Of a DNA stretch of 64,000 nucleotides, positions 1 to 64,000 are shown piece by piece. Each line of letters opens with the position of its first letter. Within the stretch, counting starts at the first letter, position 1. This stretch comes from a virus. The stretch covers positions 1 through 64,000 of the IMG/VR virus record IMGVR_UViG_3300006802_000078; one strand, given 5' to 3'. Made by a program: the position numbers and the translations under genes. A model generated the notes under the pieces. It made no database searches, was not told where the DNA came from, and was given only the letters and a program-made list of their open reading frames with translations.

Positions 1-67
1 CCAGGAGGCGGCTGGACAAGGCGTGGAGCCGGTCCGAGAGGAGCTTTGCGCCGGCTGCGTGTCCCAT
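1..67 (-). CDS. Partial CDS, N-terminus only, unknown function
   Basis: The ATG at 67-65 is preceded by a strong ribosome binding site (minus-strand GTAGGAGGGGC). It opens a frame reading MGHAAGAKLLSDRLHALSSR before the window edge. Only about 22 residues are visible, so no function can be given. It follows the methyltransferase remnant in the same direction and is probably a continuation of the same transcription unit. Confidence 0.55.
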   Translation of the reverse strand, partial: MGHAAGAKLLSDRLHALSSRLL

Positions 68-80
68 GCCCCTCCTACAG

Positions 81-110
81 GCCCCCGCGCCCTCAGATGA
101 GGGTCGGGGC
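81..110. terminator. GC-rich hairpin between minus-strand genes
   Basis: An inner stem CCCTC/GAGGG with a 4-nt loop is flanked by GCCCC/GGGGC. It lies between the methyltransferase remnant and the next gene. There is no T tract, so termination is only a guess. Confidence 0.3.
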
Positions 111-161
111 CGTCGCCGCGGGGCCTGAGCTACGGTAGCACGGTCGGGGGTGCGTGACCGG

Positions 162-368
162 TCAGGAGCGAACCAACGCCTCCAGGGCGCGGGCTACTTC
201 GCGCCGCCCGTCGATCTCGCACCAGTCCCATCGGGGCCGCCGCGACGTGAAGGCGCCTTGCCCGCGGAATGGCTCCAGCACACCGACTTCCGGCACGCCG
301 AAGTGGCTGAGCATGTCGGCTACTACCCAATCGGGGGTGTAGACCCTGTCGCCTCGCTTATCTTCCAT
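162..368 (-). CDS. Truncated DNA methyltransferase-like protein (N-terminal part only)
   Basis: This 68-residue protein starts at an ATG preceded by AGGACTGAG. It contains YTPDWVVADML and then VLEPFRGQGAF, a good match to the SAM-binding motif I of phage adenine methyltransferases, followed by WCEID, the acidic motif II. The frame stops there, so the catalytic (D/N)PP(Y/W) motif of a family usually two to three times longer is missing. It is either a decayed gene or a stand-alone SAM-binding fragment. No second piece is seen downstream in the visible sequence. Confidence 0.6.
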   Translation of the reverse strand: MEDKRGDRVYTPDWVVADMLSHFGVPEVGVLEPFRGQGAFTSRRPRWDWCEIDGRREVARALEALVRS

Positions 369-441
369 CTCAGTCCTGCGATGGCGCCCCTCATGGCCGC
401 AGGGGTGCCGGTCTGCCCGGCGGCGCGGGCGCGTGTCTCGC

Positions 442-2952
442 TCAGGTGTCGGCCATGTCGAGCAGGGCCAGCAAGTCGTCGTCGTCATCCCCCCCGGCGC
501 TGTCCGCGCTGTCCGCGCTGCTGCGCTCAGCGGCTTCCTTCTTCGCCGCCGCGAGGAGGGAGGCGGCAGCCAGAGACGTGCTCGGAGCGGTGGCAGCGCC
601 CAGCACCTCGTCGATGCCCTTGCGGGTCACCCAGATGCAGGGGATGTCGGCGAGGTCTACGCGGGTCACGCGCCACGGCATCTTGATGCGCCTGACCCGC
701 TTCTCCCACTCCTCGCCCGGGTCTTCCGCCACCCCGTCCCTGAGCTTGGGGACGGCGATCCATCCCCGATCGACCCAGGATGGGATCACCTGGTCCCAGT
801 CGTAGCCTCGGTCGCGGAACAGCCGCTCCAGCCAGGACTTCGCGAACTGGATGCCGCGGTAGTTCTCCGAAGGAGACCACGCCCCGCTCCACCCTCCGGT
901 GGGGCGCTCGGGCACCACGCTGCGGGCGCCGGCGTACTCACGGATGACGTTGCGGTGCCTGCCGTAGAAGGTCCACGGCACCCGCCCGGCCTCGGTGTAG
1001 GCGACCAGCAGCGCCTCACCAGGCAGGTCGGCGCGCAGCTCCAGGCTCGATGCCATGTGCAGGATCACCCTCACGGGGTGGATCCCCCTGGTGCGGCAGC
1101 GGGGGTCCAGGGGTCCGTACGGGCGGGGCACCCCGAGCTCGTCGTGCACCAGCATCTCCGCCACCTCGAGCGCCGCTGCGTAGGCCGCGACTCGCCCTCC
1201 CGTCGAGCCGCCCGTTGCGACCACGGCTTGGCTGATGTGCAGCTTCGCGCGCTCCTTGTACCAGCGCCGCATCTCCGCGATCTGCGCGGGGGTCTTCGAC
1301 TGCAGCAGCGCGACCAGCCGCGGGATCAGGTGCCCGTAGTGGGTCACCGCCCCCTCTTCGATCTCGCGGAGCAGGATCGCGGTGTTGGGGTCGTTCTCCC
1401 CTGACGGCGGGTGGGGGATCTCCACGCAGCGGGCACGCGCGCCGCGGGCGTTAGAGTAGGGGACGATGGGACCTTCGTGCGACGACAGCACGTCGAGCTG
1501 CCAGTAGCTCTTGCTCGTCAGCTGGGGGGCGCCCCCCGGCCCGAGCCCGCCGCGGGTCCCCGCCTGCCCCCCGGCGATGGCGAAGATCGCGTCTCCGATC
1601 ACACCACGCTGCTTGGCGTCCAGGTCCATCGCGTCGTCGAAGAAGACCGTCATCGACCGCGAACAGCTCAGGAGCTGGCTGATGCCGAACGCCTTGATGT
1701 TCCAGGACTCGATGATCCCCCCCTCGGTACGCGGGGGGTACGCCTGGCAGCTGGCGGACAGGGTGAGCGTCGTGGTCTTGCCCGTGCCGGGGTCGCCCCC
1801 GAGGTTGATCGTGAAGCCGCGGGCGCCCAGGATGGTCAGCAGCACGCTGGCGGCCGTCATCAAGACCCCGGTCGTCATCAGCGGGAAGGGGCGGGCCTTC
1901 TCCACGGTGGCGAGCCACCCCTCCCACGAGCCACCGTAGCGGAACTTGCTGCAGTACCCCTCCGTACCAGTGGCCGCCTGGAACACCGGCACGGGGTGGG
2001 GGTAGCCCGGTGGCACGATGGGGGTCGAGCCCCAGAAGAACGGGATCCAGGGGGGCTTGAGCGGCAGGCTGTCGCTGTCGGCGGCATCCTCCTCCTCGTC
2101 GGGGTCATCACCATCGAGCTCGGTCACGCTGCGCTTGACCTCCAGCGCCCAGCCCATCTGGGACACGACGATGCTCGGCTGGAGCCAGCGTGCGTTCTCG
2201 GACTCGAACGCCGCCAGCCAACGGATGACCTCGTCGGCGTTGGTGTCGCCCACGTTCATCCCGTGGTCAGCCAGATCGACGATGCTGCGCCGCTTCGCGA
2301 TGAAGGTGCGGGGCAGGATGCGCCGGTCCCACCCACGGCGGGATCCCATCGGGCGCCAGATCAGGTTGACCTTGTGCTCTCCCCCTCGCGCGTCGCGGGT
2401 GAGGCCCACCACGAAGGCAAGGCGGCAGACGCGGATGGGCTCCGCCTTGCCGTTCTTGCCATAGTTGTCGCGGTAGACGACGTTTCCGTCGATCCTGTAC
2501 CCCAACGGGACTGTCAGGGAGGACCACGTCTCAGGGGAGACGACGTCGGCGGGGGGCGGGCCGCCCCCCACCGCGTTCGCGACGGTGACCCTGGGCTCGA
2601 TCTTCCTCGCCTCGCGCTCTGCCACGCGGGCTTCCGCCTCGATCTCAGCTGCGCGTTGCAGCACCAGCGTCCGGTACCGCTGGGCCAGGCTCTTCATGCT
2701 GCGGACCAGCGAGAGCGCGACGAGCTGCTCGAGCACCCTGCTGGCCGTACCCGCGTCCGCGGCATCCTCCGCTACGACGCGGAACACCGCCGGGTTCCGC
2801 AGCCAGTCGTCTACCCCATGGCGGTCGTTGGCCGACCCCGCAGCCCTCGCCGCCTCCACGGCGTGGCGCACCAGGTCGGCGCCCGCCGTGGAGCGGGGGT
2901 CCACATCAGCCAAGCGCAGCAGCACATCAGCAGGAGCGGTGTCAGTGGTCAT
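442..2952 (-). CDS. DUF927-type phage helicase/ATPase
   Basis: An 836-residue P-loop ATPase. The Walker A motif GGDPGTGKTTT lies near residue 385 and a Walker B-like VFFDDAMD near residue 438. Upstream of Walker A is a segment with GGSWEGWLATVEKARP and hydrophobic runs, typical of DUF927 helicases of phages and mobile elements, where a primase or PriCT domain often precedes. No primase motif is recognisable in the N-terminal 350 residues. The linker DGDDPDEEEDAADSD is very acidic. The ATG at 2952 lacks a strong ribosome binding site. The likely role is replicative or restart helicase, given the neighbouring polymerase and recombination genes. The family is fairly secure; the exact role is inferred. 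Confidence 0.75.
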   Translation of the reverse strand: MTTDTAPADVLLRLADVDPRSTAGADLVRHAVEAARAAGSANDRHGVDDWLRNPAVFRVVAEDAADAGTASRVLEQLVALSLVRSMKSLAQRYRTLVLQRAAEIEAEARVAEREARKIEPRVTVANAVGGGPPPADVVSPETWSSLTVPLGYRIDGNVVYRDNYGKNGKAEPIRVCRLAFVVGLTRDARGGEHKVNLIWRPMGSRRGWDRRILPRTFIAKRRSIVDLADHGMNVGDTNADEVIRWLAAFESENARWLQPSIVVSQMGWALEVKRSVTELDGDDPDEEEDAADSDSLPLKPPWIPFFWGSTPIVPPGYPHPVPVFQAATGTEGYCSKFRYGGSWEGWLATVEKARPFPLMTTGVLMTAASVLLTILGARGFTINLGGDPGTGKTTTLTLSASCQAYPPRTEGGIIESWNIKAFGISQLLSCSRSMTVFFDDAMDLDAKQRGVIGDAIFAIAGGQAGTRGGLGPGGAPQLTSKSYWQLDVLSSHEGPIVPYSNARGARARCVEIPHPPSGENDPNTAILLREIEEGAVTHYGHLIPRLVALLQSKTPAQIAEMRRWYKERAKLHISQAVVATGGSTGGRVAAYAAALEVAEMLVHDELGVPRPYGPLDPRCRTRGIHPVRVILHMASSLELRADLPGEALLVAYTEAGRVPWTFYGRHRNVIREYAGARSVVPERPTGGWSGAWSPSENYRGIQFAKSWLERLFRDRGYDWDQVIPSWVDRGWIAVPKLRDGVAEDPGEEWEKRVRRIKMPWRVTRVDLADIPCIWVTRKGIDEVLGAATAPSTSLAAASLLAAAKKEAAERSSADSADSAGGDDDDDLLALLDMADT

Positions 2953-3007
2953 GGAGTGCTCATCGTAGCGCGTGGAGGGGGGTGAGGGCAGTTGTGGGCC
3001 ACGCGGT

Positions 3008-5026
3008 CTACCTGAGGACCGGCGCCTGCTTGCGCTGGACCGAGTACCCGAGCTCGGCGGCGGCTGCGAGGAAGTCCTCGTTCTCGTTGGTGGTGGTGAG
3101 GATCACCTGGGCGATAGGGCCGCCCCGGTCCGCCCTGGCGAGCTTCTTCATGATGGAGAGCATCAGCGACTCCGGCCGATCCCGGTCCTTGACCACGATG
3201 ACCGTGGCTGTGGGCTTGCCCGACTTCGCCGCCAGCTCCGCCAGCGCCGCCCCCTCCGCGGCGGTGACCGCCGAGAGCTGCCCGTCGGACAGCCTGCTGT
3301 GGAGGTAGCCGTTGACCATCAGGCCGCGGGCGATGGCGCTCGTGCCTTCCAGCCCGAGCTCGACGCCGTAGGTGCCCACCTCGGTCTCGTCCAGGTGCGC
3401 CTGCACCAGCGCGCACCAGGGGGCGATGACGTCGCCGGCCTGCTCCTTGGCGAGCTTCAGGACGATCTTCTCGACGGCGTCTGCCGCCGCCACGGCTTCG
3501 CGCGCCCGCTTCGCCTTGGCCTCCAGGTCGGTGAGCGCAGCTTGACGAAGCTCCCGCGCCTCGCGGGAGGCCTTGCGCTTGTCCGCGTCGCTGTACGCCG
3601 CGCTCGCCCGAGCCTCGGCTTCCTCGGCTTGGCGGACAGCTTCGGCCGAAGCTGCGATCTCTTCCTCTGCGCTGCCTCCTTCCTCCTCACCCGTGGACCA
3701 ATCCCAGCCGGCTTCCCACGCCGACAGCTGCGTCTCGAGCTGGCCGATCGCGGCCTTGACCCGCTCGATCAGGGTCTCCGTCGCCATCTTGGTCGTCTTC
3801 GCATCGGAGCAGACCCTGTCCTGGGCCCCCCTCGCGCTCGTCGCCGCCACGCTCGCGGCCTTCGCCGTGACGACGGCGTCGGTCAGAGTCGAGACCGCAC
3901 CCAGGAGGCGCTGCACGCTGGCGTCGTCCCAGCTCGAAGACGCGGCGCCGCAGCAGCGGCACTTGCTGACGCCGGCCTGGAAGTCGCGGGTCTTCCTGAT
4001 CGCTTCCACGATGTCCGGGGTCAGCCCCAGCGGGAGCTTGCCAGCGCGCTCCACCGCGGCCTGCAGCACGGCCTTCGCGCGGGCCTCCTGCTGCGCGAGC
4101 TCCTGGCTCTTCTCCTCCGCCGCGGCGTAGGCGGCCTTCGCCGTCGTGAGGGCCACCTCGGTCTCCGCCAGCTTGACCCGGCCGGCGTTGATCTTGGCCC
4201 GCCGCTCCTCCCGCTCCCGCCGCTGCTCGTCCCCCGCCCGCGGCTGCTTCGGCTTCGCCGCGAGCCCGGTGTAGGTGATGCGCCGCTGCTTCACCTCCTC
4301 CCGGGCCTCGCGCAGGGCAGCCGCGAGCGTCTCGCACTCCCCGTCGGTGTACACGACCTCGTCGCCCAGCGCCGCCCGCCCCAGGGTCACCTTCTCGTCG
4401 AGCGCGTCCGCCGAGGCCTTGCGGTCCTTCTTGACCTTGGCGCAGGCGGCCACGATGTCGTCGTTGGTGGCATCCGCCGCATCGGTGAGGGACGCCTCGA
4501 TCGCATCCCAGGTGGGGGTGATCTTGGGGGAGAGCTCCGTCCTGATCGAGCCGATGATGCTGAGCGACAGCACCCGCGACAGGTGCCGTCGGATGGTGTC
4601 CGCCCGGCCGGAGAACAGCCGGTCGGCCTCGTCCACGACGAGGCACACGTCAGCGTCGTAGGTGTTGAGGCAGTCCTCATCAGCCGGGTTCGGGTAGCTG
4701 ATCTTCTTCGACCGGGGCGTGACGTTCTTCACCGCCTTGTAGCTGGCGGTGCCCACGGTCTTGCCCGTGGCGCTGTCGCAGAGGGTGGCGGTCGCCGAGA
4801 GCTCCTGGCTGCCGTCTTCCTTGGGGCGGCTGAGCGCGGGGACCAGGACGGGGGCGGAGACGGTACCCCCTACCCCCTTCGTCGCTGCGAGCTCGAGGCG
4901 CTCGGCCACCGCCGACTTGCCGCTGCCCGCGGGGCCGACGATGAGGGTGAGGGGGCTCAGCAGGGTGGGCACATCTTCGCCATCGGGGGACTTGAGGGTA
5001 CCCGACGCGTGGGAAAAGTAGAGCAT
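3008..5026 (-). CDS. Rad50/SbcC/gp46-like SMC-family ATPase
   Basis: A 672-residue ABC-type DNA repair ATPase. The N-terminal Walker A is GPAGSGKSAV (about residue 30). Two long charged, Ala/Glu/Arg-rich coiled-coil arms flank a CRCC zinc-hook-like CxxC motif near residue 353. The C-terminal lobe has the signature LSDGQLSA (about 578) and the Walker B-like region VIVVKDRD (about 607). This is the Rad50/SbcC/T4 gp46 layout in compact form; such proteins pair with an SbcD/gp47 nuclease, which I do not see in the window. The ATG at 5026 is preferred over an in-frame TTG at 5035 because AGGAG lies 9 nt upstream of it. It probably acts in end processing for recombination-dependent replication. Confidence 0.85.
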   Translation of the reverse strand: MLYFSHASGTLKSPDGEDVPTLLSPLTLIVGPAGSGKSAVAERLELAATKGVGGTVSAPVLVPALSRPKEDGSQELSATATLCDSATGKTVGTASYKAVKNVTPRSKKISYPNPADEDCLNTYDADVCLVVDEADRLFSGRADTIRRHLSRVLSLSIIGSIRTELSPKITPTWDAIEASLTDAADATNDDIVAACAKVKKDRKASADALDEKVTLGRAALGDEVVYTDGECETLAAALREAREEVKQRRITYTGLAAKPKQPRAGDEQRREREERRAKINAGRVKLAETEVALTTAKAAYAAAEEKSQELAQQEARAKAVLQAAVERAGKLPLGLTPDIVEAIRKTRDFQAGVSKCRCCGAASSSWDDASVQRLLGAVSTLTDAVVTAKAASVAATSARGAQDRVCSDAKTTKMATETLIERVKAAIGQLETQLSAWEAGWDWSTGEEEGGSAEEEIAASAEAVRQAEEAEARASAAYSDADKRKASREARELRQAALTDLEAKAKRAREAVAAADAVEKIVLKLAKEQAGDVIAPWCALVQAHLDETEVGTYGVELGLEGTSAIARGLMVNGYLHSRLSDGQLSAVTAAEGAALAELAAKSGKPTATVIVVKDRDRPESLMLSIMKKLARADRGGPIAQVILTTTNENEDFLAAAAELGYSVQRKQAPVLR

Positions 5027-5052
5027 CTTACTCAACTCCTTGGTGGTTCAGT

Positions 5053-6270
5053 TCAGGCAGACACGGCGAGGCGCCGGCTGCTGCGGGTGACGCCGGTGTA
5101 CCGGAGCGCACGGCACTCCAGGCTCCGGCGGGAAGCGTAGGTCTCCCAGTAGACGACCTCGGGGAACTGGGATCCCTGCGCACGGTGGACGCTGGCGGCG
5201 TAGGCGTAGCGCGCCTGTACCAGCGGGGGCAGCTTCGCCCCAGAGAGCCAACGCTCGATGAGGACTGTGGCATCGCGGCGGAGCGACTCCCCCCGGGCGA
5301 GGGACTTTGTGTAGACCGAGACCTCCTCGACGCGCCCATCCTCAAGCTCCAGGCGGCAGATCTGTAGGTCGCGGTGCCGCATCATCATGGGGGTGGCTTC
5401 CTCCACATCCACGACCCGAGCGAACTCGTTGCGGACGGCGCCGATGTCCTGCGCCTTCTCGCAGAAGAGGATCCGGTCGCCCGCCGCCAGCGGAGCGCCC
5501 CCGCGCCCCAGCTTCTCCCGCACCAGGTGGTTCACCCGGTCGATGTCCTCGTTGCGGTAGGTCAGCAGCACGATGTCGGCGCCAGCGGCGACCCGCTTCG
5601 CCAGCACCGCCTCGGGGGCGAAGCTGCCGGCGGGGAGGAGCTTCACGTCTGGGCCCTCCCAGACCCAGCGGGGAGCGCTCTGCCATGTCCAGCGCCGCCC
5701 CCCCTGGTCGATGGCGTCCGCCAGCGAGATGATAGGAGAGCCCGCCGCCTGGCGGTGAATCGTCTCCAGGCTCGCCGTGGGCTGGAACAGACAGGGGACG
5801 ATGCTCCCCTTGGGTGGGGGGAGCTGCCGCGTGTCGCCCACGAGCACCAGGCAGGAGCCTTCGGGCATGACCGACAGCAGGTCGTCGTAGACGCTCTGGT
5901 GCAGCATCGACGCCTCATCGACGAGGAACACCTCCCCCACCCCGCAGGGAGCGTGGCGGTTGCCGAAGCAGATGTGGGTGTCGCCCGTGGCCTTGTCCTC
6001 CTTCTCGAAGACGTGGCCGTAGAGGCAGGAGTGGACGGAAGCCACGGGCCTCCCGATGGCGGCGGACAGCACCTTGGCGGCGCGCCACGTGGGGGCGGCG
6101 ACAACGACGCGGCGCCCGGTCGCCTCGATGCGAGCGATCATCTCCTTCGTGATCGTCGTCTTGCCCGTGCCCGCCTTGCCGGTGAGCTGCGCCTCCTGCG
6201 CACCCCCCAGGATGGCGGACAGCATCGCGTCGAGCGCCGCCTGCTGGTCAGGGCTGAAGGTGATGGTCAC
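5053..6270 (-). CDS. RecD/Dda-like SF1 DNA helicase
   Basis: 405 residues. Walker A GKAGTGKTTITKEM sits at about residue 30, followed by the motif Ia-like VVVAAPTWRAAKVL. Motif II is VFLVDEASML near residue 115 and motif III is LVLVGDTRQLPPP. The C-terminal YAASVHRAQGSQF and YTGVTRSSRRL match motifs V and VI of SF1B RecD2/Dda helicases. The start is GTG, overlapping the TGA of the upstream gene (GTGA), so translation is probably coupled. A 5'-3' helicase next to SMC and polymerase genes fits replication-fork or recombination work. The family assignment is secure. Confidence 0.9.
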   Translation of the reverse strand: MTITFSPDQQAALDAMLSAILGGAQEAQLTGKAGTGKTTITKEMIARIEATGRRVVVAAPTWRAAKVLSAAIGRPVASVHSCLYGHVFEKEDKATGDTHICFGNRHAPCGVGEVFLVDEASMLHQSVYDDLLSVMPEGSCLVLVGDTRQLPPPKGSIVPCLFQPTASLETIHRQAAGSPIISLADAIDQGGRRWTWQSAPRWVWEGPDVKLLPAGSFAPEAVLAKRVAAGADIVLLTYRNEDIDRVNHLVREKLGRGGAPLAAGDRILFCEKAQDIGAVRNEFARVVDVEEATPMMMRHRDLQICRLELEDGRVEEVSVYTKSLARGESLRRDATVLIERWLSGAKLPPLVQARYAYAASVHRAQGSQFPEVVYWETYASRRSLECRALRYTGVTRSSRRLAVSA

Positions 6271-6971
6271 TTGCTACCTCGTGCGGCGTGGGACAGGAGC
6301 CTGGCCTGCTCCCCTCGGATGTAGTTGAGCTGGCCTCGGGTGAAGCTGCGTCGCTCTCGGATCCCGATCGCCATGTCGGCGAAGGTCTCCGCCAGCTTGG
6401 CCTCGCCGCGGGAGCGCAGCGCGTCGGCCAGCGCGCCGGCCTCGGAGGCCACCTGGCCCCAGCTCACGCTGGCGTCGGCTTCGGCCGAGGTGATGTTCTC
6501 CCCGTGGCGCCTGGGGCCGAGGCCGTCCCCGACGAGCAGCGCTGTGGTCCCACGCTTCCCCCGCATGGCATCGTCGCACTCCCACGCCAACCCGCGGACG
6601 CGGATGGGCTCGGCGCCGGTGAGGACCCCGACGAGGACGTCGGCTCGGATCAAGTCCTGGGCGACGCTGGCCATGAAGCCGCTGACCCTGGGGATGTCCA
6701 GCGACGTGTCGTGCTCGCCACCGAGGGCGAACCAGAGGGAGCCGAGGCGGAGCTCGGTGAACGCCGCCAGGATGTAGCTCGGCTTGATCCCCTTGCGGCC
6801 GCTGTCGCGCTCGGCGGCGAAGAAGTCGTTGCCCAGGGTCACGGCCGGCGCGGGCGCGTGGAAGAACGTCTCCAGCGTGAACAGCAGCGCGCTGCGTGCG
6901 ATGGCCTCGTTCTCGCCGCGCGGGACGTGGAGGTAGGCCGGGTAGGCCTTGAGTCTGTCGATGGGGTTCAC
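6267..6971 (-). CDS. Conserved-looking hypothetical protein in the replication operon
   Basis: 234 residues starting at a GTG with AGGAG upstream. It is soluble, without membrane segments or recognisable motifs. The C-terminus is basic and helical (IRERRSFTRGQLNYIRGEQA). It lies between the DNA polymerase and RecD-like helicase genes with minimal spacing, so a replication-associated role is likely but unproven. Confidence 0.8.
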   Translation of the reverse strand: MNPIDRLKAYPAYLHVPRGENEAIARSALLFTLETFFHAPAPAVTLGNDFFAAERDSGRKGIKPSYILAAFTELRLGSLWFALGGEHDTSLDIPRVSGFMASVAQDLIRADVLVGVLTGAEPIRVRGLAWECDDAMRGKRGTTALLVGDGLGPRRHGENITSAEADASVSWGQVASEAGALADALRSRGEAKLAETFADMAIGIRERRSFTRGQLNYIRGEQARLLSHAARGSK

Positions 6972-6981
6972 TTCGCTGCTC

Positions 6982-9900
6982 CTATGCTTCCTTCAGGTTG
7001 GTACCGACGCCCGCGCTGCTCGTGTAGGCCACGGGCTCTCCCTCGAAGACGACTTGCATGAGCTCCTCCACCCGAGCGCGGGCCCGCTCGGCGTCGGCGT
7101 CCCAGCGGAGGATCTTCTTCCCACCCGGCCCTGCCTCGTGCCACGCACGACCCCGCGTCTCGACCACGAGCTGGTCGTGGACCTGGAGCACCACGCCCGT
7201 GCCGGGTCCTGCGTGGCCTCGGTAGAACTCGGTGAGCAGCTGCTGCTCGGCGCACCAGGCGATGTGGGCTTCGTCTCGCAGCACCGGCCAGTTCACCACG
7301 GCGTTGAGCTTGCCGTCCTCGAGCGGACCGCTCCGCACCTTGGTGTAGCCGCTCTTCATCCAGCCGCCGTTGCGGCGGTACTCGGCGCAGAGCGCGTCCC
7401 ACCGCCACTGCCACTGGGGCTCGGCCCGCATCCACTTCTCGTGGTACTCGATGATGTCGTCGAGCTGGTAGCCCAGGTAGGGCAGTGAGCCGTCGTTGCG
7501 CTCGGTCGAGGTGATGACGCGCCAGATCGTCGCGGGCGCCGCGCCGTAGATGGCGGCGTAGCGGAAGATCTTCATGACGTCGCGCATCATGTCGGCGTCG
7601 CCCCCCTCCGGCTTCCGCTTCAGGGAGGGGGGAGCGTCCCCCCAACCGGTCGCGTCGAAGTAGGCGTCGCCGTAGACCGCCGCCGCCAGCGCCCCGTGAG
7701 GGTCGACGCCGTTGGCGAACGCCTCGCAGAGCACCGGGATCCCCCAGCGGTTGGCGATGATCCGCAGGTGGAGCTGGTCGATGTCGGGGCCGATGAAGAC
7801 GTGCGGCTCCCCCTTGGGCCCCTTGCCAGGGACGAAGATGGTCTTCAGCGCCGCCTGGCCCTTTTTCTTGCCGATGACCATCAGCGATGGGCCGTTCGAG
7901 GTGAGGCGCCAGACCGCGGTCGAGTGGGAGCCGAAGGTCGATCGAACTCTACCGTCGTGGTCCCACACGAGGCCCCCCTCGGAGCGTAGCCCGAGGGGAA
8001 GCAAGGTTGTTCCAAGCATCTTGCCCATCTTTCTACGATAGAGTCGAAGATGCTGAAGATAGAAAAGCTGGGCGCGGCTGAGCGAGCTGCCCGCCATGTG
8101 GGCCAGGATGACGGCGTCGCCCGTCCCGGGCAGGCCCGTGCCGGTGAGGAACTCCTTCTCGCTCATCCCCTTGGGGACGCCGAGCTGCCAGTCCTCGTAG
8201 AGGAGCCGCCGCATCTGGTCGAACGACGCCGGGTTGAAGTCGCTCGTCCGCTTGAGCTCGTCGACCGCAGCCGCCCACTCGTCGGAGTCGACGTCGCGGG
8301 GGTTCAGCCCGAACATCTCGCAGACGTCGTCCTCCCCGAAGGTACCCAGCGCGAAGCCCCCCTCGGAGTCCTGCAGCTGGATCCGCTCAGCCCCCGCCTC
8401 GGTAGCGAGGCGCTTCATCTGGTAGAGGTGGTCCGCGGCCTCGATCCTGAGCTGGGCGATCTGCCGCCTGCGCTCCACTTGGTCGACCACGATGCCGATC
8501 TCGGACATGTCTCGGCAGAAGGTGCGACGGGAGTGGTCGATGCCCTGTTGGGTCAGCTCTGGATGCGACGCCGCGCTGCCGTAGCCGACGCTCGGGCGGT
8601 AGCGGTAGTCGACCACATCGTAGTAGCCGTTCTCCCTGGCTTCGCGACGCAGGCTCGGCAGGATCCGGAGGTTCACGATGCAGTCGGTCTCGTTGTACTC
8701 CTGCCGCTCCTCGGCGCTGACCTTGTCGGAGGTGGCCGCTTCCTCCCCCTTGTCGTTGATGTCCCAGCGATCGACGTCTGTGCGGAGCCTGCCCTGGGGC
8801 TTCAGCCCCTTCGGGCTGTCGGGCATGGCCGCGCGGGCCAGGTCGAGTGAGTCCTCCGTGCACGCGTCGATGAGGGTGATGCCGTAACGGTGCTTCATCA
8901 CCAGGTAGTCGAAGCTGCGGACGTTGTGCCCCACGACACGGGGGAGGGGCCTGCCGGCGAATACCCCGACCGAGTGGAGCCAGTCGTCGAACAGGCGCAG
9001 GATCCGCCACCAGTCGCGCGCCGAGTACCACTCGCGGGTGACGCCAACGCTCCGCGCCGGCCACGCGGCGTCGAGGGGGTTGTCGACCACGATGCCCCCC
9101 TCGTCCAGGTCGGGGGCGGCGATGGCGAAGCACCGCACGTCGGTGACGAAGGTGACGATGCCCGTCGTCTCGATGTCGAAGCTGTACTCTGGGTAGGGGG
9201 TGCCTTCGGCATGACCCGGGCACGAGGCGAGCAGCCAGTCGCGGAACTGCTCGACGGTCGGCCGGCGCAGCCTGTCCCCGTAGGTCCAGCGGAGCTTGTT
9301 GTTGAAGTAGCGGAGCGCCTTCTCCAGGTCGTGCTTGAGCCAGGGGCGCGCCGCCGGCGAGCGCATGGTGAAGGCGGGGTGGAACGACGCCAGCGCTGGC
9401 TTCGGCTCGCTGCTGGCGCCCTCGGGTAGCAGCCCCGCAGCCTTCATCGTGTCGCCGCGGTGCTTTGCGATGCCACCCCGCACCCCGGTGACGGCGCGCA
9501 GGGCGGAGGCACCCAGCGGTACGATCCCCCGGTACGGCTCGGCGGTCGCGAGCAGCGCTGGGTGGCAGCACTCGACCGGATCGGGCAGCTCCATCATCAC
9601 GGCGCGGTCGGCCGCCGCCTTCGTCATGTAGGCCCCGCTCGCGCGGAGCTCGTTGCTCCGCGCCTTGCGCATCCGGGACAGCGTGGCTGTCATGCGAGAC
9701 CAGGCGCCTGTCGGATCCCCCGGGATCTTGCAGAGGAGCACGTTCGTCAGCGAGAACATGCTTCGGGTGAGCCCAGCGGCAGCGAGCACCCGGGCCAGCT
9801 CAAGGCCGGAGGCCCCCGCCAGGGGGTAGCCGCGCTGCACCTCCTTCCACGCAGGGCTCTCACCGACGAGCAGGTACTCGGCTCCGTCGTTGATCTCGGG

Positions 9901-10059
9901 GAGCACGGGTACGAGCGGCTCTCCAGAGGAGATGCGCAGCCTCCCCTTCGGACCGATGGGGCACACATCGCACCGCGCCCCCGCCGCCATCGCATCCTGG
10001 CAGGTAGCAGCGGCGACGTCGTCGGGTAGGTTGCCTGCTGCGGGGCGCCGCCGCCGCAT
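6982..10059 (-). CDS. polA-like: Family-A DNA polymerase with N-terminal UDG-like domain
   Basis: 1025 residues in three parts. Residues 1 to about 230 resemble family-4/5 uracil-DNA glycosylases: Cys-rich start (C-x9-CDVC), LLVGESPAWKE, a GASGLELARVL segment, TNVLLCKIPGD, and the closing ASFHPAF. A DEDDy 3'-5' exonuclease follows: SFDIETTG near 293, GHNVRSFDYLVMKH, and YNETDCIVNLRIL. The polymerase domain has motif A GPDIDQLHLRIIAN near 755, motif B RDVMKIFRYAAIYG near 830, and motif C LQVHDQLVVE near 960. All expected polymerase and exonuclease catalytic acids are visible. A UDG-like module fused to a phage polymerase is known from some phages (SPO1-type, from memory). Whether the module is catalytic or only structural cannot be told here. 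This is the probable replicative polymerase. Confidence 0.93.
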   Translation of the reverse strand: MRRRRPAAGNLPDDVAAATCQDAMAAGARCDVCPIGPKGRLRISSGEPLVPVLPEINDGAEYLLVGESPAWKEVQRGYPLAGASGLELARVLAAAGLTRSMFSLTNVLLCKIPGDPTGAWSRMTATLSRMRKARSNELRASGAYMTKAAADRAVMMELPDPVECCHPALLATAEPYRGIVPLGASALRAVTGVRGGIAKHRGDTMKAAGLLPEGASSEPKPALASFHPAFTMRSPAARPWLKHDLEKALRYFNNKLRWTYGDRLRRPTVEQFRDWLLASCPGHAEGTPYPEYSFDIETTGIVTFVTDVRCFAIAAPDLDEGGIVVDNPLDAAWPARSVGVTREWYSARDWWRILRLFDDWLHSVGVFAGRPLPRVVGHNVRSFDYLVMKHRYGITLIDACTEDSLDLARAAMPDSPKGLKPQGRLRTDVDRWDINDKGEEAATSDKVSAEERQEYNETDCIVNLRILPSLRREARENGYYDVVDYRYRPSVGYGSAASHPELTQQGIDHSRRTFCRDMSEIGIVVDQVERRRQIAQLRIEAADHLYQMKRLATEAGAERIQLQDSEGGFALGTFGEDDVCEMFGLNPRDVDSDEWAAAVDELKRTSDFNPASFDQMRRLLYEDWQLGVPKGMSEKEFLTGTGLPGTGDAVILAHMAGSSLSRAQLFYLQHLRLYRRKMGKMLGTTLLPLGLRSEGGLVWDHDGRVRSTFGSHSTAVWRLTSNGPSLMVIGKKKGQAALKTIFVPGKGPKGEPHVFIGPDIDQLHLRIIANRWGIPVLCEAFANGVDPHGALAAAVYGDAYFDATGWGDAPPSLKRKPEGGDADMMRDVMKIFRYAAIYGAAPATIWRVITSTERNDGSLPYLGYQLDDIIEYHEKWMRAEPQWQWRWDALCAEYRRNGGWMKSGYTKVRSGPLEDGKLNAVVNWPVLRDEAHIAWCAEQQLLTEFYRGHAGPGTGVVLQVHDQLVVETRGRAWHEAGPGGKKILRWDADAERARARVEELMQVVFEGEPVAYTSSAGVGTNLKEA

Positions 10060-10061
10060 GG

Positions 10062-10532
10062 TCAGCGCCCGACGGAGACGACTGCCTCCGCGAAGCCAGA
10101 CTCCCGCGCCAGGTCTGACGCCTCCGCGGCCGCCAGCAGGAAGAGCAGCAGCATGCCCGCCTCCGCGGGGGCGAACTGCACCGCGAGCCGGCCTGCTCCA
10201 TCGGGGCCCGCCAGCTCAAGCCGCGCCTCGAAGGAGTCGAGCACCTTCTTGATCCCGTAGGCAACGTTGCGGAACGCCTCGGCGCCCTCTGCCGACATGG
10301 CCATCTGCGCCAGCCCACTCGGGCCCTCCCGCGAGGCGCCCTCGATCTGCGCTGCTGGCATGAAGACGGTGAGCCCCTGCATGACGACGATGTCAGTGGC
10401 CGCTCCTTGCAAGCGGTGGGCGAAGCGGTTCCAGAACTCCCTCAGCTCGAGGTCTCGCACAGTAGCGTGGTCGCCCACAGTGTCGCTGGCGGCGGCAGCG
10501 GCAGCAGCGGCGGCAGCTTCGTGTCGATCCAT
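10062..10532 (-). CDS. Hypothetical protein with poly-Ala N-terminus, upstream of DNA polymerase
   Basis: 156 residues from an ATG preceded by GGAGGAGACG; a longer in-frame start 21 nt upstream lacks this signal. The N-terminus has an alanine run (about 11 Ala) followed by a helical domain. A hydrophobic stretch near the C-terminus (AEAGMLLLFLLAAAEA) could be a buried helix. Its 5' leader folds into the large three-way-junction structure described separately, so its expression may be controlled by RNA structure. Function unknown. Confidence 0.75.
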   Translation of the reverse strand: MDRHEAAAAAAAAAASDTVGDHATVRDLELREFWNRFAHRLQGAATDIVVMQGLTVFMPAAQIEGASREGPSGLAQMAMSAEGAEAFRNVAYGIKKVLDSFEARLELAGPDGAGRLAVQFAPAEAGMLLLFLLAAAEASDLARESGFAEAVVSVGR

Positions 10533-10555
10533 CGTCTCCTCCGTCGGCTGCAAAA

Positions 10556-10632
10556 GGGAGCCCCGCCCCGGGAGCAGCCATGCCCGGGACGAGGCGGGTG
10601 TGTCAGGCGACGCCCGCCAGAGCGGGGCTCCC
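10556..10632 (-). ncRNA. Compact three-way-junction RNA structure in the 5' leader of the 10.53 kb gene
   Basis: An 11-bp perfect outer helix (GGGAGCCCCGC at 10556-10566 with its exact reverse complement at 10622-10632) encloses two hairpins: CCCGGG/CCCGGG at 10567-10588 and an 8-bp stem at 10593-10618. Only 0, 4 and 3 unpaired bases join them. On the transcribed minus strand it is followed by TTTT and then the strong ribosome binding site of the next gene. It could be an attenuator, an mRNA-processing or stability element, or a small regulatory RNA. The fold is read by eye; function unknown. Confidence 0.5.
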
Positions 10633-10637
10633 GGAGA

Positions 10638-10665
10638 GAGGCGCAGCCAGTTGGAGCTGCGCCTC
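10638..10665. terminator. 10-bp stem hairpin just after the 10.68-11.47 kb gene
   Basis: GAGGCGCAGC at 10638-10647 pairs perfectly with 10656-10665 around an 8-nt loop, starting about 18 nt downstream of the preceding minus-strand stop codon. There is no clear T tract. It may be a terminator or mRNA 3' stabiliser, and sits beside the three-way junction. Confidence 0.45.
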
Positions 10666-10682
10666 CCCCCTCTGCGATGGGG

Positions 10683-11468
10683 CTACCCGTCCCACTCGCT
10701 GAGCGCGTCGCCGCTGCTGCCGCTGCCAGCGCCATCGGTGCCGCCAGCGTTGCCCCCACTGCCGCCGGTGCCCCCGCTGCCCCCACCGCTCCCGCCCTCG
10801 TCGGCGTTCTCCCAGGGGCGCTTGCGAGTGTCCTCGACGGGCTGCCCGATCATGTCGCGGGCGACCACGGCGTAGGTCTGGGGGAAGTGCTTGTTGTAGG
10901 GCTTCCCGTTCCGCCCGTTGGCGGCGCACCAGGCCTGGGACGGCCCGTTCTCCTGGAAGCCGACGTAGCGGACGCAGACGGTCTTGCCCACGAGCTTGTC
11001 CAGGTCGAACGCGCTCTCGTCGGCGGCCAGGATCTCGGCGGCCTTGGCGTCGAACTCCTTCTCGGAGTCGATGTTGTAGGCGCTCATCAGCAGCCGCTTC
11101 CAGAAGCCCAGCGCGCGCGACATCACATTGCCGAGCCGCCTCTTCTCGTCCTCGGAGAGCGCGTCCCGCTGCTGCTTCGTGTCGATGACCTTGCTGATCT
11201 CCGCGGGGGCGGCGGCCCAGCCGTACTCGATCTGCCCGCTGGCGTTGAAGGGCCAGGGGTTGTTGACGAAGCTCTCGTAGCCGGAGTTGGCCACGTCCAC
11301 GACCAGGTTGGCCTGGGGGCAGCCGAGGATGCGATCGTTCATCGAGGGGAGGCCGTCGCGATCGGCGCTGACGATGACGGCCAGGTGGTGACCGGTCTCG
11401 GGGGCGCGGCTCCCGGGGAGCTTGGCCTTGCCGAGGAGTGCGAGGAGGAAGTCAGTCTTGCTGCTCAT
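10683..11468 (-). CDS. Candidate single-stranded DNA-binding-type protein
   Basis: 261 residues. The body is soluble with aromatic residues. The C-terminal 40 residues are a Gly/Ser linker (GGSGGGSGGTGGSGG) ending in the acidic, tryptophan-containing tip ALSEWDG. A flexible Gly-rich tail with an acidic tip is typical of SSB proteins, and the gene lies just downstream of a Sak4-like recombinase gene, a common Sak4-SSB pairing in phages. I cannot recognise an OB-fold with certainty, so SSB is an inference from tail and context. Confidence 0.55.
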   Translation of the reverse strand: MSSKTDFLLALLGKAKLPGSRAPETGHHLAVIVSADRDGLPSMNDRILGCPQANLVVDVANSGYESFVNNPWPFNASGQIEYGWAAAPAEISKVIDTKQQRDALSEDEKRRLGNVMSRALGFWKRLLMSAYNIDSEKEFDAKAAEILAADESAFDLDKLVGKTVCVRYVGFQENGPSQAWCAANGRNGKPYNKHFPQTYAVVARDMIGQPVEDTRKRPWENADEGGSGGGSGGTGGSGGNAGGTDGAGSGSSGDALSEWDG

Positions 11469-11517
11469 GGTGTATCTCTCGTCCTGTCGTCGCCTGCGCC
11501 GAGGCTATTGGGTAGAA

Positions 11518-11570
11518 CGGGCAGGGGGCACCCCTCGGCGGCGGCGACAAGATGTCGCGCCCCCTGCCCG
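11518..11570. terminator. 12-bp GC-rich inverted repeat enclosing a hairpin
   Basis: CGGGCAGGGGGC at 11518-11529 is the exact reverse complement of 11559-11570. Inside it GCGACA/TGTCGC forms a second stem with a 3-nt loop. It begins within 15 nt of the stop of the Sak4-like gene (minus strand) and is followed by only a short TTCT, so it is a plausible intrinsic terminator or mRNA-end structure. Its layout resembles the 10.6 kb structure. Confidence 0.5.
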
Positions 11571-11578
11571 GTAGAAAC

Positions 11579-12673
11579 TCAAGCGATGATGTCTTCGTCG
11601 CCGAAGTCGGCCGCGCCGCCGCTGCCGCCCCCGCCGAAGCCGAGCACGCCACCCATGCTGAAGACGTCCCGCTCCTGCGCGGTGCGGAACTGGGCGCGGG
11701 CGAAGCCGTCCTGCACAGCCCACCGACAGTGCAGGTCCTTCGGGTGGCGCGGCAGCAGCGGCACGGCGCGGCTGGCCCCCAGGGTGCCGTGCTGCTGGAA
11801 CACGGTGATGACCGCCTCCTGCACATCGGGCGAGCCCCTCATGCCTGCCTTCACCAGCGTGTCGCTGATGTATTGGGCGGCGTCGTCCTGCCACTCCATG
11901 CCCTTGGGGCGGGGGAGCAGCTGGCCCTGCATGAAGGCGCTGGCGTTGATGTGCTCCCGGGGGTTGAAAGGCTGCCCGTCATAGCCCGACTGGAAGCGGT
12001 CGCCGGCGATGTAGTTGGTGTTGCTGATGCTGCTCACACCAGCGACGCGGGCGTCGGGCCAGATCTCCAGCATGTTGGCGTCCTTGATGCCGTACATGAT
12101 GAGGTCACACGCCGCAACGGCGTCGTCGCTCCGGCTGCGGGAGCCGACGTCGACCGCATACGGGTCAAGCAGCTGCCCTCGCTTGTTCCGGCGCTCCTCC
12201 AGCAGGTGCCAGGTGAAGCCGACGGGGACCTGCAGGGCGCGCATCTCCTCGAAGAACCGCCGCACGCGGAGCTTGTGGTCGGTCCAGCCGGGGTTGGCCC
12301 CGTTGCCATCCCAGCTCGCCTTCGCCCGGTCGAGCAGGCGGTTGGCCGTTGCGTTCGCGCGGAAGGTGGCGTCGTCGATGATGATGCCCCGCCGGCGGAG
12401 CTCATCGAGGCCGATCTTGCCCAGCACCTTTTCGATCGCCTCCGGGAAGTCCTCGAGGAAGCGCACGGGCAGCGGGTAGATCGAGTAGCAGCCCTTGGGG
12501 GGGAGCCCGAGGGACCCGACAGCGATGACCTCGATACTCGATCGGTCGCCGAAGCAGATGGCCTCGGGGAAGAGGCGGAGCAGGCCGCTCGTCTTGAGGG
12601 TCTTGGGGTGGCCCACCAGCGACACCATGGGAGCGGTGAGGCTGAGGCCTGCGGGGTCTGGCGTGGAGGACAT
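11579..12673 (-). CDS. Sak4-like (RecA-fold) recombination ATPase
   Basis: 364 residues. The N-terminal P-loop is GHPKTLKTSGLL (about residues 17-28), where the usual GK is LK. A Walker B-like GIIIDDATF lies near residue 95, and PVGFTWHLLEERRNKRGQ resembles the sensor region of phage Sak4/AAA_24 ATPases. The C-terminus is a Gly-rich linker (GFGGGGSGGAADFG) with acidic tip DEDIIA, unusual for Sak4 and SSB-like. The start at 12673 is chosen for AAAGGAGCCACG directly upstream. It has its own GTTGC-dyad promoter and probably anneals strands together with the adjacent SSB candidate. Confidence 0.65.
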   Translation of the reverse strand: MSSTPDPAGLSLTAPMVSLVGHPKTLKTSGLLRLFPEAICFGDRSSIEVIAVGSLGLPPKGCYSIYPLPVRFLEDFPEAIEKVLGKIGLDELRRRGIIIDDATFRANATANRLLDRAKASWDGNGANPGWTDHKLRVRRFFEEMRALQVPVGFTWHLLEERRNKRGQLLDPYAVDVGSRSRSDDAVAACDLIMYGIKDANMLEIWPDARVAGVSSISNTNYIAGDRFQSGYDGQPFNPREHINASAFMQGQLLPRPKGMEWQDDAAQYISDTLVKAGMRGSPDVQEAVITVFQQHGTLGASRAVPLLPRHPKDLHCRWAVQDGFARAQFRTAQERDVFSMGGVLGFGGGGSGGAADFGDEDIIA

Positions 12674-12694
12674 CGTGGCTCCTTTCACTCAGTG

Positions 12695-12725
12695 GTTATA
12701 GTCGGATCGTTGCGCAGCGTGCAAC
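12695..12725 (-). promoter_or_regulatory. GTTGC-dyad promoter driving the Sak4-like gene
   Basis: On the minus strand GTTGCACGCTGCGCAAC (12725-12709) contains the -35-like TTGCAC; TATAAC at 12700-12695 follows with 18-bp spacing (or CTATAA at 17). The expected transcription start gives a short leader carrying AAAGGAG. It is one of five copies with the same architecture. Confidence 0.65.
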
Positions 12726-12734
12726 AAGAATCTT

Positions 12735-14000
12735 CTACCAGTCGGCCAGCGGGTCGTCAGCCGTGCCTTCTCCGATCGACGAAGACTTCGCTGCCGCTGC
12801 CGTCGTAGCAGCGGGACCCCCAGAGCAGGCGTGGTGGTAGCGGCACATGCCGTAGCGGCCGAAGCACTCCTCGGTACCCGAGGCCGGGGCATCCCACCAC
12901 GTGACGGCGCCGCGGTCCACCAGGCTGTCCCACGTGGCGATGCTCCGCTCCCACCACTGCAGTGCGATTGCGAGCCTCCCGTCAGAGAACGGCTGGGGGG
13001 GAAGCTCCACGTAGGTGGACTTGAAGGGGGGCTTCGTCTGCACGACGAGGCAGTGCACCCCGTCGTACTCGACATCGGCCGAAGCGGCGCTGCGCATCTT
13101 CTCCGCCGCGATGAGCTGGGGCTCCAGCACGCGGAAGGCGCGGAACCCGACGATGCCCCCGTAGCTGAGCTGCGCGCCGCCGGCCCCCTTGATGAGCCCC
13201 TTGTGGTCGATGCTGCGGCGCTGGTAGCCGAACTGTGCGAGCAGGTCTCGCCGGCGAGTGATGCAGACGACGTGACCCCCGACGACGAGGGGCGTGATCA
13301 GCAGTGGCTTGCCTTCCGCGTCGAGCAGCAGCGACTCGAACCTGCCGTCGCTGCGGCGGGGGATGGGGGAGCCCGCGTCGCTCCACCGCAGGATGCTCGC
13401 CGGGTCGCAGGCCCAGACGAACATGCACTGCACCTCGGCGTCCCCCCGCTTGCGAGAAGCCCGGGTGCCGACGTCAGCGACCACGGGGGCGTGGGCTCCC
13501 AGCGCGGGGGCGAGCCGCCTCGCGTCCCACGCGACGTAGCCGACGATGCCGATGATCTCCCGCTCCACCTCCAGGATCTGCGCCCGCTTCAGCGCAACAC
13601 CTGGGGGGCTCCGCTCGAAGCGGTCAAGCACGGAGTGGACCAGGGAGACGAACTGCTCCCCCTTGCCCTCGGCCTCCTCGGTCCAAGCCGTGACCGCGTC
13701 GTGGGGCAGCAGCAGCGACGACGCCAGCATCGGGGTGACCTCGACGTCGTACATCACCTTGTCACTGTCCAGATCGTGGAGCTGACCGACGATGGGGGTC
13801 TGCCCCGCGGCGACCGCCTGGTGCAGGCACCAGTGGGCAGCACCGGCGTGCACCATGCTCCCTCTGACGAGCCCGTCATCGCCCCCTTGAGGAGTGACCC
13901 CCAGCCGCTCCTGGGCGCCGAAGCGGAACAGGCAGCGAGCAGCCGGTTCGATGCGAGAGCCGCCGCGGCGGCTCCGCCCGGCGAAGGCGGCGAGCCTCAT
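12735..14000 (-). CDS. PD-(D/E)XK nuclease, Cas4/AddB-like with probable Fe-S cluster
   Basis: 421 residues. A GSMVHAGAAHWCLHQ motif near residue 47 matches the conserved His of RecB/Cas4 nucleases. RRRDLLAQF followed by RRSIDHKG near residue 262 supplies the D...DxK catalytic core. Four cysteines, one near the N-terminus (ARCLF) and three near residues 370-387 (EECFGRYGMCRYHHAC), match the Fe-S cluster pattern of Cas4/AddB. The start is an ATG with GGGTGGGGC upstream. It lies between the Sak4-like ATPase and the Xre regulator, so it is likely the exonuclease of the recombination module. Confidence 0.75.
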   Translation of the reverse strand: MRLAAFAGRSRRGGSRIEPAARCLFRFGAQERLGVTPQGGDDGLVRGSMVHAGAAHWCLHQAVAAGQTPIVGQLHDLDSDKVMYDVEVTPMLASSLLLPHDAVTAWTEEAEGKGEQFVSLVHSVLDRFERSPPGVALKRAQILEVEREIIGIVGYVAWDARRLAPALGAHAPVVADVGTRASRKRGDAEVQCMFVWACDPASILRWSDAGSPIPRRSDGRFESLLLDAEGKPLLITPLVVGGHVVCITRRRDLLAQFGYQRRSIDHKGLIKGAGGAQLSYGGIVGFRAFRVLEPQLIAAEKMRSAASADVEYDGVHCLVVQTKPPFKSTYVELPPQPFSDGRLAIALQWWERSIATWDSLVDRGAVTWWDAPASGTEECFGRYGMCRYHHACSGGPAATTAAAAKSSSIGEGTADDPLADW

Positions 14001-14015
14001 GCCCCACCCCCGAGG

Positions 14016-14342
14016 TCAGTAGACGGTGACGGCGATGGCTTGACGCAGCGCTTCGCGAGCGTCGTCCTCCGGGATCTCGAGGCCGACGGCGATGGCGTGG
14101 GCGAGCCGCTGCGAGGTGGCCACGCTGATGGGGCGCTTGCTGCCCCCCACGATGCGACAGATCGTGGCGCGGTGGCATTGGCAGACCGTGGCCAGATCCG
14201 CTTGGCACCAGCCCGTCCGCTCCATGACGTGGGTGAGCAGCTCGCTGAGCGTGCGAACTGGCGCAGCCGTGGGCGCAGGCTCCGCCGCCGGTGCTGGCGC
14301 AGCTGGCTCAGGGAGCTCGGCGATGGAGAGCAGCACGGGCAT
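14016..14342 (-). CDS. Xre-type helix-turn-helix transcription regulator, possibly on a leaderless mRNA
   Basis: 108 residues. An Ala/Pro-rich N-terminal 30 residues precede a Cro/C1-like HTH: LSELLTHVMERTGWCQADLA, then ATICRIVGGSKRPISVA as turn and recognition helix. There is no ribosome binding site before the ATG at 14342. The GTTGC-dyad promoter immediately upstream places transcription initiation at or within a base or two of the ATG, so the mRNA may be leaderless, as for lambda cI from PRM. It is the obvious candidate for the protein that binds the repeated dyad, and would then autoregulate. Binding is inferred, not shown. Confidence 0.8.
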   Translation of the reverse strand: MPVLLSIAELPEPAAPAPAAEPAPTAAPVRTLSELLTHVMERTGWCQADLATVCQCHRATICRIVGGSKRPISVATSQRLAHAIAVGLEIPEDDAREALRQAIAVTVY

Positions 14343-14348
14343 GCGAGC

Positions 14349-14378
14349 AGCGTAGCGCAGTGTTGCGTCAAGTGCAAC
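14349..14378 (-). promoter_or_regulatory. GTTGC-dyad promoter of the Xre-type regulator
   Basis: On the minus strand GTTGCACTTGACGCAAC (14378-14362) includes -35-like TTGCAC; after exactly 17 bp comes TACGCT (14354-14349). Six bases later is the ATG. The downstream GCAACACTGCGCTAC is identical in the 53.6 kb promoter. Confidence 0.65.
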
Positions 14379-14385
14379 TTGTGGG

Positions 14386-16779
14386 TCACAGCCACAACCC
14401 CTTGGAAGCCGCGGCCAGTGCAGCAGCGGCGAGCTGGTCACTGCCACGCGAAGCGATGAGCTGCTGGTCCAGGTCTCCGATCTCGCCGGAGCTGAAGATC
14501 CGCATCATGTAGTCGAACTCCTTGCTGAGGGCGCGGGCGATCTTGGTTTCCACCCCTCCGCGCACCAGGGGGATCCAGACCCGGCTGGGCTTCTCCATGC
14601 CGGGGCGGCGGAAGCGACCGAGGAACTGCAGGATCAGGAACGGGCGCCAGTCGAGCATTGTGAGGATGCCGAGGGAGGCGAACTGCATCCCGTTGAGGCC
14701 AACGCCGAGGACGCCCAGCGTGCCGACGAGGATCGTCGGCTGCCCCGTCTGGGCCCGGGAGCGGAACCAGCCGTCGGTCACCTGGTTGCGCTCGATGGCG
14801 GAAGCGGCGTCGTCTCCCTCTGCGAGCAGCGCGCGGAGACCGCAGCGGCCGCGGAGTATCGGGTCCTTGTCGATGAGCTTCGCGAGGCGCTCGGTCCACT
14901 CCTTCGCCTCGGCGATGCGCGCCGTCGCGATGACCACCGCGCCGCCGTCTCGGACCTCGTCGATGGCGCGACTCAGCACGAGGGAGCGCTTCATGCACGC
15001 GGCGCTGATGATCCCCACCTCGTCGGCGGAGTCGATGCGCGCCTGCTCGCTGCCACCATCGTCGACGCCACGACGCTTCGCCATGATCGACGAGAGCGAC
15101 GGGGGCTTGTCGAGGTCTCGCTCGTCGTGCCAGGTGACGCTGACCGTCAGCGGCGGCAGGTCCCCGTGGGACTCCTCGTAGGGCACGTCGTGCAGCAGGT
15201 GGTGCACCCGCTCTCGGAGCTCCGCGGTGCGGCTCTCCCCGTCCTCTCGCACGCCGTAGCCTCTGGGATCCTGCTCTGCATCGCAGTAGGCCCAGCGAAA
15301 GCTGGCCTTGTAGCTACCAAAGCCGTGTGGGTCCACCCGATGCAGAGGCTGGAAGATCTTCTTCGGCTTGCCCTTCGTCAGCACCGTGGCGCTGAGTCCG
15401 AAGTGGTGCTGGATGGTCTCCCACAGCGCGAGGTTCTCGGTGGCCGCGGCCTGGATGAGCTTCCCTCCCTTGGTCCGCTTCGACTCGAAGCCCATCCCCC
15501 CACCCTTGAGCGGGACGGCCTCGGTCGTCACCGGGTCCGCGTCGTCGTGGATCTCGTCCTCGATCAGCACGGCCGGCGACTGCAGCCCGACGAGGTCGTA
15601 GTAGTCGGCGAGGGTCTCCCTCCCGACGATGATGCAGGGCCTGCCCTTGCGACGCTGGGCCTCGGCCCGCCACCAGGTGAGACGCATCCGCTGGGCTGCG
15701 GCGCTGCAGCCGGTCGCGACCACGGGCCACGAGGCGTAGCCTTCGCGAGCAGCAGCGGCAGCGGCGCGACCGTCATGCACTGCCCAGTCGAGCTTCGCTC
15801 CCCGGGTCCACGCCAGCGCCTCCATCAGCTCTGGCGTCTCGCTGTAGTGCGACTCGAAGGCAGCAACGACCTCGCCTGCGGGGGGGCTGGCGCGGAACAG
15901 GGCGCGGAGCCGCGCGTCCTCCCCCTTCGGGGCACCGTCACCCAAGATGCGGTCAGCGATGCCAGGCTGCCCCTGCGCTCCCCGATGCCCGATGCCGAGC
16001 CACGCCCAGTGCTTGACGAACCCGCCCTCCGGCAGGTCCGGCGACGAGGTCCACGCCCAGGGCACGTCTCCGCCAGCGAGGGCGATTTGCTCCGTCAGGT
16101 CCAGGTCCCGCGGCCCCTGCTTGCTCGGGGCCTCGAGCAGGATCATGCTCCAGTCCGGGGCGAAGCGGGGGATCTCCGCCCACCAGATCCCCCGCAGCCC
16201 GCCGCGACAGACCACGACGACGGGGCCGTCGTCCGTCGTGCTGACGAGCTGCGCGGCGATGATGGCGGCGCCCGTCTTGCCAGCTCCTGCCTTGCCGATG
16301 GTGACCGCCCCTACCTGGAGCGCCGCAGCCCGCATGGCCACCCCGGCGAACTCCTCCTGGAAACGGCGCAGCTTCGGGGTGCGAGGCGACAGGCGCCCGT
16401 CCACGCGGGCATGGCGGACCTCCTCTCGGCCCAGCTCGAGCAGCTGGGGGCGATGGTTCTCGATCTTGCCGTAGAACCACTTCGGGATCTCCGGGGGCAG
16501 ATCGCTGTGGGCGCCGCCGTTTCCCATCTTCCGCGCCGAGGAGACGATGGGTGGCAACATGCTCCTCGCGTCGCGGAGGGCTGCGGCCGCGTGCCACGGC
16601 GCCTCCAGGAAGATGCGGCTACCGGTCGCGCCCTTGTTCACCCGCCGGGCGTAGCCGCTGCCCCCGTCGGAGGCGTAGACCCGCGCGCCGGGGACCTCCT
16701 GCTCAATGGCGCCGGCGCGCTCCACTGAGCATTGGGCGAAGTCCAGAACGACGATCGGACCACGGTAGCGCAGGTTCAT
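14386..16779 (-). CDS. SF2 (DEAH/SNF2-like) helicase
   Basis: 797 residues. Motif I IGKAGAGKTGAAI lies near residue 162, preceded by a Q-motif-like LRRFQEEFAG. Motif II LIEDEIHDD is near 405 and motif III GLSATVLT near 460. In the second RecA lobe ILVGTLGVLGVGLNGMQFA and QFLGRFRRPGMEKP (near 718) match motifs V and VI. The start is the ATG overlapping the TGA of the upstream gene (ATGA). A large insertion separates motifs I and II. It may be a replication-initiation or recombination helicase; subfamily uncertain. Confidence 0.85.
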   Translation of the reverse strand: MNLRYRGPIVVLDFAQCSVERAGAIEQEVPGARVYASDGGSGYARRVNKGATGSRIFLEAPWHAAAALRDARSMLPPIVSSARKMGNGGAHSDLPPEIPKWFYGKIENHRPQLLELGREEVRHARVDGRLSPRTPKLRRFQEEFAGVAMRAAALQVGAVTIGKAGAGKTGAAIIAAQLVSTTDDGPVVVVCRGGLRGIWWAEIPRFAPDWSMILLEAPSKQGPRDLDLTEQIALAGGDVPWAWTSSPDLPEGGFVKHWAWLGIGHRGAQGQPGIADRILGDGAPKGEDARLRALFRASPPAGEVVAAFESHYSETPELMEALAWTRGAKLDWAVHDGRAAAAAAREGYASWPVVATGCSAAAQRMRLTWWRAEAQRRKGRPCIIVGRETLADYYDLVGLQSPAVLIEDEIHDDADPVTTEAVPLKGGGMGFESKRTKGGKLIQAAATENLALWETIQHHFGLSATVLTKGKPKKIFQPLHRVDPHGFGSYKASFRWAYCDAEQDPRGYGVREDGESRTAELRERVHHLLHDVPYEESHGDLPPLTVSVTWHDERDLDKPPSLSSIMAKRRGVDDGGSEQARIDSADEVGIISAACMKRSLVLSRAIDEVRDGGAVVIATARIAEAKEWTERLAKLIDKDPILRGRCGLRALLAEGDDAASAIERNQVTDGWFRSRAQTGQPTILVGTLGVLGVGLNGMQFASLGILTMLDWRPFLILQFLGRFRRPGMEKPSRVWIPLVRGGVETKIARALSKEFDYMMRIFSSGEIGDLDQQLIASRGSDQLAAAALAAASKGLWL

Positions 16780-17027
16780 GGCCTCGTCTCCCTCAGCCAC
16801 GCAGAGAGGCGCAGCACCAGGCGGTGGATCACGTCGCGCGCCCCTGGGTCGTCGGGCTCGATGCCGTAGATCTCGAAGCGCGCCCCCACGTCAGCCCCGG
16901 CAAGGACGGGGGCTCCGTCCACTACGATGCTGAAGATGGCTGGCTCTTGCCCCAGCTGCTCCGGCTCCGGCTCGCTCGGAGCCTGGGCTACGCGGTACGC
17001 CGCGAGGTCGATGATGACGCCGTCCAT
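16776..17027 (-). CDS. Small acidic hypothetical protein
   Basis: 83 residues starting MDGVIIDLAAYRVAQ with GGAGGGTTGA before the ATG. It is acidic in the middle (SEPEPEQLGQEP) and ends in a basic helix. It is translationally coupled to the SF2 helicase by ATGA, which suggests a helicase partner, but no family is recognised. Confidence 0.8.
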   Translation of the reverse strand: MDGVIIDLAAYRVAQAPSEPEPEQLGQEPAIFSIVVDGAPVLAGADVGARFEIYGIEPDDPGARDVIHRLVLRLSAWLRETRP

Positions 17028-17141
17028 TCAACCCTCCTCTTCTGGGCCTGGGGTCACGAACCAGACCACCGCCACCAGCAGCCAGAACCCCAGCGTGGCG
17101 ACGATCAGCACCTTGATGCCGCTCGCTGCTACGACATCCAT
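17028..17141 (-). CDS. 37-residue single-span membrane protein
   Basis: Starts MDVVAASGIKVLIVATL and continues through one hydrophobic helix (IKVLIVATLGFWLLVAVVWF) to a short acidic tail (TPGPEEEG). GAGGAGG sits 8-9 nt upstream of the ATG, and the gene overlaps the end of the upstream HTH gene by 13 nt. The stop TGA abuts the next ribosome binding site. A small inner-membrane protein is clear; its role is unknown. Confidence 0.7.
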   Translation of the reverse strand: MDVVAASGIKVLIVATLGFWLLVAVVWFVTPGPEEEG

Positions 17142-17719
17142 GCCAGGTCCTCCTCGAAGTCCTGCTCCGGCGTGGGTGCGGGCGCAGCTGCTGGCTCCGC
17201 CTTCGGCGCTGGCTCCGCTGCGGGGGCCGCCGGCAGCGCCCCCATCTCATCGAAGAGGATCTGCCGGAGCTCGTCTCGGATGTGGGCGTACTCCGTTCCA
17301 GGCTCGTGCTTGACGTAGGCGATCCACGCCTCCCTCAGCCGCGGCAGGTTGCGCCAGGTGACCAGCCCTCCCTGACGGGTGCCCCATCGCGCGAGGATGT
17401 CGCGGCTGGGGGTTCGGATCGACAGCTCCCTGGCCAGCCCTGGGGTGGCGCGGCAGGTGTCGAGGAGCCACTGAGCGCTGCCCACGACGGGCTTGCCCGA
17501 CACCGTCTGCGGCGGCCTGCCGGACAGCGCGTCGTCCTTGCGCAGGAGCTTCGCGATCTTGGCCACGGTCATTCTGGATACCCCCGTGTCGTCCATGATG
17601 CGGTCCCAGGTGTGACCACTTCGCAGACCGAGGATGACGTGGCCGTACTTGTCGCGGAGGTCGTCGTCTGTCAGACGCCGCCTTCCGACCGGCTTCTTCT
17701 TGGTGGGTGCTTTGGGCAT
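17129..17719 (-). CDS. Helix-turn-helix DNA-binding protein
   Basis: 196 residues from the ATG after AGGAGGTACGGAGA. The Lys/Arg-rich N-terminus (PKAPTKKKPVGRRRL) precedes an HTH of the resolvase/Hin type (GHTWDRIMDDTGVSRMTVAK). The C-terminal 50 residues are Ala/Pro/Glu-rich and probably disordered. It could be a transcription factor or a DNA-metabolism accessory protein. Confidence 0.75.
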   Translation of the reverse strand: MPKAPTKKKPVGRRRLTDDDLRDKYGHVILGLRSGHTWDRIMDDTGVSRMTVAKIAKLLRKDDALSGRPPQTVSGKPVVGSAQWLLDTCRATPGLARELSIRTPSRDILARWGTRQGGLVTWRNLPRLREAWIAYVKHEPGTEYAHIRDELRQILFDEMGALPAAPAAEPAPKAEPAAAPAPTPEQDFEEDLAWMS

Positions 17720-17736
17720 TCTCCGTACCTCCTGTG

Positions 17737-18294
17737 TCAGAACCCGTAGTCCTGATGATCGGTTGATGTGCATGAGCCACACGTTGGGCAGAACAAGTAC
17801 GCCTGCCCTCGATGGCGCGACTCTATCGCGTACCGCGCCGCAGCGTCCACCCCGATGTAGTCCAGGTAGGCGCGGTCCATCTCACTCATCCACTGCCTGG
17901 CTACGGTCTGATCGTGGCGGACGATGGTCTCCGCCGGCCCCCCTCGCAGCAGCGGGTGGGCTCCGAGCAGCACCTCCGCCTGCCCCAGGTAGCGGTCCAA
18001 GCTGGTGCGGCGCTGGCGCCAGATCCGCTTGCGCACCGTGGACGGGTCGTAGCCATGGGCGCGGCAGAACTGCTTCACCGGCAGCTGCTGGCGGTCCCGG
18101 TTGTCCTTGTAGCAAGCAGCCACCAGGTTGACCGGGTCGTGGCTCCCCCCAGCCCCTCGTGGCACCAGGTGATCCAGGGAGAGGAACTCCCCGTCGCCGA
18201 GGAGTTCCTCGATCCCACGGGCGCAGTAGACGCACTGGAGGCCGCCGCGCAGCAGCAGCGCCCAGCGCTTCTTCTCCCGGACCCACTGGCTCAT
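17737..18294 (-). CDS. HNH endonuclease
   Basis: 185 residues. A CVYC knuckle at about residue 20, then LSLDHLVPRGAGGSHDPVNL and CYKDNRDRQ give the HNH pattern with two metal-binding cysteines. The C-terminus carries another CPTCGSC zinc knuckle. It overlaps the MazG-like gene by ATGA. It could be a homing endonuclease or a DNA-packaging nicking enzyme; as it sits in the early region, a free-standing homing or host-DNA nuclease is more likely. Confidence 0.85.
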   Translation of the reverse strand: MSQWVREKKRWALLLRGGLQCVYCARGIEELLGDGEFLSLDHLVPRGAGGSHDPVNLVAACYKDNRDRQQLPVKQFCRAHGYDPSTVRKRIWRQRRTSLDRYLGQAEVLLGAHPLLRGGPAETIVRHDQTVARQWMSEMDRAYLDYIGVDAAARYAIESRHRGQAYLFCPTCGSCTSTDHQDYGF

Positions 18295-18917
18295 GCCAGC
18301 TTGCCCCCATGGCGGTAGGAGCGGGTGGCGTTGTAGGCGAGCTTCCGCTCGATCTCGTGCTGCAGGTTGGCGCCAAGGATGCGGCAGAGCTCCTCGCACA
18401 GGAGGACGGTGCGGACGAGCGCAGGCGCGGCATCTTCCACGCTGTCGAGCAGCTCTGCGCATGCTGTCGACACCTCGCTGTGGATGGTAGCGAGAGCGCC
18501 GAGCGGCCTGCCATACATGTACTGCCGGAGGCGGGGGGACGCCCAGAGCCGCTCGCGTTTGCCGCTGAGCTCCACCCCACCGGCGCCGAGCAGGTCGAAG
18601 ATGCGGATCGCCACGTCGGCGAGCTCGCTGAAGAAGCCCTCCGGCTTGCCGTCCTCGCGGAGGGTCGTGGTCATGCGACCGATGCGGGCGTCCTCGCAGG
18701 CCTCGCTCAGCTCGCTGTGGATGAGGGCGATCTTGTCCGGCGCCTGGTCGAACACCAGCGCCGCGTCGAGGTCGGCGTAGCTCGCGACTGGCTTCGTCTC
18801 GTCGATGCGCTCGTTGTCCCACCAGCCCTTGCTGGCCGAGGCCAGGAAGCAGCGGCGGCTGAGGTCGTTGAACGACTCGGGGGTGAAGTCGGTGCGGAAC
18901 AGAGGCAGGTCGGTCAT
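18291..18917 (-). CDS. MazG-like NTP pyrophosphohydrolase (tandem domains)
   Basis: 208 residues. The motif ALIHSELSEACEDA...FFSELADVAIRIFD gives the ExxE/ExxD metal-binding pattern of all-alpha NTP pyrophosphatases. A second half repeats the pattern less well (ATIHSEVSTACAEL, then LLCEELCRILG) and ends YNATRSYRHGGKLA, the usual family C-terminus. It likely hydrolyses non-canonical dNTPs or lowers (p)ppGpp or dNTP pools during infection. ATGA overlaps link it to both neighbours. Confidence 0.85.
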   Translation of the reverse strand: MTDLPLFRTDFTPESFNDLSRRCFLASASKGWWDNERIDETKPVASYADLDAALVFDQAPDKIALIHSELSEACEDARIGRMTTTLREDGKPEGFFSELADVAIRIFDLLGAGGVELSGKRERLWASPRLRQYMYGRPLGALATIHSEVSTACAELLDSVEDAAPALVRTVLLCEELCRILGANLQHEIERKLAYNATRSYRHGGKLA

Positions 18918-19093
18918 GACGTGTGAGTCTCCTTGAGCATGAGCTCGGTGATGAGAGGGATGATGCGGTAGCGGTCGTGGGCGAGGCACGCGCGGTCCCA
19001 CGCGGTGAGGAACGGGTTGGAGCTGCGGTCGGCTGGCGGGGTCGACTCGATGACTACACGAGTCACCCCGACGCTCCTCGGCTTGAACACCAT
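18914..19093 (-). CDS. Small hypothetical protein
   Basis: 59 residues beginning MVFKPRSVGVTRVVIES; the ATG overlaps the stop of the Dam-like gene (TGATG) and its own stop overlaps the MazG gene start (ATGA). No motif is recognised. Coding status rests on this double coupling. Confidence 0.65.
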   Translation of the reverse strand: MVFKPRSVGVTRVVIESTPPADRSSNPFLTAWDRACLAHDRYRIIPLITELMLKETHTS

Positions 19094-19995
19094 CACGAGA
19101 GCACTGCCAGCAGCTCGAGCTTCTGCCCTCTCTGCTTCGCGTCGCGGCTCACGCTGGCTCGTGCCGGCACGTGGTAGCACCTGATGCTACAGGTGTCAGC
19201 CGCCGCGTCCATGTAGAAGCTCTCGGCGCTCAGGCTGTCGTGGACGACGAACCGCGCACCCAGGCTGCAGAGCTCGGCGATGCGCTCTGCGCCCTCGGCC
19301 CGGTCCTCGTCGGTGAAGGGCGCGCCGACGTAGGCCACCTCGGAGCCGTGGTAGGGCGGATCCCACACGCCGCGCATCCGCACTGCGTAGGCTGCCGCAC
19401 GGTCCTCGACGAACTGGAGGGTCTCGCGCCAGTCCCGGAAGATGGTCGTGCGCTGCGTCAACGCAGCCGCCGCCTCAAGATCCGCGAGCGAGGACACTCG
19501 CGCCACCTGCGGCTTGTTGGCGCCCTTCACGCGGCGTTTGCCCATCGGGACGTTGTAGTCGCCGGCGCGGTTGACACGCCAGAGACCGTTGAAGCAGATG
19601 CTGGACAGGACGAGCCAGATGGCCGCGACCACGTCCTCGTCGCCGCGTTCGATGGCACGGTTCAGCCCGGCGCGCATGTCGTAGTAGTGCTTCGCTGCGC
19701 CCTCGGCCTCGATGTAGCCCTGAGCGAACAGGCTCGCGTGGCGATGCAAGTGCTCGGTGCCATTGGGGATCGACAGCATCCGCAGCAGCGCCCGGGGCCC
19801 AGCAGCCGCTTCGCTCGTGACCACCTCGATGGCGCCGCGACGCGCCATCTCCCGGCCGACGATGCCGGAGCCGGCGAAGACGTCGATGCCGATGCAGCCC
19901 GTCAAGTCCTCGCCGAGGGCGCCAGCCACGAAGATGCGGTCGAAGGCCCACTGCTTGCAGCCCAAGTACTTCGTGAGCTTCGGGTTCTCGATCAG
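19093..19995 (-). CDS. dam-like: Dam-type DNA adenine methyltransferase
   Basis: About 300 residues. Near the N-terminus NPKLTKYLGCKQWAFDRI corresponds to the SAM-binding motif X. Motif I is IDVFAGSGIVGREM and motif IV is GVWDPPYHGSE (catalytic DPPY). VAAIWLVLSSICFNGLWRVN fits the target-recognition region of class D12 enzymes. No ATG or GTG lies near the proper N-terminus. A CTG overlapping the TGA of the upstream gene (CTGA) at 19995 best fits, so the start is uncertain. Probably protects phage DNA or alters regulation by GATC-type methylation; specificity is not known. Confidence 0.85.
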   Translation of the reverse strand: MIENPKLTKYLGCKQWAFDRIFVAGALGEDLTGCIGIDVFAGSGIVGREMARRGAIEVVTSEAAAGPRALLRMLSIPNGTEHLHRHASLFAQGYIEAEGAAKHYYDMRAGLNRAIERGDEDVVAAIWLVLSSICFNGLWRVNRAGDYNVPMGKRRVKGANKPQVARVSSLADLEAAAALTQRTTIFRDWRETLQFVEDRAAAYAVRMRGVWDPPYHGSEVAYVGAPFTDEDRAEGAERIAELCSLGARFVVHDSLSAESFYMDAAADTCSIRCYHVPARASVSRDAKQRGQKLELLAVLS

Positions 19996-20255
19996 GGCAG
20001 CACCCGCCAGCCAAGGACGCGAAGCCAGCTCGCCAGGACCACGGCCTGGCCGGAGTAGCGGCAGCTCACCTGGAGCTCTCCATCGAGCTCTCGCGCCCAC
20101 CAGTCGTTGGCGACGTCGAGCTGCCACTTGCCGGGCGACAGGGGCCAGGGCGCCCGGTCGTCGGGGGCGCGGACTGCGAGCACAGGATCGAGCAGCACGA
20201 CGAGCAGTGGCAGCAGCTCGGCCGCCGGTGTCGTGTCAGTGGCGATGCGGATCAT
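19992..20255 (-). CDS. Small hypothetical protein
   Basis: 87 residues from an ATG with GGAGCCGAAG upstream. It has a leucine-rich hydrophobic N-terminal part (AELLPLLVVLLDPVLAV) and a tryptophan-rich C-terminal part. No known family is recognised. It overlaps the Dam-like gene by 4 nt. Confidence 0.7.
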   Translation of the reverse strand: MIRIATDTTPAAELLPLLVVLLDPVLAVRAPDDRAPWPLSPGKWQLDVANDWWARELDGELQVSCRYSGQAVVLASWLRVLGWRVLP

Positions 20256-20400
20256 CTTCGGCTCCGTTGTGTATGGCGGCGGCCGTCTCGAAGACGGCGA
20301 CGTTGATGAGGATCAAGGTGCCTGCCATCATGGTGAGCATGTGGAAGGCGAGCCGCTCGGCGGCGTTGTGGACGCGATGTCGCAGCGGGGTGCGGGTCAT
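20236..20400 (-). CDS. 54-residue single-span membrane protein
   Basis: A basic N-terminus (MTRTPLRHRVHNAAERL) precedes one membrane helix (MLTMMAGTLILINVAVF) and a polar tail. AGGAG lies 11 nt before the ATG. It is coupled to the upstream micro-gene by ATGA and overlaps the next gene by 20 nt. Function unknown. Confidence 0.7.
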   Translation of the reverse strand: MTRTPLRHRVHNAAERLAFHMLTMMAGTLILINVAVFETAAAIHNGAEDDPHRH

Positions 20401-20534
20401 GGCTTCGTGTCTCCTTCTTTGACGACGTAGACGCGCTCGGCCGTCTCTCCGTGAGACGTGCCGCCGACCCAGGTGGGTGCGATCCACCGGGCCACGCGAT
20501 CAAGCTCGGTGCCGCAACTACCTGGAAAGATCAT
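20397..20534 (-). CDS. 45-residue micro-protein
   Basis: The frame MIFPGSCGTELDRVARW... has GGGAG upstream and is coupled by ATGA at both ends: its ATG overlaps the preceding stop, and its stop overlaps the next ATG. The fit between neighbours supports it as real. Function unknown. Confidence 0.65.
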   Translation of the reverse strand: MIFPGSCGTELDRVARWIAPTWVGGTSHGETAERVYVVKEGDTKP

Positions 20535-20860
20535 TCGCAGTCTCCCTTGAAGTTGAGGATGCCGCTGCCGGCATTGCCAGACGTGAACTCGCCGTTGAGC
20601 AGCAACACGGTGATGTCACGACTCCACCAATCCCGCAGCGTGGACATCGGAACCTGCCACCTGTAGCTGCACGCCCAGTACATGACCTCGTGCTCGGTCG
20701 CGGCTTCCTCGTGCCAAGGCAGCCCGTCCGGGCCGAGGAGCCATCGGCAGCCAAGCTCACGCTCCGCCCAGATGTAGCCGCCCGCGTCGAGCTCGACACC
20801 GACGGCGTACGGCAGCACTGGCAGCGGCGCTCGCCGGCGAAAGCAGGCAGCTCGGCTCAT
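20531..20860 (-). CDS. Hypothetical protein
   Basis: 109 residues from an ATG with AAGGAGGAGCC upstream. It contains GYIWAERELGCRWLLGPDGL and is rich in tryptophan. No family is recognised. Coupled to neighbours by short overlaps. Confidence 0.75.
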   Translation of the reverse strand: MSRAACFRRRAPLPVLPYAVGVELDAGGYIWAERELGCRWLLGPDGLPWHEEAATEHEVMYWACSYRWQVPMSTLRDWWSRDITVLLLNGEFTSGNAGSGILNFKGDCE

Positions 20861-21084
20861 GGCTCCTCCTTCGCTGCGACGGCAGCATCGAGAGCTGCTT
20901 CCGCTTCGGCCAGCTCGCCCCACGTCAGCTCGTCGATCCCGCTGACTTCCACATCGCACCAGCCACCGGCGTAGCCGACGCGCGGGTCCGGCTCGTCCCA
21001 CCAGCCGGAGACGTTGCGCACCTCGCCGGCGACGAGGCCCCGTGTGACCATCGTGTTGCGGTAGCTGGCAGAAGGGAATGGCAT
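20857..21084 (-). CDS. Small hypothetical protein, first gene after a dyad promoter
   Basis: 75 residues, start MPFPSASYRNTM after GAGGAGGTGACG. The C-terminal half is acidic and Ala-rich (LAEAEAALDAAVAA). It lies directly downstream of the 21.1 kb GTTGC-dyad promoter, so it begins a transcription unit that probably includes the Dam-like gene. Confidence 0.75.
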   Translation of the reverse strand: MPFPSASYRNTMVTRGLVAGEVRNVSGWWDEPDPRVGYAGGWCDVEVSGIDELTWGELAEAEAALDAAVAAKEEP

Positions 21085-21099
21085 CGTCACCTCCTCGAC

Positions 21100-21130
21100 G
21101 GTATAGCAGGGTTGTTGCACCTCCTGCAAC
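21100..21130 (-). promoter_or_regulatory. GTTGC-dyad promoter at 21.1 kb
   Basis: On the minus strand GTTGCAGGAGGTGCAAC (21130-21114) supplies TTGCAG as -35; 18 bp later is TATACC (21105-21100). The next gene's ribosome binding site and ATG follow at once. Confidence 0.6.
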
Positions 21131-21151
21131 GGGTAACGCGCGCGCCGCCGA

Positions 21152-21907
21152 TCAGTGGCTGAAGAAGACGATGTGGGGGCCGTCGACCCCAGCGTCGCAG
21201 AGCCTGCAGGTGTTGCAGGTCACCTTCGGCAGCCCCGCGTTGGCCCCACGGAGCTTCTGCACCTGCTCCGGGCAGCCGATGGCGGTCTTGCCCCCGATGC
21301 GGGTCGGGGCATCTTCGAGCCGCTTCACCTCGAGCGCCACCTTCCATCCGCTGCGGGCCAGCTCATGAGCCTTTCCCACGTCGAAGGTGACGCTGGCGAG
21401 GCAGCTATCGCGCAGCCACGGCGCAGCCTCGGCGTTGTGGGTGTAGCTCAGCAACGCCATCTGCCGAGGGCCTCGGCGAGTGACGACGCTCGTGCTCCGC
21501 ACCTCGTGGGCCAGGTCCCGCATCTGCTCCTGGGTCAGGGCGCTGGGGTCGCCGATCCAGCCGAAGCGCACGGCCGCCGCAGCGCGACTTGCTGCTTGTA
21601 GTGCTCGGCGCAGGCCGCTGACGCCGTAGCCGCCGTCGTAGTTCTCGGCGCCGACGCGCCGCTCCTTCTTCACGGCCGCGGCGACGGCCATGCCACCGTG
21701 ACCTCGGAAGGCGTAGCAGCCACCGACCTCCCCGCCGCGGGTCTTGGGCAGCCTGGGGCAAGCCGCCACCTTGCACGCCTCGGCAGCAGCGTCGATGGCC
21801 CGCAGCGCCGCGAACTCGAGCGACGAGCCGAAGGCCACCTGGGGGATGTTGCTGGTCTTGCCGTTCTCGCTCTGCGCGACGGCGAAGCTCTCGAACCGGG
21901 CGCTCAT
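21152..21907 (-). CDS. Gp88/DUF7227-like phage protein
   Basis: 251 residues. SENGKTSNIPQVAFG near the N-terminus, a CPRLPKTRGGEVGGCYAFRG block and a cysteine cluster near the C-terminus (TCNTCRLCDAG, then IVFFSH) recall the cysteine-rich phage family represented by mycobacteriophage Gp88/DUF7227. The role of that family is unknown to me. The cysteines suggest metal or cluster binding. Confidence 0.55.
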   Translation of the reverse strand: MSARFESFAVAQSENGKTSNIPQVAFGSSLEFAALRAIDAAAEACKVAACPRLPKTRGGEVGGCYAFRGHGGMAVAAAVKKERRVGAENYDGGYGVSGLRRALQAASRAAAAVRFGWIGDPSALTQEQMRDLAHEVRSTSVVTRRGPRQMALLSYTHNAEAAPWLRDSCLASVTFDVGKAHELARSGWKVALEVKRLEDAPTRIGGKTAIGCPEQVQKLRGANAGLPKVTCNTCRLCDAGVDGPHIVFFSH

Positions 21908-22197
21908 GCGTCGGCCTCGAGGTAGGCCAGGGCCTTGTGCACGAGGAAGCTGACGCCCGCCCGGACCATGTAGCGGCCCTCGTACAGACGCACTGTGTAG
22001 ACGATGGCGAGCCTCGGCTTGCGAGGGACACCCGCCAGCACGAGGTAGCTGTCGTCGCGCTCGACATGGCGCCAGCTACAGATCTGACCGATGTCAAAGC
22101 CCGTTGCGGGGTGGAACGCGGCGAGCAGCGGCTCAGGCAGCTGCGGCATGCGCGCTGCCAAGCTCTGCAGCGCGAGACTGATATCTGAGGTTGTCAT
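21904..22197 (-). CDS. Hypothetical protein
   Basis: 97 residues from an ATG with AGGAG upstream; overlaps the Gp88-like gene by ATGA. Its 5' side is the structured non-coding region 22198-22420. Soluble with an aromatic core (ICSWRHVERDDSYLVLAG). Function unknown. Confidence 0.7.
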   Translation of the reverse strand: MTTSDISLALQSLAARMPQLPEPLLAAFHPATGFDIGQICSWRHVERDDSYLVLAGVPRKPRLAIVYTVRLYEGRYMVRAGVSFLVHKALAYLEADA

Positions 22198-22233
22198 CGG
22201 GCAGTCTCCTGGTGGGGAAGATCGGAAGAGGTT

Positions 22234-22288
22234 CCGGCCTGGTGGTCCCCTTGCTCCGCGAGTGAGGGGACCTTGTCGACGAGGCCGG
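22234..22288. promoter_or_regulatory. Nested inverted repeats in the 22.2 kb intergenic region
   Basis: GGTCCCCT/AGGGGACC (22244-22251 with 22265-22272) is nested inside CCGGCCT/AGGCCGG (22234-22240 with 22282-22288), all perfect. It lies about 40 nt upstream of the 22.2 kb gene on the minus strand, so it could be a terminator, attenuator or structured leader. Confidence 0.5.
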
Positions 22289-22329
22289 TCGCCGGCTTCA
22301 TGCACTACTGTGGGTAAGGCCTGCTTGCC

Positions 22330-22424
22330 TTGACGATAGCAGCAGACAGCAGGCCCAGTCGCTTCGCGCGTTCGCGCCCGGCGGAGATGCTGCCGCCGGA
22401 AGGATGCCTGCTGCTATTCGTCAA
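22330..22424. promoter_or_regulatory. Long-arm inverted repeat with inner hairpin, spanning a stop codon
   Basis: TTGACGATAGCAGCAG at 22330-22345 pairs with 22408-22424 (one bulged base). Between the arms CCGGCGG/CCGCCGG (22378-22384, 22393-22399) forms a further hairpin. The right arm contains the stop of the minus-strand gene that ends at 22421. The rest of 22198-22420 holds no supported gene. Confidence 0.5.
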
Positions 22425-22570
22425 TCTGTTCGCGCGCAGCCTCGACGAGCTCGACGCACTCCAGCGCCGTCGCAACCGTGACCGCCGCCCTGCTCGACGT
22501 GCAGGATCGCCTCGAGCCGCTCGATGCGGGCAAGCGCTTCGTCAGCGAACTCATCGTAGCCACACGCCAT
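22421..22570 (-). CDS. 49-residue micro-protein
   Basis: Begins MACGYDEFADEALARIERLE after AAGGAGAGCGAAG; the N-terminal half is an amphipathic acidic helix and the C-terminal half is basic. Overlaps the upstream gene by 20 nt. Function unknown. Confidence 0.6.
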   Translation of the reverse strand: MACGYDEFADEALARIERLEAILHVEQGGGHGCDGAGVRRARRGCARTD

Positions 22571-22841
22571 CTTCGCTCTCCTTGGTACTCGGCACGGCCT
22601 CACCCCTCATGGTGTACCACAGCAGGCGACGGACCCGGGCCATCTCCCGCAGCCAGGTGAGATCACCAGCGCAGCCCTTGAACGTCGGGTCTGCATGAGA
22701 GCTCGCGGCGACGTCCGGGTAGCGCAGCGCGTGCCAGATCTCGGCTTCCTCCTCCGTCAGCCACGCGCTGACACGATGAAGCTCGAAGCCAGGGCGAGGC
22801 AGTCCCAGATCGGTCAAGGCCTGCTCACCGGTATAGCTCAT
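22551..22841 (-). CDS. Hypothetical protein
   Basis: 96 residues, start MSYTGEQALTDLGLPRPG; overlaps the upstream membrane-protein gene by ATGA. Contains a helical WLTEEEAEIWHALRYP segment. No family recognised. Confidence 0.7.
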   Translation of the reverse strand: MSYTGEQALTDLGLPRPGFELHRVSAWLTEEEAEIWHALRYPDVAASSHADPTFKGCAGDLTWLREMARVRRLLWYTMRGEAVPSTKESEDGVWLR

Positions 22842-22987
22842 GCCGCACCCGCCAGGATGCGGAACGTGCCGAGGAGCACCGCGCCGACGAAGGCGTAGCA
22901 GATGCCGAGGGCCAGCGACGCCAGGGTGATGCGCCAGATGATGGTCATCCACTCGGTGGTGGTGTAGTCGTAGAGGTTCTTGTCCAT
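22838..22987 (-). CDS. 49-residue membrane protein
   Basis: Begins MDKNLYDYTTTEWMTIIW after AAGGAGAGACC. One or two hydrophobic segments (MTIIWRITLASLALGICYA, then FVGAVLLGTFRILAG) indicate an inner-membrane protein. Role unknown. Confidence 0.7.
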   Translation of the reverse strand: MDKNLYDYTTTEWMTIIWRITLASLALGICYAFVGAVLLGTFRILAGAA

Positions 22988-23003
22988 GATGGTCTCTCCT
23001 TGT

Positions 23004-23261
23004 TCAGTCGTCGTTGGTGGTGTCGCCGCGCACCTCGTCGAGCTCATCGCGCAGCTCCACGAGCTCACTCTCCGTTTCTTCGCTCTCCTTCTCGCAGATG
23101 TCGCAGCGGTCACGGTGCATCCCGTAACTCACAGAGCAGAACTCCTGCTTCGTGGCGTCCTTCGGCCAGCTGCGAGCCATCGTCAGTCTTGCGGCGCAGA
23201 CCGCGCAGACCCGAATGGTCGCACCCGATGGCGACTGCCAAGTGACGACGTCAGGCTTCAT
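23004..23261 (-). CDS. Zinc-finger-like small protein with acidic tail
   Basis: 85 residues. CAVCAARL and CDICEKE form a two-CxxC zinc ribbon; another Cys and His lie between. The tail is a highly charged helix (EETESELVELRDELDEV). GGAGAGCGAAG precedes the ATG. It could bind nucleic acid or a host protein; no family recognised. Confidence 0.7.
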   Translation of the reverse strand: MKPDVVTWQSPSGATIRVCAVCAARLTMARSWPKDATKQEFCSVSYGMHRDRCDICEKESEETESELVELRDELDEVRGDTTNDD

Positions 23262-23679
23262 CTTCGCTCTCCGTGTAGTGGGTCATCTCAGCAGGCACCC
23301 CGCGCAGCCGGTACCAGCCGGGCCGCTTCAGGAAGCGCTCTCGCAGCCGCGCACGGCTCAGGGCCACGTCGGCAGCGCTCGGCTCCCAGGCGATGTCGAA
23401 CCCCTCGATCACCGGCAGGTCGCCGATGTGGCTCAGCGTGTAGCCCCGACTGAGCAGCTCGTCCCGGAGCTGCGCATGGCGGGCGCTAAGCCAGCTGGTG
23501 CGCCAGCCGAAGAAGGTCATGTGCCCGGAGCCGAGGCAGAATACTGGCGGTGGCAGCGGTGCAGCTTGGCGCTCGACCCAGGCATGCGCCATGGTGATGA
23601 CGCGGGGCGCCTCGCGCCACTCGGCGAAGAGGTGCTGGTCGAGCAGCTCGGTCGGGTCGATGAGGTTGATGCGGGTCAT
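23251..23679 (-). CDS. denV: T4 DenV-like pyrimidine-dimer DNA glycosylase/AP lyase
   Basis: 142 residues. The N-terminus MTRINLI...ELLDQHLFAEWREAPRV aligns residue for residue with T4 endonuclease V. The catalytic Thr2 is the new N-terminal residue after Met removal, and the active-site Glu23 and DNA-contacting Arg22 and Arg26 sit at identical positions. LGSGHMTFF and ISHIG/ARLRERFLKRPGWY-like segments continue the match. The enzyme cuts at cyclobutane dimers in UV-damaged DNA. It overlaps the zinc-finger gene by 11 nt. A repair enzyme here suggests a sunlit environment; that is inference. Confidence 0.95.
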   Translation of the reverse strand: MTRINLIDPTELLDQHLFAEWREAPRVITMAHAWVERQAAPLPPPVFCLGSGHMTFFGWRTSWLSARHAQLRDELLSRGYTLSHIGDLPVIEGFDIAWEPSAADVALSRARLRERFLKRPGWYRLRGVPAEMTHYTESEDEA

Positions 23680-23681
23680 GG

Positions 23682-24047
23682 TCAGCCTTCTCCTTCGTCG
23701 AGTTCAATGCAACAGCGCACCGTGTCGGGTACGATGGGCCCCAGGGTCGTGGCCGCGTCGAAAGCGTCCAGCACAGACCCGATGGCACCGCTCATGTCAG
23801 CCTCGACGAGCACCGAGGCGATGATGGCCGAGACCATCTCGATGCTGGCCTGGCCGCGATGCGCCAGCAGGTAGTGCACGGCGTCCACCAGCGCGTCGCT
23901 GTCGGTGTAGCCAGCGCGGCTCCCGTTGGCGCACTCGTCACACCGCTGGATCTCGTCCCAGCCGGAGTGGCCGAGGGGCACGTGCCCCCCGTCGTAGCTT
24001 CCAACGAACCAGCCAGGGCAGTCTTCGCAGCAGGGCTCGTGGTTCAT
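23682..24047 (-). CDS. Cysteine-rich hypothetical protein
   Basis: 121 residues starting MNHEPCCEDCPGW after AAGGAGAACGCC. Two Cys pairs (CCEDC and CDEC) suggest a zinc site in the first 40 residues; the remainder is helical and acidic. Function unknown. Confidence 0.7.
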   Translation of the reverse strand: MNHEPCCEDCPGWFVGSYDGGHVPLGHSGWDEIQRCDECANGSRAGYTDSDALVDAVHYLLAHRGQASIEMVSAIIASVLVEADMSGAIGSVLDAFDAATTLGPIVPDTVRCCIELDEGEG

Positions 24048-24667
24048 GGCGTTCTCCTTGTGCGGCGCGCCACCTCGACCAGCCACTCGGCGAAGTCCGG
24101 CGGGGTCAGATGGCGACGGGTCTTGCTCATCTCGGGCAGCCGGTCGGCACGGCCGCTGTAGGCATGCAGGCGGCTCTGTACGGTGCGCGTCGGCTCCCCT
24201 GGCGGCGGCACCGGCGGCAGCTGCGCTGGATCGGCGAGCCCGCACACGAGGAGCCACGTGCGCTTGCGCGCCTGGTGGCCCCAGTCGCACTGGTCCACCT
24301 CGACGGTGAAGACGAGGCGGCCTCCGAGCGGGCGCGGGGCCTCACCCGGCAGCGGCAGGTCGGGGAGATGCCCGTTGCGGCCAAGCACGAGGCCGCGACC
24401 TTCGCGCGTCCACAGCAGGGAGCCTGCCGGGTGCTCCAGCACGCCGCCGTGCTCCAGCACCTGCATCAGGCCGAGCCAGGCGTGCGTCGGGTCCTGCAGC
24501 CGGCACTGGCCCCGGAGCCTGCCCCAGGGACCGCAGAACGGGTGCGCGACGACGGGGTGAGGGCCGTCGTACCTCGTGGCGTCGCGGGCCTCGTCCCAGA
24601 TCTCGACATCAGGGAGCGCCGCATAGGGGCCCCGGCGGGCGTCGACGTAGAGAGCAGCGACGATCAT
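24044..24667 (-). CDS. Conserved phage protein of the 'VVAHPFCGPWGR' type, unknown function
   Basis: 207 residues. DVEIWDEARDATRYDGPHPV, VVAHPFCGPWGR, GGVLEHPAGSLLW, GHQARKRTWLLVCG and SKTRRHLTPPDFAEWLVEVA follow, in order, the pattern of a widely distributed phage protein often annotated as hypothetical. The motif HPxCGxWG resembles a cytosine-methyltransferase-like loop, but I would not assign that activity. The start is chosen for GGGAGAAGCC. Confidence 0.65.
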   Translation of the reverse strand: MIVAALYVDARRGPYAALPDVEIWDEARDATRYDGPHPVVAHPFCGPWGRLRGQCRLQDPTHAWLGLMQVLEHGGVLEHPAGSLLWTREGRGLVLGRNGHLPDLPLPGEAPRPLGGRLVFTVEVDQCDWGHQARKRTWLLVCGLADPAQLPPVPPPGEPTRTVQSRLHAYSGRADRLPEMSKTRRHLTPPDFAEWLVEVARRTRRTP

Positions 24668-24873
24668 GGCTTCTCCCGCTTCGGCCGCGCCGTGCGCGTC
24701 GGGCGCTTCGCGACGCACTCGGGGCAGTTCCACCCCGAGGCCTTGTAGTACCGCCAGCCTGCGCGCTCGACGAACTTGCCGATGTCGGTGCGGCTGCGCC
24801 CCTCCATCTCAGGCGCCTGCATCCAGTTGCCGCAGACGTCACAGTGGACCTCCGGCATGCTTCGGATCCCCAT
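24664..24873 (-). CDS. Zinc-ribbon small protein
   Basis: 69 residues. CDVCGNWM near residue 11 and CPEC near residue 50 form a CxxC...CxxC ribbon; the C-terminus is strongly basic (KRPTRTARPKREKP), suggesting nucleic-acid binding. AGGAGGTAGGTG precedes the ATG; a GTG lies just before it in frame. Confidence 0.7.
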   Translation of the reverse strand: MGIRSMPEVHCDVCGNWMQAPEMEGRSRTDIGKFVERAGWRYYKASGWNCPECVAKRPTRTARPKREKP

Positions 24874-24876
24874 CAC

Positions 24877-25263
24877 CTACCTCCTTCTGGTGTCGGGCAG
24901 CAGCCGCCACCACGAACACTGGTCGTCGCTCAGGTGCCGTCGGCGCAGCCCTCCCTGTGGCCACACCCAGACCTCGACGGGCGTGTCGGGGCCGTGCACC
25001 TCGGCGATGGCGTGGCAGCGCCCCCGGCCCTCGTGGCTCCGCACACGCCAGGCGCCGTCCTCCTCGCGAACTTCGAGGAATGGGCGGCCGAGGGCAGCGC
25101 CGTTGCGCAGCGGTTCGACGAGCCGCAACGTGTCGTGCTCGCGTTCAGGCACCAGGGCCAGGAACCCGGCCGCGGTCATGACGCGCAGGAAGCCGAAGTA
25201 GTCGCCGGTGACGGCGTTGGGGACGGCGCCGATGCCATCGCGATCATCCCAAGTGATGCTCAT
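24877..25263 (-). CDS. Hypothetical protein
   Basis: 128 residues starting MSITWDDRDGIGAVPN with GGAGGCCACAAC upstream. Mixed alpha/beta composition and basic C-terminus. No recognised motif. Confidence 0.7.
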   Translation of the reverse strand: MSITWDDRDGIGAVPNAVTGDYFGFLRVMTAAGFLALVPEREHDTLRLVEPLRNGAALGRPFLEVREEDGAWRVRSHEGRGRCHAIAEVHGPDTPVEVWVWPQGGLRRRHLSDDQCSWWRLLPDTRRR

Positions 25264-25281
25264 GTTGTGGCCTCCAGTGAT

Positions 25282-25458
25282 TCAGGTGATCATGCCGATG
25301 GCGTTGGCGAGCTCCGCCTCAGCGTCTTCGAGCGCCCGGACCTGCATCGGGTGCAGCCACGCGCGGTTGGCTTCTCCGGCAGCGTCGAGCAGGAGCTTGA
25401 CCTGCGCCTTGGTCAGCTCGACCGTGACCCGGCGCGGCTTCCGCTTCTTCTGCATCAT
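25282..25458 (-). CDS. 58-residue hypothetical protein
   Basis: Starts MMQKKRKPRRVTVELTKAQV. A basic N-terminus precedes an acidic amphipathic helix (QVRALEDAEAELANAIG). The ATG overlaps the RNase H stop (ATGA). Too short for most gene finders but well placed. Confidence 0.65.
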   Translation of the reverse strand: MMQKKRKPRRVTVELTKAQVKLLLDAAGEANRAWLHPMQVRALEDAEAELANAIGMIT

Positions 25459-26123
25459 CTACCTCGCATGGACGACAGGGCGTCCACCTTCCAGTTGACC
25501 CAGGCCGCAGTGCTGCGGCGGTTGTCGCCGTGCCCGCGGATGTGCTTCATGTCGAACACGATGCCGTGCGCCGCCGGCTGCTCTCGAATCCAAGCCACGG
25601 AGTCGAAGCGCCAGCCCCGGGGCACCTCGTCTCGCTGAAGGGCGTCGAGCAGCGCAGCGCAGTCGGTGCGCAGGAACACCGTCGGCTTGCCCGGCGCGAG
25701 GCCTCGCTCCGCGGCCGACGCAGCCACCTCGGCAATGCCGTAGGCCCAGGCATCGAGCGCCAGGCTGAGCCCCCTGGCCATGGCCTCGGCCTCGCAGAAG
25801 GCGGAGCCCGGAGCTTCACCCTCACCGTGGCCGATGATTGGCGCCGTGTTCGTCGTCTTGCAGTACCAGGCCCAGCGACCGATGCCGTTCTTCCACCCAC
25901 CGTCGCTGTGCACGGTGACACTCCAGCGAGGCACGGCTTCGGCCACAAGCTCGGCAATGGCTCGATCACGCGCCTCCTCGCTCGGAGCGACCCACGCGCG
26001 GCCCTTGCCGTACCACAGGAAGCCGCGCTTCTTGAGCTCCTCGCGGGCGGTGAAGGTCCACTCCCCGACAACCGCGAGGCCTGCGTCGAAGCGCTGCTTC
26101 GCCTCCTTCTCGTAGCGCGTCAT
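25455..26123 (-). CDS. rnhA-like: Ribonuclease H-like protein
   Basis: 222 residues. An N-terminal ~65-residue basic domain resembles the hybrid-binding extension of some RNases H (FLWYGKGRAWVAPSEE fits the viroplasmin-like pattern only loosely). The RNase H core has TVHSDGGWKNGIGRWAW (first Asp near 70), CEAEAMARGLSLALD (Glu near 108), LRTDCAALLDAL (Asp near 152), and HIRGHGDNRRST plus WKVDALSSM (His/Asp). The four carboxylates are recognisable. Likely removes RNA primers or R-loops. Start after GGAGGACGG. Confidence 0.8.
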   Translation of the reverse strand: MTRYEKEAKQRFDAGLAVVGEWTFTAREELKKRGFLWYGKGRAWVAPSEEARDRAIAELVAEAVPRWSVTVHSDGGWKNGIGRWAWYCKTTNTAPIIGHGEGEAPGSAFCEAEAMARGLSLALDAWAYGIAEVAASAAERGLAPGKPTVFLRTDCAALLDALQRDEVPRGWRFDSVAWIREQPAAHGIVFDMKHIRGHGDNRRSTAAWVNWKVDALSSMRGR

Positions 26124-26266
26124 CCGTCCTCCAGTCGGTTGAGCAGCGTGCGCAGCGCCTCGGCTGCGCTCCGCCCCAGCGCCTCCTCGTCTTCGTCTCG
26201 CTCCCAGTCCGTGCCGGTGAGGGCACGGAGCTGGGCGATGTCGTAGTCGGTCAGGACCGCAGGCAT
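26120..26266 (-). CDS. 48-residue acidic micro-protein
   Basis: Frame MPAVLTDYDIAQLRALTG... with acidic middle (DWERDEDEEALG). It is coupled to both neighbours by TGATG and ATGA. Function unknown. Confidence 0.6.
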   Translation of the reverse strand: MPAVLTDYDIAQLRALTGTDWERDEDEEALGRSAAEALRTLLNRLEDG

Positions 26267-26745
26267 CACCAGTCCCAGGTCTGGAAGGGTTCGAGCTCCT
26301 CAGCATCCATGTCGAAGACGAGGTAGCTACAGCCGCTCCACATGGCGTACTCGAGCAGCGGCAGCAGCCACTCCGGCGTGTCCGGGTAGGCATCGAGGGC
26401 GCTGTCATGCCCGCCGCCGAGCACGAGGACGAAGGTGTCGCCGTCGTGCAGCAGCCGCGGCTGCGTGTCACCGCTCCATGCCGGGCCGAACAGCGCAGAA
26501 GCTCGGGGCATGTGGGCGGTGCTGACGACGAGGGCACGCTCGGTGCGCGGCGTCAGGACCAGGTGCGCTTCTGCGATGGGGTGGCAGCCCGCCGCGCGGA
26601 GCCGCTCGTCGAAGTGAGCTTCCACGCAGGCGTCGGCGGCCAGGGCCTTGCTGCCTGCGACGATGAGGAAGGGCGAGCCCGGGTGCGGCTGCGCATGCGC
26701 CTCGCCCGGCGGCTGGTAGGTGAGGTAGACGTTGAAGACAGGCAT
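26266..26745 (-). CDS. Hypothetical protein
   Basis: 159 residues, start after AGGAGTAGCTACC. Contains LVVSTAHMPRASALF and a hydrophobic WLLPLLEYAMWSGCSYLVF stretch. C-terminus acidic (DMDAEELEPFQTWDW). No family recognised. Confidence 0.75.
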   Translation of the reverse strand: MPVFNVYLTYQPPGEAHAQPHPGSPFLIVAGSKALAADACVEAHFDERLRAAGCHPIAEAHLVLTPRTERALVVSTAHMPRASALFGPAWSGDTQPRLLHDGDTFVLVLGGGHDSALDAYPDTPEWLLPLLEYAMWSGCSYLVFDMDAEELEPFQTWDW

Positions 26746-26750
26746 GGTAG

Positions 26751-28169
26751 CTACTCCTTGGTCACAGACAGGGTCAGCACTGCGGCCTCCAGCACGTGGC
26801 TGAGCCCGACAGCGCCAGCTCCTTCGAGTCGAGCGATGGTGAGCGCCACGGGCATGACCGCCGCGAGACCCGCCTTCAGCTTGAACGGATCTCTGGTCTC
26901 CATGTCGGAGACTGCCGGCTCCGGCATCTCCCGAGCGAGCTCGACCCGGCGCTGCACGTCAGCACTGCACTCGCCGGGCTCGCCCCACACGAGTCTCTCC
27001 AGCGAGATCGTGTCGAGGTGCACGACCATCTCGATGCCCAGCAGCCGGCGCACGTCGTCGAGGCGCCGGCGCCATCGCTCGAGCGTCTCGAAGCTGCAGG
27101 TGCATGCCCGCTTGGTACTACCTGCGAAGCCGCACGGACACGGCGCAGCGGCCGCCACCAGGTGGAACTTCGACGGCATCGTGACGGTGCCGGCAGCCCG
27201 AGTCTTCGTGATGCTGCCATCGGTCGCGGCTCTCGCAACGAGCTCGAGCACGTCTCGCCGGAACTCGGTGACCTCGTCGAGGAAGAGCACGCCGGTGTGG
27301 GCCAGCGAGACCTCGCCAGGGCGGAAGTTCGCAGCGCCGACCATACCTGCGGCGCTCACCGTGTGGTGCGGTGCGCGGAAGGGGCGCTGCGAAGTCAGCG
27401 GTGCGCCCGGGGCGCGCAAGCCGGCGGCGTCGTGGACCCGCGCCGTGTCGATCATCTCCTCGACGGTCAGGCGCGGGAGGATGCCGGGCAGGCGGGCGGC
27501 GAGCATCGTCTTCCCGCAGCCCGGCGGGCCGACGAGGAGCAGCCGGTGCCCCCCGGCAGCGGCGATCTCGAGGGCGCGGCGCGCCTGATGCAGCCCGCGG
27601 ATGTCGGCCATGTCGAGCTGATGCTGCAGCTTCTCGTAGCGAACGCCCATCGAGGTCTCGCCCTTCCCGGTCAAGGCCAGGACGGAGTCGCTCAAGTTGC
27701 GGCAGGCGCGCGTGATGCAGTTCGCTTGTGCAGCCACGCTGTCTGCGGCTTCGGCGGCCACGATGGCGCAGCCGGCCTCAGCTGCGGCCGCGGCCTCGCC
27801 TGCCTGCAAAGCGCCGCGGAAGCCACGGAGCTCGCCGTCCAGGCTGAGCTCTCCGGCTGCGAAGACCGGCGTGTCGGGGAGCTGCACCTGACCACTCGCC
27901 GCGAGCACCCCCAGAGCGATGGGCAGGTCGTAGTGGGTGCCGTCGTGACGCATGCCGGCGGGCGGCAGGTTGATGACGACGCGCTGTCGTGGCCACTCGA
28001 AGCCGGATGCCGTGACAGCGGAGCGCACCCGCTCGGAGGTCTCCCGGACGGCGCTGGCCGGCAGGCCGACGATGACGGTGGCGGGCAGGCGGCGCAGCAG
28101 GTCGACCTCGACGGTGACCAGGTGGCTGTCGACGCCGATGAGGGTGAAGGTGTAGACGGTGGTGGTCAT
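26751..28169 (-). CDS. comM-like: ComM/YifB-family AAA+ ATPase (Mg-chelatase-like)
   Basis: 472 residues, slightly shorter than the ~500 usual for ComM/YifB. The N-terminal ChlI-like domain has VGLPASAVRETSERVRSAV and RVVINLPPAGMRHDGTHYDL, both family signatures, then ELSLDGELRGFRGAL. The AAA+ core has Walker A LLVGPPGCGKTMLAARL near 212, RPFRAPHHTVSAAGMVG, and Walker B GVLFLDEVTEF near 295. Then come CPCGFAGSTKRACTC, the family's cysteine motif, and the SLERLVWGEPGECS region. In bacteria ComM is a hexameric branch-migration helicase for natural transformation. Its presence in a phage is unusual; a role in recombination or in handling incoming DNA is inferred. Confidence 0.92.
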   Translation of the reverse strand: MTTTVYTFTLIGVDSHLVTVEVDLLRRLPATVIVGLPASAVRETSERVRSAVTASGFEWPRQRVVINLPPAGMRHDGTHYDLPIALGVLAASGQVQLPDTPVFAAGELSLDGELRGFRGALQAGEAAAAAEAGCAIVAAEAADSVAAQANCITRACRNLSDSVLALTGKGETSMGVRYEKLQHQLDMADIRGLHQARRALEIAAAGGHRLLLVGPPGCGKTMLAARLPGILPRLTVEEMIDTARVHDAAGLRAPGAPLTSQRPFRAPHHTVSAAGMVGAANFRPGEVSLAHTGVLFLDEVTEFRRDVLELVARAATDGSITKTRAAGTVTMPSKFHLVAAAAPCPCGFAGSTKRACTCSFETLERWRRRLDDVRRLLGIEMVVHLDTISLERLVWGEPGECSADVQRRVELAREMPEPAVSDMETRDPFKLKAGLAAVMPVALTIARLEGAGAVGLSHVLEAAVLTLSVTKE

Positions 28170-28174
28170 GGTAA

Positions 28175-28576
28175 TCAGTCCTCGTTGCTGCGGTAGTAGC
28201 CGGCGTGCTCGATGAGGTATGCCTCGGCCATCTCCCGAGTGTACGGATGTAGCGCCGGCTGCGTGTACATGGCAGGCCAGCGGAAGACACTGCGATCCGT
28301 GCTGTCATCTGTTGGTGAGGTGTAGTTGACGGTCACACCAACGCCGGTCTCGGCCTCGTAGGCCGCTTCGTAGACATTCTCCACGTCGAAGTCGCTGAGC
28401 AACGCCAGGTCGCGCGACTCCTCGTCTTCATCGGGCACCAGGCCCTCGTCGACGAGGTGCTCGGCGAAGCCCTCCAGGGTCGACACATCGAAGTAGTTGT
28501 AGAGCGCCAGCCGCAGCTTCTCGGCGGTGATCTCCTCGATGAGCTCGATGAAGTGGTCCTTGTCTCGCAGCTTCAT
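28175..28576 (-). CDS. Acidic hypothetical protein
   Basis: 133 residues starting MKLRDKDHFIELIEEITAE after AAGGAGCGAGTC. It is strongly acidic, with a C-terminal PYTREMAEAYLIEHAGYYR motif that recurs in the 30.5 kb protein. Function unknown. Confidence 0.75.
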   Translation of the reverse strand: MKLRDKDHFIELIEEITAEKLRLALYNYFDVSTLEGFAEHLVDEGLVPDEDEESRDLALLSDFDVENVYEAAYEAETGVGVTVNYTSPTDDSTDRSVFRWPAMYTQPALHPYTREMAEAYLIEHAGYYRSNED

Positions 28577-28863
28577 GACTCGCTCCTTCCCATGCGGGTG
28601 ACCTTCACCTCGACGGTGACCTCGACCTCGGCGCGGCTGCCGTCGTCGTCGAAGACGAACATGCCGCCGTTCTCGTCGACGAAGACGGTCTGACCGGCAT
28701 CGGTAGTCGTGTCCCAGACACCGTCCCAGTCGACGTCGAAGCCGTTCGACAGCCCGTCGAGGTTGCCCTCCCGCTCGGCTTCGAGCACGGTGGCGTCGGC
28801 ACCATCCGTGATGTCGACGAGGATGGGCGCGACTTGGTACATGCCCCGGATGCCTGGCTTCAT
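28573..28863 (-). CDS. Acidic beta-rich hypothetical protein
   Basis: 96 residues. Very acidic, predicted mostly strands (TVFVDENGGMFVFDDDG, then EVEVTVEVKV). AAGGAGATGAGTC precedes the ATG and ATGA overlaps link neighbours. The charge pattern could mimic DNA, but that is only a guess. Confidence 0.7.
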   Translation of the reverse strand: MKPGIRGMYQVAPILVDITDGADATVLEAEREGNLDGLSNGFDVDWDGVWDTTTDAGQTVFVDENGGMFVFDDDGSRAEVEVTVEVKVTRMGRSES

Positions 28864-29129
28864 GACTCATCTCCTTCGGATTCAAGTTCACACACAGTCT
28901 CGTGGACCTCATCGAGGCTCATCAGCGTCAGTTCACCCTCGCTGTCGTAGTAGGCCACGTCGACGTCGCCGCAGTCAGCGACTCGGATGGCTGCCAGCGC
29001 GTAGCGCAGCGCCACCGACAGCTGCGGGGTGACCAGCCCGAGGTCATCCCCCCACTGCACACGGTAGCCCCCGTTGTGGGTGGCGGCGATGAGCACGCAC
29101 TGCGTGCTGTCGCTCTCGTGGTAGCTCAT
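28860..29129 (-). CDS. Acidic hypothetical protein
   Basis: 89 residues, start MSYHESDSTQCVLIAATHN. Acidic, with C-terminal LDEVHETVCELESEGDES. Coupled to neighbours. No family recognised. Confidence 0.7.
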   Translation of the reverse strand: MSYHESDSTQCVLIAATHNGGYRVQWGDDLGLVTPQLSVALRYALAAIRVADCGDVDVAYYDSEGELTLMSLDEVHETVCELESEGDES

Positions 29130-29830
29130 GGCGAAGCCTCCTCTGAGTCGAGCACGGGCTCGACGGTGAAGCGCAGGCCGTCGCTCATCATCGACTCGAC
29201 GAAGAACTGCACCTGCTTGGGGTCAGCGGTGATCTCGCACTCGACGCCGTTCGCGTCGAGCAGGCGCCACTGCGGGCACCTCGCGCCTGCGAGCACGGCG
29301 CGCACGCCGCCGATGGCAGCCTCGGCCGCCTTCTCAGCGGCGCAGCGGGCCGGCATGAGCAGCTCGCTGATGTCGCCGAAGACGATGTCGGTGAGGCTGC
29401 CGCTGTCGCTGACGCGGGCCTGCACGTAGGTGATGTGGCCATCCCACCAGAGGTGGAGGCTCCACCACCCCGGAGCCGGCGCCAACGGACGCACGCCCAT
29501 CGCGCGGAAGCTCGCTGTCGGGTCAGGGTCTGGCAGCGGGTCGGGCCAGGTCTCGCTGGCGTTCATGTACCATGCCTCGCGCGCGTCGGTGAACGCAGCG
29601 TGAGGAGACTCGCCGTAGCCGAGGCAGACGTCGCTGCCGTTGCGCAGTGCGCACATGACGGCGGGCATGAACTCGACGGCGCTCTCGTCGATGAAGCTGT
29701 CACGTGCGACGCCGACGGCGTCTTCGAGGTCGGCGAGCGCGTCGGCTTCGGTCTCGCCCCAGCCGACCTCATCGGAGACCTCCGACGACATGGCGCGCCA
29801 CGCCGGGTAGAAGGAACAGTCTCGGGTCAT
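29126..29830 (-). CDS. Hypothetical protein sharing a C-terminal domain with its neighbour
   Basis: 234 residues. The N-terminal half is acidic with a HicB-like ring (VGWGETEADALADLEDAVG resembles the antitoxin HicB fold). The last 55 residues (WRLLDANGVECEI...QVQFFVESMMSD...FTVEPV) resemble the end of the adjacent 29.8-30.5 kb protein. Function unknown; the HicB resemblance is weak. Confidence 0.7.
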   Translation of the reverse strand: MTRDCSFYPAWRAMSSEVSDEVGWGETEADALADLEDAVGVARDSFIDESAVEFMPAVMCALRNGSDVCLGYGESPHAAFTDAREAWYMNASETWPDPLPDPDPTASFRAMGVRPLAPAPGWWSLHLWWDGHITYVQARVSDSGSLTDIVFGDISELLMPARCAAEKAAEAAIGGVRAVLAGARCPQWRLLDANGVECEITADPKQVQFFVESMMSDGLRFTVEPVLDSEEASP

Positions 29831-29834
29831 GGTG

Positions 29835-30470
29835 TCACCTCACGATGGTCTTGACGGTGAAGTCCTCGTCGTTGTCGGCGCGTGCCTCGGCGAAGAGGCG
29901 CACCTCCTCCAGCGAGTCGACGGTGTCCCACAGGGAGCCGTCCCCGTTGAAGAGCTGCCACCGCCGATACGCCTTGGAGCAGGCGGCCACCCGGACCAGC
30001 TCCGGCACGAGGCCGAGCTCGGCGCAGATCTGCTGGAGCAGCCCCTCGTCACCACCGCGCAGCGCGTCGCCGATGGAGGCGAAGCCGGCGTCCGTCACGA
30101 GGTAGTACACCTTGACGATGTTCACGGCCGGGACGTCGTCGGCGCACTCCGGCGCCAGCCAGTGCTGGTCCTGCGCCTCGGCCCACTCAAGGATCCGCCG
30201 CAGCTCGACGATCCCGTCGCCATCATCGCTGGTGTCGTCAGGCTGCGGCTCGCTCGGCACACCCGGCACCCATGTGCTCACATCGTTCCAGTCCGTCTCC
30301 TCGTCGGCGGCCTCGACGTTCAGGTACTCGAAGTCGATCATGCCGTTGGTGACGGCCTCGCTCATGTCGTTGATGAGCGCTGCTTTGGCCTCGTCCTCGA
30401 AGCCCACAGGCACGGTGACCTCCATGCGGAAGCGCACCACGCAGAAGTCAGTTGGATCTCCGTACTTCAT
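29835..30470 (-). CDS. Acidic hypothetical protein, paralogous C-terminus to neighbour
   Basis: 211 residues. VVRFRMEVTVPVGFEDEA opens a ferredoxin-like strand pattern and SSDDGDGIVEL is acidic. The C-terminus WQLFNGDGSLWDTVDSLEEV...DFTVKTIV parallels the preceding gene's end. GAGGAGGACTGAGTC precedes the ATG. Confidence 0.7.
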   Translation of the reverse strand: MKYGDPTDFCVVRFRMEVTVPVGFEDEAKAALINDMSEAVTNGMIDFEYLNVEAADEETDWNDVSTWVPGVPSEPQPDDTSDDGDGIVELRRILEWAEAQDQHWLAPECADDVPAVNIVKVYYLVTDAGFASIGDALRGGDEGLLQQICAELGLVPELVRVAACSKAYRRWQLFNGDGSLWDTVDSLEEVRLFAEARADNDEDFTVKTIVR

Positions 30471-30473
30471 GAC

Positions 30474-30743
30474 TCAGTCCTCCTCGCAGTTGCTCAGGTA
30501 CTCGGCCGCCATCTCGTCGCTGTAGACGCCGACGAGTTCGTTGCTAACGTCGTCCCAGGTGTGGCCCTCAGCGTCGACGTAGTAGCCGCTGGCCGCCTCG
30601 TAGCGCTCGCACAGCGTCGGTTCCTCCGCACCAGCATCAGCGCCGTCGTAGTACTCCAGCAGGTCGTCGACCTCGCGCCAGATGCCGTCCTTGAGGTAGA
30701 CGTGGTGTGAGGTGGGCACCAGCGAGTAGCGAGACTCAGTCAT
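30474..30743 (-). CDS. Small acidic hypothetical protein
   Basis: 89 residues, start MTESRYSLVPTSHHVYL; an ATG one codon earlier is also possible. Ends VYSDEMAAEYLSNCEED, echoing the C-terminal motif of the 28.2-28.6 kb protein. Function unknown. Confidence 0.65.
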   Translation of the reverse strand: MTESRYSLVPTSHHVYLKDGIWREVDDLLEYYDGADAGAEEPTLCERYEAASGYYVDAEGHTWDDVSNELVGVYSDEMAAEYLSNCEED

Positions 30744-31140
30744 CATCGCTCCGCTGCCCGTCGGCGATAGCCGCTGCTGCGAGTACGGCCCCCACAACCA
30801 GCTCGGGGTTCTCACCGACCTCTTCGCAAGTCCACATGACCTGCTCCTTCCCGCGAGCATCGTACACGTAGATGGCTGCACCAAACCTGTGAATGTTGCC
30901 GTCGGTGGCGATAAAGCCGCCGTTGGCGAGCTTGACCACCAGGTCGTGCCGGTAGACCTGGGCCAAGCCGGCGGACTTCGCATGTTCCAAGTCAGCGTTG
31001 AGCGATGACTCTTCCAACCAGGCGTCGCACGCCTCGCCGAGGTCGGCCGCTTCGTTGCCTTCGCCGTGCGCGTCGAACCATGCGGCGCACAGCGAGATGA
31101 GGCTTCGGGTTTCCTTTAGGGTAGTGCGATTTGCAGACAT
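30736..31140 (-). CDS. Hypothetical protein
   Basis: 134 residues from MSANRTTLKETRSLISL after GAGGAGGACTGACACC. Helical N-terminal half, strand-rich middle (LVVKLANGGFIATDGNIHRF), Ala-rich C-terminal helix. No family recognised. Confidence 0.75.
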   Translation of the reverse strand: MSANRTTLKETRSLISLCAAWFDAHGEGNEAADLGEACDAWLEESSLNADLEHAKSAGLAQVYRHDLVVKLANGGFIATDGNIHRFGAAIYVYDARGKEQVMWTCEEVGENPELVVGAVLAAAAIADGQRSDDD

Positions 31141-31144
31141 GGTG

Positions 31145-31450
31145 TCAGTCCTCCTCCTCGTCGTCGTTGAGGAGCGCCTCGACGAAGCGCTCCATGGCGT
31201 CCAGGCCGAAGTGCTCCACGAGCTCATCGGAGAGGCCGCAGTTGTTGTTCACGAGCTTCTCCTTCACACGAGCGCAGCGCTCGTTGTCGTCGATCATCGG
31301 TTTGACGCCGAGCTCCTTGCACGCCTCCAGGTAGGCGTCGGCGAGGTCGGCCCACTCGGGGTCGCCCTTCGGCACCAGATGGCCCTCGTCGCTGATGAGG
31401 CCGCCCGTGGCCTCGATGGCGTCTCGCAGCATGTGCAGTGCTTCGCTCAT
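31145..31450 (-). CDS. Acidic helical hypothetical protein
   Basis: 101 residues from MSEALHMLRDAIEATGG, after AGGAGTGACTGCC. Contains a long acidic helical C-terminus ending LLNDDEEED. No motif recognised. Confidence 0.7.
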   Translation of the reverse strand: MSEALHMLRDAIEATGGLISDEGHLVPKGDPEWADLADAYLEACKELGVKPMIDDNERCARVKEKLVNNNCGLSDELVEHFGLDAMERFVEALLNDDEEED

Positions 31451-31455
31451 GGCAG

Positions 31456-31746
31456 TCACTCCTCGTTGTAGCAGAGCGCCGCTTCAGTGCAGCAGCGCTC
31501 GTAGTGGACGCCGGTCACCCGGTGCACGCTCAAGCCGCGGTCGTCACTCCACAGCTCGTCGATCCACTCGAGCGCGGAGCAGATGGCGTCATCGCAGCAG
31601 TCGTCGAAGACGTAGACGTCGACGCAGGTGCCGTCCTGCGTCATTCCGTAGACACGCCAGAGCGGGCGCTCGCCCGGGAACCAGCGGGTGTTGATGAGGC
31701 TGACGGTCACGCCGCCGAGGATGAGAGTGGTCTCTCCGTAGATCAT
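31456..31746 (-). CDS. Hypothetical protein
   Basis: 96 residues, start MIYGETTLILGGVTVSL after GAGGAGGTTTCGCC. Strand-rich; contains vicinal cysteines (VFDDCCDDAIC, then YERCCTEAALC). Function unknown. Confidence 0.7.
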   Translation of the reverse strand: MIYGETTLILGGVTVSLINTRWFPGERPLWRVYGMTQDGTCVDVYVFDDCCDDAICSALEWIDELWSDDRGLSVHRVTGVHYERCCTEAALCYNEE

Positions 31747-32048
31747 GGCGAAACCTCCTCGCTCAGGAAGATCTCTTCGTAGGCGGACCACACGAGGTAG
31801 TAGCAGCGGCGCCCCTTCCACTTCGAGCGGTAGTAGGCGACGTGCCAGTCGCTCTTGAGCCGGAGCCCGCCGCGCTGGTTGCCGATGTCGTAGCCGTGGT
31901 CGGCAGCCCAGGCGTCGAGCTCGTCTCCGCCCACAGCCTTGCGGAAGGTGGTGTAGGTCACGTCGACGGACTGCTCCGTCATGTCGTGCAGCGCTGGTAC
32001 CTGGCTCTTCGTGAGCCCCGCGCAGTTGGTGTAGTACTGGTAGCCCAT
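31743..32048 (-). CDS. Hypothetical protein
   Basis: 101 residues, start MGYQYYTNCAGLTKSQV after GAGGAGGAGTGACCTC. Aromatic-rich. The stop overlaps the next start. No family recognised. Confidence 0.7.
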   Translation of the reverse strand: MGYQYYTNCAGLTKSQVPALHDMTEQSVDVTYTTFRKAVGGDELDAWAADHGYDIGNQRGGLRLKSDWHVAYYRSKWKGRRCYYLVWSAYEEIFLSEEVSP

Positions 32049-32052
32049 GAGG

Positions 32053-32427
32053 TCACTCCTCCTCGTTGGTGGCGCAGGTGTCGCAGAGGCCGGGCTCTTT
32101 GTAGGGGCGCACGGCGAAGCTCTCAGCGCCGCAGCCGGGGCAGTGCGCGCGATGCTCCACAATGCCGCACTCCGCCAGCAGGTCACGCAGCCGCGCCTCG
32201 GTGTCGCCCTCGAGCACGAAGGTGTCGGTCGCGAAGCCCGGCCCGCCTGCCCCCCCGGCGGCTCCGGGCCGCACAGCGCCGGCTTCCATCAGGTCGAGGA
32301 CTCCACGCAAGTAGGAGTGGATGCGGCCTTCAGGGTCGGCGGGCAGCGTGCCCTCGCGAGGACTGCCGCTGATCCGCACAAGCAGTACTGGAGTGATGGT
32401 GAATCGCACGTCGTCGATGTTGCTCAT
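32053..32427 (-). CDS. Hypothetical protein with C-terminal zinc ribbon
   Basis: 124 residues. The C-terminal third carries HCPGCGAESFAVRPY and LCDTC, a CxxC-x14-CxxC zinc ribbon. A Gly/Ala-rich linker (PGAAGGAGGPGF) precedes it. Function unknown. Confidence 0.7.
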   Translation of the reverse strand: MSNIDDVRFTITPVLLVRISGSPREGTLPADPEGRIHSYLRGVLDLMEAGAVRPGAAGGAGGPGFATDTFVLEGDTEARLRDLLAECGIVEHRAHCPGCGAESFAVRPYKEPGLCDTCATNEEE

Positions 32428-32476
32428 GGCGAAGCCTTCCTTCGGGGTGGGCGGCAGCCGGAGTAGTTGGCTGCCA

Positions 32477-33019
32477 TCAGGTGATCTTCGAAGCTCCAGC
32501 CGATGGCCGCAGCCAGGCAGGCCCGCTGTCTCGGTGGAACAGAGGGATGGTGAACGTGTCCTCCGCGTCACCGTGCAGGGGCCGCACGACGATCGCCACC
32601 GCATCGGGCTCGACGCGGAGCACGACACGGTCGGTGCAGAACCCGTAGTCACCGCATGTCTCGAGCGCATCGAGATCCTCTCGCGTGGCCTCGATGGTGC
32701 GCCACTCGCCGTCCGGGATCTGGTCCGTGTCCTCCGCGTCACCGTGCAGTCGGATGGCCAAGCGGAGGAGGTCCATCCGGCCCACCGAGGAGGTGGGGAT
32801 GTCACGCGCGAGGTACTCGACCTCGTACATGTTGAGGCACCAGTAGTCGGCGGCGTCGGGCTTGATCTCCATGGCCGCGAGGGTCGGCATGGCCGTGGCC
32901 ACCATCGAGTCGAAGTCGGACAGGAGGCCCGACGCGGGGAGATCATCGGCGACGACGAGAAGCAGGGTGTCCCCGTTCTCGTTGGTGTGGGCGATGAAGT
33001 GCATCTTGCCCTCAGGCAT
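32477..33019 (-). CDS. Hypothetical protein with internal LHGDAEDT duplication
   Basis: 180 residues, start MPEGKMHFIAHTNENGD after AGGAGTCACGCC. The motif LHGDAEDT occurs twice (near residues 90 and 147), encoded by an identical 24-nt DNA repeat. Acidic. Function unknown. Confidence 0.7.
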   Translation of the reverse strand: MPEGKMHFIAHTNENGDTLLLVVADDLPASGLLSDFDSMVATAMPTLAAMEIKPDAADYWCLNMYEVEYLARDIPTSSVGRMDLLRLAIRLHGDAEDTDQIPDGEWRTIEATREDLDALETCGDYGFCTDRVVLRVEPDAVAIVVRPLHGDAEDTFTIPLFHRDSGPAWLRPSAGASKIT

Positions 33020-33389
33020 GGCGTGACTCCTGTTGCATTGGCCTCGAGGGCCGGTAGTTCTCGAACGGCTCGAACAGTGCCCTGACTGGCCAGCCGATGG
33101 CGGCCGCCAGCGCGTCTGCACGCTGACGCAGCCAGGCCTCCTCGAAGCCGGCGTCGTTCTCGACGGCTTGGCTCAGGGGCCAGACGGCGCTGCCGGTGAG
33201 ACGCAACGTGCCCTTCACCTCGGCGTCGTCCGGGTCGAGACCGACGACGGTGACGAAGGTCTCGGTGCCGTAGCCGCGCACCCGACGGCGGATGGTGCGC
33301 GCGGCGAGCAAGGTGCCTCGGGGGCAATAGCTGCCGGTGCCAAGGTAGCACCGACCGATGGTGACGTAGCCTCGGGCGAAGTCGGTCAT
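33012..33389 (-). CDS. Hypothetical protein
   Basis: 125 residues from MTDFARGYVTIGRCYLG after GGGAGCATGCG. The segment ADALAAAIGWPVRALFEPF resembles RVAEIMGWPFEALLVRR in the next gene, so the two may be related. Function unknown. Confidence 0.7.
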   Translation of the reverse strand: MTDFARGYVTIGRCYLGTGSYCPRGTLLAARTIRRRVRGYGTETFVTVVGLDPDDAEVKGTLRLTGSAVWPLSQAVENDAGFEEAWLRQRADALAAAIGWPVRALFEPFENYRPSRPMQQESRHA

Positions 33390-33886
33390 CGCATGCTCCC
33401 GTGTGGGTAGGTGACGGTCACGTCGCAGAAGCGACGCACGAGCAGCGCCTCGAACGGCCAGCCCATGATCTCGGCGACTCGCTTCGCGCGCTCCTCGACG
33501 CCGCCAGCTCCTGCCCACCAGAGGCCGCCGACGCCGTCCTCGGCGCGGTCACGCACCGATGTCAGCGGCACGCCGGCGAGGTCTTCCCCGCGCACCCAGC
33601 CCTCCGCCGTCGTGCCGTCCGGTCCCTTGCCGTAGATCTTGAGTCGCGTCTTCGGCCCCACGAAGCGCTCGTGCTGGCGGCTGATGCTCTCAACCACGAT
33701 GATGGACCCGGCCGGCGCCCAGTGGCCGTAGTGCCTGTCGTGCACCCACGCGGCCTCGACGAGGTAGTAGCAGCGGGCGTACTCCTTCTCGGGGTCCGGG
33801 TAGGTCGGGGTCGCGAAGGCCGCCTCGATGGCCGCCTTGGCCTTCGCTTCGGCGCGCTCCTCTGCACGGCGTTGACGCGGCGTCAT
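33386..33886 (-). CDS. Hypothetical protein with charged N-terminal helix
   Basis: 166 residues. The first 25 residues are a basic/acidic helix (RQRRAEERAEAKAKAAIEA); the body is strand-rich. Shares a GWP-xx-AL motif with the previous gene. Function unknown. Confidence 0.7.
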   Translation of the reverse strand: MTPRQRRAEERAEAKAKAAIEAAFATPTYPDPEKEYARCYYLVEAAWVHDRHYGHWAPAGSIIVVESISRQHERFVGPKTRLKIYGKGPDGTTAEGWVRGEDLAGVPLTSVRDRAEDGVGGLWWAGAGGVEERAKRVAEIMGWPFEALLVRRFCDVTVTYPHGSMR

Positions 33887-34278
33887 GATGCCTCCGCCTG
33901 CATCATCTCGATGCCTCGCTGCTGGGTCGCCCGCGTCGACTCGACGAGGGCCTCGAAGGTCGCGCGCCGGGTGATCCCGCGGTTCTGCCCCATGAAGCGG
34001 GAGCGGCGGGGGCCGCGCTCGTACTCCTCCCGGTAGACGCCGTACTCGGAGCCGATGCCGGCCTCGAACCAGAGCTTGAGCCCAGGCGCGTCGAGGTAGA
34101 CCTCACCTGACACTGCGACGCCACCGGCGTTGAAGCGCACCTTGACCGGGCCCTGCAGCTCCTTGCCGAGAGCACGGGCGACGCGCAGCCCCTCCTTCTT
34201 CCACGCCTCCTTGGCGTGCGCGTCGTAGCCAGAGCGCGCCTTGTCCATCAGGTCGAAGAGCTTGTCAAGATCGTACAT
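33883..34278 (-). CDS. Hypothetical protein
   Basis: 131 residues starting MYDLDKLFDLMDKARSGYDA. Basic, helical at both ends with a strand-rich centre. No recognised family. Confidence 0.7.
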   Translation of the reverse strand: MYDLDKLFDLMDKARSGYDAHAKEAWKKEGLRVARALGKELQGPVKVRFNAGGVAVSGEVYLDAPGLKLWFEAGIGSEYGVYREEYERGPRRSRFMGQNRGITRRATFEALVESTRATQQRGIEMMQAEAS

Positions 34279-34282
34279 GGTG

Positions 34283-34639
34283 TCAGTCCTTCAGGTTGGG
34301 GTGGCGGTAGTACACGTCGCGGCCGCCGTGGCGGTTCTTTCGCGCCTCGTCGACAAGCAGGATGCAGTCGTCGAGCAGGCCCTGCCCGCCGTAGCTGCGG
34401 CTGTTGTGGACCACGAGCGGGATCTTCACCCGCCCTGTGCTCCGACCGACGTAGCCGACTACGACGTCGCCCCAGAGCTGGCCCGTCTTCGGATCGCCGT
34501 AGTGGAAGCGCATGCGCTCCCCGACGCATCCCACGCTCTTGCGGTGACGCTGCCAGAGGCGCAGCAGCAGTGCCCGCAGACGCGGCGGCGTGTCCTTGCA
34601 GAACCACATCTCGTTCTCGTAGGCTTCGCGCTCGATCAT
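34283..34639 (-). CDS. Basic hypothetical protein
   Basis: 118 residues starting MIEREAYENEMWFCKD. Arg-rich (LRALLLRLWQRHRKSVG), with an SH3-like strand pattern afterwards (GQLWGDVVVGYVGRSTGRV). Function unknown. Confidence 0.7.
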   Translation of the reverse strand: MIEREAYENEMWFCKDTPPRLRALLLRLWQRHRKSVGCVGERMRFHYGDPKTGQLWGDVVVGYVGRSTGRVKIPLVVHNSRSYGGQGLLDDCILLVDEARKNRHGGRDVYYRHPNLKD

Positions 34640-34640
34640 G

Positions 34641-35315
34641 TCAGTCCTCCAGGCCGAGCAGGAAGCGCGCCTGCGCCTCCATCCCGGCGTTGTTGATGTC
34701 GGCAGCCTCGGCCGCCTTGGCGTCGTGGACGCGCTCGTCGAGGATCTCCTGCATCTCCTCGTCGTTGCTGTAGTCGTCGAGCGAGCCGCGCAGGTCGGCG
34801 AGGTAGGTGCCGATGCGCTCCTCATCGGAGGGCTCCGACGGCGGCTGCCGAAGCGAGGCGCGGCGCTCCATCAACCACGAGCTGGTCGAACACCACTCGA
34901 TGTCGTCCTTGGTGATGAAGCAGGCGCAGCCACCGAACTCGCCCTGTCGCATCTTCGAGCAGGTGACCGCCGCTTCGACCTCGATGAAGGTTGTCTCCAG
35001 GAAAGGCAGCCACTGCCGGAGCACCTCGGCATGCTCGCAGCCGAAGCCGTTCTCGAAGTAGGCGTAGTCCTCGCCGTCGCCTTCGAGGCAGTAGGTGATG
35101 TCGGAGAATGCCTGCTCGTAGTCGTCGTACAGGCAGGCGTCGCCGTCGTTGTAGTCGACCCAGTCGGCGAGGATGAGCCCGAGATCCTGCGCCTCGCGCA
35201 GCACCTCGATGTCGTGGTACGCTCCTCGACAGAGCTTGGCAGCCACCTGGCGGTGCGCCTCGCTGGTCCACTTCAGGTACGGGCTCACGGTTGCTTGCGA
35301 ATAGTTGTCGGCCAT
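34641..35315 (-). CDS. Acidic hypothetical protein
   Basis: 224 residues, start after GAGGAGTAGACG. Acidic with a six-cysteine middle part and a C-terminal helical acidic tail (SNDEEMQEILDERVHDAKAA). No family recognised. Confidence 0.7.
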   Translation of the reverse strand: MADNYSQATVSPYLKWTSEAHRQVAAKLCRGAYHDIEVLREAQDLGLILADWVDYNDGDACLYDDYEQAFSDITYCLEGDGEDYAYFENGFGCEHAEVLRQWLPFLETTFIEVEAAVTCSKMRQGEFGGCACFITKDDIEWCSTSSWLMERRASLRQPPSEPSDEERIGTYLADLRGSLDDYSNDEEMQEILDERVHDAKAAEAADINNAGMEAQARFLLGLED

Positions 35316-35318
35316 CGT

Positions 35319-35636
35319 CTACTCCTCAGTTGGGTTGGTGGTTGGTGCATCAGGCGCAGCGCTCGGCCAGCGAAGCGCCCGGAGCTGCATGTTGCAGCCA
35401 GTCGCGATGCGCAGCGGCACCTTGGCGACGAAGTAGCCAGGCGCCATCGACGGCATCGCCACGCTGCCGATGCTGCCGTCGTAGATCGTGTTCACGCCGT
35501 CCTCGCTGACGTGCTCGAGGTAGTCGTCGAAGTTCGTCGTGAGGTAGACTCGACAGTCGACGTGCAGCGTCGCAGGCTTCGCGCCGGCTGACGGCCCGTA
35601 GACGTCGAGGGTTGCGGTCATGCTGTGCCAGGGCAT
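35319..35636 (-). CDS. Hypothetical protein
   Basis: 105 residues; the ATG overlaps the stop of the upstream gene (TGATG). Strand-rich (ATLDVYGPSAGAKPATLHV). Function unknown. Confidence 0.7.
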   Translation of the reverse strand: MPWHSMTATLDVYGPSAGAKPATLHVDCRVYLTTNFDDYLEHVSEDGVNTIYDGSIGSVAMPSMAPGYFVAKVPLRIATGCNMQLRALRWPSAAPDAPTTNPTEE

Positions 35637-36112
35637 CAGTGCCAGCCTCCCGTTGCTTCGATCTCGGCCGTCTCGTCCCAGAAGCGCAGCGACTCATCGT
35701 CTGGCTCGTCGACCGAGGCCTTGCCGGTGACCCGACCGATGATCGGCACCAGCGGCTCACCAAGGCCAGCCTGGCGCTCACGCACCAGCCAGCTCCCGAA
35801 GACCTCGCCGTAGTCGACGCCATCCGCGTCACCAGCATCGAACTTGCAGATGTCCTCGCGCAGACGTTCGAGCCACTCGGGCTCCTCGTCGGGCGCGCAG
35901 CCGTCGAGCCAGAGCTCGTAGAAGGCGAGGCTCGTCAGGCGCTGGGCGCTGCACCAGGTGAAGGCGCGATCCGGCGAGCAGGCGAAGGCGGCACGCAGCT
36001 GCGGCCAGAGCTCGGGGGGCACCGCGTGCTGTCGGAGCCAGCTCTCATTGTCCTTGCGCTGCCCCCAGTAGGGGAAGTCGAGCAGGTCGAACTCGATGCG
36101 GTAGAAGATCAT
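35636..36112 (-). CDS. Hypothetical protein
   Basis: 158 residues starting MIFYRIEFDLLDFPYWGQ; overlaps neighbours by ATGA and TGATG. Tryptophan- and acid-rich. No family recognised. Confidence 0.7.
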   Translation of the reverse strand: MIFYRIEFDLLDFPYWGQRKDNESWLRQHAVPPELWPQLRAAFACSPDRAFTWCSAQRLTSLAFYELWLDGCAPDEEPEWLERLREDICKFDAGDADGVDYGEVFGSWLVRERQAGLGEPLVPIIGRVTGKASVDEPDDESLRFWDETAEIEATGGWH

Positions 36113-36423
36113 GACACACCTCGGATGCGGCGCGCGGCCGCCTTGAGCACACAGACTCGCTCAGCCAGGGTCGTGCCGTTCCAGCCCGTGGCTTGACAGA
36201 CCAAGCGGGCGGCGTTGCTGTTGATCAGCGTGTCGGCCAGACGATCCCACTCGCGCAGCGGGATGTCGTTGAAGTGCGGGTCGGCACTGGCCTTGACGCG
36301 CTCGGCGCCGATGCGACGTGACACCATATCAACCACGACAGCGTTCACGAACTGGTCGTAGTAGTCGTCGTGCGAGACGAGGCGGTTCATGTAGTCGGCG
36401 CGGGTGAAGCGAAGCTCAGACAT
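36109..36423 (-). CDS. Hypothetical protein
   Basis: 104 residues, start MSELRFTRADYMNRLVSH. Helical, slightly basic. No motif recognised; coupled by ATGA to the next gene. Confidence 0.7.
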   Translation of the reverse strand: MSELRFTRADYMNRLVSHDDYYDQFVNAVVVDMVSRRIGAERVKASADPHFNDIPLREWDRLADTLINSNAARLVCQATGWNGTTLAERVCVLKAAARRIRGVS

Positions 36424-36424
36424 G

Positions 36425-36778
36425 TCAGTACCCCATCGCTTCGGCGGAGTAGTCGCGCTGCCCGCTGCTCTGCTTCACCCAGCGGGGCACGAGGAAGGGC
36501 AGCAGCTCGCCGCCGAAGCCCAGTGCCTCCACTGAGGCGAGCTGCTCGACAGCGCAGACGTCGACATGGTGCGTCTGCATGCGGCCGTCGCAGTCGCGGC
36601 CGTCGGTGTGGGTCTCCCGCACCACGGTGCCTTCGTCGGCGTCCCAGGTGTAGGTGCAGTCGTAGCTCGACCAGCCCTCGTCGGTGTCCTCGGAGTGGCT
36701 GAAGCTCGCGACCGGCTCGTCGGGGGTGAGCTGGATGAAGATCCAGAATCCACTCTCGTGGGCGTAGAAGTTGGGCAT
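36425..36778 (-). CDS. Hypothetical protein
   Basis: 117 residues starting MPNFYAHESGFWIFIQLT. Strand-rich with histidines and an acidic centre. No family recognised. Confidence 0.7.
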   Translation of the reverse strand: MPNFYAHESGFWIFIQLTPDEPVASFSHSEDTDEGWSSYDCTYTWDADEGTVVRETHTDGRDCDGRMQTHHVDVCAVEQLASVEALGFGGELLPFLVPRWVKQSSGQRDYSAEAMGY

Positions 36779-36780
36779 GG

Positions 36781-37293
36781 TCAGTTCCCCGTGAAAGATG
36801 GGTGGCGGGCATTCGTCGGGATGTGGCCCAGCGCAGCCAAGCTCTGGAACCCGCCGCCATCGACGACGACCAGGTGGTCGAGCAGCGTGATGCCGATGAC
36901 CTCGGCAGCCCTGCACAAACGGCGGGTCACCTCGATGTCCTCAGCCGAGGGCTTCGTGTCCCTGGATGGGTGGTTGTGCGCGATGATGAAGCACACCGCA
37001 CGGTCGTAGGCCATGACTCGCCGGAGCACGACAGCCGGGTCAACGATGGTGCACTTCCCGTTGCCGACGCTGACCACCTCGACACCGAGCGGGCGGTTGT
37101 TTCGCAGCATCGGCACGACAACGAGCCGCTCCTCGCCGCTGCCGTCGAAGTAGGGCAGCACCAGCGCAGCAGCATCAGCAGGCGACAGCAGCGGCGCCTT
37201 CGGCACAGCCGGTGGAGCCAGCACAGCCACCGCCCGGCGCTGCTGGTCAGGCGTCGCCGCTTGCCAGAGATCCCAAAGCTCGCGCATCTTCAT
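36781..37293 (-). CDS. radC-like: RadC-like JAB/MPN-domain protein
   Basis: 170 residues, shorter than bacterial RadC (~225), lacking the N-terminal HhH-like part. The metal-binding JAMM signature is present: AHNHPSRDTKPSAEDIEVT (HxH near residue 103, then the Ser/Asp), followed by ITLLDHLVVVDGGGFQSL, the RadC ending. The usual Gly after HNHPS is Arg here. RadC proteins are common in mobile elements and phages but have no agreed activity. Start after GAGGAGGCTGAAAC. Confidence 0.85.
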   Translation of the reverse strand: MKMRELWDLWQAATPDQQRRAVAVLAPPAVPKAPLLSPADAAALVLPYFDGSGEERLVVVPMLRNNRPLGVEVVSVGNGKCTIVDPAVVLRRVMAYDRAVCFIIAHNHPSRDTKPSAEDIEVTRRLCRAAEVIGITLLDHLVVVDGGGFQSLAALGHIPTNARHPSFTGN

Positions 37294-37637
37294 GTTTCAG
37301 CCTCCTCGCCGACCAAGTCGGCAAGCTCTGGTGCGACGAACTCGAAGCTCGTCCAGGGCCACGCCGCCGTGGTCCCATCAGCACCTATGACCATGGCGTA
37401 GACGACGCCGTCAACCTTGGCGAAGTCGACACAGCGGCCTCGCATCTGCACCGGCTGCGACGGCGCTGGCGCAGCCACGCCCGAGTTGCTCAGCCACATG
37501 CCAGCGACGTCTTGGCGCCAGTGGGCGAGTCGTCGCTCGTAGAAATCATCTGCTTCGACGACGCGCAGGCCGACCAGATCGGACAGCTCAGTGACGGCCT
37601 CGCCAAAGAAGATGGCGCTCCACTCGGTCTCGGTCAC
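37290..37637 (-). CDS. Hypothetical protein, GTG start
   Basis: 115 residues; the GTG overlaps the stop of the upstream gene (GTGA) and is preceded by GGAGGCATC. N-terminus TETEWSAIFFGEAVTELSD. No family recognised. Confidence 0.65.
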   Translation of the reverse strand: MTETEWSAIFFGEAVTELSDLVGLRVVEADDFYERRLAHWRQDVAGMWLSNSGVAAPAPSQPVQMRGRCVDFAKVDGVVYAMVIGADGTTAAWPWTSFEFVAPELADLVGEEAET

Positions 37638-37927
37638 GATGCCTCCAGGTCTGCGAGCTGGTCTCGCACCTCGCGCGCCAGGTCGAGGCTGTTGCTGCGG
37701 CGGTCCAGGGTCACGACGGCCCAGTGCCGGTAGCCGTAGGCGCCACCGGTGAAGGAGTTGTCGCCGGTCTGCCAGCCGAAGCATGGGCTGCCGGGATCCC
37801 AGCCGACGGTCACGGTCATGGACGGGAAGGAATCGTCCTCGCAGCCTTCGGCGCGGTACTCGTCACCGATGTGGGCCTTGAGGTCGATGAAGAGCTGGCG
37901 CAGGGCGCGCAGCGACGGGAGCTTCAT
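37634..37927 (-). CDS. Hypothetical protein
   Basis: 97 residues starting MKLPSLRALRQLFIDLKAH after AGGAGACTGAC. Contains TVGWDPGSPCFGWQTGDNSF. No family recognised. Confidence 0.7.
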   Translation of the reverse strand: MKLPSLRALRQLFIDLKAHIGDEYRAEGCEDDSFPSMTVTVGWDPGSPCFGWQTGDNSFTGGAYGYRHWAVVTLDRRSNSLDLAREVRDQLADLEAS

Positions 37928-37928
37928 G

Positions 37929-38237
37929 TCAGTCTCCTGCGATGGTGATGTTGGACCAGTCCTCGGGCGTCATCTCAGCGCCGTCGTGGCGGAAGACGGC
38001 CCGCGCCCGGTGTCTCGCCGGGTCCGCCCCGTAGAGCACGGCTTCCCAGTAGGTGTCGCCGAGCGACCGCAGGTCGATCTGCAGGAACCCGGCGCGCTTC
38101 ACGTGCGGGCCGAGGTCGGCGAGCCGCGGGAACAGCGGGGGCTGCAGGGCTTCGACACCGCAGCCGGGGCACGGCAGGGTGCTGCCGTCGGACTGTTGAC
38201 GATGGGCCACACGGCCGCAAGCGATACAGACGATCAT
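37929..38237 (-). CDS. N-terminal zinc-ribbon protein
   Basis: 102 residues. CIACGRVAHRQ followed by LPCPGCGVEAL makes a CxxC-x17-CxxC ribbon within the first 30 residues. The rest is a small alpha/beta domain. Function unknown. Confidence 0.7.
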   Translation of the reverse strand: MIVCIACGRVAHRQQSDGSTLPCPGCGVEALQPPLFPRLADLGPHVKRAGFLQIDLRSLGDTYWEAVLYGADPARHRARAVFRHDGAEMTPEDWSNITIAGD

Positions 38238-38240
38238 TCG

Positions 38241-38369
38241 CTACTCCAAGTCAGTCATGCGGGTGGCGTACACTGCGCCGGGGTAGGCGCTGTTGGTGTC
38301 GCCCTCCCACACCAGGCCGGCGGCCTCGGGGGCGACACCGGCCGCGATGTCGTCGATGGTGAGCATCAT
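38241..38369 (-). CDS. 42-residue micro-protein
   Basis: Starts MMLTIDDIAAGVAPEAAGL after AGGAGCACCCCTC and ends RMTDLE. Fills the gap between the zinc-ribbon gene and the next. Function unknown. Confidence 0.6.
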   Translation of the reverse strand: MMLTIDDIAAGVAPEAAGLVWEGDTNSAYPGAVYATRMTDLE

Positions 38370-38380
38370 GAGGGGTGCTC

Positions 38381-38443
38381 CTACCAGTCGTGGACGACAG
38401 AGCCGTCCTCGTTGCGCTCGGCGTCGAAGTCAGCCTCGGCCAT
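38381..38443 (-). CDS. Possible 20-residue leader or micro-peptide
   Basis: ATG preceded by GGGAGACGACG; encodes an acidic 20-mer starting MAEADFDAERNE. It overlaps the end of the upstream gene by 14 nt. Could be chance; kept because of the ribosome binding site. Confidence 0.35.
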   Translation of the reverse strand: MAEADFDAERNEDGSVVHDW

Positions 38444-39380
38444 CGTCGTCTCCCTCGATTTCGAGCTCCCGCGCCAGCCGCTCAAGCTCCGCCAGCCGGA
38501 ACTCGTGGCAGCCGACGATGAGGGTACCGTCAGCCCGCGCCGTGTTCACAGAGAAGCCATCAAGGCTGACGCCTGTGATGTCCCGCGCTTGACCCTGACG
38601 CTGCGCGCGTCTCACCAGGCCGAGCAGGAGCGACCCCCGTGACTTCACCTCGGAGGCGGACACCCGCAGGTTCTGGCTGGTGTGCACGTAGCCCGCCTCG
38701 AGACGCAAGAGGTCGCCGTGCTGCTCCCGGCACTGGACCATGAGCCGGTAGCCCAAGGTCTTGCCCGTCGTACGCCACTCGGCGATGGCAGTAGGCAGAT
38801 CTCGGCGGCTATCGGCCATGGCCTGCTCTTGCCGGGCCCACCTCGCAGCGCCCCGCGCACGGCGCTGGGCGTCGAGCTCCGCCTCGTAGCCCCGGTGCTC
38901 CGCATAGAGCTCCTCCGAGACGCCGCCCGACTCGTCGCCCGACTCGTCGATACCGGCGAGCTCAGCTGCTGAGGCAGCATCATCGACAGCACCCATCAGC
39001 TCACGCAGGAGCTTCCGCCTGGAGGGCTTGCGGGTCACGGTCGCCAGCTCGGCGAGCTTCGCGTCGCGGATCGTGAGCCATGCCTGCATCACCTCGGCGG
39101 CGGTCGTGCTGCGCGTCAGGCGCATCGACGGCGGCAGACTCACGACGCGTCGGCCGCGCACCGCACCCATTGCCAGCCCGATGTGGGTCGAGGTGGTCAC
39201 GCCGTGGTAGTCGCGGCTCTCCAGCAGCACACCGCCGTCGACGTGCATGCCGATCAGCGTCGAGTAGCTGAAGAGATACGGACCGTCGAAGCGGATGTTT
39301 CCGCTGTAGCCGGACTCCTGGGTCTTACCCGCCCAGTAGTGGGCGACCTCGTCGTTGTTTCGCAGAGACTGTCGTGTCAT
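38430..39380 (-). CDS. Conserved phage protein (DUF8033-like N-terminus)
   Basis: 316 residues. The N-terminus NNDEVAHYWAGKTQESG...NIRFDGPYLFSYSTLIGMHV...YHGVTTSTHIGLAM matches a pattern seen in many phage proteins of unknown function. A charged coiled-coil middle follows (ELDAQRRARGAARWARQEQ). Assignment to that family is from memory of its pattern and needs a search. Confidence 0.6.
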   Translation of the reverse strand: MTRQSLRNNDEVAHYWAGKTQESGYSGNIRFDGPYLFSYSTLIGMHVDGGVLLESRDYHGVTTSTHIGLAMGAVRGRRVVSLPPSMRLTRSTTAAEVMQAWLTIRDAKLAELATVTRKPSRRKLLRELMGAVDDAASAAELAGIDESGDESGGVSEELYAEHRGYEAELDAQRRARGAARWARQEQAMADSRRDLPTAIAEWRTTGKTLGYRLMVQCREQHGDLLRLEAGYVHTSQNLRVSASEVKSRGSLLLGLVRRAQRQGQARDITGVSLDGFSVNTARADGTLIVGCHEFRLAELERLARELEIEGDDDGRG

Positions 39381-39384
39381 GGGG

Positions 39385-39819
39385 TCACCTCGTGTAGCAG
39401 AGATCGAACGAGTGATATGGCTCGGTGTACCAGCCGTGCTCGGTGCTCCAGCAGTAGCGCTTCGGCACCACCGCGCCGCCGCCGAAGCTGTCGGTGATGC
39501 CCCACTGGTAGGGGCCAGACTCCCAGCACAGGCGCCAGCAGCCCGAGGGCTCCCCCTCGGTCTGCTCGGGCGGGGAGACGAGCACCTCACCGGCCCAGTG
39601 CTCGCCGTGCTCGCGCGCCGCACGCTTGAAGAGGCAGGCTGCGCCCCGCACGATGGCGTCCTCCATCGAGACAGGGGCGCCGTCGGTGTCGACGGTCTTC
39701 GCCCAAGCCAGGGCAGTAGCTCCACGACGAACGGCAGCATCGCGCTTGGCCTCATTGCTGAGGGAGCGGCAGCGCAGGGAGTCGTCGAAGTAGCCCCGCA
39801 GAAAGTCAAGATCGGCCAT
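39385..39819 (-). CDS. Hypothetical protein
   Basis: 144 residues, start MADLDFLRGYFDDSLRCR. Helical N-terminus, Cys/Trp-rich C-terminus (YCWSTEHGWYTEPYHSF). No family recognised. Confidence 0.7.
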   Translation of the reverse strand: MADLDFLRGYFDDSLRCRSLSNEAKRDAAVRRGATALAWAKTVDTDGAPVSMEDAIVRGAACLFKRAAREHGEHWAGEVLVSPPEQTEGEPSGCWRLCWESGPYQWGITDSFGGGAVVPKRYCWSTEHGWYTEPYHSFDLCYTR

Positions 39820-39821
39820 GG

Positions 39822-40535
39822 TCAACACCCCATGCGGCGCTCGGCCGCAACCTCGGCGGCGTAGGCCGCACTGTCGTTGTCGTAGTTTCTGACCCACTTC
39901 AGCAGCACGCGCTGCTTGGCGTCGAGGTAGCGTTCGGCCACGCCGGGCACGACCCGGTCGCCCCTGCAGGTAGGGCAGGTGACGTCGTAGTCGCCTCGAC
40001 GGTAGCGCGACTCGCCCGTCTCCTCGTCGATGTCGTCGCGCCAGAACTCGTCGTCGCCCCAGATGCCGCCGGCGTCGATGCTCGGGTTCGTCACCTTGCC
40101 CCCGCCGCCGCACATGTGGCAGACCTCGTAGGCTGCGGGCAGCTCGACGATGAAGCTGGTGCCCTCGGCAGCATGCCACTCCTGGTAGGTCACGTCGTGG
40201 GCAGGGACGGTGACGTAGCCGTGGCGGTGGTATCGCTCCTTGTCGAGGATGGCCTGCAGCTCCTCCTCGGCCACACCCTGCTTACGTAGTCGCTCGACCT
40301 GGTAGTCATAGGCGAAGACCTGCTTCGCTTCGACGTGGTGCACGTGCTCGGTCCAGGTGCCCTCGAACAGCTCGGAGAGCAGGTCTTCGTCCTCGACCTC
40401 GCTCAAGTCGCAGACGAGGGTGCGCCGCTGCGCATCGAACCTGGCGTGCCGCGCCAGCCAGCCGGGGCCGGCGAGGGCGGCGAGCACACGGCGGTCCCCC
40501 CAGTAGTTGTACTCTTCCATGCTACGAGGCATCAT
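39822..40535 (-). CDS. Protein with DnaJ-type zinc-finger
   Basis: 237 residues. CHMCGGGGKVTNPSIDAGG and later CPTCRGDRVVPG reproduce two CxxCxGxG-like units of the DnaJ cysteine-rich domain; no J-domain is present. A GGAGGTGG site precedes tandem ATGs, and ATGA overlaps the upstream gene. It may recruit or imitate chaperones, but only the zinc centre is seen. Confidence 0.7.
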   Translation of the reverse strand: MMPRSMEEYNYWGDRRVLAALAGPGWLARHARFDAQRRTLVCDLSEVEDEDLLSELFEGTWTEHVHHVEAKQVFAYDYQVERLRKQGVAEEELQAILDKERYHRHGYVTVPAHDVTYQEWHAAEGTSFIVELPAAYEVCHMCGGGGKVTNPSIDAGGIWGDDEFWRDDIDEETGESRYRRGDYDVTCPTCRGDRVVPGVAERYLDAKQRVLLKWVRNYDNDSAAYAAEVAAERRMGC

Positions 40536-40861
40536 CCACCTCCGAGGAGGCGCCGGGCCTCCTGCTCGTTGAGCATGCTGCGCACGACGCGTCGTCGGTT
40601 CTGGTACTTCTCGCCGGTGTGCTCGTAGCACACGCCGAGACCGTTCATGTGGGGCTTGCCGAGCTGGTGCCCCGTGATCTCCCACTCGACCCAGCGGGTG
40701 CCGGGCGCAGGCGGAGTCAGCCGCTTGCCCGAGAGGCTGTCCTCGATCCAGCAGAGCAGCCGACCCTGGTACTCGGGCACATTCTCGTGCTCGTGCTGCC
40801 ACGTGCGGTGCACGGTGCCTCCGGGGAACATCACCGTGGTCTGAACACACCAGTCGCTCAT
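40532..40861 (-). CDS. Hypothetical protein
   Basis: 109 residues, start MSDWCVQTTVMFPGGTVHR. Strand-rich N-terminal half, basic helical C-terminus. No family recognised; coupled on both sides by ATGA. Confidence 0.7.
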   Translation of the reverse strand: MSDWCVQTTVMFPGGTVHRTWQHEHENVPEYQGRLLCWIEDSLSGKRLTPPAPGTRWVEWEITGHQLGKPHMNGLGVCYEHTGEKYQNRRRVVRSMLNEQEARRLLGGG

Positions 40862-40959
40862 CGCGTACCTCCTGCACAGATGTGGGGCCAGCGCACGGCG
40901 GAAGCGTCGCCGCCGAGCCACTCGGACTGGGGATGGAACATGTGTCGAGTGTCAGACAT
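40858..40959 (-). CDS. 33-residue micro-protein
   Basis: Starts MSDTRHMFHPQSEWLGG after AAGGAGAGCGCCG; its stop overlaps the next ATG. Histidine- and tryptophan-rich. Function unknown. Confidence 0.55.
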   Translation of the reverse strand: MSDTRHMFHPQSEWLGGDASAVRWPHICAGGTR

Positions 40960-40971
40960 CGGCGCTCTCCT

Positions 40972-41442
40972 TCAGTTGCGAACCACGATCCAGGGCCGCT
41001 TGCCCGTGACATCGCGCGGCCCGTCGATGTAGGCAGTGCCACTGTTGCTGTAGATGCAGACGTAGACCCGCCTCCAGCGATTGCTCCACAGCACCTTGCT
41101 GCCATGCGTGAGCCGACTGCCGTAGCCGCTGGCCGTCTGCTGCAGGCCCTTCTCCTGCCAGGGCAAGAGCTCGACACGCGCCGGCACGTAGCCAGCCTTG
41201 CCGACGTCGAGCATGTAGGGGGCGCCCTCTCCGCTGAAGCGCAGGGCCCAGCAGGCCTCGGCTCGGGTGGGCCACTCGCCGACGAGCAGGTGGGTCGGGG
41301 CCTCGACCCACTCACGATCCTGCATGAGCCAGACACACGGGCCATCCTCGCCGCGACCCTTCCAGACACGCCAGACATCATCGACATGCTCGACGTGGTA
41401 GTGCCACTTCTCGCCGTCCTGCCAGTGAAGCTCCTCAGTCAT
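40972..41442 (-). CDS. Hypothetical protein
   Basis: 156 residues starting MTEELHWQDGEKWHYHVE. Tryptophan-rich strand pattern in two halves. No family recognised. Confidence 0.7.
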   Translation of the reverse strand: MTEELHWQDGEKWHYHVEHVDDVWRVWKGRGEDGPCVWLMQDREWVEAPTHLLVGEWPTRAEACWALRFSGEGAPYMLDVGKAGYVPARVELLPWQEKGLQQTASGYGSRLTHGSKVLWSNRWRRVYVCIYSNSGTAYIDGPRDVTGKRPWIVVRN

Positions 41443-41893
41443 GGGTCACCTCGCGCATGTGGAGGATGCAGGCCACGAGGGCCTCGGTGGGATCGGTGAC
41501 GTTGGCGAGGGCGGGGACGTGTCGAATCCCCAGGTGGCCCTCGAAGGCGTAGAAGTAGGAGACGCCGCTCGCATGCCGGAGCGCCCACACTCCCGGCGCC
41601 ACGCTGGACCACAGCGCCGTCCACGAGTCCTCCTCCGAGGCCCCGCAGAGCCGGGCGAGGTGGGCGCGGGCGTGGAAGACCCCAGTGGGGTCGGAGAGGT
41701 CGACGTCGGGCCAACGCCCATCGAGGTACGGGTGCGAGATGATGCCGTTCTTTACGCCGATGAAGGCAAGCCGGAGGCCGGCAGAGCTCAGCGGGTAGCT
41801 GCCCCCGAGGATGACGTCGCGGCCATCCGGGAGGGTGGAGGGACACCCGCGCCGGGCGAGGTCCGGCACCATGGGCAGGCGAAGATCAGACAT
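41435..41893 (-). CDS. Hypothetical protein
   Basis: 152 residues starting MSDLRLPMVPDLARRGC after AGGAGAGCAATA. Overlaps both neighbours by 8 nt. No motif recognised. Confidence 0.7.
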   Translation of the reverse strand: MSDLRLPMVPDLARRGCPSTLPDGRDVILGGSYPLSSAGLRLAFIGVKNGIISHPYLDGRWPDVDLSDPTGVFHARAHLARLCGASEEDSWTALWSSVAPGVWALRHASGVSYFYAFEGHLGIRHVPALANVTDPTEALVACILHMREVTHD

Positions 41894-42389
41894 TATTGCT
41901 CTCCTTCGGGTAGGGCATCTCGACGAGGCCGAGCTCGTCGCAGATGTCGGCCGCCACTTCGGCGAGGTGGCCGCCGCCGGTGCCGTCGACCCACATCGAC
42001 AGCTCGATGCGGAGGCGCAGTGCGAAGGCGTCGGGGGCGAGCCCCGTCACGGGCCAGCCATTGGCGGCGCGAAGGGCGCCGGCGTCGTGCCAGCGACCAT
42101 CCCAGATGCCGACGCCGCAGCCGGCGAGGGTAGCGACGACGTCGGAGATCCATGCCGGGCCGACGGTGTCGCGCAGGTGCCAGACGTCGATGCCGCTCGA
42201 CGCCAGGACGAAGCGGACGCGCATGGCGAACAGGTCGAGCGCACCGCTGAAGCGGAGCAGCTCGTCTCGGCAGCCGCTCAGGTCATGCTCGGCAGCATCA
42301 GAGCAGAGCAGGCCGAGGCACCACTCGGCGAGATCGAGAGGATCGTCGGGGTCGAAGACGCGCCCGGAGCGCTGGCATGGTGGGGTCAT
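41886..42389 (-). CDS. Hypothetical protein
   Basis: 167 residues starting MTPPCQRSGRVFDPDDPL after GAGGAGGCTTCGCC. Helical, acidic. No family recognised. Confidence 0.7.
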   Translation of the reverse strand: MTPPCQRSGRVFDPDDPLDLAEWCLGLLCSDAAEHDLSGCRDELLRFSGALDLFAMRVRFVLASSGIDVWHLRDTVGPAWISDVVATLAGCGVGIWDGRWHDAGALRAANGWPVTGLAPDAFALRLRIELSMWVDGTGGGHLAEVAADICDELGLVEMPYPKESNNV

Positions 42390-42637
42390 GGCGAAGCCTC
42401 CTCACGAAGTCGGCCCAAGTAGCGAGCCTGGGTCTGGTGCATCGCGACAGCCTCTGCTTTCGCCTGCTCCAGCGGCAGCGCCCGCTCGCCTCGGATGATC
42501 TGCCCGCGGACCTTGACCCAGGGCAGCCACAGGCCGGTGCCCTTGATGAGAAGCACCTCGACGGAATCCTCGGGCGGGAATCCGTAGGCACGAAGCGCGA
42601 CGCCACCAGCATCGCTGCACTGTTCCCATTCTCGCAT
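42386..42637 (-). CDS. Small hypothetical protein
   Basis: 83 residues starting MREWEQCSDAGGVALRAYG. Strands then a basic C-terminal helix. Coupled by ATGA. Function unknown. Confidence 0.7.
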   Translation of the reverse strand: MREWEQCSDAGGVALRAYGFPPEDSVEVLLIKGTGLWLPWVKVRGQIIRGERALPLEQAKAEAVAMHQTQARYLGRLREEASP

Positions 42638-42646
42638 GATGTCACC

Positions 42647-43171
42647 TCATCGAATGAAGTCGGCCCAGCAGGCCACGTAGAAGCGCCCGGTGTGCTCGGA
42701 GTAGCACAGCGTGGCGGCGTAGCTGTCGCCGGTGTTGCAGTAGAGGATGCCCCCGTCCTGACCCGAGCTGCCGCCCCAGCATGCCTCCTCCGGCATGTAG
42801 GTGCGGCGGAGCTGCGGGCCGGAACCGTCCGAAGCGAAGGGCTGGAGGTACTCGACCCCGTGCGTGTCGAGGATGGCGTCAGCCACGGCCATGAGCGCGG
42901 TGATGTAGCTCGGGAAGCCGTGGCTGCGGCGGATGTGGTGCGCGCCAGCGGGGAACACGGCGGGGTTGAGCTCGTACTTGATCAGGCCGCGCACGACCCT
43001 GGCGTCGGCGTCGCTGAGCCAGGGCAGACCTCGCCGCAGGGTGCGCAGGCTCGGAGCTTGGTCTGGGTAGCTCGCCAGACGCTTGCGTCGCGACTCGTAG
43101 CGAGACCAGTAGGGGGACTCGTAGTCCGGGTGGTCCAGCGGGGTAGCCGCAGGCGAAGTCTCAACAGGCAA
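42647..43171 (-). CDS. Hypothetical protein, TTG start
   Basis: 174 residues. The best start is TTG at 43171, preceded by GGGAGAGGTGACCC. Contains YMPEEACWGGSSGQDGGIL and an N-terminal basic helix. No family recognised. Confidence 0.65.
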   Translation of the reverse strand: MPVETSPAATPLDHPDYESPYWSRYESRRKRLASYPDQAPSLRTLRRGLPWLSDADARVVRGLIKYELNPAVFPAGAHHIRRSHGFPSYITALMAVADAILDTHGVEYLQPFASDGSGPQLRRTYMPEEACWGGSSGQDGGILYCNTGDSYAATLCYSEHTGRFYVACWADFIR

Positions 43172-43174
43172 GGG

Positions 43175-43585
43175 TCACCTCTCCCAGCGAGCGCGCATGG
43201 CCGCGATCTTCTCGACGGGCACACCGTGCACGCAGCGCGCGGCCAGCTCCTCGTCGGACAGGCCGGCATCGAACAGGTCGATGGTCCGCACATTCGCGCC
43301 GAAGCAACGGGCCATCTCCCGGTAGAGGAGCATCTCCCACTGCTGGCTGAAGGTGTTGGCCACGGCCACGTTGAAGCCGAGAGCCAGCGCGTGCAGACAT
43401 GCAGCTTGGCAGCGGGCGTGCGCCTCACCAAGCCGGGCGGGATCGAACGCGTAGTTGCCGCGCTCGTCGACCATGTAGTCGTCGGCCGACAGCGCGACAC
43501 TCACGGCGCCGGTGGCCTCGAGCTCGTCCGCGAAGGTGGACTTGCCCGCACCGGGCAGGCCTCGGATCTCGAACAGGGTAGGCAT
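43175..43585 (-). CDS. P-loop kinase (AAA_33/zeta-like)
   Basis: 136 residues. Walker A LFEIRGLPGAGKSTFADEL at residues 4-21, then VALSADDYMVDERGNYAFDP (the usual 'SaDdym...g.Y.fdp' segment) and HALALGFNVAVANTF. Such small kinases in phages include polynucleotide kinase-like repair enzymes and toxins. The substrate cannot be told. AAAGGAGTACG precedes the ATG. Confidence 0.85.
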   Translation of the reverse strand: MPTLFEIRGLPGAGKSTFADELEATGAVSVALSADDYMVDERGNYAFDPARLGEAHARCQAACLHALALGFNVAVANTFSQQWEMLLYREMARCFGANVRTIDLFDAGLSDEELAARCVHGVPVEKIAAMRARWER

Positions 43586-43832
43586 CGTACTCCTTTAGTT
43601 CTGTCGTTACGTACTCGTCCCATCCGCCGCCGGGGTATCCCCGTGGGCGAACGTTCACGTTGAACCCGTGACGAGCAGCCAGCCGCCGTACGGTGCGGCA
43701 GGCCGAGTGCCCGTCCTGGTAGCCGCAGACGCGAGCGACCACGAGCCAGCTCCACCCTGCGTTGTAGAGGGCAGCTCCGTCTCGTGCGTCCTCGATGGCC
43801 TCCGCTGTCGTTACGCCTGGACGGCGGCCCAT
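43425..43832 (-). CDS. HTH protein with long overlap into the kinase gene
   Basis: 135 residues from the ATG at 43832. The first 80 residues contain a resolvase-like helix-turn-helix (ALYNAGWSWLVVARVCGYQD, then TVRRLAARHG). The last 54 residues overlap the kinase gene in another frame and read as low-complexity Arg-rich shadow. The functional part is probably the N-terminal portion, with the original stop lost or a frameshift before 43585. Confidence 0.45.
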   Translation of the reverse strand: MGRRPGVTTAEAIEDARDGAALYNAGWSWLVVARVCGYQDGHSACRTVRRLAARHGFNVNVRPRGYPGGGWDEYVTTELKEYDAYPVRDPRPARCGQVHLRGRARGHRRRECRAVGRRLHGRRARQLRVRSRPAW

Positions 43833-44024
43833 TCAGCACACGTCCTCGAACAGACGGCACATGCCCCAGCTCCCCCCGGAGCGGAGGCCGACCTCGTAGC
43901 CGCTGCGGGTTCGCAGGGGGCCAAGCAGCCACGAGGCCGGAGCCGTGCGCTGCTCGCAGGTGACGGGTGCCCGCGTCAGGTCATCGACGAGAGCGAGAGC
44001 GAGGAGAGCGACGAGCACGGGCAT
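43833..44024 (-). CDS. Small exported or membrane-anchored protein
   Basis: 63 residues from MPVLVALLALALVDDLTR after GGAGGTACCTCGCC. A short hydrophobic N-terminal helix without a strongly charged start could be a signal anchor; the remainder holds three cysteines. First of three consecutive tiny hydrophobic genes. Confidence 0.6.
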   Translation of the reverse strand: MPVLVALLALALVDDLTRAPVTCEQRTAPASWLLGPLRTRSGYEVGLRSGGSWGMCRLFEDVC

Positions 44025-44049
44025 GGCGAGGTACCTCCTGACTTCCAGG

Positions 44050-44244
44050 CTACCATCGCGCGGGCCACACGGTGGCGGTGACGACGGTGAGGGTGAATAC
44101 CACCATCGCGCCGATGGCCCAGGCGGTGGGGCCGTAGCCCCACAGCATGAGCAGGGCAGCGTCAATCCCGCGGGCGATGCGCATGGGCATCACCACGTAT
44201 GCTGCGGCGGCGGCACCGAGGAGGGCGAAGAGGATGAGGCGCAT
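44050..44244 (-). CDS. 64-residue two-span membrane protein
   Basis: MRLILFALLGAAAAAYVVM and AWAIGAMVVFTLTVVTATV are two membrane helices separated by a basic loop. The ribosome binding site is weak. Size and topology fit a class II holin, but so do many small phage membrane proteins; no antiholin or endolysin is adjacent. Confidence 0.6.
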   Translation of the reverse strand: MRLILFALLGAAAAAYVVMPMRIARGIDAALLMLWGYGPTAWAIGAMVVFTLTVVTATVWPARW

Positions 44245-44252
44245 GGGAAAAC

Positions 44253-44360
44253 CTACGGGAAGGTGGTGGTGACGAAGAAGAGGAGGCCGCCGAGTGCGGT
44301 TCCGATGGGCAGGGCCAGCCCCAGGCTGAGCGCCGCCTCGATGAGGATGAGGCGCAGCAT
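44253..44360 (-). CDS. 35-residue hydrophobic micro-protein
   Basis: MLRLILIEAALSLGLALPIG continuing to LGGLLFFVTTTFP: nearly all membrane-embedded. The ATG overlaps the stop of the upstream gene (TGATG). Role unknown; pairs with the two previous membrane genes. Confidence 0.5.
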   Translation of the reverse strand: MLRLILIEAALSLGLALPIGTALGGLLFFVTTTFP

Positions 44361-44605
44361 CACCGCATCTCGGCGGCGTCGCGCAGCAGGTCGAGGCGCA
44401 GGGCCTCGGCCTCGTGGGCGCTGCGACGGAAGCCATCCGCCCGCTCGGGACAGCGCTCGGCGGCCTGGCGCAGCCCGGCGGCGAGCTTCTGCTGCTCGAA
44501 GGCCCGCTGCTGCAGGCGCTTCCGGCGCTGGGTACGCGCGCGGGCGGCCGCGCCGTCGGTGGCGAGGAACCCTGCGCTCTTCAGCGCGTCGTACATCTGG
44601 TTCAT
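44360..44605 (-). CDS. Charged helical hypothetical protein
   Basis: 81 residues if started at the ATG 6 nt after GGGAG (MNQMYDALKSAGFLATDG); two in-frame ATGs lie just upstream. The rest is a long Arg/Gln/Glu-rich coiled-coil-like helix (RTQRRKRLQQRAFEQQKL). Function unknown. Confidence 0.65.
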   Translation of the reverse strand: MNQMYDALKSAGFLATDGAAARARTQRRKRLQQRAFEQQKLAAGLRQAAERCPERADGFRRSAHEAEALRLDLLRDAAEMR

Positions 44606-44779
44606 TTGCATCTCCCGCATCTCTCGTGGTCAGTCGGCAGTCCACTTGGACCAACGTGTGTTGGTTGCAGGCCCACGCCATTGCCCCACGCGCGGCGTCA
44701 TTGCCGCACGCTCGGCTTCGCACCTGCATTACCCGTGGCTTTAGCCTCAGTTGCCTGCGGTCGAGTTATGGCATCAAGT

Positions 44780-44827
44780 GGTGGAGGCGAGCGGCTTCGA
44801 ACCGCCCGTCGAGTATCGCAACCTCGG
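44780..44827 (-). other. tRNA 3'-half-like sequence (possible attP core or tRNA remnant)
   Basis: On the minus strand: an anticodon-arm-like CGAGG-TTGCGAT-ACTCG (last pair mismatched), a 3-nt variable region, a T-arm GGCGG-TTCGAAG-CCGCT, then CGCCTCC-A-CCA as 3' acceptor strand, discriminator and encoded CCA. Total 48 nt, as expected for tRNA positions 27-76 with a short variable loop. No D-arm or complementary 5' acceptor strand (GGAGGCG) is found upstream, so it is not an intact tRNA. Confidence 0.5.
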
Positions 44828-44874
44828 ATCTGGGGGGCCACGGCTGGGCTCAGGCGCTGGCGCGCTCAGCTCAC

Positions 44875-44898
44875 GGTGTGCATGTGCACCTGCACACC
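44875..44898. repeat. Perfect inverted repeat GGTGTGCA-N8-TGCACACC
   Basis: 8-bp arms with an 8-bp spacer that is itself partly palindromic (TGTGCACC). Located in the gene-free interval 44606-45010. Could be an operator or integrase arm site; unproven. Confidence 0.5.
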
Positions 44899-45010
44899 GG
44901 CCAGACGCGCCGTGCCCCGCCCCGGGGCGTATGGGGTAGCCGCAGCAGGCGACCCCCAACAACGAGGATGCACTCGGCGCCGGCGCCACCTGCCGGCCGC
45001 CCCCGTATGG

Positions 45011-45250
45011 TCACTCGTCGTGGAAGGTCTTCGCCTCGGCGACTGCTGCTTCGAGGCTGTCGAAGATCATGACCTCCCCCGCGTCGCCCACGATGGGGCG
45101 CCACGAGGTGAAGCCGCTCATGGCGATGAGCCGCCACTGCCCATGGGCGATGCGCTCGGCGCGCAGCTCCCCGAGCCCGGGGTAGACGTAGCCGGTGGGC
45201 TCACCGGGAACTTGGCCGCAGGGGCGACCGGGGACACGACGTGTGGTCAT
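45011..45250 (-). CDS. Small hypothetical protein
   Basis: 79 residues, start MTTRRVPGRPCGQVPGEP after GGAGAAGCC. C-terminal part FDSLEAAVAEAKTFHDE resembles the end of small KTSC/DUF-type phage proteins, not firmly assignable. Confidence 0.65.
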   Translation of the reverse strand: MTTRRVPGRPCGQVPGEPTGYVYPGLGELRAERIAHGQWRLIAMSGFTSWRPIVGDAGEVMIFDSLEAAVAEAKTFHDE

Positions 45251-45537
45251 GGCTTCTCCAGGAGGTGGATGAGGGTCAGGTCGCCGAGCATCTCGGCGAG
45301 GATGTGGGCTTCGAACACGGCCAGGGTCTGGCCTTCGCCGAGCAGGCACGGGTCTTCGATGTTGCCGTGCGCCCCCGCGTAGAGATGCGTGCAGCCGTCG
45401 TCGTCGACCTCCCACCAGGAGGAGGCCTCGTCGATGCCGTCGGGGTCAGGCCGAGCCAGCCGCGCGAAAGCGGCTTCGGCGATGGCGAGGTACCCCTCGG
45501 GCCCCTCTGCGAATGGGATCATGCCAGGATACCACAT
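45247..45537 (-). CDS. Small acidic hypothetical protein
   Basis: 96 residues starting MWYPGMIPFAEGPEGYLA. Overlaps the next gene by ATGA. Acidic with a hydrophobic C-terminal helix (HILAEMLGDLTLIHLLEK). Function unknown. Confidence 0.65.
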   Translation of the reverse strand: MWYPGMIPFAEGPEGYLAIAEAAFARLARPDPDGIDEASSWWEVDDDGCTHLYAGAHGNIEDPCLLGEGQTLAVFEAHILAEMLGDLTLIHLLEKP

Positions 45538-45540
45538 GGC

Positions 45541-46356
45541 TCAGCCCTCGTTGTCCCACGCCACGCACTGGCTGTGCCAGCGCAGCTCCCGCTCGGAGAA
45601 GCGCCGAGGGCCAGACAGCGGGTCGCCGCTGCGCCCGTCGCTGATGTAGGCGGCGAGGTCGCCGGGGTCACGCCAGCTGACCGGGCCCTCGGCCTCGCGC
45701 CGAAGCTGCCGGGCCTCACGCCGGCGCGCCCCGCGCATCGTCTCGGCGTCGTCAGCAGCCTGCTCCCGCACCAGGCGGGCCAGCTCGTGTTCCCCCCGCG
45801 AGGCGCACGCGGCCTCGATGCGGGGCACGGCGGCCCGGAGCTGGACGAGCGCGGGCTCGACTCGCAGCTCGGAGCGGTCCCGGTTCATGCCGACAGCGAC
45901 GCACGCCACCGGCTCGACAGCGCGTGGCCCCGCGGGCACCGTCACCGGGCCGTAGCCCAGGCGCACGCGCTCCTCCGCACGGGCGCGGACAGCTGCGGCA
46001 CCGAGGGCCAGGCTCAGGGAGCCGAAGCCGGGGGCGGCGCCGATCACATCGAAAGGCCGCGTCGGGTACTGCGCGTCCTCCCATTCATCCCAGCGGCACT
46101 CCTCACGCAGCTCGGCCCACGTCAGGTTGACCTCGTCGAGCTGCGCCGGCGGGACCTCCCGGGGCCAGCGCGAGCGGCGCTTGCTGCGCCGGCCAGTGCC
46201 GGGCACAGGAGCACCGCGGGTAGGCTCGCAGTAGCTGGGCTCCGGCGCGGGCTCCGGGGTGGGCTCGGGGGCGGGCTCCTCGGCGCAGCGCCGCAGGAAG
46301 ATGAAGCGGAGCGCAACGCGTGCGCGCAGAGACAGACCGGGCTCGAAGTACATCAT
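45541..46356 (-). CDS. Hypothetical protein, first gene of the long minus-strand array
   Basis: 271 residues starting at tandem ATGs after AGGAGCCG. N-terminus MMYFEPGLSLRARVALRFIF, then a Pro/Glu repeat (EEPAPEPTPEPAPEPS), then a charged helical body. The frame is open upstream to 46578, but that part lacks a ribosome binding site. No family recognised. Confidence 0.65.
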   Translation of the reverse strand: MMYFEPGLSLRARVALRFIFLRRCAEEPAPEPTPEPAPEPSYCEPTRGAPVPGTGRRSKRRSRWPREVPPAQLDEVNLTWAELREECRWDEWEDAQYPTRPFDVIGAAPGFGSLSLALGAAAVRARAEERVRLGYGPVTVPAGPRAVEPVACVAVGMNRDRSELRVEPALVQLRAAVPRIEAACASRGEHELARLVREQAADDAETMRGARRREARQLRREAEGPVSWRDPGDLAAYISDGRSGDPLSGPRRFSERELRWHSQCVAWDNEG

Positions 46357-46444
46357 CGGCTCCTGTTGTCGGCTCGCTGGGGCCGACGTGTGACCATCGC
46401 GCAGGGGCAGCGGACCATCCCGCTTCCCGCGCTCCCAGGCCACC

Positions 46445-46468
46445 CACCTGCGTTGCCAGTCGCAGGTG
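46445..46468. repeat. Inverted repeat CACCTGCG-N8-CGCAGGTG
   Basis: Perfect 8-bp arms, 8-bp spacer, upstream of the first gene of the minus-strand array. Same 8-8-8 spacing as the repeat at 44875. Candidate operator. Confidence 0.5.
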
Positions 46469-46520
46469 AGCGCTTCGGCACACGAGACATGCTGGCTGGC
46501 CTCGTGCTGCGCTCGTGCCT

Positions 46521-46538
46521 TGCAGTCACATGACTGCA
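46521..46538. repeat. Palindrome TGCAGTCA-CA-TGACTGCA
   Basis: 18-bp near-perfect palindrome in the control region upstream of the minus-strand array. Candidate dimeric regulator site. Confidence 0.5.
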
Positions 46539-46753
46539 CCTCTCGGGGGAGGGGAAGCATTCTCGGAGACCTTGGCACCCCTGCGACAGCAGGCAGGCGG
46601 CAGCGCGTCCGCTCCCCCGATGGGCGGGCGGGCCCCCAAAGCCGGGTGTTCTTGGCGCGTGGCCGGCGTCACGCGGGAAGGTCAATCACACATGGCGCAC
46701 CTCTTGGTGGTGGGGGTGTTCGCGTACGGTCGTGCACTGCTGCGGGCACCTGG

Positions 46754-46794
46754 TACAGTGTTTCACGTGTTTCATTTTCGCGTGAGACACTGTA
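46754..46794. promoter_or_regulatory. 14-bp-arm inverted repeat at the edge of the AT-rich island
   Basis: TACAGTGTTTCACG (46754-46767) pairs with 46781-46794 with a single T/G position; the loop is 13 nt and T-rich. It is bounded by AT-rich DNA. It could be an initiator-protein site, operator or terminator. Confidence 0.5.
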
Positions 46795-46859
46795 AGTGCT
46801 TGGAATCCTGTTCGCGGATCCGTTGTTTTATACCGAGTGCACACCAATGGAGGATTTTT

Positions 46860-46955
46860 GTGGCGAGCGGAAAAAAGAGGGGACCTCCTCGGGGGGTTTG
46901 TTCGCTTACGGCTCGCCGGATGGCTCCGAAGTGCAACCAGTATTTAGAAGTATAA
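46860..46955 (+). CDS. Possible 31-residue basic peptide
   Basis: GTG start 6 nt after GGAGG (46849-46853), reading (M)ASGKKRGPPRGVCSLTARR to a TAA. It is the only good translation signal in the AT-rich island and the only plus-strand one there. Basic; could be DNA-binding or a leader peptide. Weak support. Confidence 0.35.
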   Translation: MASGKKRGPPRGVCSLTARRMAPKCNQYLEV

Positions 46956-46970
46956 CTAAGTATAGTTATA
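46951..46970. repeat. AT-rich palindrome TATAACTA-N4-TAGTTATA
   Basis: Perfect 8-bp arms in the most AT-rich part of the window; contains TATA boxes on both strands. Candidate DNA-unwinding element or promoter pair. Confidence 0.5.
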
Positions 46971-47001
46971 AGATTACTGATTGCTGCTGCTGCGGCGGTT
47001 G

Positions 47002-47024
47002 GCGCGGCCCTTCGTGGGCCGCGC
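47002..47024. terminator. 9-bp hairpin GCGCGGCCC-TTCGT-GGGCCGCGC
   Basis: Perfect 9-bp stem with 5-nt loop, 47 nt after the stop of the possible 31-residue peptide. No T tract. Possible terminator. Confidence 0.45.
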
Positions 47025-47124
47025 TGCCGTGGTTGTAGCCCCCGGCGGGGTAAGCCGAAGCCGAGAGGGGGAGGTGGCGCAACACTGGGGCAGGGCTGCG
47101 CCGTAAGTAGCTGAATATGCGGGG

Positions 47125-47193
47125 GGTAAGGCAATATGCAATATAGTGCATATACGCTTACCGTGATGCACATTGTATGCGCGGGAGTAAGCG
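47125..47193. promoter_or_regulatory. Mutually exclusive GTAAG/CTTAC hairpins downstream of the 47.2 kb gene
   Basis: GGTAAG (47125-47130) can pair with CTTACC (47157-47162), extended by TATGCA/TGCATA inside. Alternatively CGCTTAC (47155-47161) pairs with GTAAGCG (47187-47193), which touches the stop codon of the minus-strand gene. The shared middle strand makes the two folds exclusive, as in attenuators. Confidence 0.45.
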
Positions 47194-47748
47194 TTACCGG
47201 GACAGCTTGTGGCGGATCTCGCTGTAGTCCTGCCACGCGGCCTCACTACGGCCCGCCGCCAGAGCAGACCCCCAAGGTGACACACGCATGCGGACCTGGG
47301 GATCGACAGTCGCCCCCTCCCACGAAGACACGCGCGCTGGCGTCGTCGTAGAGGTTGCGCCGCTGCGGACTACGATGCGCTTCCGCTCGCACATGGTACG
47401 CAGAGCCGCATCCATGAGCGTACCGACGTGCCCCTGCGGTAGCGCGATAGTCAGGGTCACTACGTCATCCCCCTTCGGCATGGCGCGGGCAACCCCCGCC
47501 CACGAGCGAAGCTCGCCCGCCGCCTCCCCTGCCAGGCGCGCGCGCTCCGCCCATGCCTCGTTGTCCTGCACGTCCTGCGCCGCCCGCGCCAAGTGCGGCG
47601 CGCGGTCCTTCCTCGCATGCGCCAAGCGCAGAGCGGCCCCTTCGGGATCCCTGACTTGGGCCCTACACTCCGCCGCCCCCTGCGCGAGCAGGTCACACGC
47701 AGAGAGCAGCACGGCGCGAAGCTGCGCCGGCGTCGCTTCGATTACCAT
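47194..47748 (-). CDS. Hypothetical helical protein in the control region
   Basis: 184 residues from an ATG after GGAGGGGTGCGTA. The N-terminal half is helical and charged (LRLAHARKDRAPHLARAAQD); the C-terminal half is strand-rich and basic (MCERKRIVVRSGATSTTTPA). It lies alone between palindrome clusters. It could be a regulator or initiator, but no fold is recognised. Confidence 0.7.
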   Translation of the reverse strand: MVIEATPAQLRAVLLSACDLLAQGAAECRAQVRDPEGAALRLAHARKDRAPHLARAAQDVQDNEAWAERARLAGEAAGELRSWAGVARAMPKGDDVVTLTIALPQGHVGTLMDAALRTMCERKRIVVRSGATSTTTPARVSSWEGATVDPQVRMRVSPWGSALAAGRSEAAWQDYSEIRHKLSR

Positions 47749-47858
47749 TACGCACCCCTCCTGGTTGCACTTTCGCTCTATCTGTTGACCCTACGCGCGG
47801 GCACACCCCTTCGATGGGCTGGCGCGTAGTCGGAGCCGAAAGCAAAGACATAAGCATA

Positions 47859-47887
47859 GGGCCAGGGCAGCTTAGCTGCCCTGGCCC
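47859..47887. terminator. Strong 12-14 bp perfect hairpin
   Basis: GGGCCAGGGCAGCT and its exact reverse complement are separated by one base (effective loop CTTAG). It lies about 110 nt upstream of the 47.2-47.7 kb gene on the minus strand. There is only a weak T run (ATTCGGGTTT) on the plus side. Likely intrinsic terminator or the end of a structured RNA. Confidence 0.55.
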
Positions 47888-48913
47888 ATTCGGGTTTGGC
47901 GAGCCCAGCAACGGCGCGAGGGCGCCGATACCAGCTTGACCGTGGGTTATCCCCGCGGCCCCTGTCATCGCCCGCTAGGGCTCTGGTTCGAAGCTGCAAT
48001 ATCGACCAATGGGCTCCCCGTATCGTTTCCGGATCATGGCCCATTGTTCCCTCGTGGGTGCGCCGTTGCGGGGCCCACCTACACTGTCGGCTTCGGGATA
48101 GCCGACGATAGCGACCGATCGCCGTTGTCAATGGCGACGCGCTATCTGTTTATGTGTGTGAATACCGTTCAAACGACCGCCGCCGGTATCCTACCCGGTA
48201 CGCTACGCCGTTTCGTCGCTTCACCCTACTGTATGTGAGGCGGTATTGGCGTCTATCCGTCGAGACGCGCTACCCACCGCCGATCCTTTGCTACCCGCGC
48301 CACGATCCCGCTTCCTGCCCTCTGGTTCCTTTCACCGGGAGCGCCGGGGCCGCGGGCTACTGCCACCATGGGGGCCGCCTACGCTTGTGAAGGGGGCGCC
48401 CATGGCGCGGGGTAGCTGCTACCGCCGTCGCTGAGGGAGGGGGGGTCGTGGGGGGTGTCAAAGGGCGCAAGCCGACTACCTGTCGCCGACCCTCGGGGGC
48501 TACCTCCGGGGCGACGGATCCCGCTATCGAGCGGCCGAGTGGACCCTTGGGTGATGCCATAGGGCGCGCACGTCGAGACCCGGATCCCCACTGGTGTCCC
48601 GGGCGACAGCTACAGAGGACGGAGGGAGGGCTTACCGGGTAGTCGCGCACGGGGCGGAAAGTGACGCGTCGTCGCTTGCCGTGGCGTTACTGCCTTCCTC
48701 CTCCCGTGCGCCGACATAGGGGCCGAAGCCCTTGCTGCGGGTGGGGGGCGGATCAGATCACCAGACAGGGGACACCGTCCGCTATGCCGCGGAGGAGGCG
48801 CCTGTCTGTACGGGTAGGGGCTGAAAAAGACCGAAGGGGGCCGAGCGGGGGTTAGCCGTCCGCCCTCTGAGGAGGACCAGGGAGTCCCCTGGTCCTGCAC
48901 AGAGGGCAGCGGG
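47888..48913. ncRNA. Gene-free, densely structured region (candidate large ncRNA)
   Basis: No frame with a good start is found on either strand. Inverted repeats include CAATGGGC/GCCCATTG (48007-48014, 48039-48046), GTCGGC/GCCGAC near 48090, a 10-nt long-range match CTACCCGGTA (48190-48199) with TACCGGGTAG (48633-48642), CCGCT-ATCG-AGCGG near 48520, CAGACAGG/CCTGTCTG (48762-48769, 48801-48808) with an inner hairpin, and a nested terminal hairpin at 48862-48907. The strand of any transcript is not known. Confidence 0.4.
48862..48907. terminator. Nested two-stem hairpin after the 48.9 kb gene
   Basis: Inner stem GGACCAGGG/CCCTGGTCC (48874-48882, 48887-48895) with a 4-nt loop sits inside GCCCTCTG/CAGAGGGC (48862-48869, 48900-48907). 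It begins 7 nt beyond the stop of the minus-strand gene, so it is a good intrinsic terminator candidate despite no T tract. Confidence 0.6.
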
Positions 48914-49549
48914 CTACCAACCGCCGACCTTGCGGGAGGCCGCCTTGCGCCGCGCGCCCGGGACAGGGATCGAAGCGTTCCGACCGCGGAGGTGACTGTC
49001 CATCGCGGACAGCGCCTCCCCGTGGGAGCGGTTGCTGCCGTTGACGGCGACGGCGGCCGCGATCGCGTGGGTGATCGCCTCCTGAGCTTCCTGGTAGCTG
49101 GGCGCCGCGGTGATCAGGCGGAGGATTGCGGCCTTGACGGCGGTACGCTCCGCGCCGACCGTGGAACCATCGAAGTAGGCGATCGCGCTCTTGCCTTCAT
49201 CGGGGAGGTAGACCAGGAACGCAGGATCGGCGGGGAGCGCGGAGCGGGCCTCGTCCTTCCCCAGCTTGGCGCCGACGCGGTAGCGGCCGATCATGCTGGC
49301 GACGGCGGGATCGGCGGGATCGGCGGAGGGGGCCACGGTGTCCAGGGTGGCCCGGAGGTTGGCGATCGTGTCGTCACGATCGGCGATCGTCGCCAGGAGG
49401 GCGGCGATCGTGGCGTCGCGGTCGGCGATCGTCGCCAGGAGGGAGACGGCGTCGGTGTTGGTGTCGGTGTCGGCAGGGGCCGGCGCCACGTCGACGACGA
49501 CGGGGGCGGAGGGGGCGGAAGCGGCGGTGGTGCTGGTCTTGCGGGACAT
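48914..49549 (-). CDS. Protein with tandem heptad repeats, single-gene minus-strand unit
   Basis: 211 residues from an ATG after AGGATGACCCG. The N-terminus is Ser/Ala/Pro-rich; then LLATIADRDATIAALLATIA and a repeat of the same 14-residue unit form a coiled coil, with an exact 22-nt DNA repeat beneath. The middle holds FLVYLPDEGKSAIAYFDGST, and the C-terminus is basic and Arg/Gly-rich (GARRKAASRKVGGW), likely nucleic-acid binding. Its place in the control region, with a terminator behind, suggests a regulatory or origin-binding role. Confidence 0.75.
   Translation of the reverse strand: MSRKTSTTAASAPSAPVVVDVAPAPADTDTNTDAVSLLATIADRDATIAALLATIADRDDTIANLRATLDTVAPSADPADPAVASMIGRYRVGAKLGKDEARSALPADPAFLVYLPDEGKSAIAYFDGSTVGAERTAVKAAILRLITAAPSYQEAQEAITHAIAAAVAVNGSNRSHGEALSAMDSHLRGRNASIPVPGARRKAASRKVGGW
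49380..49443. repeat. 22-nt direct repeat, 42-nt period, in the coiled-coil gene
   Basis: The same 22 bases (starting TCGGCGATCGTCGCCAGGAG) occur at 49380 and 49422. Each copy contains the dyad GGCGATCGTCGCC. The period equals two heptads of the protein. Confidence 0.8.
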
Positions 49550-49888
49550 CGGGTCATCCTACGGGGTGCGGGGCCAGGGGAGATCCGTGGCCACGGCAGG
49601 AATGTACTACCGCGCTATGGCGCTGGCAAGGCGGTACGCGCAACCCTACCCCGAAAGGAGAAGGAACGCGCGCGAGGCAGCCTGGCAGCCCGGCAGGGGG
49701 GCAGCTCGGCAGCTCGATCGCGGCGGGGGGTTCCGCCAGGCGGCCGACGGAGGGGGGGTCGGCCAGGATGCCGGTGCCGCCGTGGTCGTAGCTGAGGGGG
49801 AGGGGGCATTCCGCCCGCGCGGGACGTGACCGCTACGCGTGGTGCCCCAAAAATCCGCAGCACCTCCCGCCCCTCCCACCATTTATTC
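49550..49888. other. Gene-free interval upstream of the plus-strand operon
   Basis: About 340 bp without a supported gene. It holds G-rich runs on the plus strand and a short AAAAA tract near 49850; the dyad promoter follows. No further feature is seen. Confidence 0.5.
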
Positions 49889-49917
49889 GTTGCGCGCCAC
49901 GCAACCAGCATGCTACT
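49889..49917 (+). promoter_or_regulatory. GTTGC-dyad promoter of the plus-strand operon
   Basis: GTTGCGCGCCACGCAAC at 49889-49905 provides TTGCGC as -35; TACTCC follows 18 bp later at 49912-49917. The first plus-strand gene starts at 49944. Confidence 0.55.
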
Positions 49918-49943
49918 CCTCACCCACACTCCAGGTGCCAGCC

Positions 49944-50537
49944 ATGGACCGCTACACTCTCCGCTCCCTCCGCCGCCTTCGGGGCCCCCTCGTGCGGGAC
50001 CCTATCCTCTGTATGATCGTCCCGGCGCACTACACCCAGCAGCGCCTGGCCGAGGGGGGCGTGGTCGTTCGCCGCTTCCCCCTGCCACCGCCGCAGCGCA
50101 TCGTCGAGATGGACATCGCGCAGGCGGCGCCGGCTCACGCTCCGGAGAACCCGCTCGAGTTCCGCGAGTTCGTGATCCGCCGCTGGCGCTACGCCGAGAC
50201 CTTCCTCGTGCCGACCACGGATGTGCCGCGCATCACGGCCGGCGCCATGGAGCGCAAGATGGACTGCACCGTCGCCGACCAGAGGTTGCCCGGCGCCTCC
50301 CTTGGGGAGATGTCGCGGTTCCTCCGTCGTCTGGGCTACGCCCCCAAGCGGATGCGCGTCTCGGAGATCCACCGGCTGTACCGGCGCAGGGCGGCGAAGT
50401 CGCGCATCACGCTGGCGATGTGGTGCATCGGTGACTACGACCACGGCAACAAGCTCGTCATGACCTGCGGCGACGACACCTGGTGGCACCTGTGCTGCCC
50501 GCTCGCTCTGCCCAGCAACGCGGCGGAGTCCCCGTGA
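49944..50537 (+). CDS. Basic hypothetical protein, first gene of plus-strand operon
   Basis: 197 residues, start MDRYTLRSLRRLRGPLVR; the ribosome binding site is weak (CCAGG). Arg-rich with a helical central part (MRVSEIHRLYRRRAAKSR) that could bind DNA, and a Cys/Trp-rich end (GDDTWWHLCCPLALP). No family recognised. Confidence 0.7.
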   Translation: MDRYTLRSLRRLRGPLVRDPILCMIVPAHYTQQRLAEGGVVVRRFPLPPPQRIVEMDIAQAAPAHAPENPLEFREFVIRRWRYAETFLVPTTDVPRITAGAMERKMDCTVADQRLPGASLGEMSRFLRRLGYAPKRMRVSEIHRLYRRRAAKSRITLAMWCIGDYDHGNKLVMTCGDDTWWHLCCPLALPSNAAESP

Positions 50538-50791
50538 ACCGGCGCGACTTCCTGCACAACCTCGCGCTCGGAACCGCGGCTGCGTGCGCTGCTCGGCTGG
50601 TCGGCCCGCGACAGCTACCGGGCGGTGCACGCGATGGCGATGACGCTGCTGCGAACAAGACCTGCGCATTCACGCCGCTCCCCGTGTCGTTGCAGAGCCT
50701 CATGGACCTCGTCGAGGAGTACCAGCGGCGTGTGATCGCCGACTTCAACAACAGCATGCACGAGCTCTGGCTCACCGGGAGGCTGCCATGA
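50534..50791 (+). CDS. Small protein with twin-arginine (Tat)-type signal peptide
   Basis: 85 residues with GTG start overlapping the upstream stop (GTGA). The N-terminus MNRRDFLHNLALGTAAACAA has the consensus RRDFL twin-arginine motif followed by a moderately hydrophobic Ala-rich segment, as in Tat signals. The mature part would be about 60 residues with a helical LQSLMDLVEEYQRRVIADFN. Tat export by a phage protein is rare. Function unknown. Confidence 0.65.
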   Translation: MNRRDFLHNLALGTAAACAARLVGPRQLPGGARDGDDAAANKTCAFTPLPVSLQSLMDLVEEYQRRVIADFNNSMHELWLTGRLP

Positions 50792-51465
50792 AGACCGATG
50801 AAGCGGCGCTGCAACCGTCGCTGCGCCCTGGGCCGCAGCTCCCGATGGTGCTGCCACACGCTGTCGTCTTCGCCAACGGCGACCACGCCTACATCGTTCG
50901 TCACCGCGACGCGATCGGCGACTTCTTCTGCCTGCGCACCCTGGCCGAGCTCGAGCAGTTCTACTCCGAGCTCGAGGGGCAGCCGCATCGTGCCGAGCTC
51001 GCCGCCGGAGGCTCTCGCTGGGCAGCTGCCGACGAAGCTGTCGCTGATGGCATCGTCGCGCAGCGGAGCGACTCGCACCCGCGGCTGGTGTGGGCGCAGA
51101 GCGTCGGCATCGAGCGGCCGTTGCCGGGTTGGCGCGATGGTCGTGGCTTCGCAGGCTGCAGCTCCTGCGAGAAGCACCAGCGCTACCGCGGCTACGAGCC
51201 GACCGCCATCACGGGCGACTGGCAGACCGACCCGCCGCTCGCAACCGCTCGCCGGCTGCTGACCGACCCGGCACACGCGCCGATCGCGCTCGATGACGCC
51301 AACACCTCCACGCAGGCCGTGTTCATGCTTGCCCGAGGCCCGCGGCAGCACGCCCACGGGATCACCATCTCGTGCCCGGTCCGGCGGCTGGCCTCCGGGC
51401 GCATCGCCCTCGAGGCCATGGCCCGTGAGCTGGCGAAGCAGATCCACGAGGCGCGCCTGGCTTGA
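50788..51465 (+). CDS. Hypothetical protein
   Basis: 225 residues, start MKTDEAALQPSLRPGPQL; ATGA-coupled. Contains GFAGCSSCEKHQRYRGYEP, a possible metal site, and a strand-rich core. No family recognised. Confidence 0.75.
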   Translation: MKTDEAALQPSLRPGPQLPMVLPHAVVFANGDHAYIVRHRDAIGDFFCLRTLAELEQFYSELEGQPHRAELAAGGSRWAAADEAVADGIVAQRSDSHPRLVWAQSVGIERPLPGWRDGRGFAGCSSCEKHQRYRGYEPTAITGDWQTDPPLATARRLLTDPAHAPIALDDANTSTQAVFMLARGPRQHAHGITISCPVRRLASGRIALEAMARELAKQIHEARLA

Positions 51466-51518
51466 CTGCCTATGATGGCTCTCGCTATCATGAGCTGGCA
51501 CATGGAGGCAGCACAGCA

Positions 51519-51938
51519 ATGGCCGCTGAAGTCCTGGAAATGATGTCGCTGCGTCTGACCGAGGAGTCGGACGTGGCTGCACTCGACGCGCTCGTCGGGC
51601 GCTTCGGCTCACCGTCTCGGGTCGAGGCCGTCCGTGAGGCCATCCGTCGGGTGGCTGCCGAGGCGCCGATGCCGGCCGACGTGATGCTCTGGTACAAGGG
51701 CAAGGATGGCGTCGCAGCGCGGCTGTTCGCCACCGAGATGCACCAGGGCCCGATGACGGCGCTGGCCGCGCTCGAGCGCGCGGTGGCCTTGGAGAAGCGC
51801 GGCTTCGCCGTGCGCGCAGAGCAGATGCCCGAGCTGCCGGCGAGGCTGCGGCCGCATGCTGATGCCGAGGAGCTCTGCCAGGCCTGTGGCTGCGCTGCCG
51901 ATGACCACGACGAGAGCTGCAAGCGCGGTGCACGATGA
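51519..51938 (+). CDS. Ribbon-helix-helix regulator with C-terminal Cys/His motif
   Basis: 139 residues from the ATG after GGAGGCAGCACAGCA (an in-frame TTG at 51462 is possible). MSLRLTEESDVAALDALVGR followed by SRVEAVREAIRRVA is a good CopG/Arc-type strand-helix-helix. The C-terminus LCQACGCAADDHDESCKRG may bind zinc. A DNA-binding repressor or antitoxin-like regulator is likely. Confidence 0.7.
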   Translation: MAAEVLEMMSLRLTEESDVAALDALVGRFGSPSRVEAVREAIRRVAAEAPMPADVMLWYKGKDGVAARLFATEMHQGPMTALAALERAVALEKRGFAVRAEQMPELPARLRPHADAEELCQACGCAADDHDESCKRGAR

Positions 51939-52507
51939 GCTTCAAGTACGCGACCCCAGACCCCAAGAGCCTCGCGCGTATGGGCATGCTGATCATCAAC
52001 CCGCCCAGGGGCGAAGACGGCGCTATCGAGGTCTGCTGCGAGTGCGGCAACCGGATCCCCGCGCAGTGCATCCGCCGCTACGGCGAGCTCCGCTCCTTAC
52101 AGCACCCCGAGGTGGCTGGCGTCGACTGCTTCATCCTCGCGTCGGCCTCGTCGGTGGTGTCCGTGTCGACCTGCCAGCGGGGCTGCGGCCTGCCGATCGA
52201 CAAGTTCACTGTGCTCGACCTTGGCGGCTACGCGCCGGTGCTCGGTCATGGCCTCACTGCGGATGGCACCGCCTGGAACTTCCACGCTCCTGACGGTGTC
52301 TGGTCGGTGCACGTCGGCTGCATCGACGGCGCCGTCGGCTGCGTCAGCGACCGCAGCGCCGAGCTCATCGTCGAGGGCGACGACTGGCACATGTGGATGG
52401 GCTTGTATCGGCTGCGTGCGGACGTGCTGGCGCGGATCCGCTTCGCGCTGACCCCGTGGGGCAACGTCGTGTGCGGCCGCGTGACTGCTGAAGGAGGTGA
52501 GGCATGA
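51935..52507 (+). CDS. Cysteine-rich hypothetical protein
   Basis: 190 residues. EVCCECGNRIPAQC near residue 33 and VSTCQRGCGL near 78 look like a zinc site. The rest is strand-rich. Coupled by ATGA on both sides. Function unknown. Confidence 0.7.
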   Translation: MSFKYATPDPKSLARMGMLIINPPRGEDGAIEVCCECGNRIPAQCIRRYGELRSLQHPEVAGVDCFILASASSVVSVSTCQRGCGLPIDKFTVLDLGGYAPVLGHGLTADGTAWNFHAPDGVWSVHVGCIDGAVGCVSDRSAELIVEGDDWHMWMGLYRLRADVLARIRFALTPWGNVVCGRVTAEGGEA

Positions 52508-52833
52508 GCGATCCTACCGGGTTCGACGCAGCTCCGGCTCACTACGCCGGCGGCCGCGAGGTGATCGACATCATCCGGGACCGTCTCGGTGATGCCGGCT
52601 TCATCGCCTTCTGCGAGGGCAACGAGATCAAGTACCGCATGCGCGCTGGTCTCAAAGGTGACGCGTTCGAAGACCTGCGGAAGGCCCGTTGGTACCGAGA
52701 GATGGCGGATTGTACTCTTGGGCTTGGTCCTGACCCGCGGTCTGGCCGCCCAGGCTTCACCAGCTACCGTCGCGGCGAGCTTGGCGACAGCGACAAGGCC
52801 CAGCTCGAGAAGCTCGGCAAGGTGAAGCCATGA
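52504..52833 (+). CDS. DUF3310-family phage protein (T7 gp1.7-like)
   Basis: 109 residues. APAHYAGGREVIDIIRDRLG then FCEGNEIKYRMRAGLKGD and DLRKARWYREM reproduce the core DUF3310 pattern (HY..G..EvId.i......f..GN..KY..R...K......DL.Ka.wYl). DUF3310 includes T7 gp1.7, a nucleotide kinase-like protein. Role in nucleotide metabolism is inferred from the family. Confidence 0.85.
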   Translation: MSDPTGFDAAPAHYAGGREVIDIIRDRLGDAGFIAFCEGNEIKYRMRAGLKGDAFEDLRKARWYREMADCTLGLGPDPRSGRPGFTSYRRGELGDSDKAQLEKLGKVKP

Positions 52834-52952
52834 GGTTCATCATCGACAGCTGGCGCCTCATGTCGCAGCGGGACCAGCGCCTGCGCTTCTTCATCTGCTT
52901 CCCTGGCGCCCTGGTGCGCTACTACTACGCGCGGGTATGCCATGAGCCATGA
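52830..52952 (+). CDS. 40-residue micro-protein
   Basis: MRFIIDSWRLMSQRDQRLRF continuing to an aromatic, basic end. ATGA overlap with the DUF3310 gene; its last codons overlap the next start. Function unknown. Confidence 0.6.
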   Translation: MRFIIDSWRLMSQRDQRLRFFICFPGALVRYYYARVCHEP

Positions 52953-53220
52953 GGCGCTGCTGGAGGAGCTGGCTGCGCTGGAGCACCGGCAGTGGGCCCA
53001 CTGGACGAACTACATGCTGTGCGTCCTGGCACCGCTGCTGTGCTTGGCCGATGACGCTGATGTCCCGGAACCGGGTACGCCGGAGGCGAACGCGCTCGAC
53101 GCCCTGGTTCGCTGGCGCCGGCAGATCGCTACGCCGTACGCGGAGCTCAGCGAGTCCGAGCGCGAAAGCGACCGCGAGTGGGCTCGTGAAGTGCTCGCCA
53201 TCGTGGGGGACGCGTCATGA
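52942..53220 (+). CDS. Conserved small phage protein
   Basis: 92 residues. LEELAALEHRQWAHWTNYML and RWRRQIATPYAELSESERES then DREWAREVLAIVG follow the 'LEHeQW.hW...R...W..pY.eL...eK..DR..A' pattern of a widespread phage and bacterial small protein without known function. Distribution is stated from memory. Confidence 0.7.
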   Translation: MSHEALLEELAALEHRQWAHWTNYMLCVLAPLLCLADDADVPEPGTPEANALDALVRWRRQIATPYAELSESERESDREWAREVLAIVGDAS

Positions 53221-53618
53221 ACAGCGATGAGAAGGTCGCCACCCTGCAGCAGGTCGCCGACTACTGGTCTGGTCGGACCCGCCCGCCGCGGGACACCGAC
53301 TCCGGCGAGTACAGCATCACGCACTGCTACGGCGACGACACCTACACGCTCTACGGCAGCTGCCTGCTCATCGCCAAGGACGCGAAGCGGCTGGCTGAGC
53401 GCCCAGACATCGTGGTCGAAGCCCGCCACGACCCGAACAGCGGGGCCTGGATCAAGGTGAAGGCCTCCGATGTCGGCTCGCTTGGCTTCAGCCGCCAGAT
53501 GTCGGACGAGGCGCGCGAAGCGGCTGGCCGCCGGCTGCGCAAGGTGCGCGCTGCTGCGGCTGCGCCCGAGCCCCTGCCCGAGAGGGCGACCGAGTTCGCC
53601 TTCGACATCGACTTCTGA
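53217..53618 (+). CDS. Hypothetical protein
   Basis: 133 residues. N-terminus MNSDEKVATLQQVADYWSG and TYTLYGSCLLIAKDAKRL resemble the opening of the 38.4-39.4 kb protein (VAHYWAG...YLFSYSTLIGM), suggesting distant relationship. Basic C-terminus before an acidic tip (EFAFDIDF). Last gene before the 53.6 kb promoter. Confidence 0.7.
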   Translation: MNSDEKVATLQQVADYWSGRTRPPRDTDSGEYSITHCYGDDTYTLYGSCLLIAKDAKRLAERPDIVVEARHDPNSGAWIKVKASDVGSLGFSRQMSDEAREAAGRRLRKVRAAAAAPEPLPERATEFAFDIDF

Positions 53619-53637
53619 CCCTCGGCGGCCCCCCGCC

Positions 53638-53665
53638 GTTGCGTCTTGAGCAACACTGCGCTACC
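53638..53665 (+). promoter_or_regulatory. GTTGC-dyad promoter of the morphogenesis block
   Basis: GTTGCGTCTTGAGCAAC at 53638-53654 provides TTGCGT as -35; 17 bp later is TACCCT at 53662-53667. The stretch GCAACACTGCGCTAC is identical to the HTH-gene promoter at 14.36 kb. Confidence 0.65.
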
Positions 53666-53691
53666 CTCTCCACGCAAGAAGGAGCTGCTCC

Positions 53692-54465
53692 GTGCCCACT
53701 CCGATCGTGACCAACCCCTCTGCCCCCGCGCCGCGCGGTGGGCCTCCCCCCCAGGCCGCCGCCTTTCTGATGGACCACCAGCAGGTCTACGCGGACCTTC
53801 TCACGAGCAGCCTGCCCCACCCGCTGCTCACCGTGGCGATCTACAGTCTGCTCGTCTCCAACAACGACATCGCGGCGGCGGGTCACGCCGCCGGCGACAC
53901 CAACGTCGTCTCGAGCGCGCTGCAGGTGATGGAGGCCATTCTCACCAACGAGCCGTCGCTGGCCGACATCGCCAGCGACAGCCCCGAGATGTACATCGGC
54001 AGGGTGTGGCTCCTCATCGACCTCGAGGTCATGACGTCGCTGCTCCCCGCTTCGATGCTGACCCCCGAGCTGGTCACCACGATCATCGAGGTGGGGGAAG
54101 TGCTGCGCCAGCGCGATGCTCTGGAGAGCCGCATCGGAGCCGGCCAGGCGCCGACCGTGGTGCAGGCAGCCCCGAGCCACCCCAACCTCTCCCCTGCTGC
54201 AGCAGCGCTTCGCGCGAAGGCGCTGGGGGGAGCCGCTCCCCGCCAGGAGAGCGTGGGGGCGCCTCGCGGAGCTCCGCTGCAGGGCTTCGCCCGTCTGGCT
54301 GAGCCCGCGCCCGCAGACTCCTCCGAGCACGTGGATCTCGATGGCTCGGACCGCGTGAAGCGCGTCCTCGCCGCACTCGGCGAGGAGTTCGACGAAGCCG
54401 ACCCCAATGCGCTGAGCGCTGCCCTGCGGAGGCGGATCCAGCACACCCACCCCCAGCAGCAGTAG
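53692..54465 (+). CDS. Hypothetical virion-morphogenesis-region protein
   Basis: 257 residues, GTG start after AAGGAGCTGCTCC. Pro/Ala-rich N-terminus, a helical hydrophobic core (LLTVAIYSLLVSNNDIAAAG...IGRVWLLIDLEVMTSLLP), then an Ala/Pro-rich linker and an acidic C-terminus (DRVKRVLAALGEEFDEAD). First gene of a block leading to portal and capsid genes. No family recognised. Confidence 0.7.
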   Translation: MPTPIVTNPSAPAPRGGPPPQAAAFLMDHQQVYADLLTSSLPHPLLTVAIYSLLVSNNDIAAAGHAAGDTNVVSSALQVMEAILTNEPSLADIASDSPEMYIGRVWLLIDLEVMTSLLPASMLTPELVTTIIEVGEVLRQRDALESRIGAGQAPTVVQAAPSHPNLSPAAAALRAKALGGAAPRQESVGAPRGAPLQGFARLAEPAPADSSEHVDLDGSDRVKRVLAALGEEFDEADPNALSAALRRRIQHTHPQQQ

Positions 54466-54472
54466 CCAGCCC

Positions 54473-55264
54473 ATGGGCCTGTTCCGCCGCTCTACAGCTT
54501 CGCAGGTAGCTCCGGCTGCGCCGGCTCCCGCAGCCGCAGCCGCAGCCGCAGCCGCAGTCGCAGTCGCAGTCGCAGCCGCAGCGCCCCCGCCTGCGCCTAC
54601 AGAGCGCCGGGTCTCGCTGGTCCTGCCGGGTGATCTGGCGGACCGGGTGGAAGAGCTGCGACAGCGGCTCAACTCCAGTGCCTTCGCCCAGCGCACTCGC
54701 CGGGAGGTCACCTTCGAGGAGGCCGTCCTGTGGGCGCTGTACGATGGGGTCTCGCCGGCGGAGGCTGTCGCGGCGCCGCCGCCTGCCACTCCGGTGGGGT
54801 TCGAGCCAAGGCCTGCAGCTGCGCCTGCGGCTGCGCCTGCAGCTGCGCCTGCAGCTGCGCCTGCGGCGGCGTCGGCTGCGGGCTTGGTGATCTCCGAGCC
54901 CTCGGCGGCTGCTCCCACTCCCACGACACCCCGGGCTCCGACTCGGATGTTCCTCCCCGACGGTGACCGCTGCATCGAGGCGGATGCGGCCGCGGTGGCC
55001 TCCTACGTCTACCGGGGCTGGCGTCGCTTCCTGCGAACGGACAAGAGCACTGGGATGGCCTTCCAGTGCTTCTGGTGGCCCCACGCCGACCGGGACCCTG
55101 GCCAGCTGGAGCCCAGGGCGGTGCGCCTGCCCTCCGACCATCGGTTCGACGGAGTGGTCGACGTGCTGCCCGCCTTCCCCCACGATGCTGCCAGCGTCAA
55201 GCCAGGCTTCGGCGCAGGAGGTGCGGGAGCGGCCCCGCAGCTGGTGCTTCATGTCCCGAACTGA
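54473..55264 (+). CDS. Protein with RHH-like domain and microsatellite-encoded Ala repeats
   Basis: 263 residues. An N-terminal poly-Ala/Val stretch is encoded by eight CAGCCG/CAGTCG hexamers. A possible ribbon-helix-helix follows (RRVSLVLPGDLADRVEELRQ and TFEEAVLWALYDG). A second Ala-Pro tract is encoded by five 12-nt units. The C-terminal domain is Trp/Phe-rich (SYVYRGWRRFLRTDK). Function unknown. Confidence 0.7.
   Translation: MGLFRRSTASQVAPAAPAPAAAAAAAAAVAVAVAAAAPPPAPTERRVSLVLPGDLADRVEELRQRLNSSAFAQRTRREVTFEEAVLWALYDGVSPAEAVAAPPPATPVGFEPRPAAAPAAAPAAAPAAAPAAASAAGLVISEPSAAAPTPTTPRAPTRMFLPDGDRCIEADAAAVASYVYRGWRRFLRTDKSTGMAFQCFWWPHADRDPGQLEPRAVRLPSDHRFDGVVDVLPAFPHDAASVKPGFGAGGAGAAPQLVLHVPN
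54531..54578 (+). repeat. Hexanucleotide microsatellite (CAGCCG/CAGTCG)x8
   Basis: Eight consecutive 6-nt units, five CAGCCG and three CAGTCG, in frame, encoding alternating Ala/Val-rich residues. A site prone to slippage in units of two codons. Confidence 0.9.
54811..54870 (+). repeat. 12-nt tandem repeat x5 (GCCTGCAGCTGC-type)
   Basis: Five near-identical 12-nt units in frame, encoding Pro-Ala-Ala-Ala repeats in the same gene as the hexanucleotide microsatellite. Confidence 0.9.
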
Positions 55265-55988
55265 CGATCTGTCGGAGTGGGGGGAGGACGCGTGGGGCGA
55301 CGCTGCTGACGCAGCCAGCGCAGCCGGCGCAGCCAGCGCAGCCGAGGCGAAGCCGCGCCCCGTCAACGGCCCGCTGCGGGCGGAAGCGCTCGTGGTAGCC
55401 AGGGACAGCGAAGACGCCGACCCGAGAGTGGTCGCTCTCCAGCGCCGCAGCGAGCTGAGCGAGGCGCTCTATGACGTCATGCTGGCGCGGAGCTTCGCCA
55501 TCTCGGTGGCCGACGCCGCTGCGATCATGGGTATCGACGAGGAGCTCGCCTGGCAGCTCTACACCGAACACCCCCAGTGGCTGCAGATCGAGCGGAAGCT
55601 GGAGATGGTGTCTCGGGCGAAGACCCGGGCCAGGGCGGTTGCGGCCACGGAGAAGGTCGTGCCGATGCTCACGCGCATCATCGACATCGACCTGGACGAG
55701 TCCACTCGACTGGCGGCGGAGCTCGCCGCTGACGGCGACGACGACGGGAAGCGCCGACGTGGCAGGCCAGTCGTGGCACGGCCCCCGGTATCCGCCACCG
55801 AGCAGATCGCCGCGGCGGAGATGCTGCTGAAGCTCGGAACCCACGCGGAGTTCAACGAGGCGGCGATGGCTGCCGCTGCGGAAGCTGCGGGGGGCAGTGA
55901 GATCGAAGTCGCAGTCGGAGCGAAGGACGGGGAGATCCGCGCCGCGCTCCGCGCACGCATGCGCCGGCCGAGCGGCGAAGGGGGGTAG
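55251..55988 (+). CDS. Candidate small terminase subunit
   Basis: 245 residues. Overlaps the previous gene by 14 nt. Acidic N-terminus with Ala repeats (DAADAASAAGAASAAEA). Then FAISVADAAAIMGIDEELAW is a possible HTH, followed by a coiled-coil region and VSATEQIAAAEMLLKLG, which resembles the C-terminal 'aaelLLKl' of some TerS proteins. Position upstream of portal/TerL fits, but they are on the other strand. Moderate to low certainty. Confidence 0.45.
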   Translation: MSRTDDLSEWGEDAWGDAADAASAAGAASAAEAKPRPVNGPLRAEALVVARDSEDADPRVVALQRRSELSEALYDVMLARSFAISVADAAAIMGIDEELAWQLYTEHPQWLQIERKLEMVSRAKTRARAVAATEKVVPMLTRIIDIDLDESTRLAAELAADGDDDGKRRRGRPVVARPPVSATEQIAAAEMLLKLGTHAEFNEAAMAAAAEAAGGSEIEVAVGAKDGEIRAALRARMRRPSGEGG

Positions 55989-55990
55989 TG

Positions 55991-56656
55991 ATGGCGACGC
56001 TATGGGACGTCGGCTGCGGCAACGCCGCGTGCCCGACCAAGTTCGAGGTGGCGATCCCGGACGTGTGGAGCGACGAGATGGAGCAGACGTTGGAGAACTA
56101 CGTCTGCGCGAACTGCGGGGGGGAGCTGCAGCAGCTCAGCGCGGATGGGCACTTCTCCATCTTCCGCCCCCTGGAGCTACCGGACGGCACGGTCGCGCAC
56201 TCTCGCCGCGAGCTCGACTACGCGACGAAGCTCCACGAGGAGGAGACCGGAGGCAAGAAGACCCTGGCCATCACGGAGATGTCGCGGGCAGAGTGGAACC
56301 AGCGGGGGGAGGAGGCAGAGCATCGGGGCTGGCTCCATCGCCAGAAGGCGGGGGTGACCCCCCGAGACATGGCGGAGCGCGACAGGCAGACGAAGCTGCA
56401 GGAGGCGCAGGCTCGGCAGGAAGCCGAGCGACGCAACGAAGACCCGGACTTGGCAGCGGAGGCGGCGAGAGCGGCTGTGCCTGCCTTCCGCGCCGCGCCT
56501 GATCCGAACACCCCAGGGCGTGCAGTGCGGGAGGGGAGGGCGCTGACGTCCACCCCAGGGATCGGAGTCGCCGCCGGCGCCGCGTCGGACCGCAGTGCGC
56601 TGCTCAAGCAGGCGGCGGCGTCTGCGAAGGCTGCGCCGTCGGAGAGGGCGGGGTAG
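55991..56656 (+). CDS. N-terminal zinc-ribbon protein of the morphogenesis block
   Basis: 221 residues from the ATG after AAGGGGGG (a GTG lies one codon before). CGNAACPTKFEVAIP and YVCANCGGELQ give a CxxxxC...CxxC ribbon. The middle is a charged helix (RDRQTKLQEAQARQEAERRN) and the end Ala-rich. Possibly a virion-assembly or packaging accessory protein. Confidence 0.65.
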   Translation: MATLWDVGCGNAACPTKFEVAIPDVWSDEMEQTLENYVCANCGGELQQLSADGHFSIFRPLELPDGTVAHSRRELDYATKLHEEETGGKKTLAITEMSRAEWNQRGEEAEHRGWLHRQKAGVTPRDMAERDRQTKLQEAQARQEAERRNEDPDLAAEAARAAVPAFRAAPDPNTPGRAVREGRALTSTPGIGVAAGAASDRSALLKQAAASAKAAPSERAG

Positions 56657-56710
56657 TCTGAACGAGAAGACGCGCCGCGCTGCGCGTGAACCAGCAACAC
56701 GAGGTGAGCG

Positions 56711-57238
56711 ATGGACATGAAGAAGGAGCTCGAGGACACCGAGGGCACCCCCTGGGAGAAGACCACCAAGAACGCGGCCAAGATCATGGACATGGCCTCG
56801 AGTCTCGACGCGGCGCTGGACAAGGCGGAGGAGGGGGGCGCCGAGGCGGAGGGCGAGCCCTCCGAGGAAGGTGGCGCTCCCGCTGGCAGCGACGACGACA
56901 CGGCGAATCGCTTGGCGACCGACCTGGGCATGGACATCGAGGAGGCGAAGAAGCTCGTCGCCGCCGCCAAGGACTTCCCCGGCACGAAGGGGATGGAGGG
57001 GACCGCGCTGGTCTCCGCGCTCATGGACGACCCGGTTCTGCTGGCGGATCTCCGCGATGCCGCCAAGGGTGGGGGCAAGCCCGCGGGTGACTCCGAGGGG
57101 GAGGAGCCACCGCCTGCCGAGGAGCCACCTGCCGAGGAGCCGCCGATGGACGCCTTCGCCGCAGGTCCCCCGGGGATGGGGGCAGGGCCCGCTCGCACCG
57201 GCGCGGCCTTCGGTCCGGATGAGTGGGAGAAGGCATGA
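56711..57238 (+). CDS. Acidic low-complexity protein
   Basis: 175 residues, start MDMKKELEDTEGTPWEKT after GAGGTGAGCG. Very acidic and Gly/Pro-rich; a helical central part (NRLATDLGMDIEEAKKLVAA). C-terminus with PPAEEPPAEEPP. Composition fits a scaffolding or assembly chaperone; no family recognised. Confidence 0.65.
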   Translation: MDMKKELEDTEGTPWEKTTKNAAKIMDMASSLDAALDKAEEGGAEAEGEPSEEGGAPAGSDDDTANRLATDLGMDIEEAKKLVAAAKDFPGTKGMEGTALVSALMDDPVLLADLRDAAKGGGKPAGDSEGEEPPPAEEPPAEEPPMDAFAAGPPGMGAGPARTGAAFGPDEWEKA

Positions 57239-58173
57239 GCGACCGCGTCGGCATGCCGCTGGAGGGCTTCGCGCCCTCCGGCATCACTCCGGCCGCGCCG
57301 GCTGCGCCGGCCGCGCCGGCTGCGCCGGCTGCGCCGGTCGAGCCGGCCGAGCCCGTGGTCGAGCCGGCTGCGCCCGTGGTCGAGCCGGCTGCGCCGGTCG
57401 AGCCGGCCGAGCCCGAGCCTGTGGCCGAGCCCACGCCCGAGCCGGAGCCGCCGCCCGAGCCGTACCGCATCGCTGACGACGAGCGGGGCAGCTACGGGGA
57501 GCTGGGTGCCGCCGTGTGGTTCGACTCCGCGGTGGCCGCCGTGCCGGAGGAGCATCGAGAGGCGATGCTCGCGACGATGCGGGAGTGGGGCGACATTGCC
57601 ACGGCGCGGCAGGGGTTGGAGGAGCTCGGGGCCTCCATCGACGGCAGGATTGAGCGACTGGACGCCTTGCTGAACGCCGACGGCCATGAGACGAAGAAGG
57701 CGCTCATGGCCGAGGTCCGCGGCGTCATCGACACCGAGGTGGCGGCTCCTCTGCGAGAGGCCATCGAGTCGTTCGAGGCCCGCGCGGCGGCGGAGCTGCG
57801 TGAGTGGGTGGAGGAGGCGTCGCCCCAGGTGGTGAACGATCCGGAGCTTCGCGAGCTCTACGGCGACCTCTACGACACCATGAGGCAGCGCCACCCGGAG
57901 ATGAAGGAGTACGCACTCCGCCGCCGGGTGCTGAACGCGGTGCTGCGAGGGGTCGAGCCGGCGGAGCCTGCGCCCGCAGCTGCTCCTGCTCCCGCCCCCG
58001 CAGCTGCGCCTGCGCCTGCGCCCGCCTCTGCTCCGAGGGCGAAGCCGAAGGGCCCTGGGGTGCTCGGGGACGTCACCCCTGCGAAGGTGGAGGGGGCGAG
58101 GCCCGGCTGGCGGGAGCGGGGGAGCGCCCTGGCGGGGCAGGTCGCTCCCAAGGAGTGGTTCTCCCGCGAGTAG
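57235..58173 (+). CDS. Candidate scaffolding protein
   Basis: 312 residues; ATGA overlaps the upstream gene. The N-terminus consists of repeated AAP and VEPAEP units, the centre is a long charged helix (REAIESFEARAAAELREWVE), and the C-terminus again Ala/Pro-rich then basic. Coiled coil flanked by disordered tails next to head genes is typical of scaffolds, but no sequence signature proves it. Confidence 0.5.
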   Translation: MSDRVGMPLEGFAPSGITPAAPAAPAAPAAPAAPVEPAEPVVEPAAPVVEPAAPVEPAEPEPVAEPTPEPEPPPEPYRIADDERGSYGELGAAVWFDSAVAAVPEEHREAMLATMREWGDIATARQGLEELGASIDGRIERLDALLNADGHETKKALMAEVRGVIDTEVAAPLREAIESFEARAAAELREWVEEASPQVVNDPELRELYGDLYDTMRQRHPEMKEYALRRRVLNAVLRGVEPAEPAPAAAPAPAPAAAPAPAPASAPRAKPKGPGVLGDVTPAKVEGARPGWRERGSALAGQVAPKEWFSRE

Positions 58174-58192
58174 CCGCGCTGGTGCGGCTACT
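58169..58192. terminator. Bidirectional hairpin embedding both convergent stop codons
   Basis: AGTAGCCGC and GCGGCTACT form a 9-bp stem with a 6-nt loop between the plus-strand scaffold candidate and the minus-strand portal gene. The TAG stop of each gene lies within the stem. No T tract. Confidence 0.55.
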
Positions 58193-60002
58193 GCGTGACC
58201 GGGACCTTGGGCTCTCCGATGGGCCCAGGCCCCGGGGGCACCGCGCCGACGCTGGGGGGCGCACCCGCTGCGACGTTGCCAGGCGCCGCGGCGGCGCCCA
58301 GGTCGAGCCCAGGGGGAGGGGCGGCTTCGCCCTGCGCTCCGGCTTCCAGTCCTGCGGCCATGCCCGCTCCGGCCGCCCCACCTTGGGCTGCGGCCATGGC
58401 GTCGGCCTGGGCCTTCAGCTTCTCCTCGAACTCCTTCTTCGTGAGCAGGACGTTCGCGGGGGCGCCCATCATCCGCAGGATCCAGTCGACCATGCTATCC
58501 GCGTCGAACCGCGGGGTACCCTGCAGCAGGGGGGTCAGGGCGATCATGCGCTCCATCACCACCTGGGGATTGACCTGCTGCCGGGGGTAGACGTCGATCT
58601 TGTACCGCGCTGGTGCCTTGGCGAAGAGCGCCTTCGACGCGTAGCCCAGGCGCATGTCCTGGAGGAACGCGTCCCGTGGGAGCCGAGGGCGGGGTGAGCT
58701 GCGGATCATCCGATGGTGCTTCGCGGCCAGCTCGGCCACGGCGTTGTCGATGGGGCGACGCCGAGAGCTGATCCGGTCTCGGGCGTCGGCCTGCATGACC
58801 GCCAGCTCGGTCGCGGTGCGCGCCCCCGTGGACTGCCCCCGCTTGCTGTCCATGAGCGACGTCTCGAAGGAGCAGCTCTCCCGCATGAAGTTGATGAAGC
58901 CGGTGATGGCGGGGGCTTCGTCTGGCAGGGGCAAGGGCATGAAGGCGTTGGCCAGGTTCCAGTCCTTCGCCGCCCCCACATGACCTCCCTCGACGTTGGC
59001 TGGGACGAACGCTCCTACCGGAGCGCGCGCTGCCTTCAGCAGGGTCTCGAGCTTCACTCGCGAGGAGTCGTAGAGCATCTTCGGAACCAGGCGGTAGGCG
59101 ATCTCCTGCTGCAGGGTGGTCAGGTCGTTGATGCTGTCCTGCTTGTCGAGCAGCAGGTGCACGTCGCTGTGCCCGAACATGTCGCGCCCGGTCTCGTCGA
59201 ACGCCAGCCTCGTGAGGGGCAGCTCATCGAACCCACCGCTGCGGAGCACCACGCCGCCTCCCAGCCCGCGCTGGTGGTAGTGGACCACGTCGCCCGTGTG
59301 GCAGTCCCAGAACTGCCAGATCCACACCCACCGGCGCGAGTTGAACAGGTCGCGGTTCTGGGACCAGGTGGTGGCATCGGTCAGCCAGTCGGGCCAGTAG
59401 ATGTCCGAGCTGAACGCCCGCATCTGGTCTTCGGTCATGCGGTAGTAGCCGCTGCGGACGCGCTCCCAGAACAGCCCCTCCGGGATCGGGGTGAGGTAGA
59501 GGAAGTAGGCGCTCTCGTCGAAGTAGGTCGCAGTGGGGTCGAAGTGGACCGACCCTGGGCGCGCCGTGGTCGTCACCGGCAGCCCAAGCTCCATGTCCAG
59601 CTCGGTGACGAACCACGCCTGCTTGCAGATCTGCGAGTGTAGGATTGCGGTGTTGATGCGCTCGTCGAGGCGGCTGATGTCGAACGTCCAGTTGATCAGC
59701 GCGTCGAGCCCCGCCTGCTCGTCGCCATCGAGCGGGGAGAAGCGGCCGTTGAACGTGGCCGACACGGGGCCGGACAGGTTGGAGCGCGCGGAGTCGATGA
59801 CGGCGTAGATCACGTTGACCGTGGTCAGCAGCCGCGCCCTACGCCTGCCCGCCTCCCCCGGGTTCCGCCGGAGGTAGTCCGCGCCGAAGTCGCCCATCCA
59901 CGCAGCCTGCGCCCGGTTGATGTTGGGCAGGTCGACGTTGCGGTACCGCGCGACGTGGGCGTCGATGAGCCGGCTCAGGGCGGCCTTGCTGCTGCTGTTC
60001 AT
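58188..60002 (-). CDS. Portal protein
   Basis: 604 residues, start after AGGAGCCACGGAC. NINRAQAAWMGDFGADYLRR, the FDPTATYFDESAYFLYLTPI segment, WIWQFWDCHTGDVVHYHQRG, and the helical wing plus LLLDKQDSINDLTTLQQEIA crown pattern fit phage portals of the SPP1/Caulobacter-phage type. The C-terminal 90 residues are Ala/Gly/Pro-rich and likely disordered. It sits directly downstream of the large terminase gene, the usual pairing. Confidence 0.8.
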   Translation of the reverse strand: MNSSSKAALSRLIDAHVARYRNVDLPNINRAQAAWMGDFGADYLRRNPGEAGRRRARLLTTVNVIYAVIDSARSNLSGPVSATFNGRFSPLDGDEQAGLDALINWTFDISRLDERINTAILHSQICKQAWFVTELDMELGLPVTTTARPGSVHFDPTATYFDESAYFLYLTPIPEGLFWERVRSGYYRMTEDQMRAFSSDIYWPDWLTDATTWSQNRDLFNSRRWVWIWQFWDCHTGDVVHYHQRGLGGGVVLRSGGFDELPLTRLAFDETGRDMFGHSDVHLLLDKQDSINDLTTLQQEIAYRLVPKMLYDSSRVKLETLLKAARAPVGAFVPANVEGGHVGAAKDWNLANAFMPLPLPDEAPAITGFINFMRESCSFETSLMDSKRGQSTGARTATELAVMQADARDRISSRRRPIDNAVAELAAKHHRMIRSSPRPRLPRDAFLQDMRLGYASKALFAKAPARYKIDVYPRQQVNPQVVMERMIALTPLLQGTPRFDADSMVDWILRMMGAPANVLLTKKEFEEKLKAQADAMAAAQGGAAGAGMAAGLEAGAQGEAAPPPGLDLGAAAAPGNVAAGAPPSVGAVPPGPGPIGEPKVPVTQ

Positions 60003-60013
60003 GTCCGTGGCTC

Positions 60014-62188
60014 CTATGCGTCGCCAGTGATGCCCCAGGCTATCGCGTCAGGATCGTACAAGCTGCGCACGCCTTCCGGCGTGGCTCCTACACGATTCGC
60101 TTCCTGCTGGGCGAGGGCCTCCAGCATCTTCGCCGCAGTGATGCCTTGCGCCCCGCCGGCGAAGAGGGGGGCGAGCTCCTGGTCCATCTCAGCCGCAGCG
60201 CGACTGCGCAGGGCGCTGATGATGGCGGAGGCGCTGACGAGCTCCTGTCGCAGCGCCGCCTCCTCCTCCGTGTCCTTGCGGGGCAGGCGGAACACGGTGG
60301 TGACGAAGATGTCGGCGGCGATGACGTAGCATCTCGCTTGGTCGAAGTGGTGGCGCGCGCCGGTGTTGTCCGCGCGCTTCTGTCGCGGCTTCCAGTCGCC
60401 GTTGTACTGCGCCAGCTCGAGCAAGCCGCTGCGGCTCCGCAGCTTGTGCCTCCGGCTGCGGAGGCCTTCCGCGAGTCGGGCGGTGCCCTGTTCGATGCTC
60501 GACTGCGTCGCCTTCCACCCCGGCAGCCCGTCGGTGTCGTACCAGATCGGGTGTACGTTGCGGTCGCGCAGGACGGAGATGGTGCCGCCGGCCCGCTCCA
60601 AGGCGATGGCGCAGGGGAACTCTGCGGAGGGGGAGTAGAGCTTCTGCACCGCGACGATGATGTCCGCCATCTGCTCCGGCAGCACCTGGCCGCGCCACGC
60701 TGCCACCTCGTGACCGTCCCGAGCGCGGAGCACCACCAGGGCGGAAGGGTCGCCGCTGCCCCGCTTTGAATAGCCGGCGGTGTCGGCGATGAGGACGTAC
60801 ATCTCGTCGACCGACGGCTCGTCGAAGATCTCCGCTCCGTAAGGGCCCTCCCGAAGCGCTGGGCGCTGGTCGGCCTCGGCGAGCATGTCGGCGATAGCGT
60901 CGGCCGGCATGAGGGTGTTCCCCCCACCGAGCCACCCGTGGTAGGGGCTGGGGGGGTACTTGCTGTCGAACTTCGGGTAGCTGCCGCGGAAGGTCGACAC
61001 CGTCTCCAGCCGGCGGAACATCAGGTGCCCGTCGCTGATCCTGCTGGCTTCCTCACTGAGTCCCGCGGACTGGGAGTAGCGGTAGATGATCTCTGCAAGC
61101 CGCTCCTCCTCCTCCGTCCGCTTGAAGTCGGGGGGGACGTCCGCCTGAAGAGGCTCCAGCCGCCACCAGGGGACGAAGATGGGGTGGAACCGCCCCTGGT
61201 TGTCGAGGGCAGCGAACCACTTCTGCTGGTGGTCGCTGCCGAAGGCCCCCCACGTGGACTCCAGGAATACCTGGGCGTTGCCACGCTGGTTGAATGCGGG
61301 GAAGACGTTGCCGGCCGCCCGGGTCTGATCGAGGATCTCCCCCCACTCACTCAGGATGATGCGGTCCACGGCGTGGCCGATACCTGCCGTCGGGCCCCCC
61401 AAGCTGATGACCTTGATGAAGCCCCCGTGGAGAAAGGTCATGCGGCGCTCGCTCCCCGACTTCTGCGACTGGTCGAGGGGCACGCGGAGGCACTTCGGCA
61501 GGTGGCGGTAGGCGAGGCGGATCCGTCGGAACAGCTCGGTGGCGACTGCGTCGCTGTTGGCGGCGATGACGCACTGCAGCCCGCGGAAGTACATCGCGTC
61601 GCGCAGGATGATGGCGAGCGACAGCACAGTCGACATCATCGCTTGGCGGCACTTGCCCACGATGTGCCACTGGTCCAGCCGGGAGGGCTCGAGCCCGAGC
61701 TCCTCCACCGCAGCGAGGCGCTCTTCCGCGGGCAGCGCGCGGATGGCGTTGAGCGCGTGGGTGCGCATCACCACCGCTTCCTGCCAGGGCGTGGGGTCGG
61801 CCAGCCCGAGGTTCTCCGGGGCTTGGTCCCCCAGCGGGTCGCGCTTCTGCAGCTTGTTGATGGTGCTCAGGCGGAAGAAGGCGGTGGGGTGGTTGAGCGC
61901 GTCCAGGATCAGGGTGTAGTCGAGGTGGGCCGTCTGCTCTTCGTGGTCCGGGTCGTCTCTGTCCGGATCGAAGATGTAGACTTCAGCGTCCGGAGCGTAC
62001 AGGCACGACAGGGGGTGGCGGGGCGGCATCTCAGGGCTGTCGAGGCCTACCACCAGGGGGCGAGAGTGCAGTTTGCCGAAGATCGGGTCCGCGGGATCCA
62101 GCGCGCGCCGGACCAGGACGTCGAGTGGGTGGATGTGACTACGATCGGCGACGACGCCTTCCGCGGAGATGCCGAGCTCGGCTTCCAT
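60014..62188 (-). CDS. terL: Terminase large subunit
   Basis: 724 residues, long for TerL. Start after GGGAGACTCG. An N-terminal ~115 residues precede DPTPWQEAVVMRTHALNAIR. The ATPase P-loop is of the terminase type, HIVGKCRQAMMST near residue 173; Walker B is VDRIILSEWGEILD near 278; coupling motif FLESTWGAFGSDH. The RNase H-like nuclease has LIADTAGYSKRGSGDPSALV (first Asp near 465) and CAIALERAGGTISVL (Glu), plus DQARCYVIAADIFV. It packages DNA through the adjacent portal. Confidence 0.9.
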   Translation of the reverse strand: MEAELGISAEGVVADRSHIHPLDVLVRRALDPADPIFGKLHSRPLVVGLDSPEMPPRHPLSCLYAPDAEVYIFDPDRDDPDHEEQTAHLDYTLILDALNHPTAFFRLSTINKLQKRDPLGDQAPENLGLADPTPWQEAVVMRTHALNAIRALPAEERLAAVEELGLEPSRLDQWHIVGKCRQAMMSTVLSLAIILRDAMYFRGLQCVIAANSDAVATELFRRIRLAYRHLPKCLRVPLDQSQKSGSERRMTFLHGGFIKVISLGGPTAGIGHAVDRIILSEWGEILDQTRAAGNVFPAFNQRGNAQVFLESTWGAFGSDHQQKWFAALDNQGRFHPIFVPWWRLEPLQADVPPDFKRTEEEERLAEIIYRYSQSAGLSEEASRISDGHLMFRRLETVSTFRGSYPKFDSKYPPSPYHGWLGGGNTLMPADAIADMLAEADQRPALREGPYGAEIFDEPSVDEMYVLIADTAGYSKRGSGDPSALVVLRARDGHEVAAWRGQVLPEQMADIIVAVQKLYSPSAEFPCAIALERAGGTISVLRDRNVHPIWYDTDGLPGWKATQSSIEQGTARLAEGLRSRRHKLRSRSGLLELAQYNGDWKPRQKRADNTGARHHFDQARCYVIAADIFVTTVFRLPRKDTEEEAALRQELVSASAIISALRSRAAAEMDQELAPLFAGGAQGITAAKMLEALAQQEANRVGATPEGVRSLYDPDAIAWGITGDA

Positions 62189-62209
62189 CGAGTCTCCCGT
62201 GGGGTGGTC

Positions 62210-62226
62210 GTTGCGGGGTGAGCAAC
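62210..62226. promoter_or_regulatory. GTTGC-N7-GCAAC dyad between divergent terL and capsid genes
   Basis: GTTGCGGGGTGAGCAAC matches the repeated dyad exactly in arm sequence and spacing, but no good -10 box is seen at 17-18 bp on either strand. It may act as an operator only. Confidence 0.5.
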
Positions 62227-62263
62227 AGTGTAACCGAGATGTGATCTATTGCGAGCGCAACTC

Positions 62264-62292
62264 TTGCACCGGAAATCTACTCGGAGTAGCAT
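62264..62292 (+). promoter_or_regulatory. Promoter for the major capsid gene
   Basis: TTGCAC at 62264-62269, 17-bp spacer, TAGCAT at 62287-62292, 47 nt before the capsid ATG. The -35 hexamer is the one found in two minus-strand dyad promoters, but the full dyad is absent here. Confidence 0.5.
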
Positions 62293-62338
62293 CTCTGTGT
62301 GAACAGCCATGCCGCACGCTGCGGCCAGGAGCCCTGAG

Positions 62339-63406
62339 ATGCCCGAGCTCGCAACCGCAGACGCCCTGAACCTGGTCCAGGCCGACCGTCGCAAGGGTGT
62401 GGTCAGCACCATGGTCAACGACCTGGTGTTCTTCCAGCACGTCTTCGAGAAGGGCGGCATCACCACCAAGTACGGAGGTGGCAGCTCGATCGAGTTCATC
62501 CAGCACGGCCAGGCTCCCGCCACCGGTATCGGCCTCTACGCCGGCACCGAGGCCGCGCCGATCGGTCGCACCCAGATCCTGCGGAAGGGGCAGACCGAGC
62601 TGCACCACATGATGGTCGTGATCGCCATCCCCAACCAGGACCTGATCACGAACAGCGGCCCCTCCCGCGTCGAGGAGATGTGGAAGGTCTACACCGAGGC
62701 GACGGTCACCGGTACGCACCGGGACATCGAGACCTTCTGGCACACCGGCGTGTCCGAGGGCAACGTCTTCTCGACCGCGGCCCTGTCCGGACTGCTCAGC
62801 GGGAACGGGCAGTTCACCGGCGGCCTCCGCATCGGCGTCGAGAACGGGATGCTTGAGTACCGCACCCCGGCGCTCCAGTCCGCCGGCGCCGCCTCCTTCA
62901 TGGGGATCACCCGGAGCACCACCTACAACTGGTACAACAACTTCGGCTTGGTCACCACGATCGACACCGACTTCCACGAGGTCTTCGGCAAGACCATCCG
63001 CGAGGCCTCCCGCTTCGCTGGCAAGGCCAACGCGCCGTACATCGCCTTCGCGGACCCCACCAGCTTCGGCAAGCTCCACGCGTGGCGCTACCAGCCGGTG
63101 CGGGTGACCAGCATCGACCAGGCCACCGAGCGGGACAACTTCCACTCGGTGAAGATCGGCAGCTGCACCTTCTACGAGGCCCGCGACATCGACATCACCC
63201 TGTTCTCCGGGGATGCGGCCAACGGGGTGGTCAACGGCTACAACCTGAGCGACATCGAGATCACCTTCGCGGAGATGCCCAAGCTCAGCAACTACGAGAA
63301 GGTGGTCATCAACCAGGACGTCCTGGCCTGCAGCTACATGATGCGGCTCCAGTTCCTGGTCAAGAACCTGCCGTCCCACTGGGCGCTGGCCGGCACCGCC
63401 CGCTGA
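62339..63406 (+). CDS. Major capsid protein
   Basis: 355 residues from the ATG after AGGAGCCCTGAG; an earlier in-frame ATG at 62309 lacks a site. QADRRKGVVSTMVNDLVFFQ at the N-terminus, FGKTIREASRFAGKANAPYI, and LHAWRYQPVRVTSI with C-terminal FAEMPKLSNYEKVVINQDV fit an HK97-fold capsid of a large phage. Strong GC-rich codons and its own promoter plus downstream hairpin agree with high expression. Assignment is from position and fold-like pattern. Confidence 0.75.
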   Translation: MPELATADALNLVQADRRKGVVSTMVNDLVFFQHVFEKGGITTKYGGGSSIEFIQHGQAPATGIGLYAGTEAAPIGRTQILRKGQTELHHMMVVIAIPNQDLITNSGPSRVEEMWKVYTEATVTGTHRDIETFWHTGVSEGNVFSTAALSGLLSGNGQFTGGLRIGVENGMLEYRTPALQSAGAASFMGITRSTTYNWYNNFGLVTTIDTDFHEVFGKTIREASRFAGKANAPYIAFADPTSFGKLHAWRYQPVRVTSIDQATERDNFHSVKIGSCTFYEARDIDITLFSGDAANGVVNGYNLSDIEITFAEMPKLSNYEKVVINQDVLACSYMMRLQFLVKNLPSHWALAGTAR

Positions 63407-63410
63407 TGAA

Positions 63411-63427
63411 GGGGGCCTTCGGCCCCC
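63411..63427 (+). terminator. Hairpin after the major capsid gene
   Basis: GGGGGCC-TTC-GGCCCCC starting 5 nt after the capsid stop codon. Perfect 7-bp GC stem; no T tract. May reduce read-through into, or stabilise, the capsid mRNA. Confidence 0.5.
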
Positions 63428-63485
63428 CATCCCCCCGGACTCCGTTCACCCCCTTCTGGTCCTTCTCCCTCGCGGAGCTACTCCG

Positions 63486-64000
63486 ATGCCCTTCAACGCC
63501 ATCCCCGTCCTCGACGGCGCCATCACCGACACCTTCTCCCAGGCGGGGCAGGCCGCTCGCCTCGGCGAGCTCCGCTGGGTCCCGAAGGAGAAGCTCACCA
63601 AGGAGCTGTCCTCCTACGCATCTGGCTTCGAGGGGACCGGTGTCATTGTCCGCTTCGTCAAGGCCACCGCGGCCGCTGGCCTCACCATCGGCCAGCTGGC
63701 GCGGAGCACCATGTCGAGCGGCGCCGGCCTCTACAACGTCAAGTCCTGCGACGCCGCCGGTGTCGCCAGCCCCCGGGAGATCCAGGGGGTCGCCGTCGGC
63801 ACCGTCGCCCAGAACTACTACGGCTGGGTCATCTGCTGGGGTCCCTGTCGGCCGCTCAGCGCCGACGGTGGCATCGTCGCTCTGGAAGCGCTGTCGAGCC
63901 ACACCAGCGGGCAGGTCGACACCAACCCGGCCGACGGGACCGAGGGGCGGATCGGCATGGCGCTCGAGGATGACGGTGCCACCGGCGAGGCCTTCTGGGC
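63486..64000 (+). CDS. Partial virion protein (decoration or head-associated candidate)
   Basis: Open to the window end, at least 171 residues, start MPFNAIPVLDGAITDTFSQA. Strand-rich with VIVRFVKATAAAGLTIGQLA, NYYGWVICWGPCRPLSADGG and GRIGMALEDDGATGEAFW. The Gly-rich strand pattern and the ending resemble capsid decoration/stabilisation proteins that follow the capsid gene. Function is inferred from position. Confidence 0.6.
   Translation, partial: MPFNAIPVLDGAITDTFSQAGQAARLGELRWVPKEKLTKELSSYASGFEGTGVIVRFVKATAAAGLTIGQLARSTMSSGAGLYNVKSCDAAGVASPREIQGVAVGTVAQNYYGWVICWGPCRPLSADGGIVALEALSSHTSGQVDTNPADGTEGRIGMALEDDGATGEAFW

Follow-up and report, generated by a model that had tools for sequence, protein, structure and literature searches.

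The window analyzed here, the whole stretch of 64,000 nucleotides, comprises bases 1-64000 of a 91,625-base IMG/VR virus record from an uncultured phage (G+C content, 69%). Its minus strand carries a replication gene block with a helicase-like gene (14386-16800), a PD-(D/E)XK-type nuclease (12735-14000; weak match, E of 0.004, with a nuclease Cys motif match at E of 8e-4), an AAA_24-like ATPase (11579-12688; weak match, E of 0.07), an ORF for an SSB-like protein of 261 amino acids (aa) assigned by position and C-terminal composition (10683-11468), a 156-aa gene of no assigned family (10062-10532, ATG at 10532), and a family A DNA polymerase with an N-terminal uracil-DNA-glycosylase (UDG)-superfamily domain (6982-10059). 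The same UDG-polymerase A architecture was found in the polymerase of Virus Rctr197k (KX853510), and the fusion is common to Rctr197k and a family of uncultured phages. The feature under study (10533-10682, minus strand) is exactly the 150-nt gap between the stop codon of ORF 11468-10683 and the ATG at 10532, and the sequence GGAGGAG at 10536-10542 (minus strand) is the ribosome binding site of the 156-aa gene.

The 261-aa protein is probably a single-strand-DNA-binding (SSB-like) protein, as judged from its position and composition. Its gene lies behind those for the nuclease and the Sak4-type ATPase and ahead of the UDG-polymerase A gene, which is the position of DUF669-type SSBs, and the protein occupies the same slot as the SSB/DUF669-type proteins of relatives; DUF669 proteins adjoining sak4 are SSBs (PMC5928155). 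The C-terminal tail is Gly rich and acidic (...DALSEWDG). No Pfam or PHROG match was obtained for the 261-aa protein, profile comparison with a DUF669-type SSB gave no link (hhalign probability, 0.9%), and its single-sequence AlphaFold model was poor. The ATPase was not linked by pairwise BLAST.

Several other features of the record were observed. The gap ahead of the SSB-like gene (11469-11578, minus strand), a control gap in the statistics below, is also structured (z of -2.2): an 11-bp perfect helix, GGGCAGGGGGC/GCCCCCTGCCC, encloses a GCGACA-TCT-TGTCGC hairpin, and GTTCT comes next; on the other strand, the gap has an overlapping weak Rfam match to Methylosinus-1 (26.8 bits versus a cut-off of 145). 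About 1.1 kb without called genes (47749-48913) separates leftward and rightward gene blocks and is rich in long hairpins, among them one of 14 perfect bp at 47859-47887 and one with 38-nt arms at 48845-48924; this region is possibly a transcription switch or a packaging/origin region. A 4448-aa gene (L002/L003; positions 75279-88622 of the record, plus strand) encodes a large polyvalent protein with an LPD23 domain. N4-type hairpin promoters used by a virion RNA polymerase were rejected for the gap, as this giant protein showed no RNA polymerase domain, only the large polyvalent protein domain.

Predicted fold of the 150-nt gap

Thermodynamic prediction on this G+C-rich RNA gave a fold of -93.3 kcal/mol for the transcribed (minus) strand of the gap (z of -4.4), with 0 of 200 shuffles as good, and one of -91.2 kcal/mol for the plus strand (z of -3.7). 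Among all 150-nt segments of the 91.6-kb record, the gap ranked first in G+C-adjusted stability on both strands. An earlier note on this DNA had called the fold unlikely by chance, and these values bear that out.

Hairpin I (10633-10670, minus strand) starts 12 nt past the SSB-like stop codon and is predicted at -31.8 kcal/mol on the transcribed strand versus -23.4 kcal/mol on the other. The earlier note had described it as a 10-bp hairpin ahead of an outer helix; the hairpin is present, but as an uninterrupted helix of 16 bp with three G-U pairs and a 6-nt loop. Element II (77 nt, 10556-10632, minus strand) abuts hairpin I without a spacer. Its basal helix of 11 perfect bp (10632-10622/10566-10556), the outer helix described previously, was recovered with a pairing probability of about 1.0, and the dominant rod fold lengthens it to 16 contiguous bp (10632-10617/10571-10556). 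The compact three-way junction that had been proposed was also predicted but came out as the optimum only for the non-transcribed strand (-56.0 kcal/mol); on the transcribed strand, the rod (-52.6 kcal/mol) makes up approximately 87% of the predicted ensemble and the three-way junction (-51.1 kcal/mol) approximately 13%. The inner hairpins of this alternative are hairpin A (10593-10618, minus strand), with 6 bp (GGCGGG/CCCGCC) and then a C-A mismatch (probability, 0.13), and hairpin B (10567-10588, minus strand), with CCCGGG/CCCGGG (probability, about 0.12).

A U-tract, TTTT (10552-10555, minus strand), lies directly at the base of element II, 128 to 131 nt past the SSB-like stop, and is followed in order by GCAGCCGAC, the ribosome binding site, and the ATG; both TTTT and the next ribosome binding site had been claimed behind the helix on the transcribed strand, and both are there. 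The run is short, with only four U before GCAG. TTTT occurs 20 times in the record (both strands), and the copy in the gap is the only one in the 91.6 kb, on either strand, directly behind a helix of at least 9 bp. When one strand was shuffled, the helix before a TTTT reached at most 9 to 12 bp, versus 16 bp in the gap. The GGCTGC of the hairpin B loop region (10579-10574, minus strand) is complementary to GCAGCC (10551-10546, minus strand) right after TTTT, as noticed by eye, and may form a pseudoknot or an alternative pairing.

The gap element is present in a single copy in its own record, and no DNA match to it was found in phages or plasmids. Within the 64-kb window, no Rfam family scored above its gathering score, the weak matches being far below, and no tRNA or tmRNA was detected. 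Since no Rfam family matches, the idea of a processed small RNA gained no support in the form of a known small RNA or riboswitch.

Gaps behind the SSB gene in other phages

Searches with the 261-aa protein, the primase, or the polymerase alone found no relative, and a search with the terminase gave a single match, a near-identical contig not reaching the gap. That contig (L004, 58,968 bases), also from IMG/VR but from another assembly, is 99.99% identical to this phage over 22 kb. No alignable homologue or close relative covering the gap was found, and about 20 distinct distant contigs were retrieved only through alignments that included Rctr197k. Several distant phages have the module order nuclease, Sak4-type ATPase, SSB-like gene, (small ORF), and UDG plus DNA polymerase A. 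SSB/DUF669 models match the SSB-like proteins of L020, L010, and L012, and an annotated Sak4 lies directly ahead of the SSB-slot gene in vir526 and Microbacterium phage Hendrix.

About half of the hairpins behind the SSB gene, that of the gap studied here included, are followed by a U-rich tail, which argues for intrinsic termination. Rctr197k has a 14-bp hairpin followed by GACGC-TTTTTT (T6 five nt on), L015 a 15-bp hairpin followed by CGTCTTTT, L019 an 11-bp hairpin followed by TTCTTTC, and Serratia phage Opt-155, whose SSB was identified by position only, a classic terminator (GGGCTCTGCC/GGCAGGGCC plus TTTTTT; z of -5.2). Other cases have no U-tract and thus leave room for mRNA stabilization or RNase processing. 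No clear U-tract follows the helices of L008 (14 bp) and L012 (18 bp), the hairpin of vir526 (about 10 bp; z of -2.3), or the structure in L010 and L011, where an outer helix encloses two hairpins in a predicted three-way junction. Hairpins were also found in L013 (7 to 8 bp), L021/L024/L025 (7 bp), and Hendrix (about 14 bp; z of -4.0). The post-SSB hairpins of different lineages have no alignable sequence or loop motif in common. As a separate observation, the SSB-polymerase gap of L012 contains a tRNA-like sequence (5878-5964) with a T-arm (GGTTCGAATCC); its best match, to tRNA-Sec, scored 21 bits, below the cut-off, and ARAGORN made no call.

Post-SSB gaps of at least 40 nt are usually the most structured gaps of their loci. 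With gene calls from a simple home-made caller and 0 to 5 control gaps per locus, the post-SSB gaps of 12 loci had a median z of -1.97 compared to -0.12 for 31 other same-strand gaps (Mann-Whitney P of 4e-5, with rows not all independent), and a rank test with one row per lineage gave P(sum of ranks) = 2.8e-4. L007 has a post-SSB gap of 11 nt and no hairpin; in L020, Gordonia phage Survivors, and MW202455, the gap is absent or at most 17 nt long. The element is therefore dispensable for the module.

The gene that follows the hairpin varies. It is an endonuclease gene in Hendrix, a gene other than the polymerase in vir526, and a small unrelated ORF in L008 and L019, and in Opt-155 the polymerase gene is upstream, not behind the hairpin. 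The earlier note had taken the gap as the leader of the gene before the polymerase. The comparison speaks against that assignment, since a strong hairpin lies behind the SSB gene in several phages even where a different gene comes next (Hendrix and Opt-155 among them). Because the SSB gene in front, and not the gene behind, is the common factor, the hairpins may well act at the 3' end of the SSB mRNA, and the simplest reading of the sequences is that the hairpins belong to the 3' end of the SSB-like gene rather than to a polymerase leader.

Two further comparisons bear on the pairing itself. L010 and L011, with polymerases 89% identical, are the sole closely related pair, and it was here, in other phages, that the compensatory changes to which the earlier note had looked in homologous gaps were found. 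Of 13 compared pairs, 3 had double changes that kept the pair and 0 were broken, with the changes in the outer and 3' inner helices; with two sequences, this suggests conserved pairing but does not prove it. G-U pairs favor the transcribed strand in hairpin I (3 versus 0), in L008, L013, L015, and L019, and in one of two hairpins of L005, and this bias points to RNA rather than DNA; in L010/L011 they favor the opposite strand.

Proposed transcript ends and alternative readings

In our judgment, the gap is probably a tandem 3'-end element of the intrinsic-terminator type, likely leaky, that would yield SSB mRNA in excess of polymerase mRNA. Since distant phages have a strong hairpin in this position despite unrelated sequences, the element most likely acts as a (partial) transcription stop that would separate the expression of the two genes. 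As in intrinsic terminators, element II is a stable G+C-rich hairpin (16-bp basal helix, -52.6 kcal/mol), and the gap hairpins follow a stop codon on the coding strand. Against a terminator stand the U-tract of only four, the strong hairpins without a clear U-tract in L008, L010, L011, L012, and vir526, and the 77 nt of element II, which exceed typical terminator hairpins. In favor of one is a precedent from T4, where about 30% of transcripts end at a weak intraoperon terminator with a short U-tract (PMC2988022). The sigma-70 consensus gave no promoter near the gap; a leaky stop is likelier than a full one because the polymerase genes follow without a promoter evident under that consensus.

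The gap would then be the structured 3' end of the SSB-like transcript, with two stacked G+C-rich hairpins, the second followed by UUUU. Some transcripts would be released here as RNA polymerase passes out of the SSB-like gene, with a highly stable hairpin as their 3' cap, and the remaining polymerases would read through into the 156-aa gene and the UDG-DNA polymerase gene, so that SSB-like mRNA would exceed polymerase mRNA. We infer all three parts of this scheme, namely, that termination may occur at the gap, that it would be partial, and that it would serve dosage. The earlier proposal of an attenuator controlling the polymerase operon survives in this form, since an attenuator or terminator fits best and operon control is reasonable, although not through a leader of the gene before the polymerase.

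The same hairpins could instead form a site of mRNA processing or stability. Cleavage of the long near-perfect duplex, by host RNase III for instance, or its resistance to 3'-5' exonucleases would then set a stable SSB-like message apart from that of the polymerase, with no termination of transcription. We consider this unlikely. Such a site would fit the helices of L008 and L012, which are 14 to 18 bp long and lack a clear U-tract, as well as the 16 bp of hairpin I, also without a U-tract, and in T4 the mRNA of gene 32 (SSB) contains an RNase E site close to the stop codon that is kept in five T4-like phages (PMC3014915); TTTT exactly at a helix base is rare in the genome, however, and U-rich tails occupy the same slot in four other phages. 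It is most improbable that the palindromes act as DNA, as a replication origin, cruciform, or recombination site. Both strands fold strongly, but there is no GC-skew turn, iteron, or A+T-rich tract nearby, G-U pairs are biased to the transcribed strand in most lineages, and the position relative to the SSB stop codon is the same in other phages with unrelated sequence. An origin at the gap was rejected for the same absence of a skew turn and iterons.

A regulated form of the signal is also conceivable. The rod and the three-way junction would be alternatives in a protein-binding operator or a regulated attenuator, and binding of the SSB-like protein, of the polymerase, or of the 156-aa protein would alter either termination or how accessible the downstream ribosome binding site is. 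The two folds lie within 1.5 kcal/mol of each other, L010 and L011 have a predicted three-way junction with pair-keeping changes, the hairpin B loop GGCTGC could pair with the GCAGCC just after TTTT, and in T4 the DNA polymerase gp43 and the SSB gp32 bind operators located in the mRNAs that encode them (PMC3014915). We nevertheless hold this reading to be very unlikely, given that the lineages have in common no sequence or loop motif, as a specific protein site would need, that the downstream ribosome binding site is outside the stable helices, and that the T4 operators sit upstream of the gene they control. A bolder version, in which the Sak4/SSB modules of many unrelated phages keep a position-specific, sequence-free RNA element behind the SSB gene as a dedicated switch that sets the SSB-to-polymerase ratio and may sense SSB (regulated attenuation through the alternative rod and three-way-junction folds), and not as a plain terminator, appears quite unlikely.

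Under the terminator reading, the signal is of an ordinary kind at an unusually well-kept address. If that reading is true, a strong 3' hairpin has been invented again and again by phages at the end of the SSB gene in their recombination-replication module, which would be a simple route to abundant SSB and little polymerase from a single operon. Genomes of uncultured phages could then be interpreted with a testable rule, and there would be reason for caution, as a striking intergenic fold ahead of a gene may belong to the preceding gene.

Comparison with known systems

In phage HK620, as in the window, a Sak4-type ATPase is followed by an SSB-like protein, and the gap hairpin lies behind the SSB position; the paper on these Sak4-SSB (DUF669) modules describes the proteins, and the word "terminator" is absent from it (PMC5928155). 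The autoregulatory hairpin of T4 gp43 also lies upstream of a phage polymerase gene (PMC3014915), whereas the gap element has one gene between, hugs the preceding stop codon, and leaves the ribosome binding site uncovered. RNase E processes T4 gene 32 mRNA at +831, so that here too an SSB gene ends in a signal kept among related phages (PMC3014915); in T4 this is cleavage near the stop codon, whereas in the gap it is a long hairpin pair with a U-tract. The T4 mobE/nrdA-nrdB weak terminator (PMC2988022) resembles the gap element in its G+C-rich stem, its short U-tract, and its place between cotranscribed genes. The gap differs in having two tandem hairpins with far longer stems of 16 bp, in lying behind an SSB-like gene, and in that termination there is predicted; the role would be the same in both, limiting read-through and setting protein ratios.

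Follow-up and report, generated by a model that had tools for sequence, protein, structure and literature searches.

Why does a phage carry the same short inverted repeat six times across its genome, which protein reads it, and do the promoters beneath it form a class of their own? The questions arise from the first 64 kb (hereafter the window) of a 91,625-bp virus record, in which an earlier note had recognized six copies of the dyad GTTGC-N7-GCAAC. The DNA was taken to be of a phage, in agreement with the TerL, portal-like and PolA genes of the virus record. We find in the six dyads a genuine phage regulon with operators dispersed along the genome; regulons of this kind are already known in other phages.

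Dyads between genes and on promoters

Perfect copies of GTTGC-N7-GCAAC number six in the window, at exactly the coordinates reported earlier (Table 1), against an expectation of 0.05 and a maximum of 1 in dinucleotide-preserving shuffles. Tolerating one mismatch in the pattern search added just two copies, both within genes and at about chance level. The motif scan of the whole genome suggested by the earlier note was completed on the other 27.6 kb of the contig, where no perfect copy was found. Among arm spacings of 0 to 25, a spacing of 7 yielded the six copies, a spacing of 18 yielded one and all others yielded none. The dyads are scattered across 50 kb. All six are entirely non-coding according to a purpose-written gene caller, in a contig with a non-coding share of 7.7% (P about 2e-7), which upholds the view that they lie between genes. 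The centres of the dyads are not conserved, and the flanks mostly are not conserved either. The copies at 14362 and 53638 do have GCAACACTGCGCTAC in common, as had been noticed before. Here 15 bp outside the dyad are identical between the two copies, and part of their similarity could thus stem from duplication.

Table 1. Positions of the dyads, of dyad-free promoters and of the candidate regulator gene.
Feature	Sequence	Position	Strand	Promoter elements	Target and remarks
Dyad 1	GTTGCACGCTGCGCAAC (minus-strand reading)	12709..12725	-	-35 TTGCAC 12724-12719; 18-bp spacer; -10 TATAAC 12700-12695	Gene 11579-12673 (-); ATG 35 nt from dyad edge
Dyad 2	GTTGCACTTGACGCAAC (minus-strand reading)	14362..14378	-	-35 TTGCAC 14377-14372; 17-bp spacer; -10 TACGCT 14354-14349	Helix-turn-helix (HTH) gene 14016-14342 (-); 6 nt from -10 end to ATG; predicted leaderless and autoregulatory
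Dyad 3	GTTGCAGGAGGTGCAAC (minus-strand reading)	21114..21130	-	-35 TTGCAG 21129-21124; 18-bp spacer; -10 TATACC 21105-21100	Small gene 20857-21084 (-); ribosome site GGAGG
Dyad 4	GTTGCGCGCCACGCAAC	49889..49905	+	-35 TTGCGC 49890-49895; 18-bp spacer; -10 TACTCC 49914-49919; TGC before -10	Plus-strand gene block, first gene 49944-50537
Dyad 5	GTTGCGTCTTGAGCAAC	53638..53654	+	-35 TTGCGT 53639-53644; 17-bp spacer; -10 TACCCT 53662-53667	GTG start 53692, preceded by AAGGAG
Dyad 6	GTTGCGGGGTGAGCAAC	62210..62226	none		Gap of divergent terL (-) and capsid-like (+) genes
Dyad-free promoter	TTGCAC-N17-TAGCAT	62264..62292	+		Upstream of capsid-like gene 62339-63406 (ATG 62339)
Dyad-free promoter	TTGCCA-N17-TACATT	49601..49629	-		Upstream of gene 48914-49549 (-)
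Candidate regulator		14016..14342	-		108-aa XRE/Cro-C1-type helix-turn-helix protein (HTH_31, Pfam match)

Five of the six dyads overlie a sigma70-like promoter (TTGCNN, 17-18 bp, TAnnnn) aimed into a gene, with the gene start 19-38 nt past the dyad. The promoter elements proposed earlier for these five copies were read correctly, with TATAAC, TATACC and TACTCC at 18 bp and TACGCT and TACCCT at 17 bp. A TA at +7 or +8 aimed at a start no more than 70 nt away accompanies four of the six dyads with automatic gene calls (P = 6e-7, from a baseline of 1.4% of random non-coding 17-mers in the contig), and five of the six if the GTG start at 53692 is counted. The -10 element of dyad 2 ends only 6 nt from the ATG of the HTH gene, and the mRNA is thus probably leaderless. 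Around dyad 6, neither strand has a TA or -10 element at the expected distance. This dyad precedes the terL ATG (62188, minus strand) by 21 nt and the -35 element of the capsid promoter by 37 bp. Dyad 6 may be an auxiliary site or a roadblock. The whole contig contains only six TTGCNN-N16..18-TAnnnT strings. Five of these are non-coding, all with a spacer of exactly 17 bp, and three of the five are free of a dyad (62264, 89198 and 49629 on the minus strand). The promoter type is therefore ordinary in this phage, with the dyad as an extra on a subset.

The same dyad in other phages and in bacteria

Protein searches with TerL, the capsid, helicase and HTH proteins and the primase/helicase yielded nothing beyond one near-identical piece of the same phage, 59 kb long (IMGVR_UViG_3300025889_000133). 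Scanning viral contigs at the DNA level for the dyad combined with TACNCT identified IMGVR_UViG_3300010366_000013 (G003), a temperate phage with seven perfect dyads. G003 resembles the window phage in its identical GTTGC-N7-GCAAC, found mostly over TTGCNN-N17-TAnnnn promoters, and in the presence of several XRE genes. It differs in its GC content of 64.7% and in encoding an integrase, and it shares no syntenic gene content and hardly any protein similarity with the window phage. Four or five of its dyads are positioned over promoters if spacers of N16..18 are considered. One dyad is located upstream of a Cro/C1 gene, in the gap of two divergent Cro/C1-type genes. The C1-like protein of G003 has a 92%-identical copy with an identical recognition helix in a 16-kb contig (L188). 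L188 contains no intergenic dyad, hence the C1-like protein may not be the reader of the dyad in G003.

A second scan of these contigs, which paired the dyad with TATANT, identified L181/L177, L146, L147 and L169, each with two to three dyads within or next to switch regions of divergent XRE genes. The dyad promoter of L181 reads TTGCGT-N17-TATAAT. Unique pattern hits amounted to 138, of which 39 are intergenic; the 99 coding hits are at chance level. Repeated dyads in L041, L018 and L031 were set aside as coding coincidences, and those of L041 were seen inside structural genes. HTH_3 was found in 12 of 38 genes flanking intergenic dyads compared to 0 of 60 control genes with a gap before them at the same loci (Fisher P = 3.3e-6), with a smaller effective number because about eight contigs, in part related, account for the 12 genes. 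A literature search with few subscription papers within reach retrieved no described operator of the sequence GTTGC-N7-GCAAC.

The bacterial genome collection contains 16 hits to the full form of dyad plus promoter, of which 12 are intergenic. The neighboring genes are varied and include IclR- and GntR-like regulator genes, hence the presence of the dyad is not enough to identify its reader as an XRE protein. The dyad seems to have arisen as a solution on more than one occasion, TTGC being half-site and -35 box at once.

These occurrences bear on the proposal that the dyads of the window define a new class of phage promoter, controlled by a dimeric regulator at the -35 box. The part on the dimeric regulator is well supported by the geometry, the intergenic placement and the recurrence of the dyad in phages with flanking Cro/C1-type genes. 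The new class, however, is not borne out, given the promoters without a dyad in the window phage itself and the dyad-on-promoter layout that essentially unrelated phages show in their lysogeny switches. With ordinary promoters and a recurring type of operator, the dyads do not make up a new promoter class. The recurrence of the operator type is probably due to TTGC doubling as the -35 box. More speculatively, GTTGC-N7-GCAAC could be a recurrent operator code reached by essentially unrelated phages, both temperate and apparently non-integrating, because the shared TTGC prevents mutation from separating operator from promoter. In the window phage, which would have no lysogeny module, the code would then have expanded from one autoregulated gene into a regulon spanning the genome. 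We regard such a code as possible though doubtful.

The candidate regulator and competing explanations

The dyad at 14362 sits in the promoter of the sole recognizable Cro/C1-type HTH gene. Its product was the only one with a match to a Cro/C1-type HTH family among 97 window proteins scanned. The match to HTH_31 in Pfam reaches 28.0 bits at a curated cut-off of 27, and phage repressor families in PHROGs are matched as well. The recognition helix HRATICR fits, by eye, the pattern [NDHAG]-[KR]-[SAT]-[TSH]-[ILV]-x-[RK] of dyad-adjacent XRE proteins, a pattern that is near the general XRE consensus and not diagnostic. No relatives of the protein were found in the collections searched, and AlphaFold on the single sequence without an alignment gave a poor prediction. 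The protein encoded at 17129-17719 shows a weak homeodomain-like match. No divergent repressor pair was recognized in the scanned proteins, and the XRE gene stands alone. Integrases are absent among the Pfam and PHROGs matches listed for the 97 window proteins, which cover the late region in part.

The 108-aa protein is most likely the reader of the dyads and is a plausible prime candidate. We suggest that the six dyads are probably operators of one phage-encoded homodimeric Cro/C1 (XRE) protein, most likely this one, which would repress its own and other promoters. Each monomer of the dimer would recognize a single GTTGC half-site. Measured from centre to centre, the half-sites are separated by 12 bp, roughly one turn of the helix, and therefore share the same side of the DNA. 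The -35 box of a host sigma70-type promoter is part of the left arm and the right arm falls in the spacer, so that a bound dimer would exclude RNA polymerase. The candidate protein would repress its own, probably leaderless, promoter and coordinately four further transcription units on both strands. The dyad in the terL/capsid gap would serve as an accessory site or a roadblock. That the dyads are bound, that binding represses instead of activating and that this protein is the regulator are inferences.

A reader of a different origin might account for the same sites. A transcription factor of the host, such as one of the LexA, MarR or GntR type, could recognize the dyads, with the phage borrowing a host regulon. 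The non-coding position of 12 of the 16 bacterial hits, ahead of regulator genes of several families, would agree with such borrowing. However, the genome collection provides only these scattered hits and no examined stretch with several intergenic copies, hence no large host regulon with the exact site is seen. The phage's own XRE gene, which immediately follows one site, and the dyads within the switch regions of other phages also make a host factor unlikely. Another phage protein, without a recognizable HTH, could likewise read the dyads, and the XRE gene at 14.0 kb would be merely one target. Most genes of the window phage match no family, which leaves room for such a protein, and the near-identical copy of the dyad-adjacent C1-like protein of G003 occurs elsewhere without the dyad. 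Yet an operator on its own promoter is the usual autoregulation of Cro/C1 proteins and XRE genes are enriched beside dyads in other phages, so that we consider a reader without an HTH improbable.

The dyads might alternatively be activator sites, or parts of promoters for a phage-specific or virion RNA polymerase as in N4-like phages. The contig encodes a virion-sized protein of 4,447 aa at 75279-88622, which recalls the giant virion polymerase of N4-like phages, but no RNA polymerase domain was found in it. N4-like promoters have a hairpin of 5-7 bp, a loop of 3 nt and a fixed distance. The window dyads, in contrast, have a variable 7-nt centre and a spacing to the TA box of either 17 or 18 bp, which led us to reject N4-type hairpin promoters. 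The existence of the same promoter type without a dyad also speaks against this explanation, which as a whole appears very unlikely. Finally, the dyads could be due to chance or form a dispersed repeat family with no role in regulation, a view that could draw on the stretch beyond the dyad that is common to two copies. This explanation is already statistically refuted. The expected count, the single spacing, the variable centres, the mostly variable flanks, the exclusively intergenic placement and the -10 elements in register oppose it, and we give it virtually no credence. A Cro/C1-type phage protein remains our preferred reader.

With the dyads, a phage that has no known close relatives in the collections searched gains a regulon that can be tested and a candidate for its master regulator. 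The recurrence of one operator sequence in phage switches whose base composition differs widely is of help in predicting the promoters and immunity groups of uncultured phages. The dyad regulon leaves the general view of how phages control their genes as it was.

Comparison with known phage operators

The window phage combines six perfect copies of an intergenic dyad operator, five of which overlap TTGCNN-N17/18-TAnnnn promoters, with an XRE-type HTH protein (HTH_31) encoded under one of them. In Cluster A mycobacteriophages such as L5, one repressor acts at many copies of one short site, located genome-wide in promoters and short intergenic gaps (PMC9283540). The window phage likewise has dispersed copies of one short site. 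The sites of L5, of which there are more than 20, are nevertheless asymmetric and 13 bp long, follow the direction of transcription and bind the repressor as a monomer, whereas the window has six symmetric 17-bp dyads, five of them on promoters. The HTH protein of L5 also differs from the candidate. As perfect 17-bp dyads, the sites are therefore distinct from the L5 stoperators.

In Staphylococcus aureus phage phi11, three homologous operators of 15 bp, to which dimers bind, separate the divergent repressor genes (PMC3991615). The dyad-like operator over a promoter, the Cro/C1-type HTH protein and the autoregulation, which is predicted here, are likenesses to the CI/Cro systems of lambda and phi11. 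Operators of lambda are 17 bp long. The sites of the window phage are scattered over 50 kb rather than clustered in one switch, and the lone XRE gene and the lack of an integrase among the matches listed further distinguish it from a temperate lambdoid switch. Streptomyces phage phiC31 and the C1 system of phage P1 have sites of about 17 bp that are scattered through the genome, tied to early promoters and served by one repressor. The sites of phiC31 are conserved inverted repeats. Compared by description only, the sequences and the repressor families of phiC31 and P1 differ from those of the window phage.

Dyads ahead of a conserved small gene and in a possible regulon

Perfect GTTGC-N7-GCAAC dyads recur in viral contig stretches found by DNA pattern scans, in several distinct settings (table). 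The conserved gene of about 87 aa lies 46-52 nt from the predicted -10 box in all four of its contigs, two of which derive from source records exceeding 300 kb. The opposite-strand gene in L128 and L165 encodes a different protein, similar between both contigs. Four proteins of the set examined match HTH_39, and these are possibly the proteins adjacent to the dyads of L072, L099, L128 and L165. The three dyads of L089 and L135 stand upstream of small genes with unknown products, two of them with near-identical flanks followed by TATAGT, and could represent a further small operator regulon.

Dyads in viral contig stretches
Stretch	Dyad position	Setting
L072	5976	gap preceding ~87-aa gene
L099	1699	gap preceding ~87-aa gene
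L128	1965	gap preceding ~87-aa gene
L165	684	gap preceding ~87-aa gene
L089	366; 1542	record IMGVR_UViG_3300035698_011338
L135	2157	record IMGVR_UViG_3300035698_011338
L146	6586 + 6630	pair, exactly 44 bp apart
L104	2098 + 2142	pair, exactly 44 bp apart

Paired dyads

The paired dyads occur in mutually unrelated contigs (L146, 36% GC; L104, 65% GC) at a spacing of about four helical turns, as if suited to putative cooperative binding.

Unusual genes and non-coding stretches of the window phage

A family scan, which leaves member proteins unnamed, matched one window protein to Mg-chelatase/ChlI (2e-65; ComM/YifB-like) and another, elsewhere in the window, to RadC (1.8e-27), both unusual cargo for a phage. 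The former is most likely encoded at 26751-28169 (-), as placed by inspecting the sequence. The DNA polymerase A gene (6982-9906, -) carries an N-terminal uracil-DNA-glycosylase domain within one polypeptide. Close to the strand switch, positions 44606-48913 include poorly coding gaps of 405, 840 and 1165 bp, and the non-coding share there exceeds that of the remaining window. In the late region of the whole record (G000), one open reading frame of 4,447 aa occupies positions 75279-88622 (L001:11279-16000 plus L002:1-8622). Apart from LPD23, a Large polyvalent protein-associated domain (7e-17), its product matches hardly any family.
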